64,000 bases of DNA from Jaenimonas drosophilae. Lineage: Eukaryota; Euglenozoa; Kinetoplastea; Trypanosomatida; Trypanosomatidae. The notes under the pieces were generated by a model. It was not told where the DNA came from and did not search any database. It saw only the letters and a program-made list of their open reading frames with translations. The stretch spans positions 35,752 to 99,751 of the forward strand of contig JASAON010001614.1 of the NCBI GenBank assembly GCA_030849065.1. The letters are read 5' to 3'. Shown here one piece after another: positions 1 through 64,000 of this stretch. The position numbers and the translations under genes were made by a program. Every line of letters begins with the position of its first letter. Positions within the stretch are counted from its first letter, which is position 1.

Positions 1-2
1 AG

Positions 3-1661
3 CTGAATGCAGCTACAACAGGAGAGGATGTGGGTGATTTTGATGATGATCATCGCTCTCAAGTTGATGATGTTGTTGGTTCGGTGAAACTGCCTTCGCG
101 ACGTGGTCGCAGCAGTAGACGGCAAAGTATTGCGGCATCACGATCACCACTGGCCGCCAACAAATCGCAGAGCCACAACGCCATTCTTGGCTTCAGCACA
201 CGCAACCATCAAGGTGAGGAAGAGGTGCTGATGAATCTATCCTCCTCCGCCATGACTCTACCCAGCTCCATCACCTCACCACAGCAATTTCTCAGCCCAG
301 CGGGAGAGGTATACCTGCTTCCTCAGCAGCATCGCCAACTACAACAACAACAACAACAGCAACAGCAACAACAGCTTCCAGCATCCACGGGAACGTTTCC
401 GCAACCATTTCTTGCATCATCCATCATGGATGCTGCTGACGTGCTTAGCGGTGCCACCAACAACACCAGCGGGGTCATGTACACCTTGACGAGCATGAGT
501 AGCATCCACAGCAGAAGCAGTGAAGAGAGTGAAAGTACGAATAACAGCGTGAATTCCAGCGATGATGATGATGATGATGATGAGCACGATGACGAAGGAG
601 GACTAGAGCCACGTGCACGTCGTGGCAGCGTCGTGGCAACGTTGGAAGAAGGTGGTGGTATCATCTTATCGGATAGTTTTCTTCGATTGCACCCAACCTC
701 ACCTCTCGCAACACGTTGCCACGAATCTCAGAACGCCTCACTCCGCAACTCTCCACGCCTCCTCCATGGAAACACACAACAACAACGGTTGTTGAGCCCG
801 CATCTCATCCACACACGTGTTGGCCGATCGTGGCTGACCTCTCCCGTGGAGGCGCGCACATCAACATTGGATGATGTTGCTGGGGAACGCCCAGCCCATG
901 AAGGATTCATGGCAGAACCTACAACCCCACGTACACACTTTGTTCCGTATCCAAGCAATGCAACCACGCCAGCAGCAACACCGCTGCTGACCTCACCACT
1001 TGGATTAGCTGCTGCACACACGCCGATTGTGGGTGCGGCATCATCTGCCGCCTTCTCTCTCGGCCGCTCCACTTTATCTCGCCGAAGTTCCGGCCGCGGT
1101 GTGCCACACACACCCATGGACACCAACAACAGCAGCGTCACAACAACAAGTGCTGGTGTGGTGCCCATGCTGATGGATGCGGTGGTGTTGGAGGTGTTTG
1201 ATGAACGTGGCGGAGCAAATCGTCGAGGTGGCCGAGAGCGTTCAGCATCGAGGCCTGTTCCGCAACTCACCTCTCCACGTACGCCAAGTTCTGTGAGAGG
1301 AGGAGGAGGAGGAGGTATAGATGATGCCAAACACGCGGCGGCGTACATGATGGAGGTGGCGCAGCAACAGCGGCCCATGTTTCGTCGCAAGACCTCCGCT
1401 GAGGCATATGGCAGAGGCATGTACTTCCAGCTTTTGGATGAAGATGCACCAACAACCTTGATGCTTGATGCACATCAGAACATGGATGATGAAGAAGCAA
1501 CAGCAACAACACCAACGGTGAAGGCCACAACATCTCCGCACCCCGTACGTCGTGCAACCACGCCAACACATGATCATTGCCTTCTCTCGCCATCATTGCA
1601 CCTACGGGGTACGCGCCTTGAGAACTCCATCATGCATGGCTCTACATGGATGGATCAATAA
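3..1661 (+). CDS. Family 1 protein (GGC-FTD / YGRGxY motifs), 5' partial
   Basis: The frame is open to the left edge with no ATG before the conserved part, so the true start lies outside the window. The visible protein is mostly low complexity: a poly-Q run near nt 341-378, an acidic D/E run near nt 559-598, and Ser/Pro/Thr-rich linkers. Two blocks recur in four other genes here. The first, near nt 651-740, reads GGGIILSDSFLRLHPTSP. The second, near nt 1336-1434, has RPMFRRK followed by AYGRGMY. The first block has Gly where its relatives have Cys (GGC). There is no signal peptide or membrane span in the visible part. Function is unknown; the conserved blocks embedded in disordered sequence suggest short binding modules or one small split fold, which is inference. 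The stop is TAA. Confidence 0.75.
   Translation: MNAATTGEDVGDFDDDHRSQVDDVVGSVKLPSRRGRSSRRQSIAASRSPLAANKSQSHNAILGFSTRNHQGEEEVLMNLSSSAMTLPSSITSPQQFLSPAGEVYLLPQQHRQLQQQQQQQQQQQLPASTGTFPQPFLASSIMDAADVLSGATNNTSGVMYTLTSMSSIHSRSSEESESTNNSVNSSDDDDDDDEHDDEGGLEPRARRGSVVATLEEGGGIILSDSFLRLHPTSPLATRCHESQNASLRNSPRLLHGNTQQQRLLSPHLIHTRVGRSWLTSPVEARTSTLDDVAGERPAHEGFMAEPTTPRTHFVPYPSNATTPAATPLLTSPLGLAAAHTPIVGAASSAAFSLGRSTLSRRSSGRGVPHTPMDTNNSSVTTTSAGVVPMLMDAVVLEVFDERGGANRRGGRERSASRPVPQLTSPRTPSSVRGGGGGGIDDAKHAAAYMMEVAQQQRPMFRRKTSAEAYGRGMYFQLLDEDAPTTLMLDAHQNMDDEEATATTPTVKATTSPHPVRRATTPTHDHCLLSPSLHLRGTRLENSIMHGSTWMDQ
341..378 (+). repeat. CAA/CAG tract encoding poly-glutamine
   Basis: An in-frame run of CAA and CAG codons inside the first gene. 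The mixed codons argue against a recent pure trinucleotide expansion. Confidence 0.8.
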
Positions 1662-2921
1662 CCACCTCACCCATCATCATCATCATCATCATCATCACTT
1701 CACCACGCGTTGATGTGGCTGATGTTCATGTATCTCAGTGTTGTGTGCCCCCCCCCCCCCTTCGGTATTGCCTCCCCTCCTCCTCATTCCCATCTTGGGA
1801 GATGTTTTTTGTTTTTCCTCGATGGTTGCTGCTTCCGCCTTCTCCAACTGGGCGTGTGTATGTGTGTCTGTGGATTCATCGTCCATCCACGAACATCACG
1901 CTGCAGCTGCTGATGTTCGTGGGGATGCATAAATGAAGAGTGTGCCACCTCCATTTATATCCATGCGTGGTGTTGGGACCAACCAACATCATCATCATCA
2001 TCCTCATCATCATTTGCTGAATAGGTTCAGGAATGATTTGATGGGTGTGCTGCCACTCCTCCACACATACCGTTGACCGAGACCATTTATATTTTCTTTT
2101 GCTCATGGATGAAGATGATGAGCATCCAGTGTGTACGCGCGTGTGTGCTTGTTCGGTGCGTTGGATCCCCTGAGTGAGGTCTTTTCACCATCCACGCGAC
2201 ATCAACCATGTTGTGCCAACGATTCTGTTGGATGAATCATTGTCTTTTTTTTTTATTGTTTGCTTTTCTTTTTCATGATTGCGTGTCTTTTGGTTGCTGC
2301 AACAACACACGCACACACATGCACACACAAGTTGAACCAGACGTGTATGTTTGTGCGTATGTACGTAGTTTGTTTTTTTGTTTTGTTTTGGGTGCTGATG
2401 AGGACTTTCATAAATCTCCAACGCAGCTCCTTCACATCAGCGTATTGTCTGTGTGTTTTTTTCGTTTGTTCTTGTGCTTTGCTTGAGACATGCTCATGCT
2501 GAATTGTTGTTGATGTCTGGATGAGCAACAACCCTGGCAGGTTCATCTCCATCAAGCTGGGCGGCGTGTGTGTTCTGCGTGAATATTCACGTACTTGCGG
2601 CAACTACTCGGCATTGTTTCGGTGATGCCAACAGTGGAATAACGTAGATGATGTATCTCACGCAGGATGATAACATTGCCAACAATGTTTGTGTTATAAA
2701 TGTATGATAATTGTGCGTACAACTTGGTTGTTATGCTGCTCTATCCACGACTACATGCATCATCTCTTCTCCACGTTCTTCTTTCTTCGCAGACATTTTT
2801 TTTTCCTCACCCTTGTTGCTGTACATCAACGTACGCATCATTCAGCACATCATCATTCCAAGGAATTTTCAGCCATCCCACCTTCATCTACACTCTCCAC
2901 ATACATTTATGTGATTGTGCT
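1662..2921. other. Intergenic spacer, simple repeats
   Basis: No supported gene. It contains a CAT repeat (about 1672-1696), a run of 13 C (1748-1760), another CAT-rich patch near 1987-2012, CA-rich sequence near 2298-2328 and T tracts near 2245 and 2798. The pyrimidine-rich stretch before the CAG at about 2872 is the best candidate trans-splice acceptor for the next gene. Confidence 0.6.
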
Positions 2922-3758
2922 ATGCTAGAAGCCATGCTTAACTATCACTCGGCACAAGCACGGTCCAGTTCTCCATCCACCACACAAAATATAAACAACA
3001 ACAACAACATTAATCCGCGCAGAACGTATCCAGAGGCTCTTCCAGCATACTTGCCACGGCACTTGCGCGCCACCGTTGATGGTGTGGCGGTGATTTACAG
3101 CAGCTCCAGCGATTTACGCCATGTGCAACCGATGCTCGAGCTCATCACACCCACTCCACTACGACAGAGTGTGAGTGGTGAGGCCGATACGCACGTGGAT
3201 GAATCCACCACAGAAGAACACGCCGCACAGCAAGACGATGAGGTGGATCCATCACGTCGCAGTGCATCTTCTTCCCCCGTGCCTGAGTGCCTTCACACGA
3301 ACATCTCTCCAAAGGAGGCCATTCGTGCAGGCGGTTGTGTCATCTTCAGCGACCGATTTATGCACGATCATCCAACCTCACCCATCACCCTCATCTCACA
3401 TGAATATCAACGGGTACACCTACAACGTGCTCACACAGCCGCACCTGGCAGGATGCCATCCATATCTGCGTGTGAGACGAGCACTCCACTCGTGAGCCGT
3501 CGCGATGGTGGTGGTGATGCAGATGATGATGTGATGGAGCTGAACCAGTACATGATGGAGGCGATGCGTGCGGAGCGGCCACTCTTTCGGCGGCAGCCAT
3601 CCTACCAGTTATATGGCCGTGGATCATATGTGTTGTTGGATCAGGGAGATGTGGTGAATAGAGCAGCTCAACGTGGACGCTCGTGCTCCGCGGGGATGCA
3701 CGCCACCACGCTGGTTCATCGCGCAGCTTCTGCGATGGCCGTAAGCCACAACATGTAG
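2922..3758 (+). CDS. Family 1 protein (GGC-FTD / YGRGxY motifs)
   Basis: A predicted 278-residue protein of unknown function. ATG 2922 is the first in-frame ATG after the likely acceptor near 2872; ATG 2934 is an alternative if the AG at 2926-2927 is used. An N-terminal block, YPEALPAYLP...GVAVI...MLELI (nt 3027-3150), is closely matched by the gene at 17978. The central block is GGCVIFSDRFMHDHPTSP (nt 3331-3384). The C-terminal block has RPLFRRQ and LYGRGSY (nt 3571-3630). Linkers are Asn-, Ser- and Asp-rich. There is no signal peptide or membrane span. It is the shortest complete member of the family, so it shows the conserved core most clearly. The order N-block, GGC-block, YG-block is the same in all complete members. 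Confidence 0.8.
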   Translation: MLEAMLNYHSAQARSSSPSTTQNINNNNNINPRRTYPEALPAYLPRHLRATVDGVAVIYSSSSDLRHVQPMLELITPTPLRQSVSGEADTHVDESTTEEHAAQQDDEVDPSRRSASSSPVPECLHTNISPKEAIRAGGCVIFSDRFMHDHPTSPITLISHEYQRVHLQRAHTAAPGRMPSISACETSTPLVSRRDGGGDADDDVMELNQYMMEAMRAERPLFRRQPSYQLYGRGSYVLLDQGDVVNRAAQRGRSCSAGMHATTLVHRAASAMAVSHNM

Positions 3759-4951
3759 GAGGATGGTGCCTACTTCTTCATTCGTTGCGTGTGTGTGTGT
3801 AGCATGAAGAGCACCCAACACACTCATCATCATATATCTGTTGTGTTGCGCTCGTTAAATCTGCTATGCTACGACAAGCACACACTCTCTCTTTCATTTC
3901 TTCCTCTAATTCCTTTGTTCTGTGCCGCAACTTCTGCACTAGCAGCTCATGATGGCGATCATTCATCTTTTTTTCTTTTTTTTCTTTTTTTTTTGTGTGT
4001 GTGTGTGTACGTGTGCAGAGTACAAACAGACGTAATGGTCTGGGGTACATCTTAGTTTGTTTTATTTCTTCGCTTGTTGTTTGCTGGCAGCAACAACTAC
4101 TTTTTGCATACCTACTCTGACAAATACTCTTCTTGTGTTGTATGTCTTCTTCTTCCACCACGCAACTCATACACCCAATGAGTTTTTTCTTGAATCTTCG
4201 TGTTGGCATATGTTGCTGAACTCCGCACAGAGAGGTGTTGGCCGAAAACACATATGCCACTCACTCACTGTGTACGGAGCTGCTCTACATCCAACAACAC
4301 ATGCAACACAACATGATGTGAAAAGCACCACAAAACAACATTTTCACGCTTCAAGACGCACATTGCATTCAGTGTTCTTGCGCATAATCTATGTTGTTGT
4401 TTTGTGTGTATGTGTGCGGTTTACTACTACTACACGTATATCCGCATGAATGAATGAAGATGATCATTTATTTCATCTCCATTGCCGTAGCCTTGAATCA
4501 AGGTGGTGGGCGAGGAGCACATCATTCCTTCACGTTTGTGTGTAAATGTGTGTTGTTGCGGTTGTTTTGTTTTCCTTCTTCGTTGAACGCCCCTAACTTA
4601 ATCCAATGATGTGCGGTTATCTATGTTGCCCATGACATGGATGAAGCATACGCCAGCATGATGTATGTGCATCATACTCCCTCTTTTCTTCTTCAACACT
4701 TGTTTAGGTAGCACACTCTATCCCCTAAGTTGGTAGAGAGGCAGCAGAAGTAGCTCCTCGCACACTCGTTGTGCTCATTCAGTACCATACACGCATCACC
4801 TGCGTGCCGTGATTCTGAGTAGTCTTAGTTCCACTTCTTTGTAGTAGTAGTGTGTGTGTGTGTGTGTTGCTCGGTTTGTGCCTTGAACGCAACTGACACA
4901 CCACACTACAGTTGTACTTGTGGTTGTTGTTGTTTGTATTTTTTCACACTA
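3759..4951. other. Intergenic spacer with strong unassigned acceptor
   Basis: No convincing gene. A long T/C tract (about 3968-3994), a GT run and then CAG (4016-4018) form a textbook trans-splice acceptor, yet no clear gene follows for over 900 bases. A closer acceptor candidate for the next gene is the TAGTAGTAG near 4840-4850, followed by a GT repeat. Confidence 0.55.
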
Positions 4952-6190
4952 ATGTCAAGACAACAACGCAGAGATCCGTCGGCACGTAGAGTGCAGGATT
5001 TCGCCAACTTTCCCAACCAAGAAAACGTGGTGCTCCGCGGGGTCTACGGAGGCCCACAACTTCCACGTTTGCGTAGGTCTGATTTGCCCGATGCGGCGCT
5101 TGCACATGGTGATGTGTACCGATTGGAAACAACGGGTGTTGCCATCATGGACCGGAACTGGTCAGTGGAGGAGCATCAGCTCGAGGTGGTGGCACCGGAT
5201 GCGTGGCTCGATATCGTTGAGAACTTTAAGCCACGTTTTTCATCACCCACACGAAGTATTGTCTCAAGCATGTACTCCACAACACATCAAAGTCGTGGTG
5301 AGGTGGAGTACTCCACACGTTATGATTCCACGGGCACACACACCCACTCGTCTGTGTCTCAGCGCGCCCCACGTATGCGGCAGGTATCATCATACCAACG
5401 AACGCCACACCAAGGCAGTTCATCCATCCGACGATCCTTCAACGGCATGATTGGTGACTATGATGATGATGACGATGATTTTGATGATGATTATGAAGAG
5501 AGCAACGATGGTGAAGAAGATGATGAGCTTATCACGCTTATTTGCGATCGAGCCGCGAAGGATGTTAATGATGCCATCAGACGCGGTGGATGTTTCGTCT
5601 TCACGGATGGCTACCTCGCCAGCCACCCCGATGGCGACATCAGCCGAATAACAGAGCTCTACGAACGCTTCCACAATGATTGGTATGGAGATCAAGATGC
5701 CATCATCTCACTCATATCCAATCGTGAAGGTACACCACAACGCACAGAGATGTTGTTGCGTGAGGCGATGCAGCTCAAGCGGCCCATCTTCCGTATCAAG
5801 CGAGCAGAAAAGGTCTATGGTGCAGCCGCGTATAGCCCACTAATGCCTCCTACACAAGATGAGGTTATGGTGGCATCACCACAAGAAGTAGAAGAGCTGC
5901 CAGATCATGAAGTTGTGCCACAAGAAGACCAGGATCAGTTTGAGGAGCACGGCGATGTGCATCAACGACGTTTACGTGATCGCAACAAGAGGGCTGCTCA
6001 ACTCAAGGATTCACGTCTGTACGCGAGGAACTCCATCTTCCAGGCGTTGAACGATTTGGATCTCTCAAGCTCCAGCGTTGATCTCAGTGATGTAACGGTG
6101 GGTGTGGTGAGCTCCGTCAGCGCACTCGACCTGCACAGCCCTCATGACGTGAATGAGCCACCCGTGAGGGGCTTCTCATCCGCATCATAG
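4952..6190 (+). CDS. Family 1 protein (GGC-FTD / YGxxxY motifs)
   Basis: A predicted 412-residue protein of unknown function, starting at ATG 4952 (MSRQQRRDPS). The N-terminal block is divergent but alignable: DLPDAAL...TTGVAIMD...HQLEVV. A strongly acidic Asp/Glu run (nt 5458-5528) precedes the GGCFVFTDGYLASHP block (nt 5587-5631), which continues with ITELYERFH. The C-terminal block has RPIFRIK and VYGAAAY, so the RG of YGRG is replaced by AA. After this the protein carries an extra charged tail of about 120 residues (E/Q- and R-rich, then Ser-rich) that the shorter relatives lack. No membrane span is visible. It ends at TAG. Confidence 0.8.
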   Translation: MSRQQRRDPSARRVQDFANFPNQENVVLRGVYGGPQLPRLRRSDLPDAALAHGDVYRLETTGVAIMDRNWSVEEHQLEVVAPDAWLDIVENFKPRFSSPTRSIVSSMYSTTHQSRGEVEYSTRYDSTGTHTHSSVSQRAPRMRQVSSYQRTPHQGSSSIRRSFNGMIGDYDDDDDDFDDDYEESNDGEEDDELITLICDRAAKDVNDAIRRGGCFVFTDGYLASHPDGDISRITELYERFHNDWYGDQDAIISLISNREGTPQRTEMLLREAMQLKRPIFRIKRAEKVYGAAAYSPLMPPTQDEVMVASPQEVEELPDHEVVPQEDQDQFEEHGDVHQRRLRDRNKRAAQLKDSRLYARNSIFQALNDLDLSSSSVDLSDVTVGVVSSVSALDLHSPHDVNEPPVRGFSSAS

Positions 6191-6473
6191 CGAAGCAGGT
6201 AGGATGATGTTGTTGTTGTTGTTGTTGTTGAAGCTGCAGGATCATCTCATATATACACGTTTTACGTTTTACTCCAGTGATTGCTTTGGATGTTGTTGTT
6301 GTTGGGCAGGCCCACCTTCTATTGTTTTGTGCTTTACAACATGTCTCTGACGTTTTTCTATTGGCATGCGCAGTTCATGTAGAGCGCGGTGTGACGTTGG
6401 AGGTGTTGCGAGATGATGATGTGTGTGCGTGTGTGTGTATGTGTGTATTCATCTTCGCGTGTATGACGGATGG

Positions 6474-6504
<31 letters not shown>

Positions 6505-8226
6505 GCACAACTCATCTCTCTCCACCACCACCACCATTTCCTCCTCCTCCTTTTCATCATTACAATGACTTTAAGCGCCATCCATTCTGAGTGTTCTGTT
6601 TTGGTACTGTTGTTGTTGGTGATGGCACTCACGTCGTGCAGTGTTTTGGGGAGCAACATCACACAAGAACAAAAAACAATGACTACATCATCATCCTCAC
6701 CATCGAAGGCTATACCCAACCATACCCTTCACGAAACATGCAAAATCGTTGTTGTTGCTGGAGAATAGTGTGGCGCACGAGTAGGCGCACCAACCACGAT
6801 TTTCATGTTTCATCTTTCTTCGTTCCGTTGGTGATAGACCTTCCTATTTTTTTTGTTGTTGTTGTCGGTTGTTGGGGGAAAGAGGCAGCAAACCGTTCTC
6901 ATCAAGTGTATTCGAGTGATTTATTTTTCTTGGTTTTTTTTTTTGGTGATGCAGATGTGCACGAAAACAGTGGCTGATTGTTGTGGTAGTTCTCAGTGAA
7001 ATGCAGCGATTCACAGAAGCACGTACGCACACAGCCATAAAGATGTATGAATGGCATCATGAGCTTTCTGCGTCTGTACTCAGCCAACCACATTTTCATT
7101 TTCACCCTCGATGTTTTCTTGATGTGCCCTTCCTCGTTCTGGTTTCACGCCTGTTTCAGCTTTCGCTCTGCCCCTTCTTCGAATAGAAGGATGCGCTTAA
7201 CGTCATTCCCAGACTAACTTTTTTTTTTTTCAGCTTTCGTACTCCCCCTTCTCACTTTACAAGCAATGCGGCTGTGTGGTTGCTTCACGTGCGCGATGAT
7301 TCATCCTCCTCCTCCTCCTTCTCCCTTCTTACCCATCCTCACAATGAGGTGGAGGAGCATGTTTTGCCGTCACGGCATACGCACACAAGAGTGAATACCC
7401 AGATTTCTTCATTTTGTATATTTTTATTTTTTCCTGCTTCGTTTTTTTTTGTTTCTTTTGCTGTTGATGCAGCGTGACCAGAAAATATATTCGCCTCATT
7501 TCTATTGCTGCTGAAATGTATCGCTCCCACAACGGTGCGGCGTAGGTGAAGCACAAGCAGGTTCCCCCGAACAGCACAATTTGATGATGATGATATTTAT
7601 TCTGGTGCTGCGTGTTGTCCATGAGTGTGATGGTACACAACGTGATGTGCCCGCCAGTATGACTTGTGTGTTTGGTAAGACCTAGCCCTAGCACACTGCC
7701 CTTCATCATCATCTTCCTCATCATCATCATCCTCTCTTGTGCTCTTCATCTTCCTGTAGTTTCCTTGTAGAGCACCCCTCTCCCTCCCTGTGAGCTCCTT
7801 AACCCTCATTCATCTCTTTAGACCTCAGACAACAAGAGTTGCGTGAAGGATTGAGATACACACTTAACACATACACACACACACGCACACACAGTTTTTG
7901 TAGCTTTTGTTTCTTCGTTGGCTCGTGGTCTTCGCCTTGTAGCTCATCGGTGTTCCTCCCAACTGATTTATTTTTTTCTTTGCGGGGCTGTGCGAGACGT
8001 CGTCCAAGGTTTAAAACTGCAAATTTTTTTTTTTAAAAAAAGTTGTAAAGACAATCTGACGTACCTGGGCAACAGTGCACCGCCCTTCAGCTTGACTGCA
8101 CCTGCACGTCGTGTGTTGTGCAGATCAAGGATTGCTCGTCATCTACGCCACACGCTTGATTGTTGTGTATTGTTTTGCGCATCCTACGTGGAAATCTTTG
8201 TAATTCCACGCATCCTGAGGTGCGTG
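6191..8226. other. Long intergenic spacer
   Basis: About 2 kb with (GTT)n near 6209-6230, a CA repeat (6484-6503), T tracts and CAT/CTC repeats. It contains one possible small secreted-protein gene (6565-6768). A T tract at about 8022-8035, followed by A-rich sequence ending in AG near 8042, is a candidate acceptor for the next gene. Confidence 0.55.
6565..6768 (+). CDS. Possible small secreted protein, 67 aa
   Basis: A short candidate supported by layout and composition, not by homology. The CA repeat ends in CAG at about 6502-6504, a pyrimidine-rich leader follows, and ATG 6565 opens a 67-codon frame. The product has a signal-peptide-like hydrophobic stretch (VLVLLLLVMALTSCSVLG) near residues 12-29. 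After it come two N-glycosylation sequons (NIT, NHT) and a Ser/Thr-rich segment. It could equally be a chance frame in the spacer. Confidence 0.3.
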   Translation: MTLSAIHSECSVLVLLLLVMALTSCSVLGSNITQEQKTMTTSSSSPSKAIPNHTLHETCKIVVVAGE

Positions 8227-11200
8227 ATGCCCCAATCACCGGCAAAGATGCCGAGATCCGCGTCACCCGTGACACGGGATGCGAGCGAGGACCACATTTT
8301 TTTCGTAGATGAGCCCAGTGGTGAGCGCTTCAAGCTTCTCTTTCATGGTGACATCAACCGTTTGAGCGTATCCAAGATTCGGCGGTATTTGCGCCTGAAT
8401 CGCATCAACGATGAAAATGATTTGTGCTTTGAGGGGCGCGTGTTGTCGGATGATATGCGCGGTGGTGATTTTGGTTTGAAGCGTGGAGCTGTGCTCAAGC
8501 TACGCAGACCATCCCCGGCGTCTGAACCACACCAGCATCATCATCATCAGCAGCCACAGCAACACAACAACAAGAAGCAGCAACAGAACAAGAGCAAGAA
8601 GAAACATGATAGGGAGGCTCCAGCACACCACAACGGCCCCAGCTCCTACGAAGATCGTCTGCTGCTCAACAATGAATCCTACGCACTACGTTTTCACATT
8701 GAGCGCGTCAAGGATGTCAAGGAAGATGCACGCAACAACAACAACAAGGATGGTACATCTGGCATGAAGCTGCCCTATCTCAGTGGCAGCCACTCACCAT
8801 CTCCCATGGGACCTACGTCGTCAGAAACAAGCAGCGACGATACGCCAGCCAACAACAAACGCCAAAAGCTGCTGATTAACAAGGCTTCATCACCAGCCTT
8901 CTCTACCGTTCTCACAGATCCATCTGTTGTAGCTCCATATGGACGTGGTGAGCCCGACCACACACGTCCAGCGCCGATTGCACGTGGATGTGGAGCTCCA
9001 CCGCCAGGGGGAAATGTGAGCAGGAACAACATCAGCACCACATCACCCCCAGAGGAAATAGTGATGAGCCCAGGTTCTTCGCACTACATCCAGAAGCTGC
9101 AGGAGATGCTTCGCCAAGCAGAAGCACTCAGCTATACCAATGCCACCACCACCAACAACAACAACAACAAGATGTGCTCTACCACCAATCTTCAGCCACC
9201 TGCCGCACAGTACTCCTCACCGCAGTATGAGATGATGCCTCCACGAAGCATGGGCCTCGCTCCCGATTCACTTCGCTCGACGCCTGCGATTCAAGCAAGT
9301 GCGCCACCAGCCGCTGGCGCAACCCGACCAACATCGAACCACAACAACACCACCAACCAACAAGTGATGGAGGAGATGCGTGAGGTGCGTGCGGCGGTGG
9401 CGGATATGACGGGCATGCTCATGGAGATGAAGAAGCGCGAGGCGCGACAACCATCCCCAAGCTCCTCCACCACTGACAGCAGCATCAGCACACCAAACGA
9501 ATCGCATCGTAGAAAAGATGGTAGAAGTCACGTTCATCACAATCATGTGCCACCTCCACCACCTCCACCACCTCCGATGAAGACCCCTCGTCGTGGTGAG
9601 CGCACTCCGCGTAGTGATCGGCGCCATCCACCCATGGAGCCCGCTGAGGATCTCACACAACGTTTGCAGCAGGTTCTTCCACGAGCAGAAGTGGTGTTGC
9701 AACGTCTTCTCGGCGCACTGCGTGTGGCGGCATCAGAGCCCGCATCGGCACGTCGCTCGGAAGTCGCCTCCGTGGAACCGCACGCCGTGAAGGAGCTCAT
9801 CATCTCACCATCGCAATCCGTCTTCGTGGACGAGGCAACGGCGCCAACAGGGAGAGCGATGGGTGAGGAGCTACGCAGCATGCACGGCCTTCTCAAGGAG
9901 TTGGTGGCGATGGTGGAGCGTGGCGGTGGCGGTGGCAACGGCATGGTGAATGGCCGCCTTCCTTCGCATCGCTCACCCACACATCATTCTCCTTCCAAGA
10001 AGGACAATGTTGGTGCACGTGCTGCCACCCCACTCGCACAAGATCTTCAACGCGTGATGTCCTACACGGAACATGCCTTGGCGGATTTGGTTCAGGTTCT
10101 ACACTCTCAGCGTTCTCAACCTGATGTTGCAGCGCTAACCTCTCCACGCCACGACCGCCAACATGCATCGCCAGACTCCATCCATCTACACTCACCGAGG
10201 CATCCGTCTAGCCATCATCATCATCATGGTGATGATGTGGTGCCGGAAAACACGCACACGCATCGCTCGCACAGCGTGCGCCGGCCATCTCCTCTTCGTA
10301 GTGGATCTTCGCATCATCACCATCATCAATCCCAGCCACATCATGAGCAGCAACATGAAGCACATCCTCCTCCTTCCAGTAGCCGTCATGATGTGCCACA
10401 CACGAAGGAGGACGTTATTCTGAAGGAGGTCCACGACATACATCACGTGTTGCGTAGTTTGGTGAAGATGATTCATAAGGACAAGGATGAAAAAGAAGTG
10501 AAGCCCATTTCACCCACACGCGTTCAATCCCAGCGCTCACCAAGTCCTGAAAACATCTCCGCCTCACCCAACTCTTCCAGCCCGCGCTCCACCGACACCC
10601 GACGAACGCGCCCGCCACCGTCCATCTCGCCCAACGATATCCTCGGCCAAGAGGGCCGGCACCTCCGCGACACGGTACAGCGCGCGGAGCAGGTGATTCA
10701 TCGTCTTTTGCACCTCGCACAAGGCCAGCCCAACACATCTGCATCCCTCACCACCGACAGCAACAACAACAACAACTTAGAACGCAAGCACACCAAACGC
10801 TTTGATCAAGCACAACTTCCCTCTTCTGGTCCAGGTGTCGGGGAGGATTCCTTCGCCACGACGGGCTCCGAATCTGCGGTGATTCAGCAGCATGTGGTGG
10901 AGCACCTCGGCAGCGTGCAGCACATGGTGGAGCAGCTCTCTCAGGTGATGCGATCCCAGCGTAGCGTGCATGACCCATCGCCTGCCGCGGAGGGTGCCAT
11001 GCCAGCATCTCACCAGTTTGATGTTCTCCCGCTGCCACCAACCTCCATTGGTGGTGATGGGGATCTTGGCTCCGCGCAACTTGCCAACAACAACAACAAC
11101 CCTAAACCCACTTCACAACAACAACAACAACAGCAACAACGCTCACAGGATGGTGGTGTTCCGCCTGTTGTGGTTCAGAAACGTCTGAAGGACATCACTG

Positions 11201-11772
11201 CGGAAGTGGAGGAGGTCCTGAATGGGCTCACGCAACTTGTGCATGTGTTAGAGGAGCGTGGTATTTCACCCAACGCCAACACACAGAGTGGGAGCTTACA
11301 GCAGAATCGTCCAGTACCACTGGCGCGTGGAAGTGGGCGTGATCCGCTGCCATCGTCTTCAAACGTGGAGGAACAACCGCAACGCTTGGCGATGCGCGAA
11401 CACCTTTACACGGAGCTCCCGTCACAAGCCGTGGAGGTACCGCCAATGGCGGAGTTGTATCCAGGCCAATCTGCCACACTGCAGCTCTCCACGCGCTATG
11501 ATGAAGAGGCACAACCCTATCGCTATGCCCATCAACAACCCACAATGAGCTCCAGTCGCTCACCACGAAGCCAACCATCTCCACATTCATCTCGGCAGGT
11601 TTCTGGCCGAGGATCGCTGGCCTCACATCCCTTGAATAACAACAACAACAACTCCGCACGTGGTAGCTCTAAACAGCTGTACAATCATGCACTCTATATG
11701 CTGGGTGATGTAGAGAGTATTCTGGGTGATTTGCAGAGCATCATGGGCCCTGAAGCTCAGCAACGAATGTAG
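8227..11772 (+). CDS. Ubiquitin-like domain protein with ten alternating helical repeats
   Basis: A predicted 1181-residue protein. ATG 8227 is the first ATG close before the conserved domain; ATG 8248 is an alternative. Residues of about 20-95 form a ubiquitin-like fold: a short strand (FKLLFHG), a helix (LSVSKIRRYLRL), then CFEGRVLSDDM and a final VLKLRR strand. There is no C-terminal Gly-Gly, so it should not be conjugated. The rest is His/Gln/Asn/Ser/Pro-rich linker holding about ten amphipathic helices of 20-25 residues near nt 9080, 9370, 9650, 9870, 10040, 10420, 10660, 10890, 11180 and 11690. They alternate between two types, for example LQQVLPRAEVVLQRLLGAL and LRSMHGLLKELVAMV. The helices suggest an oligomeric scaffold. 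It is related to the next gene. Stop is TAG. Confidence 0.8.
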   Translation: MPQSPAKMPRSASPVTRDASEDHIFFVDEPSGERFKLLFHGDINRLSVSKIRRYLRLNRINDENDLCFEGRVLSDDMRGGDFGLKRGAVLKLRRPSPASEPHQHHHHQQPQQHNNKKQQQNKSKKKHDREAPAHHNGPSSYEDRLLLNNESYALRFHIERVKDVKEDARNNNNKDGTSGMKLPYLSGSHSPSPMGPTSSETSSDDTPANNKRQKLLINKASSPAFSTVLTDPSVVAPYGRGEPDHTRPAPIARGCGAPPPGGNVSRNNISTTSPPEEIVMSPGSSHYIQKLQEMLRQAEALSYTNATTTNNNNNKMCSTTNLQPPAAQYSSPQYEMMPPRSMGLAPDSLRSTPAIQASAPPAAGATRPTSNHNNTTNQQVMEEMREVRAAVADMTGMLMEMKKREARQPSPSSSTTDSSISTPNESHRRKDGRSHVHHNHVPPPPPPPPPMKTPRRGERTPRSDRRHPPMEPAEDLTQRLQQVLPRAEVVLQRLLGALRVAASEPASARRSEVASVEPHAVKELIISPSQSVFVDEATAPTGRAMGEELRSMHGLLKELVAMVERGGGGGNGMVNGRLPSHRSPTHHSPSKKDNVGARAATPLAQDLQRVMSYTEHALADLVQVLHSQRSQPDVAALTSPRHDRQHASPDSIHLHSPRHPSSHHHHHGDDVVPENTHTHRSHSVRRPSPLRSGSSHHHHHQSQPHHEQQHEAHPPPSSSRHDVPHTKEDVILKEVHDIHHVLRSLVKMIHKDKDEKEVKPISPTRVQSQRSPSPENISASPNSSSPRSTDTRRTRPPPSISPNDILGQEGRHLRDTVQRAEQVIHRLLHLAQGQPNTSASLTTDSNNNNNLERKHTKRFDQAQLPSSGPGVGEDSFATTGSESAVIQQHVVEHLGSVQHMVEQLSQVMRSQRSVHDPSPAAEGAMPASHQFDVLPLPPTSIGGDGDLGSAQLANNNNNPKPTSQQQQQQQQRSQDGGVPPVVVQKRLKDITAEVEEVLNGLTQLVHVLEERGISPNANTQSGSLQQNRPVPLARGSGRDPLPSSSNVEEQPQRLAMREHLYTELPSQAVEVPPMAELYPGQSATLQLSTRYDEEAQPYRYAHQQPTMSSSRSPRSQPSPHSSRQVSGRGSLASHPLNNNNNNSARGSSKQLYNHALYMLGDVESILGDLQSIMGPEAQQRM

Positions 11773-12499
11773 ATGGGCTGAGATAATTCTACGGATGATG
11801 ATGATGCCGCAACTAAAGACCCTCAGCAAAACATGCATGCTCTTCATCATCACCATCATTCGGAGAAGTCTCCGTGATGGTGTGGCATATTTCTACGACT
11901 GCCTCCATGTGCGTCCTCCTTAGTCATAAATGTTTTTTTTGTTTTCAGAAATATATGTGCTCCTCCTCTGCATACATCCACAACAACATCGTCGTCATCT
12001 ACGTCCATGTTGCCAACTTCACCACCTCCTCTCATCCATCGATATGCTAACACGTACGGAGTAGAAGAAAAACTGTATGTGTGTGTGCGCGCGCGCTGCA
12101 CCATGTTTTTTTGTTGTTGTTGTTGTTGGTGAATGATGTACCATTATAATAGAGCATTGCGTTCTTACTTTTAGAGCTACGTAGAGCAGCGACTCACGCG
12201 TGTGTGAAGAGGATGGGATTGATCAATCTGCATCTGTTGGTGGAACATAGAATGGATACGTCCATGTGCGTGTGTGTGGCTTTCATGGTGAATACCCAAC
12301 CTCTTCTCTATGTATCTATCATCTCGTCAGTGCGTAGGGGCATCTCATTCCATCAAGCACTCCCTCGTCAGCCACACCTCTGCTCCTTCTTTCTGCTGGA
12401 GGTGTTTGGTGAGGGTGGCGTTGTATTTTTTTTGTAGTGTTTTTTTTTCCTGCTGTTGCTATTTTCTAGACAGGCATAGACCGTAAACGTAGGTCCATC
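11773..12499. other. Intergenic spacer
   Basis: No supported gene. It has a (GTT)n run near 12114-12129, CAT-rich patches, and the strong acceptor for the next gene at its right end. Confidence 0.6.
12441..12473 (+). promoter_or_regulatory. Predicted trans-splice acceptor
   Basis: A T/C tract (12441-12467) is followed by AG at 12468-12469 and again at 12472-12473, about 27-31 nt before ATG 12500. This supports the chosen start. Confidence 0.6.
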
Positions 12500-13288
12500 A
12501 TGCCCCCGGTACAGATCTTCTTCATTGATCGCCCGTACACCAAAACACGTTTTGAAGTTGTTGTGCAAGCCTACTTGCCAACACTCAGTGTATCCAAGAT
12601 ACGGCGCTACCTCCGCCTACGTCATGTGTCGGATGCGGAGCAGCTCACCTACAATGGGCAGCTTCTCATGGAAACGATGAAGGGGGAAGACTTTGATCTC
12701 AAGCAAGGATGTGTGCTTTATCTTGTTCCGCCCACTCCAGTATCCTCGCCACGACCAACAAGTGGTGAAACACGACCGAGTACATCTTCCTCACAGGAGG
12801 AGGATGCATCGCCACACAACCCACACGGTGAGGCGGCATCCATCTTGCAGGTATCTCCGCGAAGAGTGCCAGAAGTAGAGGAAGCTCCACAACCTCCGCC
12901 AAAAAAGAAGAAGAAGAAGAAAAAGAAGACACCTGAACTGAAGGAAGATGTAGTATCCGCACCATCACCACCACCGCCACCACCACCTCCTCCTCCACAA
13001 CAGCAACAGCAAGCACAACCACCTGCACATCTTTCTGTTCCTACGTTCATCTCCACTCGTACAGTTGCGGTGCAGCGAGATGCTCCCCCTCCCCCACCCA
13101 CAATTGAATACTACGAGTGCTCTATTTGCTCTGAAGATGATGATGAGGTGGATGCCGCACTCATTGATTTGCAACAACGTGTGCTTCACGTCCTCGAACG
13201 TATCGATATTGTGGAGGATCAGCTGAAGGACCTCAACTCAGATAACGAAGAGGAGGTTCATGAGCAACACCCACAACGTGAGCCATGA
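12500..13288 (+). CDS. Ubiquitin-like domain protein, short paralogue
   Basis: A predicted 262-residue protein with the start fixed by the acceptor just upstream. Residues of about 4-78 form a ubiquitin-like domain clearly paralogous to the one at 8227: LSVSKIRRYLRL is identical, and G-x-LL-x-x-M-x-G-x-DF-x-LK-x-G-x-VL-x-L is shared. It has no terminal Gly-Gly and no processing site. The middle is low complexity: Ser/Pro, a poly-Lys run near nt 12902-12928 that may act as a nuclear localisation signal, and a poly-Pro/Gln run. The C-terminus contains one helix (LQQRVLHVLERIDIVEDQL) resembling the helical repeats of its neighbours, then an acidic tail. The cluster of ubiquitin-like genes beside true ubiquitin may reflect local duplication. 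Function is unknown. Confidence 0.8.
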   Translation: MPPVQIFFIDRPYTKTRFEVVVQAYLPTLSVSKIRRYLRLRHVSDAEQLTYNGQLLMETMKGEDFDLKQGCVLYLVPPTPVSSPRPTSGETRPSTSSSQEEDASPHNPHGEAASILQVSPRRVPEVEEAPQPPPKKKKKKKKKTPELKEDVVSAPSPPPPPPPPPPQQQQQAQPPAHLSVPTFISTRTVAVQRDAPPPPPTIEYYECSICSEDDDEVDAALIDLQQRVLHVLERIDIVEDQLKDLNSDNEEEVHEQHPQREP

Positions 13289-13506
13289 CATACAACAACA
13301 ACCTACTACAAGATACAGCTCCATCTGATTGAAGATACACTCATTACTCCCTGCTGTTGTGATACCTGAGTAAAGGTTAAATGTGTGGCTACAGACATTC
13401 ATCGTCCTCATCGTCATCAAAAAACATCATTGTGTGGCTGTGCCAACTCTCTCTGTTCGCTTCTCTTCACTCCCCACACCACATTCTACATCATTCATGG
13501 CTCTAA

Positions 13507-13959
<453 letters not shown>

Positions 13960-14403
13960 GCACGTGTACGTGGCGCAGAGATGCACACGTCGTGGATGAT
14001 GCCTGCACTCTCTCACACAACAGTACGACGCTTGAATTTCTTTGTTATTTATACACCAACATAACACCAACACCCCCTGAGTGGTTTCCTACTACTAACA
14101 CCTACACTCATCTAAGGGGTCTGTCTGTGTTTGCGTACTGTGATAGTCATCTCATTCTAACCTCTCTCTTCTTGTTTGTGCGTTATGATATGCGTAGCAT
14201 GAGCACGTGTGTGCATCCATTGGCATATCCTCTCCTCCACGCCCATCCATTCTGCGGTCCTTCATTTGGCCATTGACGGAGCAGCGCCGCCACACACCAC
14301 CTCATTTTTTTTTCTTTTGCATCGCATCCACGCTCCATCGCCCTCCCCACGCACACATCGCTGCTCGCTAGCACACCAACATCATCATCCACATTACTGG
14401 AAC
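13960..14403. other. Intergenic spacer
   Basis: No supported gene. The T/C-rich stretch at about 14306-14368, ending in CTAG, is a likely acceptor for the next gene. Confidence 0.55.
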
Positions 14404-16994
14404 ATGCAGCACAATGATTCTGGGGCCACACTCGTTTCGCAAATTGGTCAGCTCATGACAAGCTTCTCCTCCAACAATTCGGCACCAGACCCAACGGTGA
14501 TTGAGCGCTCGTTTCACTTGATGCTGCAACTGGAGCGGCTCTTCAGCCACATTCTTCAGAACATGATGGAAGCAGAGCTGGACCACCCCACTCTCTCCTC
14601 CCACGCACACCGCAAGGCTGATGCATCAGGGAGAGGCGCGGCCTCCCGTACACCAAATCCCCCAGCCACATCACACCGCACGCGCACCCACAGCCGCCAC
14701 ACCTCCTCCCGCAGCCACCCACCACACAGCAAACACACAACTTTGGCAACACAGCTTCAGGAGCTGAAGCACCTTCTTCAACAGCTCAAAGCGGCCATAC
14801 AAGAGCCCTCATCACGACGCCCACACCTACCCACCACAAAAAAGGCACCACCCATCACACTTCAGCACTACGAATCGGCAATGCAGCACATCCAGGAAAT
14901 GATTGGCCAGCTTCACGCCCTCTTCCATGAACGCCTTCTTCACTCCGTCAGCAAGAACTTCAGCATCAACACGGAGATGCAGGAGCTCATGGAAACAACA
15001 CCACCTCCACCATCGAACAACACAACATCCCTCCATCCGATGCCATCTGCCGTCCTACACCCACTCTCGCAGCAAGAACTCATGTCAGACCGCTTCACTC
15101 CACAGCCTGCAGCAACGCCTGACGCCCAACAATCTGTGCAACAGCTTCCTTCAGCCGTAATGCGGCCACCATCACAGACAGAGATGCTCTCTGGACGTAT
15201 GGCAGGCCAGGCTGCAGCAACGCCTGACACCCAACAATCTGTGCAACAGCTTCNGCCGTAATGCGGCCACCATCACAGACAGAGATGCTCTCTGGACCGA
15301 TGGCCGGGATGACGCCTGAGGATGCTGGTTGTGTGCCTGCATCGAAGCCTTCTGGCAGCCAACGTAAGAGGCAGCCTGTGTGTGTGCATGAGAGCGGAGG
15401 TCGTGGGAGGTATACTGAGGAAGAAGAACGTTTGCTCCGAGAGGCGGAGCGCTGCTTGTTGGTGGTGTATCCGCTGCTGCAGAGGTTGTGTTGTTGGGTG
15501 GAGCTGGATGAGTTCCGCTGCGTATTCGAGGCCATGGGGGAGCACATTGAATCAGCTACACAACAACGGCTGATGTCTGGAGATAAGGGCCTGTTGCGTC
15601 TGGAGCCAAAACAGAAGCACACCCATGAAGGTGGCGCGTATGAGGAGGTTGTGGGTTGGATGCCCGGGCATGAGGACCAACAGGGGTCTGCAGGATCCAT
15701 GGAAGTACAGGTGCCAGCTGCCCAGTCTTGCCCGAGCCATGTGATCTCGATGCCCTCCGAATCTGTGGTGAATCCGCTCATGAAGATTCAGCGTTGTCCT
15801 CCCTTGACGGATGTGGAGGAGGAGGAGGAAACACCAGGGCCTGAGAGAGACAGTACCTCTCCGAGCACCACATATGGCAGCCCACGAGAGCCCCGTGAAA
15901 GGTCGCAGACGCGGTCGCTGCTGCCATCTTCGGTGGTGGAGTCTATTGAATTGGATCACCTCCCCTCCATCATCATGCCATCACGGGCATCCATGGTGGT
16001 GCCAGAGCTGGAGCAGATGCTGAGCCGCCAACCTCTGACGGTGCCTTCACCCAACCACGATGGAGGCGGCTTGGTGGCCTTGTTACCTCCACAGGCGCAA
16101 CAAGAGGCGAGGTGCGTGGCACAGGGTGATGTGGCAGCAACCTATGAGGTGCCACTTCCAGGAGAGGAGGAGAGTAGCCCCTTAACCCAAGATGCCATGG
16201 AGTTGGTGCGCAAACGTCTGGATGAAACAGTCAGGACGATTGAAACAACTCTTCAGCCTCTCGGTGAGGCACTCGAGGAGCTGCGTCTGCGTGGTGTGGA
16301 GGTACCCTTCATTCCTCTTCTCACGGCCTCCAGCCCAGACTACAGCGAGGACGACCTGCAGCGGGAGTTGGCCAACACACAGGTTCCTGGCAGGGTGCGT
16401 AGCTCCTCCAGCGGATCTTCCGATAACCCAACCGCCTCGCTGCACAACGCCGTGGGAACCTTGCAGTCTGCATCATCACACATTTCTCAGGCGTGGGTGG
16501 CCTTGGAGGAGGTGGCACGGATGCTGCGTGCGCGTGGTGTTGATCCCTCATGCGCCGTGGACGTGTTGCGGCGCAGATCATCATCATCCATGGCGGCGGC
16601 GGCGGCGACGGTTGCTGCCCCACCACACATCCTGCCACAGCCCCTTATTCAGCGCACCACAACCCACGTGATGGATGCTGGATCCTACACCCATCTCCAG
16701 TCCACTGGCCACCTTGCCTCGCCGCCACGGATGCCACCTCAGCCTCCGCAGCAGCAGATAAGCCCAACGTGCCCCAACATACCAGACATTCCACGACGCG
16801 TTTCACTTCAATCGAACCAACCTAATGATTCTCCCATGGGTGGCACCGGCTCACATGCAACACAACACGGATTCTCTTTTGAGGGCAGCAGTGCGAAGAG
16901 ATCGCCAACATCGATGCAGCAGAGTGTCCTTCCCATCACGGGCTTCGAACTGCCCGACTACCGCCGCTCTGGAAGCACCGGTATGAGGGATTAG
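14404..16994 (+). CDS. Helical-repeat protein, frame broken by one ambiguous base
   Basis: ATG 14404 (MQHNDSGATL) follows a pyrimidine tract and AG. The frame closes just after the N at 15254, and a second long frame (15261-16994) continues at once with the same repeat. Comparison with the preceding repeat unit shows that N stands where five bases are expected. Replacing one by five (+4) puts both halves in one frame, giving about 864 residues. I therefore treat it as one gene with an assembly artefact. The product has helices resembling those at 8227 (LQELKHLLQQLKAAI, LLREAERCLLVVYPLL), including two with a shared RG-V-x-x-P end. Low-complexity Ser/Pro/His linkers separate them. There is no ubiquitin-like domain. 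Function is unknown. Confidence 0.7.
15043..15270 (+). repeat. 105-bp (35-codon) tandem repeat with an N
   Basis: Unit 1 spans 15043-15147 and unit 2 spans 15148-15252. Unit 3 starts at 15253, is interrupted by the N at 15254 and diverges after 'GPMAG'. Units encode the pattern PSAV...Q-x-E-x-x-S...ATPD-x-QQSVQQL. The single N probably marks a collapsed or unresolved repeat, so copy number is uncertain. Confidence 0.8.
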
Positions 16995-17977
16995 AGTAGC
17001 ACAGACAAACACACCTCGTCCTTCGTCCTCACCAACTTGAGTTTCATTGTTTCGTGGTTTTAGATGTTTGAGTACGGCAAAGAAAGAAATAGAACAACTT
17101 TTTTTTATAGGTTCAGAGTCATAGCCATCCTTCGGCAGTTTTGGTGTGCCGTGGCAGATGCTGCACATGTATGTTGTTTTTCAGAGGCAGAGATGAATCC
17201 AGCCTAGAGAAGTTTGCGGGCTACATTGGCCTACGGCAACACTATTTTTGAACTGGTTTTCTTTCGTGTGCTCCACCTCGTCTTTTCCACGATGCACGAG
17301 GCTCCAGTCACCCTCTTTCATATCAGACATCAACATTGTGTGTTCTCACTCCTTCTTGCGTGCAACACACCAACACATGTTTGGTATTCGCCCTCTTCTT
17401 CCCACCTCCACCGCCTCTCACTCTCTCTTAATCTCGACAATTGGCACCAAAATCATGCCACCACCCTTGGTGCGGCACCTCTCACCCCATCACCTTTTGC
17501 TTCACCACTACATTGTTTTCCATGTTGATGAGCAGACGCGTCTCAACTCCACTCCCCTCACGTGTACGATCTCCCTGTATGGTAAGAGCATCAAAAGACT
17601 CTTTTCACGCGTTTCCAGTACATGTTGAGATACAACATGAATATCCGCTGCACATGAACCTACTGCACTGAGACACCCAAAGTGAGCCACACTCGCTCTT
17701 GCAACCGCTACGTTTCTCACGTCTTCTTCACTTCTTCTTCACTTCTTCTTCTTCATGTGTGTAGGTGACCTTTGCAGCCACATCATACATTCCTTGATTT
17801 TGTTTCTCGCTCGTTCCTTTGTTGGTCGGTACCTCTCCCGACCCAACAGAGCCATCCGACCTTTTATTTTCTCTTTTCACACACAACATACACACTTTTT
17901 TCTTTCGATTTAGTTGTTGCTTCTGTGGCACTTGTACCACGTAGCCAAGACTTCTTATTTCTGCTCACACACACGTC
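16995..17977. other. Intergenic spacer
   Basis: No supported gene. It has pyrimidine-rich stretches near 17390-17430 and a TTCTTCAC repeat near 17722-17755. AG positions near 17912 or 17946 are possible acceptors for the next gene. Confidence 0.5.
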
Positions 17978-18982
17978 ATGATACCACCTGCACGTAGCAC
18001 GGTACAACGTGTTGTTCGCAATACACAACGCACCACCACTCCACGCACAAGCACCACCTCCCATCGACATCGCCGACGTGCAGAGTACCCTGAAGCACTC
18101 CCATCACTGCTGCCGGAATGCTACAAGGGTACGGCAAACGGCATTGCGGTGATTGGACCCGGAGAGGGCCCCACAGGCTCGTGGGAGGCCACCTTGGAGC
18201 TCGTGGACCCTCTGCGTGAGGAGGTTGAGCAAGACACCGCGGCGGTTTCATCCACGTTGTTATCTCCCAACATCAGCCAGTCCGCTGGATCTATCCCACG
18301 CTCCCCACCACCCACTCTGCGTTCAGCTGGCCGGTTGTCTGCCCCACGCCATGATGGCACCCCGGGACAACCAACAACCCTCTCCGTCACGAGCCCGGTC
18401 TCAAACCGCCGTGTGCGTAGCCCCGGGGAGGCACTACGTCAGGGTGGTTGCATCGTCTTCACAGACTCTTACATACACGCCAACCCACACACTCCGGTGG
18501 CGGCCATGGTGCAGAACTTCAATCTTTTGCGTGTTGGAAGCCCTCCACCCTCGCAGAGCTCCAGTCCTGCCGTTCGTACGGTGGATTCCTTCCCCACACC
18601 CATCTCCTCCCCACCAAATAACACCATCACCAGCACCAACAACACCAGCCAACCTGTGGTGGAGACCTCCGGCGATCTCATTGCACAGTACCTGAGTGAG
18701 GTGAAGGAACAACAACGGCCCGTCTTTGTACGTCGTGACTCACCCACCGTCTACGGCAGAGGCTACTACTACGCACCACCAAGCGGAACCCCACAATCGG
18801 CCAACACATCCCCGCGATCTCTCAGCAGCCCAGACGCAGTGCTTTCGGCGCGGCGAGGGGCACGTCGCCGTGGCTCCTCCCCGCCGCCTGTGCTGCATTC
18901 AAAGGCAGGATCGTACTCTGACTACCCATCACCACCCATAAATCATTCTGGCCCACGTCGAAACACACACGCTATCTACTAG
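17978..18982 (+). CDS. Family 1 protein (GGC-FTD / YGRGxY motifs)
   Basis: A predicted 334-residue protein starting at ATG 17978 (MIPPARSTVQ), with a basic, Arg/Thr-rich N-terminus. It has all three conserved blocks: YPEALPSLLP...NGIAVI...LELVDPL (nt 18087-18210), GGCIVFTDSYIHANPHTP (nt 18444-18497), and RPVFVRRDSPTVYGRGYY (nt 18717-18770). The N-terminal block is nearest to the gene at 2922 (shared YPEALP), although eleven kilobases and the ubiquitin-like genes lie between them. Linkers are Ser/Pro/Asn-rich, and the C-terminal tail is basic then Ser/Pro-rich. No membrane span or signal peptide is visible. Function is unknown. Confidence 0.8.
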   Translation: MIPPARSTVQRVVRNTQRTTTPRTSTTSHRHRRRAEYPEALPSLLPECYKGTANGIAVIGPGEGPTGSWEATLELVDPLREEVEQDTAAVSSTLLSPNISQSAGSIPRSPPPTLRSAGRLSAPRHDGTPGQPTTLSVTSPVSNRRVRSPGEALRQGGCIVFTDSYIHANPHTPVAAMVQNFNLLRVGSPPPSQSSSPAVRTVDSFPTPISSPPNNTITSTNNTSQPVVETSGDLIAQYLSEVKEQQRPVFVRRDSPTVYGRGYYYAPPSGTPQSANTSPRSLSSPDAVLSARRGARRRGSSPPPVLHSKAGSYSDYPSPPINHSGPRRNTHAIY

Positions 18983-20599
18983 TGCTCGTACATCCATCAT
19001 TCTCGGCTAGCGACGTGGTTTCGTGAACTAGGATCATGTGTTTTGTCGTTGAGCATCCAATGATTGCTGGGTGCGTTGAGAATCATTGATGCGCTGCATC
19101 TGTGCGACACGTTCTCACCTCATCTTCTGAGTGAACCGTTGTTTTTTTTCCTTTTCTGTTCTCCTATGTTTGATATGCTGTGTTGTTTTCGATAACATAA
19201 CATCTCCTGAGCGTTGCTTGCGTTTTTTTTTTCATGGGCTCCCAACCCATTGAGCAGACGACACGCCGTCCTTCTTCTCTCACTACACCGTTTTTTTCAG
19301 CACCAAACTTTGATCTCCTTCACCCACAGATCTTCCTTAGCCCTCGTTTCTCTTTCGTAAGCACGCTCATCTACTTTGTGTGTGGTTCCACCCCCGTTAT
19401 ACTGTAAAGGCATACATGCTGGTGTGTTCCACTGTTATCCCTCCCTCCCCTCTCTACACAAGGTAGCCACAAACAGTGGTGTGCTTGTGCGTGGGTGTGT
19501 GTGTGTGTAGGAAGTCCTAACTACTTGTCTTTTTTTTTCTGATTGTTGTTGTGCGGTGCCACGATAAGTTTATCCATGGTTCCTCGGTTACAACTCACGC
19601 GCATCTTTAAAACACAATTTTTCAAGCTTCGGTTTTTCCTGTTTTGATGATTTGCTGTGTGTTCCTTGTGAGTGATGGCGTCATGACGGATCAACACGTG
19701 TGGTCGTTTCTGGCCTCACGAACAGATCTGCCCAACTTCACTCTCTCTCTCCCTCAGATGGCGGTGTATGTTTTTATTCCCCCTGACTTGATGTTGGCTG
19801 TGATTGAGATAGGTAAGCTCCTTCAGATACCAACTTCAGTGTGGCTGCATCCACACACACACACACACGCGCACTCACAACATCGCAGTGCTGAATGGAG
19901 TGCAGGTAGGTACATGTAGTTTATCTGGCAAACTTCATTGATTGATTTTGTTGGGAGCTTCATGCCTGATAGAAGGACCGGCATTCTGACTCGTGCACGA
20001 TGTGTCTTAGAACTATCTACTATCTCAGAGAAGTTTGCCCACCTACCTCCGCCACCCAACAATGCTGTTATGAGATGATGATTTTTGCTCTTGTTCTTCC
20101 AGTGAAGTCACTCACTCACTCATGATCCACATATGCCATTATTCCCACCACAAAATGTGTTCTGTCTTGCTGCCACTCTGCACCCTGATGCACGTACCAC
20201 AGCTCCACCCCTTCTCTTCTCCCTATTGACATTCATATACACAACCAAGCTATGAATTAGAACCCTACTCACCACACGTACTTTGGCTTGTTTCTCTAAC
20301 TTCAGAATCCTCGTGAGCGCTGTCCGTCTTACTTCCGATTCGTTTTTGTTTGTGTTTATTCTTTTTGCTCATTTTCATCTTTTCATCATCACTCTTCTTT
20401 TTTTTTTTCACTCTTGGCGATTGCGTCTCGGTTGCGTTGCCAACATATCCACCACTCACTCCCCACCTTCTCAGGGAGTTTTTTTTTCTTCTTTTCACTC
20501 TTCGTTCATTTATTGTGGCGTTGAAGCTGTTGTGTGGGACGAGGCCCGCACGACTGATACATCCATCATACACAGCACCCCACCCAACCTGTAGAAAAC
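18983..20599. other. Long intergenic spacer
   Basis: About 1.6 kb with no supported gene. It contains T tracts near 19141, 19226 and 19531, GT-rich sequence near 19490-19509, a CA run near 19852-19867 and the acceptor of the next gene. Confidence 0.55.
20479..20526 (+). promoter_or_regulatory. Predicted trans-splice acceptor
   Basis: A long T/C tract (20479-20510) is followed by AG at 20525-20526, 73 nt before ATG 20600. Confidence 0.5.
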
Positions 20600-22159
20600 A
20601 TGGAGGCCATCCTATCTGATGAAGCCGCCGCCAACCCTGACGGCCTCCACCCAGAAGCACTCATCTCTGACCTCACACTTCTGCACCCCACGACCGTCAT
20701 GGGAACCGCCATCGTGGATAACGCCCATCGCAAGATTGCCAACCGTCTTCTTCGCCGTGGAATGTTGGAGCTCGTCAGCACCATGTCAAAGGCACCAATC
20801 TTCTCGGTGCTCCTTCTGCCTCCCGATGCCTGCCTTAGCCCTCAACACGCTCTACCTCTTCCAGCGCCACAAGATAAGCAGAACCTCCCGCGGCCCTTTT
20901 CGGAAGCCTGCCTTGCCACCCAGCCCACAGCCGCCTTCTTTCCCAGCACGATCTCTCCACGTGGAGCTGCCCGCCGCTTCTCCGTGAATGACGTTCATGG
21001 CGTTGGTTTCCCCACACGCGCTCCATCCATGTCCACCTTTCCATCGTCAGGAACTTCTCTCTGCGCCGCACCCACGGCATCAGCGGCACCTCGGCAGCCA
21101 GACCCACTCACCCCCGCCTCCACGACCACTGCACCACCGACTGGATTTGCACCCTTATCCTTGGATTTGCATCGCATCTCACGCGAGGATCTCTTCTTGC
21201 AATCACCCCAGATGCCGTTGCGCAGCCCTGCGCTCAGTGGCACCGATGGCTTCCCTCGCTTCAACACCGTGATGAGCATGGAAAATCTCGTCGATGATCG
21301 AGTGGAGGAGTCATTGGCTGCCCAACAAAGGGAAGGATTCATTGCCATGCAGCACCTGAATCACAATACCTCCACTGACCGTAGAGATGGAGGAGCCGCG
21401 GGCACAAGCCAACCAACCAGCACACCCCCTGCTACTGAACCTTTTCAAGGTAGCATGCTGAGCTTAACCCCGCAAATGCGCATGGGGATGTCATTTGAAA
21501 GTTTTGATCTTCTTCGTCAATCCGTCTCTGTGATGGATGCACGTGGGAGTACCTGCAGAGAGCGTCCCAGTGCGGCCATGAAGCAGGGTGGATGCATCAT
21601 CTTCACGGATGACTACTATGACTACAACAACCGATCTCCTGTTAGTCTCATTGCGGAGGAATATCGGCGCTATCATTCCGAACGTAAGATCGATCGGAGC
21701 TACCTGAACAACGTCAAGGCCAAATCGTACATCACGAAAGAGATAAAATCCTTATACGTGGAGGGTCAGATTGGTATACGACCCATCTTTCGTCGACGAC
21801 CGCCCGAGGATGTGTATGGTAGCTCGGAGTACATTCCAGCACAACACCCTACCTTGGTTGCCAATGACGCTCACGTGCTTTCAGACTCCACCGACCACAG
21901 GAGTCAAGATCCATCTCCTGCCAACAGCTCCGAAGAGCAAAGTGAGGAGGACGGCCTACGCCACCCACAATCTGACGTGAATCAATCTTCTAGTCGCCAG
22001 ACCCTATCTAGATCCACGAAGGATTCCGTCAGGAGTGCCTTGTATCGCGTCCGGCATGCTCGTTCAGAATCCGAAGATGGAAGCATCACGGATGATGCTC
22101 CAACCGATGCACCCCTGGTTGCCCTTTGCCACACACCAGAATCGCCTTTACTCCGGTGA
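20600..22159 (+). CDS. Family 1 protein (GGC-FTD / YGxxxY motifs), longest complete member
   Basis: A predicted 519-residue protein starting at ATG 20600 (MEAILSDEAA). The N-terminal block is recognisable but divergent: HPEALISDLTLLHP...MGTAIVD...MLELV. About 270 residues of Ser/Pro/Thr-rich sequence separate it from the central block, GGCIIFTDDYYDYNNRSP followed by LIAEEYRRYH (nt 21588-21677). Unlike the short members, about 25 well-ordered charged residues (DRSYLNNVKAKSYITKEIKS) lie between this and the C-terminal block, RPIFRRRPPEDVYGSSEY (nt 21778-21831), suggesting the two blocks form one continuous fold here. The tail is Ser/Glu-rich and acidic. No membrane span. Function is unknown. 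Confidence 0.8.
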   Translation: MEAILSDEAAANPDGLHPEALISDLTLLHPTTVMGTAIVDNAHRKIANRLLRRGMLELVSTMSKAPIFSVLLLPPDACLSPQHALPLPAPQDKQNLPRPFSEACLATQPTAAFFPSTISPRGAARRFSVNDVHGVGFPTRAPSMSTFPSSGTSLCAAPTASAAPRQPDPLTPASTTTAPPTGFAPLSLDLHRISREDLFLQSPQMPLRSPALSGTDGFPRFNTVMSMENLVDDRVEESLAAQQREGFIAMQHLNHNTSTDRRDGGAAGTSQPTSTPPATEPFQGSMLSLTPQMRMGMSFESFDLLRQSVSVMDARGSTCRERPSAAMKQGGCIIFTDDYYDYNNRSPVSLIAEEYRRYHSERKIDRSYLNNVKAKSYITKEIKSLYVEGQIGIRPIFRRRPPEDVYGSSEYIPAQHPTLVANDAHVLSDSTDHRSQDPSPANSSEEQSEEDGLRHPQSDVNQSSSRQTLSRSTKDSVRSALYRVRHARSESEDGSITDDAPTDAPLVALCHTPESPLLR

Positions 22160-22410
22160 GAGAGTCAGAGAGCTTCCAGTAGTGATGTTGGTGTGTGCCC
22201 ATTCCATCATATGTCAGTATATATGTATGTATACGTGAATATATGTGAATATATATGTATCTGCATGTGGAAGTTGCCATGACGGCCTTGGGGGATCTAC
22301 ACCCTCTCCCACACGCACACACACACACACTCTCTCTCTTTCTCTCCCTCTTCAACCAACCTCTCCACTACCCGCGACTTCTTCACTTAATTTTTTGGTT
22401 CTCTGCACCT

Positions 22411-22608
22411 ATGAGTGATCACTCCACGGATTCCAGCCTAGCCTATCCTCCTCCGATAAGATCATCAAGCCAGAGAACCTTCACTTTCTATTCACGTCTC
22501 GTTGTTGTTGTTCTCTGTTTCTCAGTGGTTTGCATACATGTTTGGTGTGGGTTATTTTTGTGTGGGTTCATCATCATTTTTTCACTCTTTTTTTCTTGTT
22601 GCGGCTGA
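22411..22608 (+). CDS. Doubtful small membrane protein, 65 aa
   Basis: ATG 22411 opens 65 codons: a Ser-rich hydrophilic start (MSDHSTDSSLAYPPPIRSS) and then about 35 very hydrophobic residues that could form one or two membrane spans. A CT-rich tract lies upstream, but I see no AG between it and the ATG. That weakens the case. No relative is recognised. Confidence 0.15.
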   Translation: MSDHSTDSSLAYPPPIRSSSQRTFTFYSRLVVVVLCFSVVCIHVWCGLFLCGFIIIFSLFFSCCG

Positions 22609-23260
22609 GAATAAGGGTGAATGGGGGAGGAGTATGTCTGCGATTTTATATGCTCGCAGATGTTTCTCCCCACACTCCTCTGCTGTTGGGAACAATGATC
22701 GGTGATCGAGTGAGTTATTTGTCATTCCAGAAGCACTGGGAGGATCGAAACAAATGCGCTAAGAAGCTGCCAACATCCAGCGCGTGGATGCTCCCAACGT
22801 TGAAAGGGATGTGCTGGTGCTGGTGATGATGATGATGATGAGGTCTCTCTCTCTTTCACACAGAAACAACCTGCAACTTTTCTGTTTAACGGCTGCTTCA
22901 TGAGTGGCGAGCTGGACGAATTTCTTGCTTCACTTTCATATGATCAATCGATCACCCAGTGACTCTCCTCGTTCTCTCACCCAGATGAGTTGTTGTTATT
23001 GCTGTTGACGGCCTACATTTCGCGGGATTCGCACCGTTGATTTGTTTTTTTCTTTGTTGTTGTTTTCCTCCAGGAAAAAAACGTCGATGATGATTTGGTC
23101 GCCATCCTCTCTTGGGTGTACCTTCGCGATGTAGTGATGATTGCAGATGTTGAACGAGTGATGCTTTTTCAATCAGTATGATGGATACATGTGTGATGGA
23201 AGGCTCGTGATGTGTACCGTGATCTTCGTATGTATTCCTCCCAACGCACCTTTCCCAATA

Positions 23261-23278
23261 TTTACTTCTTTTTCGTAG
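23261..23278 (+). promoter_or_regulatory. Predicted trans-splice acceptor
   Basis: A T/C tract ends in GTAG, with AG at 23277-23278, 20 nt before ATG 23299. This rules out the upstream in-frame codons as part of the protein. Confidence 0.6.
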
Positions 23279-23298
23279 AACAACTATATCTTCACGTC

Positions 23299-23979
23299 AT
23301 GTCTCAATCCATTCACTATCCATCTATCGGTCTTGCTGCCTTTGTGATTGGCGGCCTCCCAACGGCGTGGAACATTGTGGCCCGCAATGAGTTTCACAAC
23401 CACACCATTGAGCGCGCGCTCGGGTCCAAGCTTCGCGGTGCCTATGCAATGGCAGCTGGCATCTTCGCCTTCAGCCGTGTACGTGATCTGGCCTTTGAGT
23501 ACGCCATGAAGCTCAACCCAAGCTCGGTCCTCCCCATCATTGGTGATGCCCTCGTTCAGCGCTACGGCTCTGGTGTTCAAGATGCGCGCTCCCTTGCCGG
23601 TAAGGCCCTTCTTGCCTGTGGAGGTACGTTGGTGATGTCGTCCTTCATGCGACTTGGAGTGACGGGCACCTTCCTCGGTGACTACTTTGGCATCAAGATG
23701 AAGGAGCGCATCACGTCATTCCCCTTCAACGTGGTGGAGAACCCCATGTACGTTGGCGCAACCATGAATTACATGGGTCTTGCCATGCTCGCCAATAGCG
23801 GAGTTGGCGCCATGTTGGTGGGATGGGTGGCAGCAGTTTACTACGTTGCCACCAAGTACTTTGAGGGCCCATTCACCGCGAAGATTTATGCTGAGGAGAA
23901 CGCAGCTTCTGCGGCTGCGTCCAAGGCAACGCCGGAGCGCAAGATCAAGCCTGGCCCAGCCAAGTCCAACAAGAAGTGA
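23299..23979 (+). CDS. Phosphatidylethanolamine N-methyltransferase (PEMT type)
   Basis: A predicted 226-residue membrane enzyme, close in size to animal PEMT (about 200). The family methylates phosphatidylethanolamine or its mono- and dimethyl forms to phosphatidylcholine, using S-adenosylmethionine, in the ER or mitochondria-associated membrane. The diagnostic region is clear: LGVTGTFLGDYFGIKMKERI, then FPFNVVENPMYVGATMNYMG, and a later YFEGPFTAKIY, matching the PEMT pattern G-x-x-x-GDYFGI...NPMY-x-G-x-x-x-x-x-G...EPFTA-x-IY. There are four hydrophobic segments. The C-terminus carries an Ala/Lys-rich tail that animal PEMT lacks. The sequence does not show whether it does all three methylations. 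Confidence 0.93.
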   Translation: MSQSIHYPSIGLAAFVIGGLPTAWNIVARNEFHNHTIERALGSKLRGAYAMAAGIFAFSRVRDLAFEYAMKLNPSSVLPIIGDALVQRYGSGVQDARSLAGKALLACGGTLVMSSFMRLGVTGTFLGDYFGIKMKERITSFPFNVVENPMYVGATMNYMGLAMLANSGVGAMLVGWVAAVYYVATKYFEGPFTAKIYAEENAASAAASKATPERKIKPGPAKSNKK

Positions 23980-24283
23980 GATGCTCTGTATTCACACATG
24001 CACACACACACACACACAGAACAAAAACGAAAAACAGTACACCTTTACTTCATCCACAGAAGAACTGTCATTTGGTTTCCACGTGTGGGAAGTTCGGTTC
24101 AGTTAGTGAGTAACCGAGGAATCGATGGTATAGCGCATTTAACACACAACAATGGCCGTGATGTGTGGCACATGTGTGCCAACAACAGCCTTGTGCGTTT
24201 TTCATGCTCCAAATGTTTTCTTCTCTCTTGTTGTTGTTGATTCAACCACTTCACTTCACGCTTCGCTTAGTCAGTCAGAATTC
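23980..24283. other. Short intergenic spacer
   Basis: It has a CA run (about 23998-24019) and pyrimidine-rich sequence before CTTAG at about 24266-24270, which is a likely acceptor for the next gene. Confidence 0.5.
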
Positions 24284-25573
24284 ATGGCATCAGCAGCTTC
24301 ACCTTCCCCCTCTCTCTTCACCAATGCCCTTGGAGAGGTGCTGAGCTACTGGGTGCAACGCCCACGGGCTGAACGCTTTCCTCTCGCCCTTCTTAGCGCC
24401 CATCCACTCCTACGTGAAGGTGTAGAGCAGCATGTTGGCTCGGCCTTTACAGCCGAGCTTGAGCGCAGTGGCCGGCCTGAGCAATGGGCGGAGTACCACG
24501 GTGCAGGATTGCCAGGTGTTGCCATTTATCGCCGTTTCCCACGAACACCCGTCAAGTCTGCTGCCTACGCACCTGATCGCCCTCAACAACCGTGGCAGCC
24601 AACCCCACCACCGTCCACCTCCATGACGGTGGTGGTGAAGAGCATCAGCAGCAGTAGCAGCCGAGCCACCCCGCCATCGTGGCATTGGTCGTGGTGGTGG
24701 ATCCTTCGTCGGCCTGTTGCATCGTTGCAGCTTATATTTTGTATGCCTGCCAAGGAATTTGTGGTGGAGGATGTGCAGGACTTACTCCCTCCATCCCTCA
24801 CACACGCTACTACTGCCCTTCATGTGACGTCACTGGGCTTTGCCAATATCAGGTTTGCATCTCCACGTGTGATAAACAATCTTCTCATGACGTACGGTTC
24901 TGGTTTATCGTCTGCCCTCTTCTCACACTGCTCGGTTGCCTACGATCCATCTCTGCGTACCAGCATAGCTCTGCAGCCTCCTACAACAGCGGTGAGGCAC
25001 CTCACCTGCTACCACTGTGGCGGGCATGAGTTTTGGTCAATGATTCAGTGCTGCTTCTTCGCTTCGCAGGACTTGCCCACTCGTCCTGACCCACTGGCGG
25101 TGCTATCACTCACCGATTGCATCTTCACAGGTGCAGAGCTGAAGTCAGTGCTTCTCTCCGTGGCACATCACAATAGTTGCAATGGTACTGGTGAGGGATC
25201 CAGTCTGGCTGAGGTTAACCTATCCTACTTGAAGGTGCGGAGTCCGAATGGCTTCGGTGCTGTGCGAGACGGTGTGGTTGAGATGCCACTCGAGGAACGT
25301 ACCGCCCTCGCGGCTTTGTTTTCACGAATCACTGGGCTCCTTCTCACATCGGTGAAGGAGGATGGTATTCGGCCACTAGTGGCGATTGTACGTTCTGCAC
25401 TCCTCTCACATGAACGCATGCGCTTGGTGGATTGCCGATGGTCATCCACCATTTCAGATGCGGTTTTGATGGAGTGGGCTCGTCGTGGGGTCAAGTCAGA
25501 GTACGTGCGCATTGGTGGTACGGCCATCACACGTGTTGTTGCTGAGGAATTCGCAGAGGCTGTGTCTCCGTAG
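24284..25573 (+). CDS. Hypothetical protein, possibly degenerate leucine-rich repeats
   Basis: A predicted 429-residue protein. ATG 24284 (MASAASPSPS) follows the acceptor-like CTTAG. The N-terminal 60 residues look globular (ALGEVLSYWVQRPRAERFPL). The second half has repeated hydrophobic strand-turn patterns such as LAVLSLTDCIFTGAELKSVL, LAEVNLSYLKVR and MRLVDCRWS, resembling the loose leucine-rich repeats seen in many kinetoplastid proteins. A hydrophobic stretch (SWHWSWWWILRRPVASLQLI) near residue 135 might be a membrane anchor, but it is flanked by low complexity. No catalytic motif is visible. The LRR reading is weak. Confidence 0.7.
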   Translation: MASAASPSPSLFTNALGEVLSYWVQRPRAERFPLALLSAHPLLREGVEQHVGSAFTAELERSGRPEQWAEYHGAGLPGVAIYRRFPRTPVKSAAYAPDRPQQPWQPTPPPSTSMTVVVKSISSSSSRATPPSWHWSWWWILRRPVASLQLIFCMPAKEFVVEDVQDLLPPSLTHATTALHVTSLGFANIRFASPRVINNLLMTYGSGLSSALFSHCSVAYDPSLRTSIALQPPTTAVRHLTCYHCGGHEFWSMIQCCFFASQDLPTRPDPLAVLSLTDCIFTGAELKSVLLSVAHHNSCNGTGEGSSLAEVNLSYLKVRSPNGFGAVRDGVVEMPLEERTALAALFSRITGLLLTSVKEDGIRPLVAIVRSALLSHERMRLVDCRWSSTISDAVLMEWARRGVKSEYVRIGGTAITRVVAEEFAEAVSP

Positions 25574-25770
25574 GTGCAGCGAGGTGGTAGCTTGCGGATC
25601 TTGTGTTTGTTGTTGCGCCATCACCGAAGATTCTTCTGGTGTGCAGCACCCCAATCACGTGTTGTTGTTGCAATGATCAGTTATAATCGCTTCGTCGCTC
25701 ACACAGAACCCTTTCCCTTTTCTTCATCTATATTGTTGAAGCTCATCAGAGAAGATACTCTGTAGCAAAG

Positions 25771-27456
25771 ATGAGCTACTGGCGGCCCACTTCGTGTTCA
25801 GTACAGTTGCAGCTCTCCGCTTCACGTGGTTCTGTTCTGGATGTGGGTGATGTGTATCAGGGAACTTCGGTCATTCGGTATCGACGTGAAGCACTGCCGC
25901 CCCGATCCGATGCATCCACCGAGGTGTTTCATCAACAACTTCGCAAAGTTGCCGAGATGGGCGGCCTTCACGTACATGCGTGTACCACCGCCCCCTCTCA
26001 GGCTCACGTTTCTACAACGGCCAGCCGCCATGGCACAGATGCGGTCTTTCCTCTGACCGTGAGCAGCTATCGAGTGACGGGACGACGGGGATGGCGAGTA
26101 AATGAGGCCATCAAAGTGATATCGGTCATGAACGGAGCCATGCCCAACTCAGCAGTGCCATCATCATCCCCATCGACCGATGCCACATCGGGAAAGAAGG
26201 GGGCACGTACCGCCAAGACCAAACCAGGCAAGAAGAAGAATGAGTCAGAGATGGAGGCCCTCGCCGAGCCTGCGGGTGAGAGTGCGGAGGATGCGGGCAG
26301 TAAGGTTGTGTGCTTCGAGTCTGGTGGTGAGGCACCGGATGGGGCGGAAGTGGAGTTGCTCGTCACCTTCACTGGCAAGCTACAACATCCAGCCAATGGC
26401 GGGCTCTACGCCATACCCCAACGACGTGCCATCCTCACACACTTTGAGGTGACCCTTGCACGAACCGCCTTCCCATGCCCCGATCACCCTCAGTACCGTG
26501 TCATGTGGCAGCTCAAGACACTTCAGCTTCCAGACGCCTACCAGACCATCATCACCAATGGCGATGCACTCGCAAGCAAAGACCTCCCACAGCAGAGTTT
26601 GGTGCAGCACAGCTTCCAAGCATGTGGGCCCATGGCCGCCTACGTCTTTGCCTTTGCGGCCTTTGCCGCACACGAGGATAATCAGGAACTTCTCTGCTCC
26701 GAGACCACCCTCCAACTTCCTACACAGACCCACGATGGTAGCTCGCTGAATGATGCAGAAACGGAAGAGGTTCCTCTGCGTGTATTCACCGATGCTGGCA
26801 GTGGTGTGAGCATCGATACGCTCTCCTACCTCCGCGATCGAACCTGTGAGGCTTTACCACTCCTGCACCACTTTTTTGGCTGCCCTATTCCTCGCCTACA
26901 GTCTTCGCAGCTCATCATCTTGGTTGGCCCCACGGTGCCCTACATTGCGGGGATGGAGCATCACTGTTGCATCTTTCTGAATGAATCCGTCTACGCTGCC
27001 GGGCGTGGAGGGGCCAACAAGAAGACCAGTAGCAGCGGTGTGAGCGAGCAGCTGGAGCTGTTGGTGCATGAGCTGGCCCATCACTGGGCGGGCAACTACC
27101 TTGGCCTGACCTTTGCGGTGAAGGAGGGCCTGTGCCAGCTGCTGGAGCAGTGCTTGGGTGACCGACTACAGGGGAAGCCCATGCGCCGCTACCCGAAACG
27201 GGGCCATGAAGGGATTCAGGAAACAGTGAGTGGGAAAGAATTCACCGGTCACTCCTATCAGCACGCACTCCTCTCCATGCAAAACCTTGTGGCGGATGCT
27301 GGATTCGATGTGTTGCAGCAGCGTGTGCAGACTTTGCTGACGATTGCCATCGCACGAACAGCAGAGGCAGAGGATCAGCATGGGTGGTGTGATGAACCCC
27401 TTCCCTACATCTCTACCGAAGCCTTCATGGAGCATGTCACTAACCTCACGTCATAG
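25771..27456 (+). CDS. Divergent M1-type (gluzincin) metallopeptidase
   Basis: A predicted 561-residue protein starting at ATG 25771. Residues 433-437 are HELAH, the zinc-binding and catalytic HExxH, followed by HWAGN as in M1 aminopeptidases. The GxMEN substrate motif appears as AGMEHH (residues 393-398) about 35 residues earlier, the right order and distance for M1. The third zinc ligand is probably Glu452 in KEGLCQLLE, the counterpart of NEGFA-x-x-x-E. The spacing from the second His is 15 residues rather than the usual 19, so a turn is shortened. A Lys/Glu-rich insert (residues 140-180) breaks the N-terminal beta domain. No signal peptide: likely cytosolic. Aminopeptidase activity is plausible, but altered specificity or loss is possible. 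Confidence 0.85.
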   Translation: MSYWRPTSCSVQLQLSASRGSVLDVGDVYQGTSVIRYRREALPPRSDASTEVFHQQLRKVAEMGGLHVHACTTAPSQAHVSTTASRHGTDAVFPLTVSSYRVTGRRGWRVNEAIKVISVMNGAMPNSAVPSSSPSTDATSGKKGARTAKTKPGKKKNESEMEALAEPAGESAEDAGSKVVCFESGGEAPDGAEVELLVTFTGKLQHPANGGLYAIPQRRAILTHFEVTLARTAFPCPDHPQYRVMWQLKTLQLPDAYQTIITNGDALASKDLPQQSLVQHSFQACGPMAAYVFAFAAFAAHEDNQELLCSETTLQLPTQTHDGSSLNDAETEEVPLRVFTDAGSGVSIDTLSYLRDRTCEALPLLHHFFGCPIPRLQSSQLIILVGPTVPYIAGMEHHCCIFLNESVYAAGRGGANKKTSSSGVSEQLELLVHELAHHWAGNYLGLTFAVKEGLCQLLEQCLGDRLQGKPMRRYPKRGHEGIQETVSGKEFTGHSYQHALLSMQNLVADAGFDVLQQRVQTLLTIAIARTAEAEDQHGWCDEPLPYISTEAFMEHVTNLTS

Positions 27457-27669
27457 GTTAGGTCAATACATCACCGTACGCATACGCACGAGTGTGAGAG
27501 TGTTTGCTTGTTTCTGTAATGGCTTTGTGTGGTCTCTGTTGCTCGCCTTGTGTCTTTGGTGCAGGTGACTGTGTATGTACGTGCTGCCACTCATCTAACT
27601 CTTGTGTTGTGTGTTTTGTTGGTAGTGAATCACAGTTTGTTTGTTTTTTCTTCTTGAACCACATCACAC

Positions 27670-28722
27670 ATGCGTCGCGTCTTCACCACTCGCGGGGTTC
27701 GTGCGCTCAGTGCGATCGCCGTTGTTGCGCCTCGTTCGGCCCTTCCCTCCCCATCCATGACCGTGGCCCGCTGCTTCCAGTCTGGTGGTGCTTACCCGCC
27801 TGGTGGCGTACCTCCAGAGCTGCGTGCGCCGCACGGTGCCGAAGCTGCTATGGGCCAGCCCCCTGCGATGGAGGAAGACTTTCAGCCACCCCAGAAGCCA
27901 ACAGAGGCACCCAAGTACTTCACCATCAACACCAATGAGAAGGGCATCGCCCACATTCAGCTCGCCCGCCCACCCGTCAACGCCCTCAGCCTGGAGGTGC
28001 TGCAGGAGCTCAACCAGTGGCTCTTGTGGATGGGCAGCAGTGAGGAGAGCAAGGCCATCGTCTTCTCTTCTGCCTCCCCGACCGTCTTCAGCTCCGGTAT
28101 GGATCTGGCTGAGCTTCACAACCCCAACCCAAGCCGCTTCACCACCTTTTGGCAAGCCTTCCAGGAAACGTGGCTCATCTTCAACAGCTTCCCCAAGCCC
28201 ATCATCGCCGCCATCACGGGCAACGCCCCCGCTGGTGGTTGTGTCTTGGCCATGGGCTGCGACTTCCGCGTCATGGCTCGTGCCCCCAAGGGTGCGGAGC
28301 CCAACACCCGCCTCTACCGGATTGGCCTGAATGAGGTGAAGCTGGGCATCATGGCCCCTGCATGGGCGATGCCAGCCTACTCCTACCTGATGGGCTCGCG
28401 TACCGCGGAGCGCATGCTGCAACTGGGTGAGACCCCCGTGGCGGATGAGGCGCAGAAGCTTGGCTTGGTGGATCTTGTTGCCAAGGATGAGGAGGAGGCC
28501 GTGACCCTCGCCTTCCAGCAGGCCGAGCGCTTCCTCGCCGTGCCGCAACAATCACGTTGGATGTCTCGCGATATGATGCGGCGTGAGTATCTTCAGATGT
28601 TGGCCTCCAACGAGGACCGCACCTATGACTCAGACTTCGTCACGCAGATGATCTCCAGCCCAGAGGTGCAGAAGAACCTGGGCTCCTACCTTGATCGCCT
28701 CAAGGGAAAGCTCCGTAAGTAA
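27670..28722 (+). CDS. Mitochondrial delta3,delta2-enoyl-CoA isomerase (ECI1 type)
   Basis: A predicted 350-residue crotonase-fold enzyme that moves a cis/trans-3 double bond to trans-2, so unsaturated fatty acids can enter beta-oxidation. The first 35 residues are basic and hydroxylated without acids (MRRVFTTRGVRALSAIAVV), a convincing mitochondrial presequence; a Pro-rich linker follows to about residue 80. The core has PPVNALSLEVLQEL, the oxyanion-hole segments SSGMDL (141-146) and PAGGCVLA (187-194), and the isomerase motif GLNEVKLGI with catalytic Glu at about 222. It lacks the second acid of enoyl-CoA hydratases, which favours isomerase. The C-terminal helix (YLDRLKGKLRK) fits ECI1. Codons are G/C-biased, suggesting good expression. 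Confidence 0.93.
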   Translation: MRRVFTTRGVRALSAIAVVAPRSALPSPSMTVARCFQSGGAYPPGGVPPELRAPHGAEAAMGQPPAMEEDFQPPQKPTEAPKYFTINTNEKGIAHIQLARPPVNALSLEVLQELNQWLLWMGSSEESKAIVFSSASPTVFSSGMDLAELHNPNPSRFTTFWQAFQETWLIFNSFPKPIIAAITGNAPAGGCVLAMGCDFRVMARAPKGAEPNTRLYRIGLNEVKLGIMAPAWAMPAYSYLMGSRTAERMLQLGETPVADEAQKLGLVDLVAKDEEEAVTLAFQQAERFLAVPQQSRWMSRDMMRREYLQMLASNEDRTYDSDFVTQMISSPEVQKNLGSYLDRLKGKLRK

Positions 28723-29072
28723 GGCGTGGCATGCTTGTGAGAAATCATCCGCATCATCATCATCACGGTAATTTGAACTAACACATGATATGAGATACCA
28801 CTATTCCCCCACTCTCAGAACGAAATGGTTCTGATGTTGATGCTACACATGAGGTGCTACTGACTTCGTGTTGATGCTCTATCACTTCCACGTGTACCAT
28901 TCCCGTGCTCTTGCTTCTTGCGTGATTTAGCTCTCTCTCTCCCTCCCTTCGGGGATTGTGTAGTGAGGCATCTCCCTATATCTACTTATACATACTCTTG
29001 TTTCTTCTTATACCCACCCACACACACACACACAACCTGCTGGTGCCAGTACTTGCACACAAGGCGGCAACC
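28723..29072. other. Short intergenic spacer
   Basis: It has a CT-rich tract (28931-28950), AG at about 28964 and a CA run (29018-29033). No gene is seen. Confidence 0.5.
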
Positions 29073-30263
29073 ATGCTGAAGTACCAACAGCTCCTGGAGC
29101 AAATCTCCTTGACTGAGAATGATCGCCAAGACGTAACTCACCATTCATCCGACTGTGACTTTGACGCAAGCCCTCGTGCACGGCACAACACCATGTTCTA
29201 CGTGAGCAGCGGAGATGATGATGCAGTCAGCAGCAGCATCTCCGATGGCACCGAGAGTGTAGAGAGCGCTGCCAGCTATTGCCGGGTAGCTCCTTCTCCG
29301 CCTCAGCCCAGGCCCCCTCCTCTTCTTCCTGTAGTGCCAGCATCACCTTCACCCAATAGTCATCACTCTCCCTTGCGCTTCCCTATGAATGCCACAACTA
29401 CATTGGCAACCACCACCACACGTCCAGTGCCCGTGATGGAGAGCACCCCTCCACGAACACTCATTTCCGACACCACATCCAAATACCTCAGCCTGCCTAC
29501 TACCTCCAACACCGTGAGCGGTCCGAGCTTTGTGAGCGCACTCACCCCGCTGCAATCTTCAACAGCAGGCCTGACCAACAGTGGTCTGGCCGAAACCTCC
29601 TCAGCATCCGCCCCACGTCATGTATTGGGGCGTGCGAGCCCTCCACGCGTGGAGGTGGCCATCCTTCAACGTTCGCCATCCTCCTCCATGGGAAGCTTCC
29701 CCGACTACGGCTCCGTTGCAAGTGAAACGCCATCGGCGATGCGTGAGCGATGGCTTCATCAGGAGCCACTATTTGGCCCGGTGGTGGAGTCAGAAAATGG
29801 AAGCGCCGTGACGAGTGGACGAAGCAGCCGACGCACCAGCTGGGTGCTCGGGAAGCCGGCATCTCCCGTCTTGGCCACCCCATTTGCCAAACGCCGAGAA
29901 CAACAACGCACCGGAGTGCTTCTGGCACGACGACGGTGCATCATGATGGGTGCACGTGAGCCACGCCGATCGCACACCACCGCATCAACACCGATTGATG
30001 GCCCAGTGAGTCCAGCATTTCCCCGCACTGCACGTCAGGAACCGCACATCCCGCGCAAGTGCTCCACTGGCCTCGCCGTCACTGCGAGAGGTGGCCTGAC
30101 GGGCAAGGTTGCAGGGTCAAGCTTCGGCCTTCCGCCCGTTGTGCCACGAACATCGCCTGGAAGCCCAATGGGCCCACCATCTACACCAGGCCGCGGTGGC
30201 CGCCAGCTCTCAGCGATGGTTGAGGATGACGATGATGATGATAGCTCGCCAGGTTGGGGATGA
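29073..30263 (+). CDS. Hypothetical low-complexity protein
   Basis: A predicted 396-residue protein. The first ATG after the CA run is 29073 (MLKYQQLLEQ); the frame is open further upstream but without ATG. The first 20 residues could form a helix (LKYQQLLEQISLTENDRQDV). The rest is Ser/Pro/Thr-rich with an acidic DDDDDDD tail. Short Arg-rich segments (SSRRTSWVLGKP, KRREQQRTGVLLARRRC) are the only order visible, and they resemble kinase-target or docking sites. No domain, signal peptide or membrane span is seen, and it does not carry the Family 1 blocks. It is likely disordered. Function is unknown. Confidence 0.7.
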   Translation: MLKYQQLLEQISLTENDRQDVTHHSSDCDFDASPRARHNTMFYVSSGDDDAVSSSISDGTESVESAASYCRVAPSPPQPRPPPLLPVVPASPSPNSHHSPLRFPMNATTTLATTTTRPVPVMESTPPRTLISDTTSKYLSLPTTSNTVSGPSFVSALTPLQSSTAGLTNSGLAETSSASAPRHVLGRASPPRVEVAILQRSPSSSMGSFPDYGSVASETPSAMRERWLHQEPLFGPVVESENGSAVTSGRSSRRTSWVLGKPASPVLATPFAKRREQQRTGVLLARRRCIMMGAREPRRSHTTASTPIDGPVSPAFPRTARQEPHIPRKCSTGLAVTARGGLTGKVAGSSFGLPPVVPRTSPGSPMGPPSTPGRGGRQLSAMVEDDDDDDSSPGWG

Positions 30264-30895
30264 GTGGCATCCATGCAACATACCAGGCACACAAGTACTC
30301 TGGATGGCCATCTCTTTATATCTATGCTACATCGATGAAGTGGTGTAAGGGGTGTTTTGTATGTGTTGTGTGCTTGTGTGTCATTTCAATTACACTGTGC
30401 TCACCACACACTCACTCACTCACCCCCCCCCCCACACACACACACGTACATGTTAACTCTGTGAAAGAATTTCTTCTCCTCGTCGTATGACACGTGGTCC
30501 TCCCTCATCATATTTTTGAAGTGTTGTCATACGGCCCGCACACATACTCCGCTCCTATTATTTGTTTCTGTTGTGATGTCAGTAAGATGCATCCACTGTA
30601 CGATTGCTTTTTTTCTCTTGTTTTTTTTTCTTGCGCACGTAAGTAATGTTGATACCGCTGCTGTTTTTTGAGGCGATGCAGAAAGTCTATGCACGTGCTG
30701 TGTAGTGCAGTCACAACCAACCAAAGGTCAGAAGAATTAACTACTCAACTTTTTTGTTGTACCGATGTGTTGAGCATGATGCACTATCGTGTTCTCGTTT
30801 TTCATTCTCTCTTCTCTTGGGTAGCACGAAGCTCATACCGTAGTCGTCCTTGCATTCATTCATCTTTTCGTTGCAACACCGTTGGCACACTCGTT
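30264..30895. other. Intergenic spacer
   Basis: It contains a run of 11 C (30423-30433) followed by a CA run, T tracts near 30607-30630, and the acceptor of the next gene. Confidence 0.55.
30792..30824 (+). promoter_or_regulatory. Predicted trans-splice acceptor
   Basis: A T/C tract (30792-30818) ends in GGGTAG, with AG at 30823-30824, 71 nt before ATG 30896. Confidence 0.6.
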
Positions 30896-33800
30896 ATGGA
30901 TTCAGCATCAACTGTACTCAACATGGTGAAGGACCTCTCCTACTCAGCAAGGTGGCAAAGGACGTGCCAAGCGGGGCGGGAGATGATGATGATGAAGGTG
31001 GATGACCCACGACGCCACAATCAAGTCAATGTCCTGCAATTTCTGGCAGCATCCTCCAATGAGTATGAGCGCACGCTTGCTGCCATGGCGCTTCACGGAT
31101 GCTTCACTGAAGCACCATCATCGTCAGAGGCTGCAAGCAGCACACAGTTGGGGGAAGACCCTACACTGGCTGTGCTCTATTCTGTGGTGCGAGCGCTTCT
31201 ATTGGATGAATCACCACGGCTTCATCAGCTTCTTGTGTGGCCCGTCCTGCGCTCATTTCATGACGATACTCTCATGGAACTGTTGGGGGATCTTCCTGTA
31301 CGCCGCTTTACCGCCATTGCCCACTTCATGAAGCATCATCATCTCCGGGATGAGGTTCTCAAGAAACTATTTCAGCGTGCTCGAAACGCACAGGAGCCGT
31401 CCCAACAGCGGTGGCATCTACTTGTGGTGCTGGGTACCACATCCGATGACCTGGATGCACTCATGCCCACACCCAAGGAGCAATGGATCCAACCAACCGA
31501 AGTGCTCGAGGGTCTAAGTGATGCCCACCCTTCTTGGATGCTCTCTCGCCTCCACCAGCAAGTGAAGGAGGCGTTGGCGTCCTCTGGCATCATCCACGAA
31601 GATCTCTCACGCAATATCATCATCACACTACGCCGCTTCTTGCATCCACGGCACCCCACCAACCATCGTTGTGGGATGGAGCTGATGACGGCCACCCTAC
31701 ATTATCTCAACGCCGATGCCAATGTGGTGTGCGCCGTGGTGCATTTGGCCCTGACGGCAGCAACCGTGGAAACCGCCCGGTATCTTGCAAAGATTGGAGA
31801 TGTGTTTAGTGGAGTGGAACTGACGTTGTCGAGCTCCATGTGGGTTCGTCTCCGACGCGAACATGATGCCGTCATGAAGATGGTGCAGCTGCATCTCGTC
31901 ACTCGGGTCAGTGAGCCCTACCGGTTCTCCATGCTTCCGCCGTCTGTTCGACGGGAGCTCTTTCAGCATCGTCGTGGCCTCTTTGAGACGTCCAGTGAGG
32001 AGCCCATCTTACTCAGCATCCTCAAGGCCCTCCCTGACGAATCCGCGCGTCATGCCGAGGCACATCGTGCATTTCACCACACTCATCTTCAGGATGATGT
32101 GCGTCGCCGCCTTCCCTACCTGAGCATTCTTCCCTACCCACAACTGCTTCCACTGGCGCAGGAATCACTGATGAGCCCCGACCCTTCGCTTCGTATCGCC
32201 GCCATTGACGTGGTCTTGGAGAGCCTTTGCTATCATCCTCAGCATCTCATGGATGTGCTGAAGTACTGTGAAGGGCGTTGCAAGGAACAAGATCCATGGC
32301 GTGGCACCGTCTTCACCGGCCTTGCCAAGCTCCCACAGAAACACTGGTTGGCACAAGATGCCACTCTGTGCGTGGAGCGCATGATCAGTGCTGCCATGAA
32401 GGCCGTTGATCTCAGCATCTCGAGTACCTCGGCCATGCAACACCTCTTGATGCGTATGTTGGATGCTGATCCGCACTTTGCCGTCAATACGATTCTCTCA
32501 CTCATTCGTCATCGCAACAACAACTTTTATGGAGGTCGTCTTCTACGCCAGGCCTCTCGTGCCGCCCAACAACACTTGATTATTGGCATCCAGCCACTGA
32601 TGCTTCAATGGCTCCGCAAGAAACAACACACGAAGCTCTTGCACGTCCTGAATGATATTGGTGATGTCGTACTCCGACCACGTCGAGTGGAACTGCAGCC
32701 ATTGATGCTCGCCTGCATCAACGCACCCCATGAAGCGCTCGCCACGCGAGGCTTGGCAATGTTGTATGCCTTTTTTCCTGAGACGGCGGCCGAGCTCATT
32801 CCGTCCTTGTTGATGAAGAAGCCACACTGGAAGTACAATCACCTTGTTCGGCGGGTGGTGGAGGGAGCGCTTCAAGGCGAGGTGCTGGATTCTTGTCTTC
32901 GGCCTCTTGCGCATCTCGGCAACGGATCTGTAGTGAAGAGGTTGGATGCCGCAACGGAGGAGTACGTGATGAGCTTCTCCCACATGCATCGATGGACGGC
33001 GACGGCACAATGCATGTACGCAGATATCCTTCTTCAGCTGCTGCACTCAAAGTCGGAGGATGTTTTTTATGAGCAAGAACTGGTCCTTCAACAGCTGGTA
33101 CGCGTTCCATCTGCACCAATTGCATCCATCATGGCAGAGATGGTCAAGGAAGATGCCACAGATGAGCTACTTCATCATTTTGGAATTCAGTGTTTAGGTG
33201 CTCGTTCCGATAAAGAATCTCTCCACATTCTGATGGAGGCCCTCAACGATAGCCGCTCACGCTTTGCGATCTTGGCCATGCAACGACGTCTGAAGAACGC
33301 CCGCGTGACGATGGCGTTGGAGCTCCTCTCACCCGTTCTCCACAGAGAAACACAGCTCATCACCGTCCAGAAGGAAATTTGCCGCTTCGTGGGTGACTTG
33401 GCCGACCAGCGTGGCTTGGACCTCCTCATCCACTTTGCGGCATCTCGTGAGCTGCATCGTGATGTGTTGGTGGCGTTGTTGCGCGGGTTGCGCCACTACC
33501 TCGACGAGGAACCCACGTGGGCCCTCCTTGAGACGTCCATCGGTACCGCCAACTCACACCTGGGCACATACAAGGCTGTGTGCAGCATTCCAGATGCGAA
33601 GCTCCGAAAAACGTGGCAGCGGCAGCGTTTTGCTCGTCTCATGGAGAAGCTTCTCCACAACAACCGCAGAGAGGTTCAACGTGCTGCCATCGACCGCATC
33701 ATGAGCAGTAGTGCCTCCATCATGGATCAACCCTATCTGCAGGATGCACTCTTATCCATGCTTCCGCTTCGCATATTTGCTCATGATGCAACGCTGGCAC

Positions 33801-34384
33801 TCGTCAAGATGCCAACGCTCCCCGTGGATATTCTTGTGCGCCACATTATGCAGCTCAGTTCTGATGTTCTTCTTCAAGCGGTGGTTGAAGCTGTGGAGCG
33901 TTCGCATAAAAACGCAGGCACACAACAGCGTGCAGCACTGGAAGCCATCATGATGGCTCTTGTGGATGCACTCCTGCATGCACGGCGTCAGCCTGACATG
34001 GCTGTTGGGCTCATTTTACACATTCGTGCTCCTGCCACCTACTGGATCAACTCACTGCTGCGGATGGAGGCATGGGGTGTGGTGCATCCTGGTGCCATGG
34101 TTTCAGCAGTGGGCAAGATCAGCAGCTACACCTTCTTGGAAGATCGGTCGCTGGATGAGCTCCAACAGGCTGAGCGTGATGTGCTGCGGCATCATTCGCG
34201 GCCCTTCATGCGCCGTTGTGGCTTGGCTCTGCTCGAGGGCATGGCGGAGGAGCATGATTGGAGCTGTGGCCGCAGAAAGGCGCTGGAGGAATACCAAGGC
34301 GATGATGATTTATGGGTCTGTGGCGATGCACGTTTGGTGGACCTCCCCAATGACAAGGACACAGATTCAGCACACCAGCCTTGA
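30896..34384 (+). CDS. Large HEAT-like helical-repeat protein
   Basis: A predicted 1162-residue protein. ATG 30896 ([10 protein letters not shown]) is the first in-frame ATG after the acceptor. Nearly the whole length is alpha-helical, with repeated paired helices of 35-45 residues rich in Leu, Arg and His. Examples are [20 protein letters not shown] and [20 protein letters not shown]; the D/P-x-x-x-R-x-x-A-I/A pattern is typical of HEAT repeats. There is little low complexity, unlike the neighbours, and no membrane span or catalytic motif. Such solenoids act as protein-binding scaffolds; the partner is not shown by the sequence. One bulky early segment (residues 20-35) contains a Met run. 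It ends in TGA 4 bases from another in-frame ATG (34386-34388 region), which I do not think is used. Confidence 0.85.
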
Positions 34385-34965
34385 TTGATATCTTCATCCC
34401 CATGAAGGTTGAGCTTTTATTCTTTTTGTTGTTCTTCACCACATATGATTTTTTTTCGTCGGTTTTTTCTTCATTTTCAACTATGCAGTTCAGTACTTCT
34501 GAAGATGTCTTCTTTGTCACATCACATTCAACGTTGGCGTCTTTGAGACCACACGTCAACAACAATGCTTATGTTATTATTTCATCCAGTGTTATCTACT
34601 TTCTCTTTGATTATCACTATTCTCGAGCTAGTTTTTTTTTGTGTGTGGGCATCGCCCCTCTCATCCGGTTGCGTACGTTCTTCATTTCATATGTTTTGTG
34701 TGTCTCCATGATCAAGTGCTGTGCATCTTCGTCTATTCAAGTATTGATGTGGTCTCATGTCAAATTAATTTATCAAGCCACAAGTATCTTCACGATCTCT
34801 TCTTCTTGTTCTGAGCCAGATTCAGTATATCTGCAGATTCCATCTACATCCATCATGAGCTCCTTGCTATTTTCTTCGCTCTTCTCCACTTATTTTCATT
34901 TAGACTTCGTCTCGCTCTCAACGGTACCCCCCCCCTACACACACACCACCATCTTAACCCTACCC
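34385..34965. other. AT-rich intergenic spacer, open in one frame
   Basis: This spacer is T-rich and has no stop in the frame of the following gene, with several ATGs. The encoded sequence is unstructured and hydrophobic and precedes a domain that starts at the normal place, so I read it as 5' UTR and spacer. A run of 9 C lies at 34927-34935. Confidence 0.55.
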
Positions 34966-35829
34966 ATGCTCTCCATTACCTCAACCGTCACCTTGTCCAA
35001 CGGGGTCAAGATGCCACTCTTTGGTCTTGGCACGTGGAAGAGCCCCTATGGTGAAGAAACCGAGAATGCCGTCAAGTGGGCGTTGGAGGCTGGATACCGG
35101 CACATTGACACCGCCTCACTCTACAAGAATGAGGAGAGTATTGGTGCCGCCATTCGTGCCTCTGACGTGCCACGCGACCAAATCTTCGTCGTGACGAAGC
35201 TCTGGAACAGTGATCAAGGCTACGAAAGCACCCTGGAGGCCTTTGAAACAAGCCGCAAGAAGCTTGGCCTGGACTATGTGGACCTCTACCTCATCCACTG
35301 GCCTCGAGGAGATGCTGCCATCGCAAAGGATGGCAAGAAGTACCTTGACACCTGGCGTGCCTTTGAGAAGCTCTACGCTGATAAGAAGGTGCGTGCCATT
35401 GGCGTTTCCAACTTCCAAGAGCACCACATCAATGATATCCTTGCCATGTGTACGGTACCCCCAATGGTGAATCAGGTTGAGCTCCATCCACTCTTTAACC
35501 AGGCACCACTCCGTGCCTACTGCAAGAGCAAGAACATCGCCGTCACGGCTTGGGCTCCCTTGGGACGAGGAAAGCCTCTCACCCACCTTCCCATTCAGGA
35601 GATTGCGGCCAAGTACAACCGAAGCCCCGCCCAGGTGGTTCTTCGCTGGGAGCTGCAGCAAGAGATCATCACCATCCCCAAGTCAGTCCGTCAGGAGCGT
35701 ATTAATGAAAATGCCAATCTCTTCTCTTTTGTCTTGACATCGGAGGAGATGGAGCGCATTAACGCCATGGAAACCGGTGAGCGACTTGGGCCTGATCCAG
35801 CAACCTTTGACACCCTTCCAGGACAGTGA
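34966..35829 (+). CDS. Aldo-keto reductase, prostaglandin F2-alpha synthase type (copy 1)
   Basis: A predicted 287-residue AKR5-like enzyme, about the length of the trypanosome enzyme (276). It reduces carbonyls with NADPH in the cytosol; the trypanosome relative converts prostaglandin H2 to F2-alpha. The tetrad is intact: Asp48 and Tyr53 (DTASLYKNE), Lys78 (VVTKLW) and His111 (YLIHWP). Also present are the GVSNF motif and [10 protein letters not shown], the NADP-phosphate-binding loop. I chose ATG 34966 because homologues begin at this point, although the frame is open upstream. The next gene is a tandem paralogue. The physiological substrate is not shown by sequence. Confidence 0.93.
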
Positions 35830-36449
35830 TTGGCTTCAAGGATGTGCTGGTACACTTTTCACCCCGTCTATATTTCCGTTTTTTTTTCTTTCTTTGTATC
35901 TTTCTTTATCCATCCAAGTGGAGGTGTTCCGTCGTGTCATTCTGTCTCTGCGGAAGCAGTCATTGGTATGCGCGTTTCGGCGTGTCTTGCGTTGTGATGG
36001 AAACGATGGCTCCTATTCGATCCTAACGTTGAGCTCTGCATTATAAAACCATTCCACCACACTTCTTCCTTCATTTATTGTTCCTTTTTTTTTTTTTTGA
36101 CCCTGAGACTACCAAACTCACTGTTTTTTTTTCTCGCATCGGATCATCACCGGACGTTTTCTAAGACGAGTGAAATACAGATGCTTGGTGCGCACCACTG
36201 TGGAATACGCCAGCGCCTGGCATTAACTTGCGTTTATCATTCGTTATCTTCCGTGAGTCTGACGTGGTCTCTTTTCTTGAGTGCTTGTGAGAGTGTTCTG
36301 TAACCCTCGTCGTGAGTGGTGCTGAAGAACATGGTATCAAGTACAACAATAGCAACAAACACAAACATCTTGTGTCTCCTCCCGTTTCATTTTTTCTGCA
36401 GATACTCAAGTTTGCAACACAGCTATACCCAGTGACTCTCACATACACC
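35830..36449. other. Intergenic spacer between the AKR copies
   Basis: It contains T tracts near 35879 and 36085-36099 and the acceptor of copy 2. It is not visibly similar to the spacer before copy 1. Confidence 0.55.
36373..36401 (+). promoter_or_regulatory. Predicted trans-splice acceptor
   Basis: A T/C tract (36373-36397) ends in CTGCAG, with AG at 36400-36401, 48 nt before ATG 36450. Confidence 0.65.
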
Positions 36450-37319
36450 ATGACCTCTCTTTCATCTACCATCACCCTCCACAATGGGGTGGAAATGCCC
36501 ATTCTGGGTCTCGGAACGTATGATACCGCCGCAGAAATAACGGAAAACTCCGTCAAGTGGGCCCTTGAAGCAGGCTATCGCATGATTGATACGGCAGCCA
36601 TCTACCGCAATGAGGGTAGCGTTGCTGCTGGCATCCGTGCCTCGGGGGTTCCCCGTGAGGAGGTCTTCATCACAACCAAGCTCTTCAACACCGATCAAGG
36701 TTATGATAAGACGCTCTACGCCTGCGAGCGTAGCCTGAGGAACCTTAGCACCGATTATATTGATCTCTATCTCATTCACTGGCCTGGAAGTGATCCAGTG
36801 ATTGCAAAGGATGGCAAGAAGTACCTTGACACGTGGAGAGCTATGGAGAAGCTCTACGCCGACAAGAAGGTGCGTGCCATTGGCTTCTCCAACTTCCACG
36901 AGAAGCACATCGAGGATATTCTTGCCATGTGTACGGTGGCTCCGATGGTGGATCAGGTGGAGATCAACCCTCAATTCACACAAGTTCCTCTTCGAGCCTA
37001 CTGCAAGAGCAAGAACATCGCCGTCACAGCGTGGTCTCCCTTGGGTCAAGGAAAGCTTCTGCAACATCCAACACTTCAGACGATTGCGGCCAAGTACAGC
37101 CGATCTCCCGCCCAGGTGATTCTTCGCTGGGATGTTCAGAACGGCGTCATTGCCATCCCCAAATCCACCAAGGAAGAACGCATTTATGAAAATGGAAACG
37201 TTTTTGGCTTCGAGCTGACCAACGATGAGATGGAGCAGATCAACGCGATGCATACCGGTGAGCGCATCGGCCCCGATCCAGAGACGACGACGTACGTCTA
37301 TACCACAACCCCTGAATAA
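36450..37319 (+). CDS. Aldo-keto reductase, prostaglandin F2-alpha synthase type (copy 2)
   Basis: A predicted 289-residue paralogue of the gene just upstream. The tetrad is intact: Asp47, Tyr52 (DTAAIYRNE), Lys77 (TTKLFN) and His110 (YLIHWP). The ATG is supported by the acceptor 48 nt before it. Long stretches are shared with copy 1 ([36 protein letters not shown]), while the loops near the active site and C-terminus differ: copy 2 ends [14 protein letters not shown], copy 1 [11 protein letters not shown]. These loops set substrate specificity in the family, so the copies have probably diverged in substrate. The Asn of the GVSNF motif is kept, with Gly-Phe replacing Gly-Val (GFSNF). Confidence 0.93.
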
Positions 37320-37974
37320 CCATATACCCTCACCGACTCCCAACCCCCAACTTCTCTTTCTTCTGGTGCTGTCCCGATCAATGGGACGCACAGCAATCTG
37401 TCACCGATGATCCAATTCGTCAGACTACCAACTTCTCCTTCAGCGGTGAAGTTGTTGGTCCTTGCGTGGACTCTCTCTTCTTGTTTGAACTTTCATTGCA
37501 ATTTACGCAGTCACCGAGTCTTCTTCTGACTTCACTACCATTTCTACGTGCGATTTTCTTGTTGATGATGATTTCCTTCCATTTGCTACTCATCTTCAGT
37601 CTATGCCAGACCTCTCCATAGAGGTTATCTGCGCTGGGATGGAGACTTCTCTTTTCCGAATACCTCTGGAATTAGGGGGAAAAACGAGCTCATTCCTCCC
37701 TCTACCCCCCCCTCTCTACAACAACAACAACGAAAACTTCACTTTTGTTGGCTCCCACTCACTTTCTGTGGTGCTCTCTCCCTTCTACTTCTACCTCATC
37801 AACTTTGAATTCTCTCTTGTGGTGTATATCGCATTGCTTGTGTAGCTACTTCACTAGTTGCCCCAATACTTCAGCCTACGTCGTCAACTCCTCCATGACA
37901 ATCTAATTGAGGATTTCACCGTCCATCCTCCAGAATAATTTATACCCCCTCATTTCACGGTTCACCACATCATC
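37320..37974. other. Intergenic spacer
   Basis: Pyrimidine-rich with CT patches and a C run near 37705-37711. AG in CCAG at about 37930-37934 is a possible acceptor for the next gene. No gene is seen. Confidence 0.55.
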
Positions 37975-39966
37975 ATGTCAGCCGCCGCCTCGCACGTCCA
38001 CATTGAAGCATCCTTTAGTGATGCAGATCGTGCCCCTCCATCACGGCATCAGAGCTCCATCATCCTCAATCGAAGTATCGATCACAGCGCTCCACCGATT
38101 CGTGAAGCATCTGTAAAGCAGCGTCTGGGGCTCAGCGAACACCCATCCACGCACCGCTCCAAGCGTACTTCCACAGGATTTAGTGCGCTGGTGATTGACG
38201 CGTCCACCGCCACCACCACGAGCCCAGATTCACCGCGAACCCCCAAATCTGCTGCCCCTGTGATGGTTGAGACCTTTCACACCTGCGTGGAGTTGATGGA
38301 GGGCCTGCGAGACCGTCTTCCACGACTTGTCCAACCAGGACGTGCGCCATTGACCAACTTTTTGTGGATTGACCTCCACGGGGTGCCGTGTGATACCTCA
38401 AGCGAGGAGACCACCGCCGTTCGAGCCTTGTGGGAGGCTTTGGGCTTGCAAGGAACAGATGTTGAGCGGCTGGAGAAGCTTCGTCTCGCTGTGGGCCACA
38501 ATCATGGAGGTCAGTCTGCCGCACATCTTCGCTCATCCGACGAACGCTCCACGTCCAGCGACAGCAGTAGCAGTAGCAGTAGTGGCGGAAGTGAATCCAC
38601 CATGGAAGAGCTCCAAGACATCTACGATGAGGACCTGGATGGGGAACCAGACTCCGTTCACCTTCGTCATGTGAATGGCACCGCAGACTGTGAGGCAGAG
38701 GCAAGCAGCCTTCCTCACCACGGAAGCCCGCACTACATGATGATGGAGCTCGCAACCTTGATGGAGGAAACCACCTCAGCCTCTCCTGCCGCGGCTGGTG
38801 GCCAACGGTGGCTCCGACGTGTGCAAACCTTCACCCATCCTACTCCTCCCCCAGCCTCCATGACCTTCTCTCCATCGCAGCAGGATCTGGACGCAGAGGC
38901 AGCAACACCTCTCTGTATCGGCTCCCCACGCCGTGGCAATCCGGGCTCCCCACGATGGATCTCACAAGGTGGCCAGCCAGACACAATGCGTGCTCTTCAA
39001 CGTCTGGGTGAGAGTACAGGAACCGGCCACGTGGGCCGCATCGTCAATACCGTTGTGGCAGCCTTCGCTGGTGGTTGCCTGACCTGGTGCCGCCATAGTG
39101 AGGTGGAAGTGGATGAGGCGCCATGCTCCATCTCTGCGGCGGTGGAGAGTGCTCGACGAAGCTTCTCTCAGGTTAAGGACTGGGGCCGACTGCAGAAGTC
39201 TGTGTTAAGCCACGCCAAACGTGTGGCGGCGGGAAGCGGCCGGAGGACGATGATGGATTCCTCCCTCTTCCTGCAGCTTCTGCTTTCTACGGTGTGCTAC
39301 GCCTACCTTCCAGACACCACCACCGTCCTCACCGAGGTGGATGCGATTGATTCTATGCTGCCCATGATCGATCCCGATAAGGAGAGCGATCAGGCCGATG
39401 CTCTGCGCCGCGTTCAGCTTCTTCGTCGACGTCTCGCCGTTCACCGGCGGCTCCTTTTTCAGAAGCTACGTCTTCTGGATCAGCTCGTCGCCCCCTCCAT
39501 GCGTACGTTAGGCAGTTTTATCCAACCACGTGCAACGCGAGCAGCCACGTTGAGCTTCTCCGCCTCCGTCGTGCGCACACGCGGACCACTCTCCCAGAGA
39601 GAAAAAGGTCTGGGCTTCAAAATCATCAAGGATGATATTCGGCGCATCTTGATCAAGTTGGACACGGCACGCTCGGTGTTAAGCAACACCACCCTGCTCT
39701 ACACCTCCAAGGTGTCAAACATGAACTCCACCTGCTCCACCACCGTGGACTTCTACATGCTTCTTCTGCAGTACGTCACTCTTCTGGTCATCCCCCTCAC
39801 CATCATTGCCTCCCAGTGGGGTATGCAGTGTGTTGTGCCGGGCAAGTACGTGGATGGATTGTACCCCTTTTGGATCATTTGTGGCTTCATGGTTGTGGTG
39901 AGTATCGCGGCCTTGGCCTATCCCATATGGGCCTACTCACACGGCAGACTAGATCTACTCTCGTGA
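37975..39966 (+). CDS. CorA-like divalent cation transporter with GMQ motif
   Basis: A predicted 663-residue protein starting at ATG 37975. The C-terminal 90 residues carry the two adjacent membrane helices of the CorA/Mrs2/Alr1 superfamily: LLLQYVTLLVIPLTIIASQW then GMQ (616-618), a short loop, and PFWIICGFMVVVSIAALAYP. The preceding long helix has the family pattern YTSKVSNMNSTCSTTVDFYM. CorA proteins have GMN at the pore mouth; here Asn is replaced by Gln, a change that may alter ion choice. The N-terminal part has a CorA-like segment (TNFLWIDLHGV) but is broken by about 200 residues of Ser/Asp-rich and other low-complexity inserts. No mitochondrial presequence is clear. Mg2+, Zn2+ or other ions are all possible. 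Confidence 0.85.
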   Translation: MSAAASHVHIEASFSDADRAPPSRHQSSIILNRSIDHSAPPIREASVKQRLGLSEHPSTHRSKRTSTGFSALVIDASTATTTSPDSPRTPKSAAPVMVETFHTCVELMEGLRDRLPRLVQPGRAPLTNFLWIDLHGVPCDTSSEETTAVRALWEALGLQGTDVERLEKLRLAVGHNHGGQSAAHLRSSDERSTSSDSSSSSSSGGSESTMEELQDIYDEDLDGEPDSVHLRHVNGTADCEAEASSLPHHGSPHYMMMELATLMEETTSASPAAAGGQRWLRRVQTFTHPTPPPASMTFSPSQQDLDAEAATPLCIGSPRRGNPGSPRWISQGGQPDTMRALQRLGESTGTGHVGRIVNTVVAAFAGGCLTWCRHSEVEVDEAPCSISAAVESARRSFSQVKDWGRLQKSVLSHAKRVAAGSGRRTMMDSSLFLQLLLSTVCYAYLPDTTTVLTEVDAIDSMLPMIDPDKESDQADALRRVQLLRRRLAVHRRLLFQKLRLLDQLVAPSMRTLGSFIQPRATRAATLSFSASVVRTRGPLSQREKGLGFKIIKDDIRRILIKLDTARSVLSNTTLLYTSKVSNMNSTCSTTVDFYMLLLQYVTLLVIPLTIIASQWGMQCVVPGKYVDGLYPFWIICGFMVVVSIAALAYPIWAYSHGRLDLLS

Positions 39967-40196
39967 GGCAGTGTGGCTTAGTGTTATTGGTCATTCCGCA
40001 TAGGATGATCATGTGGGTTATACAGCGACAGCGACGGATAAGAACAAAAAGGTGAAGCTACTTGTGCATCTGCACATGAACCATGGCATACTGCTCTTGA
40101 CTTCTTTTGTTTGATTGCATCTTGATTGGAGGCCACACACACACACACACACAGGCTCTATCGATATACTTTCAATTGTGTTTATTGCTAATACAC

Positions 40197-41390
40197 ATGT
40201 TCTCCCAAGCCAAGAGCGAAGTGATGGATGGCAGCTCGACACCCACTACAGGCGAGAAGGTACTCGGGGAACTCTACGTGGAAAAGGATGGCTGCCCGTT
40301 GTATGCGGTGTTGTGCCTCACCACCATCAAGAAGGACCCCGTCAATACGTTCGTCATTATACAAGTGCGCCGCATTGGCCCCAAAGAGACGTACTTCTGC
40401 CTGAGCCAGACGGGTAACTGTGTGGGCAAAGATCCAGAGGTGATGGTGGAATGGACCGAGCGAGGCAAACCCAAATCGGTGAGGTTGGAATCGCTCGGGC
40501 CTGCCTTCGAAGGAGCGCTCATCGACGGCGGTCATTGCGATTTGTCAAATGCCAAGACGGTGTTCAGCGGCCTCTTTCACCAGTGGACGAACAACTACTG
40601 GGATGTTGTACGCCTCCACCCTGAGGCCTTCTGGCACTTCAAGGGCTTTCACCGATTGGTCGATACCTACCCGCCCGTTGCCTCACTCAACCATCCAAGC
40701 TCCGAGGCTTTCCTGACGCAGCTTCGTCAGGGGCAGCCGGCCACTCGGCTCGGCGCATCCTTGGATTGCCCACTTGGCAGCCTCACACCACGCCAGATTC
40801 GACTGGGCATGGAGGCTCTCGAGACGTTGAGCTTCCTGACTGATCGTCAGGAGCTCAGTGCTCACTACTACAGCATCATCCCTCATGTCTTTCCCTGTAA
40901 CCCCCCCGTGCTGAAGACAGAGCAGATGATTCAGCAGCAGATTGAACTGCTCGTCCGGCTGAACGGGAACCAGCCACTGTGGCCGCCCCTCCCTAAGCGA
41001 CATCGAGATATGGCGGGCCGCCACCCGAACGCAGTGCTGGTGGTGGACAGAGATAATGCGGTGTGGGCTGCGGAGAAACTCCTAAGGAACGGCAAGGCGG
41101 ATGCAAACGTGGTCGTCTCGCTTCAGCTCCTTCAGTTGAACTCAGGCCTGTTCATCTGCTCCCAGCAGATTGACACTGCGTCTGCCAAAGGCATCATACC
41201 ATCGAGGAAGATAATCACCTTCTCCATGGATGATGAATCGATGGAGACCAATATCTCCACCGTTGAAGATCACCACTTATCTCTTGGTGCCGCGAAAGAA
41301 TCATTTTGCAAGTTGTTTCGTTACTACTACACAAATCTGAATTGGTACGACGTCAAGGGCCCACGTCAATTTCGAGGCAGTGAACAGTGA
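40197..41390 (+). CDS. PARP-like protein: WGR, PARP regulatory and second WGR-like domain, no catalytic domain
   Basis: A predicted 397-residue protein; ATG 40197 is the first ATG in the frame after the CA repeat. Residues of about 40-160 resemble a WGR domain: FVIIQVRR, CLSQTGNCVGK, NAKTVFSGLFHQWTNNYW and AFWHFKGFH. Residues of about 188-258 match the PARP regulatory domain, with CPLGSLTPRQIRLGMEAL (compare PLGKLS-x-RQI in PARPs), YYSIIPHVF and PPVLKTEQMIQQQIELL. A PARP should follow with the ADP-ribosyltransferase fold and its H-Y-E triad. Instead residues 275-397 end the protein and look like a second WGR-like unit (AAKESFCKLFRYYYTNLNWYDV). It may bind DNA ends or regulate a real PARP; it should not itself make poly-ADP-ribose. 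The WGR2 call is less certain. Confidence 0.8.
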   Translation: MFSQAKSEVMDGSSTPTTGEKVLGELYVEKDGCPLYAVLCLTTIKKDPVNTFVIIQVRRIGPKETYFCLSQTGNCVGKDPEVMVEWTERGKPKSVRLESLGPAFEGALIDGGHCDLSNAKTVFSGLFHQWTNNYWDVVRLHPEAFWHFKGFHRLVDTYPPVASLNHPSSEAFLTQLRQGQPATRLGASLDCPLGSLTPRQIRLGMEALETLSFLTDRQELSAHYYSIIPHVFPCNPPVLKTEQMIQQQIELLVRLNGNQPLWPPLPKRHRDMAGRHPNAVLVVDRDNAVWAAEKLLRNGKADANVVVSLQLLQLNSGLFICSQQIDTASAKGIIPSRKIITFSMDDESMETNISTVEDHHLSLGAAKESFCKLFRYYYTNLNWYDVKGPRQFRGSEQ

Positions 41391-41796
41391 GTACACGTGG
41401 AACGACGTGTGTTCTTACTCCCACACACACATTCTGGTGGGCGAGCAAACCGCATTCCAGTTTGGTGTGCATTCTATTTCTCTTTTGTGGCGGTTGCTAC
41501 CCCATTTTCCTTTTTTTACGTCATTTCGTGTTTCGTGCCAACTTCTATCAGGAGAGCATGAATCCATCACTAACCTCGTCCTCGTGTGTGTGAGGGCTGA
41601 AGGCTCTCTCAACGCCAGTATGGGTCATGTGCACAGCTATGAGGGCTTCCTCATTGGCATCTCCACAATGTTCCTATACTGCTATCTCAACACTATCTTT
41701 AATGTCGATCTATGAACGCGTTCTTTTTGTGGAAGCTATAGGTGCATCACTCCTTTGTTAAACCTCCCAATTTCACAGTCTTATGTTCGTTTGATG

Positions 41797-41827
<31 letters not shown>
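41797..41827 (+). repeat. (GTT)n trinucleotide repeat
   Basis: About ten GTT units in the spacer. It gives a poly-Thr reading on the minus strand, which marks the end of the coding-like part of the relic. Confidence 0.85.
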
Positions 41828-41894
41828 CTCGTGTATCTCCTTCTTGTTTTCATTGTTGTTGTATATCTAGCCATCTCTCCCTCCCGTTGACTCA

Positions 41895-42460
41895 CTTCAT
41901 GTTTCCCTCCCCCACAAGCTCTGTGGAAGGGCCAGCACCCACCGCGATGTAGCAGATTTTGATTTGACAGTGCAGTAGATGTCATACCTATGCGACCATC
42001 ACCCACAGACCAACAACCGATGAACACCATCCAGGCACCAGTCTTTGTGGGTGATGGTGCATAGTCCGTCAAACACACACCAACCCCGCTGCCATCAACA
42101 ACAAGTTCATGGAACTCATTGAGAATGGAGCGGAGGGTGATACTTACCCACGATGGGGTCGTGAGGGAGAGGTGGTTAAGTCTTCCACCACCACGGGTAG
42201 CTAATCCATGGCAACGAGCATCAGTGAAGAACACGTTATTTCCAAGAGGCACAATTCGTTGAAAGAAGTGAAGATCAACGCAGGCGCCTTCACAAAAGAT
42301 GCAAGGACTGGCTACAGCTCGGCGCATTCCAAAGTGCGGGTTGATGAACAGCACTACAGTCAGCCACGAGACATGATGAACGTGGAGCTATCCATCCAAA
42401 GGATGAAGGTGTTGCCCAAGTGCCGGAGAGAGAAACACCTTAATGAGTGCATGTTATGAG
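41895..42460 (-). pseudogene. Minus-strand coding-like relic, unknown family
   Basis: On the minus strand the sequence from about 42390 down to about 41950 is open and looks protein-like, with balanced composition: LFINPHFGMRRAVASPCIFC, then VFFTDARCHGLATRGG, then LRSILNEFHELVVDGSGVGV. Upstream, in a different minus frame (about 42460-42365), another plausible stretch reads MHSLRCFSLRHLGNTFILWM followed by DSSTFIMSRG and a stop. The two frames meet near 42365, suggesting a frameshifted gene. The + strand frames over the same region have frequent stops. It is the only minus-strand coding signal in an otherwise one-directional unit, and no spliced-leader acceptor suits it. I do not recognise the family; a dead transposon or inserted gene fragment is possible. 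Confidence 0.4.
41995..42058. repeat. Inverted repeat forming a hairpin
   Basis: The left arm ACCATCACCCACAGAC (41995-42010) pairs with the right arm GTCTTTGTGGGTGATGGT (42041-42058). Twelve base pairs are perfect, then four more after a two-base bulge. The loop is about 30 nt. It lies inside the minus-strand relic. Confidence 0.75.
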
Positions 42461-43036
42461 GCAATGAGATGCGCATGAATGAGCGAAGTGGTACGGCCGT
42501 CTGCGTAGGAAACATACTGCTGGATTGTTGAATACGTGTATATCTCCATCTCCTCCCGCTACCTCCTCCTCTCGGAGTGAAAAAAAAAACAAATACTGAA
42601 GCCGTCTGTATGCCTACTTACCCACTATGTGTTGTGTTGCTGTGGTTTTGACTACACCATTCTTCCTACTCGCTTCTTCTTCTTTCAAAACGTCTTGTTG
42701 CAGTATTTGTTCTTACTTTACTTTGGCCACTTCTGCGTAAGCGGAAGCTACCAACCACACGTGAACCCATCATCATCCTCGTCGCTCCTCTCCAGCTCCC
42801 CACCCCACCCCTCTCCCCCAGAACGCCATACCCCCCATCTCTTCTCTATCCTTTGTACTACGCTGGCAACCAAGGACGCAGACGATTCATCACGTGTGGC
42901 TGGACGATCATTGCATCGATGGTTCAGACGCAACAGCGGCCTGCATAATTGCCGCATTGCCAACGACCCCATCCTTTCATCCCCCCATCCTACACCCAGT
43001 ACGTCGTCCACCGGCTCCACACCGCATTCCCCGATC

Positions 43037-44080
43037 ATGCCACTAGATTCCTTGGCATCGTCCTGTGCCCGTGGCTCCCCCAGTGAGGGCGACGCAACAA
43101 CGATGGGCAGCCAGCTCTGCCGAGAGGATCTCGCCTCCTCGGGCAGCAGCACATCTGCCTCTCTCTCACAGAATGACGCACAAGGTGGTGCCGTGCCGTG
43201 GCTCTCGACGGAGCTTCTTCACCTCCTCGATGGCAGCCACCGCCGCCCAGAGGAACGCGACGCACCATGCTGTTTATGCAGTATGGGGGAGGAGGCCAAC
43301 CCCACGGAGAGCATCATCAGCTCCCACACCTCCTCCTTCAATCGCTCCCTCCATGGCTCCTTCTTCTCCGCCTACGTGGAAGGCCTCACGCCATGCACCA
43401 CCGAAACAACACCGACCGGATATCCATCCCCACTCACCGCCGCGGCCACGCGTTCTGCCATGGACGCCATTGCCTCTCCAACACGGCCATGCCCTATTCA
43501 TTCATCGCCCACTTTTTCACCTCCATCGGTTGTCTTTAGCTACGCCGATGTGGAGGAGGTTCTTCGTCGTGGAGCACGACGCACACAACGTGTTAACCTG
43601 CCGCCGGCACTCTCCACGCGAGATGTTGGCACTACGATGAGCCCCTCTTCACCGTGCGGCCAAGGCATGAAGATGAATGAGGAGGAGGATGTGAACGACG
43701 CAGCATCATCTCTCCATGCTGCTAGTCCTCGCTCAGCCACTACCCCACTCACGGCCATGGAAGCCTTCATGTTGTGGAGGAGCCGCGGTATGCCTAACGA
43801 ATCATCTCGACGTCGTTGCCGCAACGATGCACCACCTCCACTCTACCGATGGGAGCGGCCCGTACCTGAGGAGGTGCCCCGCCACGTTGGACCATGCTGC
43901 ACACGTGAGCTTCCCTCACCCAACGACATCAACCTGGCGGATATGATGATGGGGAGCTGTTTTGGCAGCGGCTTAGATTGGCTCCTGCCAGGGCACACCA
44001 TTTTTCGGCTGCTGCTGCTGGGCTGCGTCTTCTTGTGTACGAGTGCAGTGTATGTTCTTTCTCTGGTGTTACTGCTCTGA
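43037..44080 (+). CDS. Hypothetical tail-anchored membrane protein
   Basis: A predicted 347-residue protein. ATG 43037 (MPLDSLASSC) is the first ATG in the frame; the frame is open for another 400 bases upstream but has no ATG there. Most of it is Ser/Thr/Pro-rich and probably disordered. Possible ordered parts are WLSTELLHLLDG, DAPCCLCSMGEE (three cysteines) and the C-terminal third (AMEAFMLWRSRGMP; YRWERPVPEEV). The last 25 residues are a strong hydrophobic helix (IFRLLLLGCVFLCTSAVYVL plus SLVLLL) with nothing after it, the hallmark of a tail-anchored protein inserted after translation, facing the cytosol. Target membrane and function are unknown. Confidence 0.7.
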   Translation: MPLDSLASSCARGSPSEGDATTMGSQLCREDLASSGSSTSASLSQNDAQGGAVPWLSTELLHLLDGSHRRPEERDAPCCLCSMGEEANPTESIISSHTSSFNRSLHGSFFSAYVEGLTPCTTETTPTGYPSPLTAAATRSAMDAIASPTRPCPIHSSPTFSPPSVVFSYADVEEVLRRGARRTQRVNLPPALSTRDVGTTMSPSSPCGQGMKMNEEEDVNDAASSLHAASPRSATTPLTAMEAFMLWRSRGMPNESSRRRCRNDAPPPLYRWERPVPEEVPRHVGPCCTRELPSPNDINLADMMMGSCFGSGLDWLLPGHTIFRLLLLGCVFLCTSAVYVLSLVLLL

Positions 44081-45971
44081 ACATCTTCAGGCAATAAAAG
44101 AAAAAAAAATAACATTGCAGAGTTAAAGACGATTGCTTTATATACACACACACGCACACGTGCATGGGCTACCCCCAATTCGTCCTCTCTCATCACACAT
44201 GCCTCTCTCTCCCGTGCATCCAGTTTCGACGTACGCAGCACAGGCTGGTTTTTTGTTTTTTCATTTCTCTCTACCGTTTCTTTCTTGTTAACTTGTACGT
44301 GTGTGTGGGCGATACTTTTATTTGTGCGCCATCTATTTTTCTTGTTTGTGTGTTTTGTGTTTCGCCAACATTTCACGATGCATTTATCATGAATCGATGC
44401 GAATGTGGCGTGTGAGGGATCAACGCTCAGTGTGGAGTGGATGAAGTAGTGTGCAACAGAACCTTCCTTCCTCACTGTCCCTGCCCCCCCTCCACCAAAA
44501 AAAAAATATGAAAAAGACACAACACAGAAATGACCACAATCACCCACATCAACACATACATAACTTATAATCATTGTTGCCATGATCAGATTCTCCCACG
44601 GACTGATCAACAACGACCAGACAAACGAAGCACACACTTCATTTCGGCGAATAAAATGGAGAGACGGTCTTCTTGTACTCCTTTCATTCATGCTATATAA
44701 AAATCCGCATGTTGTGTTCTTTGCCTCTCCATCCATCCATACACTGGTAGGATGACGGTAAGTGAATGGATCTTGTCGTAGCAGTGGACTGCTCATGCTG
44801 TCGGATTGTGTTGTGTTGGTTGTTAGTGCACACAGGAACACACAACAAATCATGAGCTCGTCTTGTATTGCTTCTGTGTTGTTGATCAACTAGTGGTTTA
44901 GCTGGAAGTCTGCTGGATATCATCGTGATCAGCTTCGTTTCACCTCTTTTTTTTTCTTTTTGTTGTTCTGTTCTTTTCTCCCTCAACGACACCACCACTC
45001 CACATGAATGGATATCCATGGCAAGAAACATATATCAAAGTACGTACTTGTTATGGAGTTGGTGAGCAGGGCTGAAGTAAAGGCAACCATGACAGGTTCT
45101 GCAACTCACTTTATGATTGCTCTTGTTTTGTATTTTTGTTTTTCGATCAACTACCACTAACGTCCTCACACACCCCACACACCTCCCTTCTTTTGTTGTT
45201 GTTTTCTTCGTTGGGGGCAGCGTGCGAATTTCGTGTGGCTTTTCTTTGATCCGTGCTTCCACTACATGTTTTTTGGGTGTTTTTTATTTTTATTTTTCTG
45301 GTGGAAACAGGGTGCCAACTAGTTGCTTTTGTGCGCCAACAACAACGAGGATTTCTACCATTTCACCAAGCATGAGCATTCATCCAGTGGATGCCCGCCT
45401 CTCTTGGCGCGTGTGCATGTGGAGCACGTCCTTCCTTCGAGCAATAGGCTACTGCCAGTGCTAACACAGGAGAGAAGCTGACCGCCTCTTGCTATGTGGG
45501 GAGGTACGTGCGAAAATCCATTGTTCTGTTTCTGTTTCATTAATTTTGTTTTTTTTTTGTTGATATGCACTGCCGCAGTTCTGAAGACCAAAGTTAGCTG
45601 CTCTCCCTCCTCCTCTGATTGTGTTTTTCCTCCCAACAGCCCAGATGATGTGCTGCACGTTTCTACGTCCAGCATTCAATGGCTGTTTGGGCATCTCTTT
45701 GTTGTGCTTCATACGGGCGTTCTCAGTTGCTGATCAAAAGAACGAAAAAAATATTCAATATGCACATGTTATGCATATTAACCATGGTACATCCTTCTCT
45801 TTCACAGGCATGCTGAAGGAAGCTTTTCTTCATTCTTTCTTCTCTCTGTTGTGGTGTTAGCCTCCTCATTGAGTGCGTGTGCGTACCCCCCCCCCCAAAC
45901 ACACACACACACACACCACCCACATTGATTGTGCGTGAACACAACCAAGCTAGGAGCTACCCCCTCACAGG
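44081..45971. other. Long intergenic spacer
   Basis: About 1.9 kb without a supported gene. There are A and T homopolymers (44100-44109, 44499-44508, 44948-44956), a C run with CA repeat at its right end (45886-45916), and several T/C tracts with downstream AG. The AG at 45969-45970 lies just before the next start codon. Confidence 0.55.
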
Positions 45972-48900
45972 ATGTTTAGTAGTTACGACGACTACGAGGC
46001 CAGAACGACGACAGTCTTCGCCCTCTCCACCTTCAAGGTGTTGGTGCCCTTCTTCGAACATGGTGTGCCACTAGCCTTTGCGGCAACAGCACCATCGTGC
46101 AGGTTGGCCGCAGAAACATATCGTGCTGAGGAGAATTCTACGTGGGTGGCAGGTCATGGCCTGCACACCCGCGCTGCCGGTGATCGAGAAACCTTCAACG
46201 TCTACGAAGCACGTCGCTGGAGGCATGTCGGAGTGCAGATCGGCCCTCTCATCACAACCTTCCACGATGCCACGGGCGTGAACGGGATGGGGCGTGGCAC
46301 AACAACCTTTGTGGCGCCAGACAGCGCTGAACCGTGGAGATCAACCATCGCCAACTTCCCCACACGTCCACTAGAAGCCGGTGAGGCGGCCATGCAGCGC
46401 AAGCTCGAGCATGGTCGTGGTGTGCCACAGAGTGGCAATCTCATCCGCGATGAGTACTACTGCGAGACTGACTTCCCTGCCTACGCTCATGATGCTGACG
46501 TGGATGAAGCATTTGTGCAATGGAAGAAGGAGAAGCAGCCACCCGCCTTTCTCGATGCCGATAAACCGCTCGATACGTGGAGCTGGACCTTGACGGGTGA
46601 TCCGGATGTGGCTGGGGTGGGCATCGGCCAACATCGCCGACGGCTCTTCTTTTATGGTGGCCGCAATCGTCGTACAGTGTACTTGTGGATGGATGGTGCC
46701 TCCACCTTCCCCGAGCGGGGCTCTCCATCCACCTTGGCCAACAAAAACAAGGTGGAGGAGGAGGCCTACGCTGACTTGCACAAGTTGCTGCATCTCACCC
46801 GTTGGTGGTTTGTGCGTCCTCCTGTTTCCAGCATGAAGTATCTGAATGAGCTCTACGCCGAACGAAGTGGTCTCACACTTCCTAGCCCACCCTCGCTCTA
46901 TCTGCATCTATATGGTGCAGATGCCACACCGGTTCCACGCGTCTGCCATGCCTATCTCCATGCACACGATGATGTTGCCACGGAGGAGGCATGCCGCAAC
47001 ACCTGTGCGGAGAGGTCTGCACACAAGCATCAACAGCTCAACGCCCTTTTTCCATCTCCCGACATGCAAAACTGCACCGCCCTGGTAGCCCAATCTGCAG
47101 ATGGCACCCGCCTCACCGCGGCCTCCATGACGAAGGAAGCATCCGCCACCACCCTCAAGAAGGTGGAGCTACTGCCCGTGTTGGAAGGGCTCTTTCTCGT
47201 CAGCCATCCTCCCCTCTCGATGCAGCTCACGTTGCGGGGGCCAACCGCGATGCCACTCACGCTGGTAGAAGGTGGCGATTCTGCACACTCCACTCAGGAA
47301 GCATCCAATGATCTCGATCCTCGTCTTGCAGAGGTGCTGGTGCCCATCACAAACGCTACTTCTTCTTCAGGTACCTCTACCATGGCGAAGCTCGCCACAG
47401 GTGATGTGGGCCAGTTGGCCATCCTCAAGCTGAGCGGTGTTGAGGTGGATGATGATGGTCTACGCCACTTCCTCGGTGTGGATCGCACCACGGGGGATGA
47501 TGCAGATTTGGTGGCACAGATGCCCTTTCTGGAGCTCTTGGATGTGAGCTACAACATCAACCTCCGCCACTTCGCCCTCGTCGATGCACTCAGCATTGCC
47601 GCGCTTCCTCCAACCTTCAGTTGGTCCACCGACTTCTACAGCCACCTCGCGGTGTTGAATATGCAATGCACCTCCATCACCACCGAGGATGTTGCCGTTC
47701 TTGCGCACGTCTGCCCACGTCTTGGCTGGCTCAATGTGGCGTGTTGTCAGTACCTCCACGACCTTAGCCCAGTGACGTGCTTGCAGAAGCTCTACTACCT
47801 CGATGCACATGGCACAGGAGTGGGCAATGAGGGTATTGCCCATCTCTGGGAGTGCAACGCACTGCAGGACCTCAACCTCTCTGGATGCCACCTTCTCACC
47901 GACGTCACCGCCCTCTCCCGAATCGCCAGCCTTCGACGCGTAGATCTGCGCGACGTACTCATTCGCCACGGCCTTCAGTGTTTGGAGCACTGCCCACGCC
48001 TGCAGCAGCTCCTCCTTGCATTTAGCGCGCTCTCCGAGGAACAAATGGCCTATATTCAGCCCACGCTACTACACAGCCCAGTCTTCTCCCACATGGGTGC
48101 GCTTCGTGTGTTGTACCTCGTTGATACACCACTGCTGACGAATGCTACGTTGGCCTCTCTTGCTCACTCGCAAGCTCGTATTGAGGAGCTGCAGCTCCGT
48201 CAGGTGCCACACCTCACGACCCTCGCATCCTTGGAGGAGATGGATGGATTGTGTGTGCTGGGTATTCAGGATGCGGCCCAGCTCACTGTGGAGGGCATCG
48301 CCTCCATCGCGGAGCTACGCCATCTCCGTGAGCTGGTGCTACGTGAGTGCCCCCTCATCAATAATTTTGGTGTGGTGGGCAAGGCACCACGTCTTCGGGT
48401 GGCTGACCTCTCGCACAATGACCCGGAGCTTAACGCCAAGATGCTTGAGAGCCTCGTCGAGGCAGGCAGCATGTGCAGATTGCAGCAGCTCCGCATAATG
48501 GGCTACCCACAACTTCGTGGCATTGGCATTCTTGCTCATCTGCCCTCTCTGGAGGTGCTGGATGCGAGCGGGTGCTGCTCCGCCACGATGCGAGATGTGA
48601 TTGGATTTGCTGAATCCGCCACCCTCACGGCGCTCACATTGCGCGGTTGCTGCCTTACGGCCCCCATCCTCTACAAGAAGGAGGTGGAGCTGTGCTCCTT
48701 GATTCACCTTCGCGAGCTGGATCTCAGCCGCACCAACATCAACGACACTACTCTTCGCCAACTCACCCAACAAGCCACGCAGCTTGAGGTGCTGAACCTC
48801 TCCTACTGCACAGCTCTACGCTACGATAGCCCCATCTATCAGCAGGAATCCTTGCGTGTGCTGTACATGACGGATCACCCCGACCTCACCGTTGACCGTC

Positions 48901-49472
48901 TTCGGCAATTCTTTCGTCTAAAGCGCGATGCTCCTGCGCGGGTGGGGAACCCAGCCGCGGTGCCCTTCCCCGTGTTGGAGGTGCTCGACGTGAGCCGCTG
49001 CCCGAAATTGATCAGCCTCGAGCCCTTCACGTCGTTGCCACGCCTGAAACATTTGGAGATGGCGCACACCACCGTCATATCACAGCATTTGTGCTTCTTG
49101 CAAGAGATGCCCTCCCTCACGACCCTTAGTCTGGCCTTTGTGCAGAGCCTCGGTAGCAAGGTGTGGCCCATCTTCAGCCACCCAGCACTGCTCCGCGTGG
49201 ACTTGCGATCGGCGGTGTTGAGCCCCAATGAGGAGGCCTTCCTTCCCGTTGCCATTCTTGCCAACCGCAGCCCACTTCGTGAGATCATCGTCACCGGGGC
49301 ATCTGCACTTCAGGTACTCATGCCGATGCTGGCACAGCCACCCACCACGGCACTGCGCCACCTGATGCTTCTTGTGGTTGAGACCACAACGGCAAAGGAT
49401 GTGGAGGCGTGTGAGGCGTTGATGGCTGAGATCCGCACCGCACGACCGCTGCTCTCCACTCGGTATTTGTAG
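45972..49472 (+). CDS. Large leucine-rich-repeat protein (cysteine-containing type)
   Basis: A predicted 1166-residue protein starting at ATG 45972, one base after an AG; if that AG is the acceptor, the leader would be almost only the spliced leader, so an upstream CTAG (45952-45953) may be used. The first 470 residues show no domain I recognise; they are Trp/Arg-rich and globular. From about residue 480 to 1140 there are some twenty leucine-rich repeats with pattern L-x-x-L-x-L-x-x-C/N-x-x-L-T, such as LAVLNMQCTSITTEDVAVLA and LQDLNLSGCHLLTDVTALSR, the cysteine-containing subtype. There is no signal peptide or membrane span, so it is probably intracellular. A protein-binding scaffold role follows from the fold; the partner is unknown. 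Low complexity is almost absent. Confidence 0.88.
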   Translation: MFSSYDDYEARTTTVFALSTFKVLVPFFEHGVPLAFAATAPSCRLAAETYRAEENSTWVAGHGLHTRAAGDRETFNVYEARRWRHVGVQIGPLITTFHDATGVNGMGRGTTTFVAPDSAEPWRSTIANFPTRPLEAGEAAMQRKLEHGRGVPQSGNLIRDEYYCETDFPAYAHDADVDEAFVQWKKEKQPPAFLDADKPLDTWSWTLTGDPDVAGVGIGQHRRRLFFYGGRNRRTVYLWMDGASTFPERGSPSTLANKNKVEEEAYADLHKLLHLTRWWFVRPPVSSMKYLNELYAERSGLTLPSPPSLYLHLYGADATPVPRVCHAYLHAHDDVATEEACRNTCAERSAHKHQQLNALFPSPDMQNCTALVAQSADGTRLTAASMTKEASATTLKKVELLPVLEGLFLVSHPPLSMQLTLRGPTAMPLTLVEGGDSAHSTQEASNDLDPRLAEVLVPITNATSSSGTSTMAKLATGDVGQLAILKLSGVEVDDDGLRHFLGVDRTTGDDADLVAQMPFLELLDVSYNINLRHFALVDALSIAALPPTFSWSTDFYSHLAVLNMQCTSITTEDVAVLAHVCPRLGWLNVACCQYLHDLSPVTCLQKLYYLDAHGTGVGNEGIAHLWECNALQDLNLSGCHLLTDVTALSRIASLRRVDLRDVLIRHGLQCLEHCPRLQQLLLAFSALSEEQMAYIQPTLLHSPVFSHMGALRVLYLVDTPLLTNATLASLAHSQARIEELQLRQVPHLTTLASLEEMDGLCVLGIQDAAQLTVEGIASIAELRHLRELVLRECPLINNFGVVGKAPRLRVADLSHNDPELNAKMLESLVEAGSMCRLQQLRIMGYPQLRGIGILAHLPSLEVLDASGCCSATMRDVIGFAESATLTALTLRGCCLTAPILYKKEVELCSLIHLRELDLSRTNINDTTLRQLTQQATQLEVLNLSYCTALRYDSPIYQQESLRVLYMTDHPDLTVDRLRQFFRLKRDAPARVGNPAAVPFPVLEVLDVSRCPKLISLEPFTSLPRLKHLEMAHTTVISQHLCFLQEMPSLTTLSLAFVQSLGSKVWPIFSHPALLRVDLRSAVLSPNEEAFLPVAILANRSPLREIIVTGASALQVLMPMLAQPPTTALRHLMLLVVETTTAKDVEACEALMAEIRTARPLLSTRYL

Positions 49473-49845
49473 ATGCGCCGTACATGAACGTTTTTGGAAG
49501 CAACCACATCACCTTTCTGCCATCAGCACACACACACGGACAATCAATGAACGTCGTCACTCCATGTACACAAGTTGTGGAGCTTTTTATTTGCCCACAT
49601 TGACTCATCAACACTACAACAACGAACAAGAAGCAACAACTTCTGTGAAGTGAGGGTCTACGTCGTACAAGGCACACAGGCTCTGTTGAAGATTCACTGC
49701 TCCATGCCAACACACTGACTATCTTCATCTCTTTTTTAAAACAAAATATGTTGTGTATGTATGTGTAGCAGCCCTTGTAGTAGTGCAACCTTCACATTGG
49801 CCTGTTGGTGCTGTTCTTGTTGTTGTTGTGTGCGTGTGTGCCACA
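49473..49845. other. Short intergenic spacer
   Basis: It has a CA patch (49528-49538), a T/A tract near 49730-49748 and GTT/GT-rich sequence. AG at about 49767-49768 is a possible acceptor. No gene is seen. Confidence 0.5.
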
Positions 49846-50991
49846 ATGACCACCATTCGCCCAACTCTGCGATCTGCAGACTTAAGCCATCCATTCCGTC
49901 TCAACCTGCCCACCTCTTCCACCACGCGCACACGTACGCCAAGGCGCAACGATGCTATGGCACCATCATCGCCCGAGAAACGCCCCACTACCCCACGGGC
50001 TACCACCCACCGCACCACCTCTCCCGCCCAGCGGCCCACCACACCACGTCGATCTGTTGGAGGTGCTTTACTGCACACACCAACTCACTCTCACCTCTCT
50101 CAATCAGATGTACCTAGATTAACACCCCAACCAACATCTGCACGGTCGCCCACTGCATCCAAGACGTACATCATTGGCAATGGCAACTCCTCCTCCTCCT
50201 CCTCCTCACAACAACATCAACCACATCAACCGGTATCTGCACTTCCTCTGTGGAAGCTCAACGGCGGGCGGTGTTGTGATGCATCTTATCATCCATCGAG
50301 CCCTCGGCGAGTGGCCTCCGCGCGCACTCCCACAAATGAATTCTGCCGCACGGAAGCAGCGCGACGTATGGGCTCCTCCACCCACGTGTCCTTCGTGGAG
50401 CCATCCAAGGAGAATGTGTACAGCGGTGAGCCACGTCAGGCTCACTCCGCCCGTAGCCCAGCCACAACAACAACAACAACCACAACACCATCGCCAACAA
50501 CGGCCAACTCTCTTCAACGCTTTAGTGGATCAACGGTGGGTCCATGGTCGGATGCAGCACCATCATTATCCCCACTGCCACATAATCGTTCACCAACCTC
50601 CTCACGGCCAACTACCAGCTCCACAGAGTGTGGTGTTGTTGATGCACAACCACAACAACACCATGTTGGTGTGAATGCAATGACGCCTCCATGTGTGGAT
50701 GCACCAACAGATGCGATGGAGGTGCGTAGTTTGCAGGAGCAAAAGATGCAGTTGCTCTCGGATGTGACAGAACTCACCGTGGTGAAGAAGCAGCTGGAGC
50801 AGGCGATTGCGCAGCTCCAGTCAGAGGTTTTCACCTCTGTTGAGGCAGTTGAGTCGGCGGAGGATCAGTTGTTGCAGCGCTACCACCGCTTCTCGCAGAC
50901 GATGCAGTTCGTTGATTCGGAGTGGGCACTGCGGAGTAGCTCACTCATCACACGCATCGCCTTGATTGAGGAACACGTCAACGCCATGTAA
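49846..50991 (+). CDS. Basic Ser/Pro-rich protein with C-terminal coiled coil
   Basis: A predicted 381-residue protein; ATG 49846 (MTTIRPTLRS) is preferred because the codons upstream encode only a Val-rich run from spacer. The first 280 residues are low complexity, basic, and rich in Ser, Pro and Thr, with repeated T-P-R elements (KRPTTPRAT, QRPTTPRRS, RTRTPRR) resembling microtubule-binding or proline-directed-kinase regions. Residues of about 285-380 are a clear coiled coil with heptads (VRSLQEQKMQLLSDVTELTV then VKKQLEQAIAQLQSEV), ending at the C-terminus. This arrangement is common in kinetoplastid cytoskeletal proteins, but no specific family is recognised. No membrane span. Confidence 0.75.
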   Translation: MTTIRPTLRSADLSHPFRLNLPTSSTTRTRTPRRNDAMAPSSPEKRPTTPRATTHRTTSPAQRPTTPRRSVGGALLHTPTHSHLSQSDVPRLTPQPTSARSPTASKTYIIGNGNSSSSSSSQQHQPHQPVSALPLWKLNGGRCCDASYHPSSPRRVASARTPTNEFCRTEAARRMGSSTHVSFVEPSKENVYSGEPRQAHSARSPATTTTTTTTPSPTTANSLQRFSGSTVGPWSDAAPSLSPLPHNRSPTSSRPTTSSTECGVVDAQPQQHHVGVNAMTPPCVDAPTDAMEVRSLQEQKMQLLSDVTELTVVKKQLEQAIAQLQSEVFTSVEAVESAEDQLLQRYHRFSQTMQFVDSEWALRSSSLITRIALIEEHVNAM

Positions 50992-51820
50992 GTTAGAGAC
51001 GGAATACAGTGTTGGTTCTATCACTTGTGGATGAATGCTGTTGTTGTTGTTGTTGTTGTCGTGTGTGGGCAGTAGTTATGATGGCTGTGGATACATGAAT
51101 GCAGGCCAAGGACACCTGGTGAAGCATAACAAAACCTAGAATCTCTTTTATCTAAGTTGGTGTGGGGTGCACAACGGTACTTGATCAACTGAAAATGAAA
51201 ATGTGTGTGGATTGCACCACACAAGAAAAATGCTTGCGGTAGTAGTACGTTAAACGTACACACCTGCATCATGTTCATGAACCCAGAATGGATGGGTGAC
51301 TCATCTCCTTGTGATGGTGTGTTTGACTATGTGTGCCAGCATCCATGTGAGCACACACACACACACGCACATCACAACAAGGCTAACGTTGATGATGAAG
51401 CAGTTGTTGATTGGTGCATCTTGTGTGCATGAAATGCTGCTACTTGTGTCTTTTTGTACGTGAGTGCACACTTCAATCTACACATGACGTGGTCTTGCCA
51501 TCTCCTCACCCATGAGACAACATCACTGAATCATTCATCATTCATGTTCTTCCTCCTTCTTTCTTCTGATGTTGTAGCGACGTGGAGCCACGGCCGCGTG
51601 CACAGTCAGATACACGCGTTGACAAACGTAGTTTGGCCAAGAATCTGCTCAACACGTTGCCTTTGCAGGAAAGGCAGTCCACCCAGTTTGTTGTTGTTTG
51701 GTTGGTTGCCCAATCCTGTACGTCTTGTGCTTAGATCACCTTGAATTCGACGTGTACGTTCACAGTGATATTCGCGTGTGAGTGTGTGTACGGAGGAACT
51801 GCAAGAAGAGAAGGAATATC
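50992..51820. other. Intergenic spacer
   Basis: It has a GTT repeat (51040-51058), a CA run (51353-51368) and pyrimidine-rich patches near 51547-51570. No supported gene. Confidence 0.55.
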
Positions 51821-53137
51821 ATGTTTGCCGGTCAACGTCGTCCACCCCAACATGCACGGCTGGCTGCCTATCTGTTGTGTAGTGCCATGATGGGTGATGT
51901 GTTGGTGAGTGCAAACGGTGGTGGAGGGTCCCATACTGGCCTGTACATTGTTGCCATTGTTGTGCTTGTTGGTCTTGTCAGTGGCTCCTTGTTGTGGATA
52001 TACATCATGTACCGGCGCAGTCAGCACCACCTTGGCGATGCGGATGGGTTGGCGATGGAGCATGGCATCGATGATGAGTTGGTGGAGCCAACACAGGAAG
52101 CTTTACAGCAACAACAAGAAGATGGCGATGGTGCACGTGCAACAGGTGCTGGAGGAGAGACGGCAGCCATCTCCATGGATTATGCCAACCAAGAAGGAGA
52201 TGAAGATCCTGTGGAGATGAGTGGCATCGCGATTGAGAACCGCGTCCATCCACGCCGCCACCTTCCTCGCGGGATGGTTGTGGTGGAGCATGATCATCAT
52301 CAAATTCGTATCGACTTCACCAACTTACAAAGTGGTGTACCTGCCGCTGACCCTCCACCACTCACCAAGGAGGAGCTCGAGCGTTTGCAACAAGAAATTG
52401 ATCGTGTCGCCTCACCGGAGCTCTACGGACGTGCAGATTATGAACTGTGGCGAGCTGCCACGCTTTCGCAGATTGGCAGCCAATATGCGGCAAGCAACGC
52501 CAGTATACGCAGCATGAGCTTCCGTTTGCCAGATAGTCCAGCCAAGGCGTACCGGCGTGCGCATGCCATCAAGGGTGGTGCACGTCGCGCCGTGGAGGAT
52601 GGTGGGCTGGAGAGTACCTCCGATGATTTTGACGATAGCGACGATGATAATGGCCTCCAGCTGTGGAGTGAGGGAGGTGGTGGGGGTGGCAGTAGGCCAC
52701 ATCTTCGTCTGGATAGTACCAGCAGCAGCACCCGCAACTGCCACAGCAGCAGTCAGGGAAACCATCCGAACATGAGCGGGGAGATGAGCCGGCGGAGCCC
52801 AACCCTGCACTCGCGTGAATCACCGCTCGGCGGGGCAGTCGATCCATGGAAGACCTTCGGCGGCGGTGGCAGTTCCACGGAGATGGCAGCAAAGATCAAG
52901 CCGCTGGACCTTCACAAACTTGAGCATCATCAACATCATCCGCAGCTCTTCATGGCAGCACCAACCACCGCACCAACGGCTGGCGATAATAATGATGAGG
53001 ATGATGATGAAGAACCTCCTCATCGTTGCACGACGCAGCGAGCGCTCCACGCCAACAATGCCAGCAATACTACACCCAACGCTGCTGGCAGTTCCTCTAC
53101 TGATGCTGCTCGTCCATCACTAGATGTGGATCCCTAA
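51821..53137 (+). CDS. Single-span type I membrane protein, large cytosolic tail
   Basis: A predicted 438-residue protein. ATG 51821 (MFAGQRRPPQ) opens a signal-peptide-like start (LAAYLLCSAMMGDVLVSANG), a very short outside segment (GGGGSHTG), then a membrane helix (LYIVAIVVLVGLVSGSLLWI) and a basic stop-transfer YRR. The remaining 370 residues face the cytosol and are mostly acidic, Gln-rich or Ser-rich. Conserved islands are SGIAIENRV, a LTKEELERLQQEIDRV helix and SPELYGRADYELW. The next gene has matching islands (RGIPLNSRV, VYGHGDY) behind its own membrane helix, so the two are probably distant tandem paralogues. The YG-x-x-x-Y element also resembles the end of Family 1. Function is unknown. 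Confidence 0.78.
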   Translation: MFAGQRRPPQHARLAAYLLCSAMMGDVLVSANGGGGSHTGLYIVAIVVLVGLVSGSLLWIYIMYRRSQHHLGDADGLAMEHGIDDELVEPTQEALQQQQEDGDGARATGAGGETAAISMDYANQEGDEDPVEMSGIAIENRVHPRRHLPRGMVVVEHDHHQIRIDFTNLQSGVPAADPPPLTKEELERLQQEIDRVASPELYGRADYELWRAATLSQIGSQYAASNASIRSMSFRLPDSPAKAYRRAHAIKGGARRAVEDGGLESTSDDFDDSDDDNGLQLWSEGGGGGGSRPHLRLDSTSSSTRNCHSSSQGNHPNMSGEMSRRSPTLHSRESPLGGAVDPWKTFGGGGSSTEMAAKIKPLDLHKLEHHQHHPQLFMAAPTTAPTAGDNNDEDDDEEPPHRCTTQRALHANNASNTTPNAAGSSSTDAARPSLDVDP

Positions 53138-53611
53138 CAACACAAAAAGAGCCAAGAATCTTCTTTTTGTGCGTTCATCGAGTTGAGTGATGAACGTGCA
53201 TGTGGACACACACACACACACACACGCACACACACATGAAGAGGAAATGAGAACGAACCTCATTCGTTTAGTTGTGATGATGACCTTTTGTTTTTTTCTG
53301 ACCTTCCTGATCTATCTACGTGGTGTATCTTCGGCATCATGCCACAGGTTGTGGTTGGGTACAAGAAAATGATGATTCTTGTTCCTCATGGCATATCACT
53401 TGTTCCTTCTCCCCGCTTTCATTTGTTTGTGTTGTGTGTTTGTGTGTAGCTGACGAAGGCGTACTTGTGCATCACACAGAGTAGCCTTCATTTACATCTG
53501 CCGATTAATATTAAACCAGTACACTCGTACACCAACACATACACATACACACACTCTGTCAGACGAGGTCGTGCAAATTCATCTCTCCTCTCACAACCTT
53601 CATCCACTACC
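53138..53611. other. Intergenic spacer
   Basis: It has a long CA repeat (53206-53236) and another CA patch near 53537-53553. Pyrimidine-rich sequence near 53407-53450, with AG at about 53448-53449, is a candidate acceptor. No gene is seen. Confidence 0.55.
53206..53236 (+). repeat. (CA)n dinucleotide repeat
   Basis: About fifteen CA units with one CG interruption. It is the longest of many CA/GT runs in the spacers here. Confidence 0.85.
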
Positions 53612-54895
53612 ATGGCCAATGCGGCAGTGCTGGCTGGCATCTGCATTGGCACCGGCTTTGGTGTAGGCGTGGGCGTGGCTCTCGCCGTGTTCTTCTTGTT
53701 CTACTGCGGCTGCTGGACCTGCCCCGATGAGGAGGAGGAAGAGGATGAGCTGGAGTTTCGTGGCATCCCACTTAACTCACGTGTGCCGGATCTCTCCGAG
53801 GAGCAGCGGCAGGTGCGAGACAAGGCCTTGGGCCGCTATCGTCGGCACATGGAGCGCGAGGATATCCGCCAACAGCGACGTGACGCACGTGCACGTCGGG
53901 AGCAACTTCGTGCCGAGGGCGTTGAAGTAGAAGATGCCGCCTCACGTGAAGTAGATCGCTATGATACCTCGAGCATCGCCTCCACAGCCACCTCCCGTCT
54001 GAACAGCACCGTCGTCTATGGCCATGGTGACTATGTGCATCCTCCATCCATCTTTGGTGATACCCGCACCAACTCCGTTGCTGGAACACGACGCAACAGC
54101 TTGTGTGAAAGTGTGGGCGGCCACAGCACCAGCAGCCGTGCCAGCCGCGGTACGTTGGCGAGCATCCGCAGCTTCTTCAGGCACAACAACCGTCGAACGA
54201 AGGCGAAGCGCCGTCATCGTCGCGAAGATCCAGATCGCGCCATGGAGGTATTTCAGCAATGGGCCACAGGCTCATCCAGTAGCTTAAGTTCCTCCTCCAT
54301 CTCTGCTCCACCACGTGCAGGCCAAGCTCGCGGTCAAGACGATGAGCCACGCAGCATCGCGAGCAGCCTCCCTCGCCCACCGGAAGAGGTGATGGCTGAT
54401 ATGCACTTTGGCAGTGGTGTGCCACAACTGGTCCTGCCATCTTCCATGCCCCTCCACACCACAGACAGTATGAGTGAGCCTGCCAATCATCAGCCTTTTC
54501 TTCTTCGTCCTGAACGTTCGGTGGGCTCCACACGGCGGTCGGGCGTCAGCAGCAACGATGCTGCACATCGCCGTTCTGGTGTGGCGGTTGTGGATATGGA
54601 GCCGCTTCACGACGATGGTGGCAGAGGTTCTCCAGACAGCACTCCCTTACCTCCTGCCATGTTCACGGCACGGCCCAATGCAACACCAGTGCCAACCACC
54701 ACAGCAACAACAACAACAACCGCAGTCGAAGAAGATTGGCGCAAGAAGAAGTGGACCGGACGGGATGTTGAAAACAACGTAGCCCTAAGTGGCTTCTTCG
54801 CCACCACACAGTCGCTGCCCTTGGCACCATCGCTCTCACCTCCACGATCTCCCCCGATGCATCCGTCCAACTCACCAACCTCTCAGCCGCAGTAG
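53612..54895 (+). CDS. Single-span membrane protein, paralogue of the preceding gene
   Basis: A predicted 427-residue protein starting at ATG 53612 (MANAAVLAGI). One N-terminal membrane helix (GTGFGVGVGVALAVFFLFYC) is followed by a CGCWTC cluster that could be palmitoylated, and then an acidic DEEEEEDELE stretch. The cytosolic part has RGIPLNSRVPDLSEEQRQVR, a highly charged helix (RRHMEREDIRQQRRDARARR), and VYGHGDYVHPP, equivalent in order and spacing after the membrane to elements in the gene before. The rest is Ser/Arg-rich, then Ser/Pro-rich with a conserved-looking RDVENNVALSGFF near the C-terminus. The signal peptide of its neighbour is missing. Function is unknown; a membrane-tethered cytosolic adaptor is one reading. 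Confidence 0.78.
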   Translation: MANAAVLAGICIGTGFGVGVGVALAVFFLFYCGCWTCPDEEEEEDELEFRGIPLNSRVPDLSEEQRQVRDKALGRYRRHMEREDIRQQRRDARARREQLRAEGVEVEDAASREVDRYDTSSIASTATSRLNSTVVYGHGDYVHPPSIFGDTRTNSVAGTRRNSLCESVGGHSTSSRASRGTLASIRSFFRHNNRRTKAKRRHRREDPDRAMEVFQQWATGSSSSLSSSSISAPPRAGQARGQDDEPRSIASSLPRPPEEVMADMHFGSGVPQLVLPSSMPLHTTDSMSEPANHQPFLLRPERSVGSTRRSGVSSNDAAHRRSGVAVVDMEPLHDDGGRGSPDSTPLPPAMFTARPNATPVPTTTATTTTTAVEEDWRKKKWTGRDVENNVALSGFFATTQSLPLAPSLSPPRSPPMHPSNSPTSQPQ

Positions 54896-56283
54896 GCACT
54901 ACACACACACGCGCGCGTGAGGGTGCTAATGCGGTTCCTTTTTTTCTTTCGTTTTTGGGATGGCGAGGATGATGCAATGTTGGCGATTGTGTATCTCGTA
55001 ACGGCTCCTTCTACTTCATGTTTCAGGTCATTCGTGGCGTTGCCACTCAATATGAATCGGGGCAGTGAGCAGAGTTGGCCAACAACAACCACCCAGATAA
55101 CAAACACACACACTAACATAAAAAAATGATAATTGTGGAAGTTGTTGGCCTCTGACGCCACCTACCCCCTCACCATCAACGACAACATCTTCAGAATCGT
55201 CCACCAGCGACTTCGTTTGCTCTTCTGGCTCAGCCTGTCTCTAACTCATTTACGTAGCACACACAAGATGAGTACTAACCAGGAGTGAGATCAACAATTC
55301 AGTGATGTTGACGTCTTCTCTCACTCATTTCTTCTTTTTTTCTTCATTTTTGTTGCTGTTTTCTTGTTTTTTTTGTGATTTACGTCGTCATTTGTGGTAT
55401 GCGGTTTTCATGATGAGTGAACGCATCCCATGATGAAGTGTAGCAGCTACTGTGGCATGTGCTACGGAGAGACGTTGGGAACGGATTTGGAAAGATCTCC
55501 ACGTCCACATTTTTTGTTGCTGTTGTATTCTGTTGATTTTTTTTCCGTTCTTTCTTCAGTTCTGTTGAGAGTCAATGAGCATGTTTGGTCGATGTGCACG
55601 TACCACAAAGCAACTTCATTGGTGCAACGCATGCTCTCTTGTCATGAAGCTTGTATGAATGGAAACCTTGCCAATGAGCAGATTTTAGATACCCTCCCTT
55701 GCTGTTGTTGTGTTCCCATTTCATCACGTACTCATGAGTTGTGAGAGAGGTGGAATTGTCATGGGTGAGAGCTCTCTGTGTTGTTGCAAGCTCATTGAAG
55801 AGGCAGTGTAACTACGTTCAGCAACGCCAACAACTGATTCATTCATTTCCTTCTTTTTTCTATGTTTCTTTCTATTTGCCGTGGCGCCGTTGTTGGTGAT
55901 GATGCATCGCCCCGTCCAACCCACTGCAGCTTGAGGTTGCTCTTCACTGGATGATTGCGTCTGTCTTCGTGGCGCTCCTCTCCTCATCTCATCTTCGGCA
56001 GGTCTGGGCAACGTGGTTGTTGTTGTTGGTGTGTGTGTGTATGTGTGTGTGCGTGTCTTTGCCGTGGATCACAACCACACGCAAGTAACAACTTCCCTGC
56101 CTGGATATGTCTTCTCTCTTCTCTACCATTTCATCATACTAATGTGTGGCTCCTGGGTTGGTGATGCTGCTTCACCGTTGGCCCCGCAACATCCTGTTTC
56201 ATGTATCCCTGCTCCTCCTTCATCTCTCCAAATTTTCTCATCGCACACACATCATCATCATCATCATCTATGTGTAGCTCATC
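54896..56283. other. Long intergenic spacer
   Basis: About 1.4 kb. Strong T/C tracts lie near 55319-55375 and 55846-55876, and a GT repeat lies near 56028-56052. A 104-codon frame (55430-55744) follows the first tract but has no protein-like features. GTAG at about 56274-56277 is the likely acceptor for the next gene. Confidence 0.55.
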
Positions 56284-57975
56284 ATGGCCTATCATCAACA
56301 AAGTTTGGAGAGCTACCGTGAAGCCATTTGTCGCGGAGAAAAATTTGTGAGTCGTACGTGCCCCTACTGCAATGGTGAGAGAGATGCCACCGTAAAGCAT
56401 GTTCATCCCTCCACGAAACCATCCACTCCACAAGTGTTTTGGCAACACGTCCTCATTGACAAGTACAAGCGTCTGCAGCCACGAGAGGCACAACGCAACT
56501 TGGATCTACGAGCTACACCTTCAGATGCCACGAAGGAGGCAGCAAACAACACTTCTGACGGAGCATCACCCTACACTTCCTGCATGACGGTGGTTGGGCC
56601 CATGGTGGATCAGAGTGAGCTACCCTTTCGTTTGTTGTGCAGGGAGTTTGGTGCTACGCTGGCCTACACACCAATGCTTCACGCCAAGAGCTTCGCCGAG
56701 AGCGCTCACTACCGCCGCCATTATTTAAGCACCACCCCACTGCAAGATGTGGTTGAGCAACAACACCGTCAGCAGCCTAGTGGATTGGAGGTTGGCGATG
56801 ATTGCGGCACAGAGATGGTGGTGGACCGGCCATGCATCGTGCAATTCTGTGGCCACGACGCCGACCTCATTTTGGCAGCAGCACATCGAGCTGTCCGTGG
56901 CGAAGATCTTGCTGCTGCTCCACAAGATGCCGATCATCCAGGCTACCTCGATGATAATGGCGAACGCTACTACTACTGTGATGCCGTGGACCTCAACCTT
57001 GGCTGCCCACAAGGTATTGCGCGACGTGGGCACTATGGCAGCTTCCTGATGGAAGACTGGGAACTCATCCACACCATCATTCACGCACTCCACGTGGAGC
57101 TTGAGGTGCCCGTTACCGCAAAGATTCGTGTGTTTGATCGTACATCATCATCATCATCCTCATCCTCATCCCCCTCTGCCGACGTGGAATACGATGAAGC
57201 ACTCACGATTGCCTATGCACGCATGATTGTTGATGCAGGAGCACAGCTTCTCTGCATCCATGGACGTACACGAGAAATGAAGGGGCAGCAAACTGGCTTA
57301 GCCAACATGGATCTGATTGCCCGCGTGAGAGATGCCCTCAATGGTGCAGTTCCCGTCATTGCCAACGGCAACGTGCAAGCTTACGAGGATGTACGTGAGC
57401 ATCTCCACACCACACGGTGTGAAGGCCACATGTGTGCAGAACCTCTTCTCTGGGACCCAGCCCTCTTCTCCAACCCTACACATCCCGTACGTTGTGGCCG
57501 AAGTCACGGGGCCAATCGTGCCACCCGACGTGCTGCCATTGCCACAGCACAGCGCTACCTTCACTACGTGCTGAAGTACCCCGTGGACCTTGGCTTTGTG
57601 AAGGCACACCTCTTCAAGATGCTCCACCACAGCTATGAACTTCATCCACAGTACCGTGACTTCATGTGCAAGCTACGTACATCGGGTTCCTCTCCACTCA
57701 ATCACGAAGTTGAAGGTGATGGAGATGCAAACACAACCAGCCCTACGCACGAAGAAGCTTCACAGGATGAGGTGCACCCAACAGAGGTACTCAGCTTCCC
57801 GGAGGCCATGGAACGTATGCGAAGGCACCTCGACCAACTGGATGCAGAGGAGTACGCGTGTGATGTGGATGGTGAGCAACCAAAAACTGCAAAGATGGAG
57901 AAGGCGGCCACCCGCGCGGCGGTGATTGACCTCTTTGATGGAGATGAAGATGGTCTTTTTCAATGCATGGAATGA
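56284..57975 (+). CDS. tRNA-dihydrouridine(16/17) synthase, DUS1 type
   Basis: A predicted 563-residue flavoenzyme that reduces uridine in the tRNA D-loop with FMN and NAD(P)H; DUS1 acts at positions 16/17. Diagnostic parts are VGPMVDQSELPFRLLCREFG, YTPMLHAKSF, CIVQFCGHDADL, the active-site segment DAVDLNLGCPQGIARRGHYG with Cys241, KIRVF, LLCIHGRTREMKG and VPVIANGNV. The order and the extended helical end (VKAHLFKMLHH) match DUS1. Differences from relatives: an N-terminal extension of about 100 residues with CPYC...HVH (residues 26-41) that could bind zinc, a loop enlarged by about 30 residues before DAVDLNLGC, and a poly-Ser insert after KIRVF. The C-terminus is acidic low complexity. The ATG follows GTAGCTCATC. 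Confidence 0.93.
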   Translation: MAYHQQSLESYREAICRGEKFVSRTCPYCNGERDATVKHVHPSTKPSTPQVFWQHVLIDKYKRLQPREAQRNLDLRATPSDATKEAANNTSDGASPYTSCMTVVGPMVDQSELPFRLLCREFGATLAYTPMLHAKSFAESAHYRRHYLSTTPLQDVVEQQHRQQPSGLEVGDDCGTEMVVDRPCIVQFCGHDADLILAAAHRAVRGEDLAAAPQDADHPGYLDDNGERYYYCDAVDLNLGCPQGIARRGHYGSFLMEDWELIHTIIHALHVELEVPVTAKIRVFDRTSSSSSSSSSPSADVEYDEALTIAYARMIVDAGAQLLCIHGRTREMKGQQTGLANMDLIARVRDALNGAVPVIANGNVQAYEDVREHLHTTRCEGHMCAEPLLWDPALFSNPTHPVRCGRSHGANRATRRAAIATAQRYLHYVLKYPVDLGFVKAHLFKMLHHSYELHPQYRDFMCKLRTSGSSPLNHEVEGDGDANTTSPTHEEASQDEVHPTEVLSFPEAMERMRRHLDQLDAEEYACDVDGEQPKTAKMEKAATRAAVIDLFDGDEDGLFQCME

Positions 57976-58420
57976 GCTTGGGTGCCAGATGCCTCACTGT
58001 ACAACCCAAACAATGAAGCATTCCCCACAGACACACACACGCACACACACAAGCCTAACACACTAATATTTATGAAACATGGCTGCTTCTTCCTCTCTAC
58101 TATACATGGAGAGGTACGTAACAACTTCCCATGCACAGAACCCTAACCCTACTGCAACATCATCTTCACACACGTGCATACATTCATCTTTACCCCTCTT
58201 CTTCTCCCTACGACCACCCCTTCACCCTTTACTCAGTATACCACTCTTCGTAGTATACCACCTTGAGAGCCTAGCACCTCTCACACCACAACTACCAAAA
58301 AGCACACACACAACACCATCTCCGCGTGTGTGTCTTTTAGCCTTCGTTTGTGCGTACTAAACTCCATCCTTTTTTTTTTCCTTGCTCGTAGGCCCCGTCC
58401 TACTCATACCAAACAACAAC
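57976..58420. other. Intergenic spacer
   Basis: It has a CA patch (58030-58050), two telomere-like CCCTAA units near 58141 (judged chance), and the acceptor of the next gene. Confidence 0.55.
58356..58391 (+). promoter_or_regulatory. Predicted trans-splice acceptor with branch-like TACTAA
   Basis: TACTAA (58355-58360) precedes a T/C tract (58366-58387) and CGTAG, with AG at 58390-58391, 29 nt before ATG 58421. It is the cleanest acceptor in the window. Confidence 0.65.
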
Positions 58421-60910
58421 ATGGCAGCCATGACTCGTTGTGTGATTCTCCTCCTCCTTCTCGTGGCTTCGGTCGGTGTATCTGCGTCAGAGACGACCAC
58501 GGAGAGGAACTCTACGATCCGCCAACACCACTCAATCTTGGAGCAAGACGAAGCCATTCAACGTTTTCTCCCATTTGTGCATGGATCCAACACACTCCAT
58601 CAGGATAACTCCAACGAGAGCGAGAACAGCATCAACGACCTGGGCCTGACCGCTGCTGGCCCGATTCATCACATCATTGCAAAATCCATCTCCCCCGACC
58701 TATCACCAACAAATGAATCTGGTCGCACTGCCTTTGCCATGGATGATGTGCACGTTACCGTGCTGGACTCCGATCACGGACGTATTCCTGTACACATTGA
58801 AGGTTCATCCTACACCGTGATTGAGTTCAGCGGCCACAAGGGCAACACCATCAACATGGTTGCCCAGATCCTGGAGCACCGCTATAGTGGAGATGTTTCC
58901 ATCCACAACTGCCAAGGCATGCAGCTGAACCTGCAACTTCGTAGCAAGTGGAGCCTTCCCTCCAGCACCACCCTGGGCTTCGACGATAATATGGGCAAGT
59001 ACAACGCCGTCACCACCAGGGCACCTTACCCACACCCACGCAGTGAAGATGGCAGCCAAAGTGGCAGCGACCCCGACACCTTCGCCAATGGTGGTACAGG
59101 TTGGGGAGCTGTGTGGGATAGCTTCGCGCAAATGTTCGATACGAGTGCCTTTTGCCGCGTTCTGCCGAGCCTCTCGTTGCGGATTAACAAGGCAACAACC
59201 TCAGAGCCCTACTTCGTTGTGATTCGCTCCATCGCACCTAGCATCAACCCTACGACATCAAGCCCACCCACTTGTGATCTGGAGGTGTACATCTCGCAGG
59301 TTTCCTGGTCCTGGCTCCGTCAGGTGCAGCTCATCTTTGCTCTCTTTTTGCCACTCCTCATTGTGGTTGTGCCACTGCCGTGGTTGCTGTGGCGGGCGGA
59401 GTTCATCGGTGATTTTATGGGAGACTCAGACTTCGCAGAGTGGTTGTGGGCCCCTCCCTACTACCTACGTCATAGGGGCATCTCCATCATTCGTGGAACA
59501 TTTACCTACGTCCAAAACTACCGAGCCATGCGACGCAATCTACGCCAACAACAGCGGCTAGAGATACAACGTCAGGAGCTCATGCAACAACAACCACTCC
59601 AGGCCAGCACGAGTGACGCTGCAGGAGCGGATGGAAGCCAACTAATCCGCAACAATCATCCAACCCTTGACAGCAGCACTGAGGCGGAGACATCTGAACA
59701 ACAGCCACACCAACACACCATCAGCTTCAGTGAGCATGCCGATAACCCACGTGAGAGCCTCTTGCTTTCTTCCGAGCACCATGACGGCAGCAAGTCTTCA
59801 CGAAAGGTTGCTGAAGAAGATCATGAAGCGCTGGAGCACCACTTCTGTGAGCGTGAGGAGGCACGTGACGCAGTGGACGGGGCACACACTCTCCTCTTCA
59901 CGGAAGGGGCAGCATCTCCCACGAAAGCATCCACGGGTGACATGGCAACCGTGAAGGTTGAAGATGATGAAGAGCGTGTCTGTCGCATCTGTCGCGATGG
60001 GGATGAAGATGAGCCTCTTGTTGCACCATGTGTATGTACTGGTTCCGTACGCTGGATCCACAGAAGCTGCCTTGACCGCTGGCGCATTGAGAGCGCCAAC
60101 CGGAACCTCGCCAACGTGAACAACTGTGAGATTTGCAAGCAGCCCTTCAACCTGGGCATCTCAAAGGGTACCTTGTTTCTGCAGAGCTCCGAGCACTTCT
60201 TTAAAGGCATTCTTCTGTTTCTTGGTTGCTTCATGTGGCTCGTCATCATCTCCTACGCTGCCTACGGGGTGGCCGGTGAGCTTTCCTGCATGGCAAACTA
60301 CCATCACGTGAGCTACACCACCATGTTCACCTTCGAAGGCTTCGTTGTGACCTTCTTCTTGTATGGGCTCACGGTGTTGATGGTGCTCTTTAGTTTTGCC
60401 GTGGTTGTGAGCTGGTTTCGCAATCGGCCAGAGGTGTTGGAGTATGAGCGTGAGATGCATCACTTGCCCCCCTTCTGGACGCGGCGTCAAATGGTCCTCC
60501 TAGCTATGGTCTGTTGCATTGTGACGGCACAGGTTCTGTCACTGGGCTACCTCATCAAGTTGCTAACCTACTCGGGAAGCAACGCGGCGTGGAACTGGGA
60601 GATCTCCCCCATGGTAGGTGGAGTGTTTTATGCGCTCATCATCAATCTTGGCATGGGCATCAGTCAGGGACTACGTGAGCTCTTCAGCAGGCGCCAACGT
60701 ACAGCGGCTGTAGATGTGGTGATTGAGGCCACCACTACTGCACCGGCGGCAGCACCGCCCGGAACGTCAGCTGCTCCATCCGCCGCAGCCACGTCATGGG
60801 AGCAAAGCATTCAACGTACGGTCGTGGACTACTCGCAACAGTTTGATATTCCAGCAGAACAACGCGTTATTAGAGCAATGGAGTACTGCCCTCCCCGCCG
60901 CACAGTATAG
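58421..60910 (+). CDS. Membrane RING-CH (MARCH-type) E3 ubiquitin ligase
   Basis: A predicted 829-residue protein. The N-terminus is a signal peptide (CVILLLLLVASVGVSASE), followed by a lumenal or extracellular domain of about 275 residues. A membrane helix lies at about 303-326 (VQLIFALFLPLLIVVVPLPW), then a low-complexity cytosolic region. The RING-CH zinc finger spans 521-572: C521 and C524, C537 and C539, H547 and C550, C569 and C572, the C4HC3 order that defines MARCH ligases. Four or so further membrane helices follow (about 596-615, 640-663, 690-713, 731-752) with SWFRNRPEVLEYE between them. Such ligases ubiquitinate membrane proteins to control trafficking or degradation. Two related sequences lie directly downstream. 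Substrate is unknown. Confidence 0.9.
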   Translation: MAAMTRCVILLLLLVASVGVSASETTTERNSTIRQHHSILEQDEAIQRFLPFVHGSNTLHQDNSNESENSINDLGLTAAGPIHHIIAKSISPDLSPTNESGRTAFAMDDVHVTVLDSDHGRIPVHIEGSSYTVIEFSGHKGNTINMVAQILEHRYSGDVSIHNCQGMQLNLQLRSKWSLPSSTTLGFDDNMGKYNAVTTRAPYPHPRSEDGSQSGSDPDTFANGGTGWGAVWDSFAQMFDTSAFCRVLPSLSLRINKATTSEPYFVVIRSIAPSINPTTSSPPTCDLEVYISQVSWSWLRQVQLIFALFLPLLIVVVPLPWLLWRAEFIGDFMGDSDFAEWLWAPPYYLRHRGISIIRGTFTYVQNYRAMRRNLRQQQRLEIQRQELMQQQPLQASTSDAAGADGSQLIRNNHPTLDSSTEAETSEQQPHQHTISFSEHADNPRESLLLSSEHHDGSKSSRKVAEEDHEALEHHFCEREEARDAVDGAHTLLFTEGAASPTKASTGDMATVKVEDDEERVCRICRDGDEDEPLVAPCVCTGSVRWIHRSCLDRWRIESANRNLANVNNCEICKQPFNLGISKGTLFLQSSEHFFKGILLFLGCFMWLVIISYAAYGVAGELSCMANYHHVSYTTMFTFEGFVVTFFLYGLTVLMVLFSFAVVVSWFRNRPEVLEYEREMHHLPPFWTRRQMVLLAMVCCIVTAQVLSLGYLIKLLTYSGSNAAWNWEISPMVGGVFYALIINLGMGISQGLRELFSRRQRTAAVDVVIEATTTAPAAAPPGTSAAPSAAATSWEQSIQRTVVDYSQQFDIPAEQRVIRAMEYCPPRRTV

Positions 60911-62190
60911 GAGTCTATGTACAAGCGCACATCACGTGCAACCGCGGTAGCAGCGACGTCGTTGATTTTTTTGTTGTTGTTCTCAATTGCTTGTTTTCAA
61001 GAAAACAATTAGCTCAGCTCAACCGGTGAACAAAAACCTACAAGATGTTTTTTTTTGCACTTCTTCATTGGTCTCGCCGTTGGCATGCCTCATGGTTGCA
61101 ACTACTGGGAGATGGTTAAGAGTGTGTGACTAACGCGCGCACGTTTGTGAGCTATACCGTTGGAGATCACTGTACGTGCGCGTGTCTGTGTGTGTGTGTC
61201 TGTGACAAGACGTGAGTCCTAATAATACAGCACACCGCGCTCTGTGGTTACCCACTTGCTGCAGCATGTATGCAGGCGTATATATCATTTGTTTGTGTTC
61301 GTATCAGCCCACACCATGTTTCCTCTACACTTCTCTCACCCACTGGTTATCCAGATTCACTTCAAAGTTGTGTTGGAGGCTGACTTGACGACGATGGTGG
61401 TGTAGCGAGCGTTTTCTTTTTTTTCTCCGACATTCGCAGACTTTTAATCCTATACTCTCACCTGGGAAAGACACACATGCACTTAACAACATCAGCTGTG
61501 TTGTTTTGCTGGAGGTATGCTCCTCGTGACGCAACTATTCATGGCTCTTCCTCACTTCCCATCTGTAGGCAGTAGAATTGACGAACATCACACCACATCA
61601 CCCATAACTGTGCAACACCTCGCCGTACAACCTCGTATACAGCCCACACACACACACACATACATACATACTAGCCCGTTGAAAAACAAATGTGCGCGAA
61701 TGATTAGAGAAGTCTAGTAAGTGTGCAATATACGATGCCTCTTCCTCGACTGGTCTACAGTCTTCTGAAAATAATACTCTCGCTCTCGTGGAGGGAATTG
61801 TTTTCCAAAAAAAAAAACATATTTTTTTTTCCTTTTGTGTTTTCATATTCTTGAGAATCAGAAAACGTGAGGTTCCATCTCACTCTACGACTGATATAGA
61901 CCCGTCACACCGTCTTCGACTTGGTCTACCACGAATACAAACAAAAACTTATCCTCATTCTCTAATGAGATGGCCCCGCCCTCCACTCCCCCCCCCTCTC
62001 AGACAACTGCCGCCGCCATGCGGCTATGTATTGCAGTGGCGCTTGGCAGCCAAGCACTATCGCATGTCATCAATGTAAGTACTGGCCAGAAAACTACACG
62101 GTCACCGAGAACATGGAAAGGCGAGAGGCCCACGAGGACACAAACTCTGACAATGAAGTAGCCTCACCTTTCTCTCTCTCTCCGGCGATG
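60911..62190. other. Intergenic spacer before the RING-less copy
   Basis: It contains T tracts, a CA/TACA patch (61647-61669), an A run followed by a T run (61807-61835) and a C run near 61989-61996. From about 62075 it may hold decayed sequence related to the upstream MARCH gene (ERREAHED resembles EREEARD). No intact gene. Confidence 0.5.
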
Positions 62191-62837
62191 ATGCAGTGGA
62201 TGAAGCACACATTGCGTTTTGCACGGAAGAAGCCACATCTCTCACAAAAGATAAATCCACTGATGCAATGGAAACTGAGAATGATGAAGATGATTCTCAC
62301 CACGTGAGTGTTGCTGTACGTGTTGTGTTGGGTGTGGTGCTATTCATGTTCATCTCGTACGCAGCCTGTACCGTTGTGGGTGGGTTGTCATGCATGGCAA
62401 GCTACCATCGTCGTATTCTTCTGAGGCTACTTCCGCTGCATGCCAACAGCCTTGTGCCACTGACACTGTTCTTGCTAAGTTGTTGGTTGATTCTTGTTTT
62501 CCAGTGCTTGTTATGCTATTCTGTGGTTATGAGTTGGTTCCGCAATCGGCCAGAGGTGTTGGAGTATGAGCGTCAAGTACATCGCTTGCCACCCTTCTGG
62601 ACGCTGCGCCAACTGATGCTCTTGTTGTTGGTCTGTTGTATTGTGACGGCGCAGGTTCTGTCGCTGGGCTACCTCATCAAGTATGTCGTATACAGCACTA
62701 CTTCCGTTGCATGCAACTGGGAGATCTCCCCATTTATAGGACGTTTGGGGTACATGTTGCTGATTAACGTAGTGTTGGAGATACTTCGCAAAGAGCACCA
62801 ATCCAACACTATTTTATATGATGATGTAGAGCCATAA
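62191..62837 (+). pseudogene. RING-less relic or truncated paralogue of the MARCH gene
   Basis: From 62191 the sequence matches the upstream gene from residue 484 on: DAVDEAHIAFCTEE against DAVDGAHTLLFTEG. The whole RING-CH finger (about 75 residues) is missing; VEDDEERV is followed at once by the first of the last membrane helices (LFMFISYAACTVVGGLSCMA). The rest, including SWFRNRPEVLEYE, LPPFWT and VCCIVTAQVLSLGYLIKY, is well kept to the stop. The C-terminus differs and is shorter. The first in-frame ATG is 62268, giving 189 residues, but an out-of-frame ATG (62200) lies earlier after the likely acceptor CAG (62194-62196). I call it a pseudogene; a short membrane protein acting as a decoy remains possible. 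Confidence 0.7.
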
Positions 62838-63780
62838 CCGTAGCACATCCTGTTTGTGAATGGAGATGCTACGGTGTACTGGTTTGATGAAAATACCACG
62901 ATTGTTGCCCTCGTGGGAACTTTTTCCGCGTGTTTTTTTTTATTCGTACATACACATGAGGCTGTTACCGCATCGCTCACGGGATTCCCTTGTTTTTACT
63001 TTGCTGCCCCCCCCCTCCAATGACATGTTCACGACGATGTTGTGTCTCGTGGGCCCACACAGAAATAGGGTAGCCGCCCTTCTACATATCATGAGTGCGT
63101 ACGAGTGTTTTTTGCCCGTCTCAGACTTTGTTCCTCTGTGTATCTGTACGTGTGTATGTCTGTCGGAAGTCTATTCTGTGCAGCGATGAGTACACGACAG
63201 ACATGTGGTGTGGGTGCCAGCATCACACAGGGGCATTTTCTATTGTGGCATTGGGTATTGTATTCAGCATCAATTGTTTTTTTCCGGGATCAGCACTGTG
63301 TCAGTACGCTGTCGCGGTGCGCATTAGCTTCTTTTCTCGTCCTCTTTGCAGCATACAATACGTACCATATGGCATTGCGTCGAGCACAAGATGCAGATTG
63401 TCCGTTGAACGTTGTATTGTTGCATTTCCATACGTCCCACATCTATACTATGTGTTGCTTTTTCTTTGGTCATGGTGAGAGTAGCACGGCACACTCCGCA
63501 CATTTTCAACGCAGCAATATAATTTTCATGCATTCTATTCATCAGTTAGCTTCCTCCCACGCCGACATCGCTGCTGTATCCCACACACCCCTCCAATACC
63601 GCTTCACAAGCTCTCTCTTCAGTATGTGTAGAACCCATGTTGTTCTGCTCCCCTCAATCCATGTTCTCTACGTTAGACAGTTGCACATCAACCACCATCC
63701 CACACGCACAGACTCCACGACCTCACACACTCACACACAAACCACGTCCTTCTGACTATATACTGGAAAAGTACCCCAGT
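62838..63780. other. Intergenic spacer
   Basis: It contains a T run (62934-62942), a C run (63007-63015) and one possible gene (63186-63755). The TACCCCAG just before 63781 is the likely acceptor of the last gene. Confidence 0.5.
63186..63755 (+). CDS. Doubtful ORF after a good acceptor, 189 aa
   Basis: ATG 63186 lies two bases after CTGTGCAG, which follows a moderately pyrimidine-rich stretch, so the layout fits a real gene. The product is His-, Cys- and Phe-rich with a hydrophobic stretch (SRCALASFLVLFAAYNTYHM). It ends in a His/Thr-rich tail from CA repeats. No family is recognised and it shows no similarity to its MARCH neighbours. The composition resembles translated spacer. Confidence 0.2.
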   Translation: MSTRQTCGVGASITQGHFLLWHWVLYSASIVFFRDQHCVSTLSRCALASFLVLFAAYNTYHMALRRAQDADCPLNVVLLHFHTSHIYTMCCFFFGHGESSTAHSAHFQRSNIIFMHSIHQLASSHADIAAVSHTPLQYRFTSSLFSMCRTHVVLLPSIHVLYVRQLHINHHPTRTDSTTSHTHTQTTSF

Positions 63781-64000
63781 ATGGCACGCACTTCGCATTA
63801 TGTGGGTGTTGTACTACTCTTCCTGGTCAACATGTGTATGTGTGTATCAGCTACAGATCTTGTCTATGCACGAGCACAAGAACAATCACACATTGAATTT
63901 CGGAAGCTCATTCAACGTGCATTTCCTGTTCTACATGCATCCACAACACTCGCTGAGGCCAACTCCATCAGCACCAGCTACCTTGCAGATGTATCTGCTC
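63781..64000 (+). CDS. MARCH-type paralogue, 3' partial (N-terminal end only)
   Basis: ATG 63781 follows CCCCAGT, and the frame is open for 73 codons to the right edge. It starts with a signal peptide (YVGVVLLFLVNMCMCVSA). The next part aligns with the start of the lumenal domain of the complete MARCH gene: IQRAFPVLHASTTLAEANSI against IQRFLPFVHGSNTLHQDNSN, followed in both by a short Ser/Leu-rich stretch. The RING-CH and later membrane helices, if present, lie beyond the window. Together with the complete copy and the RING-less copy it makes a tandem group of three. Confidence 0.75.
   Translation, partial: MARTSHYVGVVLLFLVNMCMCVSATDLVYARAQEQSHIEFRKLIQRAFPVLHASTTLAEANSISTSYLADVSA

Follow-up and report, generated by a model that had tools for sequence, protein, structure and literature searches.

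Many known trypanosomatid tandem arrays encode surface proteins, and ArsR/SmtB regulators are a winged-helix family. The VCP/p97-binding SHP box has the consensus F-x-G-x-G-x2-hydrophobic, with FYGRGQRL given as the SHP1 site of Leishmania p47 (PMC7403338). The locus analysed here is a window of 64,000 nucleotides (the whole stretch of DNA that was studied), which comprises bases 35,752-99,751 of contig C323 (99,751 bases in total) and has most of its long open reading frames (ORFs) on the + strand. A sequence-only reading of this window had proposed that five of its genes share short sequence blocks in the same order. This pattern proved real, with three blocks (A, B and C) found in order in 18 members of the same assembly, beyond what shuffled sequences give.

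Eighteen genes with three ordered blocks

The five window genes, m7 to m11, each carry the blocks in order and are listed below by window position, together with two non-member neighbors. Block A had been claimed for the four complete genes and is indeed present in them, while that of m7 lies just upstream of the window. The full m7 gene (C323:35121-37412) starts 631 bases 5′ of the window and has its counterpart at C121:3727-6081.

3..1661, + strand, 3′ part of m7 (residues 212-763 of 763)
633..722, + strand, m7 block B, EGGGIILSDSF
1323..1427, + strand, m7 block C, RPMFRRKTSAEAYGRGMY
2922..3758, + strand, m8, 278 aa
3033..3158, + strand, m8 block A, EALP..GVAVI..LELI
3312..3401, + strand, m8 block B, AGGCVIFSDRF
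3528..3632, + strand, m8 block C, RPLFRRQPSYQLYGRGSY
4952..6190, + strand, m9, 412 aa
5087..5212, + strand, m9 block A
5567..5656, + strand, m9 block B, RGGCFVFTDGY
5732..5836, + strand, m9 block C, RPIFRIKRAEKVYGAAAY
8227..11772, + strand, non-member inside the array, ubiquitin-like N-terminal domain and long low-complexity tail
12500..13288, + strand, non-member inside the array, second gene with that ubiquitin-like domain
17978..18982, + strand, m10, 334 aa
18092..18217, + strand, m10 block A
18425..18514, + strand, m10 block B, QGGCIVFTDSY
18668..18772, + strand, m10 block C, RPVFVRRDSPTVYGRGYY
20600..22159, + strand, m11, 519 aa, final member found on C323
20654..20779, + strand, m11 block A
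21569..21658, + strand, m11 block B, QGGCIIFTDDY
21731..21835, + strand, m11 block C, RPIFRRRPPEDVYGSSEY

The start of m8 was placed at 2922 because its counterpart on C121 opens with the same residues (MLEAML); a further in-frame ATG lies at 2700. Besides the two genes with the ubiquitin-like domain, the gap between m9 and m10 holds two further open frames (14404-16994).

Block A has the consensus V-x-G-[TVI]-A-[VIL]-[VILM] followed by LE[LMV], block B consists of a predicted helix followed by G-G-x-[IVF]-[IV]-[FL]-[TS]-D, and block C of R-P-x-[FLY]-R-R, a loop and Y-G-x-x-x-Y, mostly YGRGxY. The motif strings first put forward were slightly too narrow. Strict block B, GGC[IV][IV]F[TS]D-x-[YF], fits 3/5 window genes (those at 2922, 17978, and 20600; the gene at 4952 has GGCFVFTD and m7 has GGGIILSD) and 5/18 members, and strict block C, RP-x-F-x-R..YGxxxY, fits 4/5 window genes (the 4952 gene has RPIFRI) and 14/18 members, whereas the relaxed forms GG.[IVF][IV][FL][TS]D.[FY] and RP.[FLY].{8}YG...Y each fit all 18. 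Among 1488 six-frame ORFs of at least 60 aa on contigs C323, C118, C121, and C229, each relaxed pattern matched those 18 only, and the two patterns matched 0 and 0 of 29,760 shuffled ORFs (20 shuffles per ORF), although a leave-out profile test is fairer since these patterns were composed after inspecting the members. In this test, the profile of each block left out both the gene under test and its counterpart, the block limits were set by patterns composed after viewing all members, and each protein was compared with 1000 shuffles of itself. The real protein scored above all shuffles in 18/18 cases for block B, 18/18 for block C, and 17/18 for block A, so that the blocks do outperform shuffled sequence; the exception was m7, for which 11/1000 shuffles were equally good for block A.

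In addition to the start Met, the 18-member alignment has invariant columns at P/G/A/E (block A), G/G/D (block B), and R/P/Y/G/Y (block C). The conserved Cys named by the sequence-only reading was not upheld, the residue after the GG of block B being C in only 9/18 members and otherwise G (six members), Y (two), or F (one). No catalytic set is apparent among the invariant columns. Measured between motif starts, A and B are 83-295 residues apart and B and C 64-240. An internal duplication of blocks A and B was unsupported. Lysine avoidance was discarded as a family trait: the K/(K+R) of members (0-0.30) is below that of most neighbors, but is non-specific because other genes there go down to 0.09.

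On C323, the array comprises 11 members, m1 to m11, spanning 16,888 to 57,910. Seven more members lie in the same assembly: C118 carries n1-n3 and C121 carries n6-n9, matching the order of m1-m3 and m6-m9, and the corresponding m and n genes are sisters in 7/7 pairs in a tree of the blocks (bootstrap 92-100). All 18 members carry blocks A, B, and C, always in the order A-B-C. If gene order is conserved, n4, n5, n10, and n11 would fall in the gaps between contigs C118, C121, and C229, so their absence carries little weight. A counterpart on C118, C121, or C229 was found for 19 C323 genes, with local identities of 39-66% for 16 and 69-92% for three. Gene order is collinear along each contig, except for an extra gene on C118 and two aldo-keto reductases, which pair crosswise by best match between the locus copies. 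The best solved matches of the aldo-keto reductase at window 36450-37319 were prostaglandin F2-alpha synthase and prostaglandin F synthase chains, PDB entries for Leishmania and Trypanosoma proteins, which makes a kinetoplastid source very probable. The second locus copy reflects either two species in the assembly or one genome with two old subgenomes.

Searching the assembly (18.8 Mb, 370 contigs) with m8, m3, m7, and the B-C part of m2 (a member of 262 residues) supported no members beyond C323, C118, and C121. The Rpb2 domain had one match only in the 18.8 Mb, where a eukaryote is expected to have about three, which suggests that the assembly is incomplete and makes the member counts lower bounds. 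Weak matches were obtained on C231 at E 0.07 and C242 at E 0.008, interrupted by three and two stops, respectively, and on C363 at E 0.9. A further one, on C131 (E 0.04), was rejected, neither block A nor block B being recognizable by eye in its 233-residue frame. The family is larger and older than the window suggests.

Constraint on the blocks and searches for known relatives

Over the seven counterpart pairs, identity was 54-81% in block A, 61-93% in block B, and 70-88% in block C, versus 38-53% in the remaining aligned sequence. By the Nei-Gojobori method, pooled dN/dS was 0.20, 0.08, and 0.10 in blocks A, B, and C and 0.28 outside, values that are rough because dS (1.2-1.8) is above 1 in all classes and near saturation; their ranking is concordant with that of identity. 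The blocks are more strongly constrained than the linkers, which upholds the earlier proposal of selection on them, and the remainder of the protein is also somewhat constrained. Judging from its composition, the remainder between the blocks is probably disordered: I/L/V/F/Y/W/M residues make up 32% of the blocks versus 20% outside, and Ser makes up 6.8% versus 13.2%.

The sequence-only reading had recognized no known family and, within what was searchable, none emerged above chance in Pfam, NCBIfam, PDB sequences, or folds. Pfam searches with all 18 full-length members up to E 0.1 returned one family in one member (E 0.082), and those with the window members up to E 1 returned only matches below cut-off. 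The joined B+C blocks of the 18 members, searched up to E 10, matched five families in each of Pfam and NCBIfam, one member each, with best E values of 0.034 and 0.045 in the two libraries, which is chance level. The curated cut-off of any Pfam or NCBIfam family was reached by no member tested. Sequence searches of the PDB gave chance-level matches only, the best chain for the B+C profile being a designed TIM barrel (E 0.009), and a PDB fold search matched no solved fold.

In a protein collection, m8 yielded 1143 candidates, 0 of them at E<=1, and the 18-member alignment yielded 7993 scored proteins and 0 found. The control, a single conserved neighboring gene (window 30689-34384, 53% identical to its counterpart), found one protein, covering 9% of the control. 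Relatives of the source organism seem to be almost absent from this collection, and the result cannot be read as marking an orphan family because the control gene found almost none either. Members may well be present in kinetoplastid databases as hypothetical proteins. A literature search found no paper on the family, judged by title or abstract start. Taken together, the 18 genes represent a real, constrained, and apparently unclassified protein family.

A putative membrane-anchored relative

The first matches of the block C profile after the 18 members were C323:13692-15755 (E 0.013) and C118:12108-10267 (E 0.018), hereafter the m0 pair. On C323, m0 adjoins m1, upstream of the array; on C118, one gene (9724-8597) lies between the m0 counterpart and n1. 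An N-terminal transmembrane helix (hydropathy 2.39 and 2.50) precedes basic residues in both proteins, after which come, in the order A-B-C, YPEAQP..V[AP]GNVILRD, [ST]KGGYLVYER, and SSFDVYGRGAYL. When a profile built from the 18 members only was used to score the blocks as an ordered triple, the pair ranked 19th and 20th among 89 ORFs of at least 200 residues (16.6 and 15.2; the weakest member scored 100.8 and the next ORF 9.2), and each exceeded 1000/1000 shuffles. Most of each score came from block C (12.4 and 11.9), with 4.0 and 4.1 added by block A, whereas block B stayed at background (0.3 and -0.9). Furthermore, the block A HMM recognized YPEAxP alone (0.2 and -0.3 bits), and the block B HMM gave no placement at KGGYLVYER. 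Compared by eye with the array, the pair keeps the strand-predicted parts, whereas the helices before block C or after the GG strand are missing.

We regard the m0 pair as likely distant members of the family, and put it no more firmly because block B is at background and one gene separates the m0 counterpart from n1 on C118; the relation is well supported in block C and weakly in A and B. By the positive-inside rule, the blocks of the pair would face the cytosol, and the array may have descended from a membrane-anchored protein. The members themselves do not qualify as a membrane-anchored surface family, since hydropathy detects no transmembrane stretch in any of the 18 (peak 19-residue mean 1.55) and a transmembrane helix is found only in the m0 pair. 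Two other window genes with a transmembrane helix and YGRADY or YGHGDY (51821-53137 and 53612-54895) were unsupported as members: scored with a profile extended by the m0 pair, they were equaled by 15/1000 and 101/1000 shuffles, respectively, and the counterpart of the latter by 41/1000.

Candidate fold and its alternatives

We estimate at about 45% the probability that each member contains a single small intracellular domain with a binding role, made mainly of beta strands and interrupted by two disordered inserts. A small fold with disordered inserts had been suggested from the sequence, and part of the evidence agrees: the blocks are retained together in 18/18 members, and two AlphaFold runs on m8 place strands at the same residues, 55-58 (block A), 139-142 (block B), and about 222-226 and 234-238 (block C). 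However, confidence is low for both models (mean pLDDT 46.8 and 52.7; pTM 0.25 and 0.31), which come from alignments of 5 and 7 rows, mostly shared. Block B is the best-predicted part, with 10-residue pLDDT means of 54-70 and 64-78 in the two runs. A split fold seems plausible. A single domain is favored over three free motifs mainly because all blocks are co-retained in 18/18 members. The strand-predicted parts, which by eye are also kept by the likely anchored relatives, were weighed in its favor, and the m0 pair's lack of the array helices, background block B, and weak block A were weighed against it.

We infer that blocks A, B, and C would come together as one fold, with a beta sheet and a binding role, despite the two disordered inserts. 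The domain would most likely be a protein-binding module (scaffold or adaptor), in which the conserved surface would hold one partner and the fast-evolving Ser/Pro/Arg-rich inserts would vary further binding or its regulation. Tandem duplication would have produced the set, possibly starting with a membrane-anchored founder that persists upstream, the presumed direction being from founder to array. A more tentative extension sees a new domain, its single fold made of three short segments with as many as about 300 and 240 disordered residues between them, kept in all 11 tandem genes and in rudimentary form in the anchored founder; the members would then be interchangeable adaptors with one docking face and differing long loops. 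If the blocks do form one fold, the family would be a clear case of a domain that, in every member, tolerates a pair of very long disordered inserts. The array variants, the second diverged copy, and the likely anchored relative would then allow a direct test of how inserts are tolerated and used, and would offer a handle on a gene set without a Pfam match.

The main rival, which we consider unlikely, is that the blocks are three independent linear motifs in disordered proteins, each folding on its own partner while the protein serves as a flexible tether; block C, for example, would extend the sheet of a partner as a beta hairpin. The long and variable spacing of the blocks (83-295 residues from A to B, 64-240 from B to C) and the low AlphaFold confidence are consistent with this, as is S-x-x-x-YGRG-x-Y yielding nearly the whole score of the m0 pair (12.4 of 16.6 and 11.9 of 15.2). 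Against it, 0/18 members lose or reorder a block, even though inner branches reach 2.4 changes per column, and blocks of 30-40 residues are rather long for linear motifs.

It is very improbable that blocks B and C form a nucleic-acid-binding winged-helix domain with the insert inside its helix-turn-helix. Both low-confidence models do show the element order helix-strand-helix-helix, insert, helix-strand-strand, with block B best predicted and RPLFRR..YGRGxY wing-like, and an ArsR/SmtB-type regulator is matched by one of the 18 joined B+C sequences. At E 0.15, however, this match is no better than chance, and none of the five Pfam families (one member each, best E 0.034) is a winged helix by name. 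The designed TIM barrel remains the best PDB chain for the B+C profile (E 0.009), only 1/39 fold matches is titled winged helix (E 8.8), and the anchored pair keeps the strand-like parts but not the helices, by eye.

Least tenable of all is that block C is a VCP/p97-binding SHP box tying the family to ubiquitin-dependent protein handling, as the resemblance of YGRG-x-Y-hydrophobic to the p47 motif (PMC7403338) and the ubiquitin-like neighbors at window 8227-11772 and 12500-13288 might suggest: measured against F/W-(x)-G-x-G-x2-L, YGRG-x-Y occurs in 14/18 members with Tyr where the box has Phe/Trp and no F/W in any, and the reading fails because the second Gly is lost in 4/18 (m9, m11, n8, and n9) and the second Tyr, outside the box, is invariant.

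Among known systems, the SHP box found in p97/VCP cofactors, Leishmania p47 among them (PMC7403338), shares with block C an aromatic residue followed by G-x-G in 14/18 members. Winged-helix domains resemble blocks B and C in predicted helix/strand order, with no sequence or fold match above chance. Ubiquitin was weakly matched by a profile of the two ubiquitin-like neighbors and two C121 genes, and blocks A-C are absent by eye from the neighbors' domain. The three-block family resembles the lineage-specific tandem arrays of trypanosomatids in being made of tandem paralogues that diverge by low-complexity inserts. Unlike the surface-protein arrays, however, its 18 members have no transmembrane stretch by hydropathy, and only the upstream relative carries one.

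A second, diverged copy of the locus

Three other contigs of the same assembly (C118, C121 and C229) carry a second, diverged copy of the locus on contig C323 (JASAON010001614.1), in which gene order is nearly the same and protein identity to the C323 copy is mostly 39-66%. The duplicate locus would represent either two species or two subgenomes. Lysine is very scarce relative to arginine in the three-block family members on C323, C118 and C121, and member m2 contains none in its 262 residues. Some non-member genes of the same region are also low in lysine relative to arginine.

Within the window, positions 40197-41390 encode a 397-residue protein in which a Pfam search at E 0.001 gave a PARP regulatory domain (PF02877; E 4e-9) and nothing else; C229 matches this protein twice, at 21 kb and at 23 kb. 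Separately, a tandem duplication (window 15103-15304; unit of 101 bases, copies 91% alike) covers the junction of the overlapping open frames 14404-15261 and 15261-16994; an undetermined base, translated as X, lies immediately ahead of this junction. The duplication and this base are possibly an assembly problem.

Transmembrane proteins beside and beyond the array

C323:13692-15755, m0 gene adjoining the array: transmembrane helix, probable distant blocks
C118:12108-10267, m0 counterpart: transmembrane helix, probable distant blocks
Window 51821-53137 and 53612-54895, two proteins: transmembrane helix, YGRADY or YGHGDY

Block C is clear in the m0 pair and blocks A and B are weak; the two proteins are likely an anchored relative of the three-block family.

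Membership of the YGRADY or YGHGDY proteins in this family was not supported when tested. The 53612-54895 protein is ~75% identical to its C229 counterpart, exceeding the identity of array members to theirs, and no counterpart of 51821-53137 was found on C229.

Ubiquitin-like genes inside the array

Window 8227-11772 and 12500-13288: ubiquitin-like N-terminal domain genes
L029 (stretch of C121) 2806-3105 and 7138-7377: ubiquitin-like N-terminal domain genes

Behind the N-terminal domain, these genes carry long low-complexity tails. PF00240 was matched by two of the four domains (best E 0.006). When a profile of all four was searched against the PDB, ubiquitin was matched, the best single-domain chain being a designed variant (E 0.011); DSK2 was also matched (E 0.03), and multi-ubiquitin chains, with their repeats summed, reached E values as low as 1e-15.
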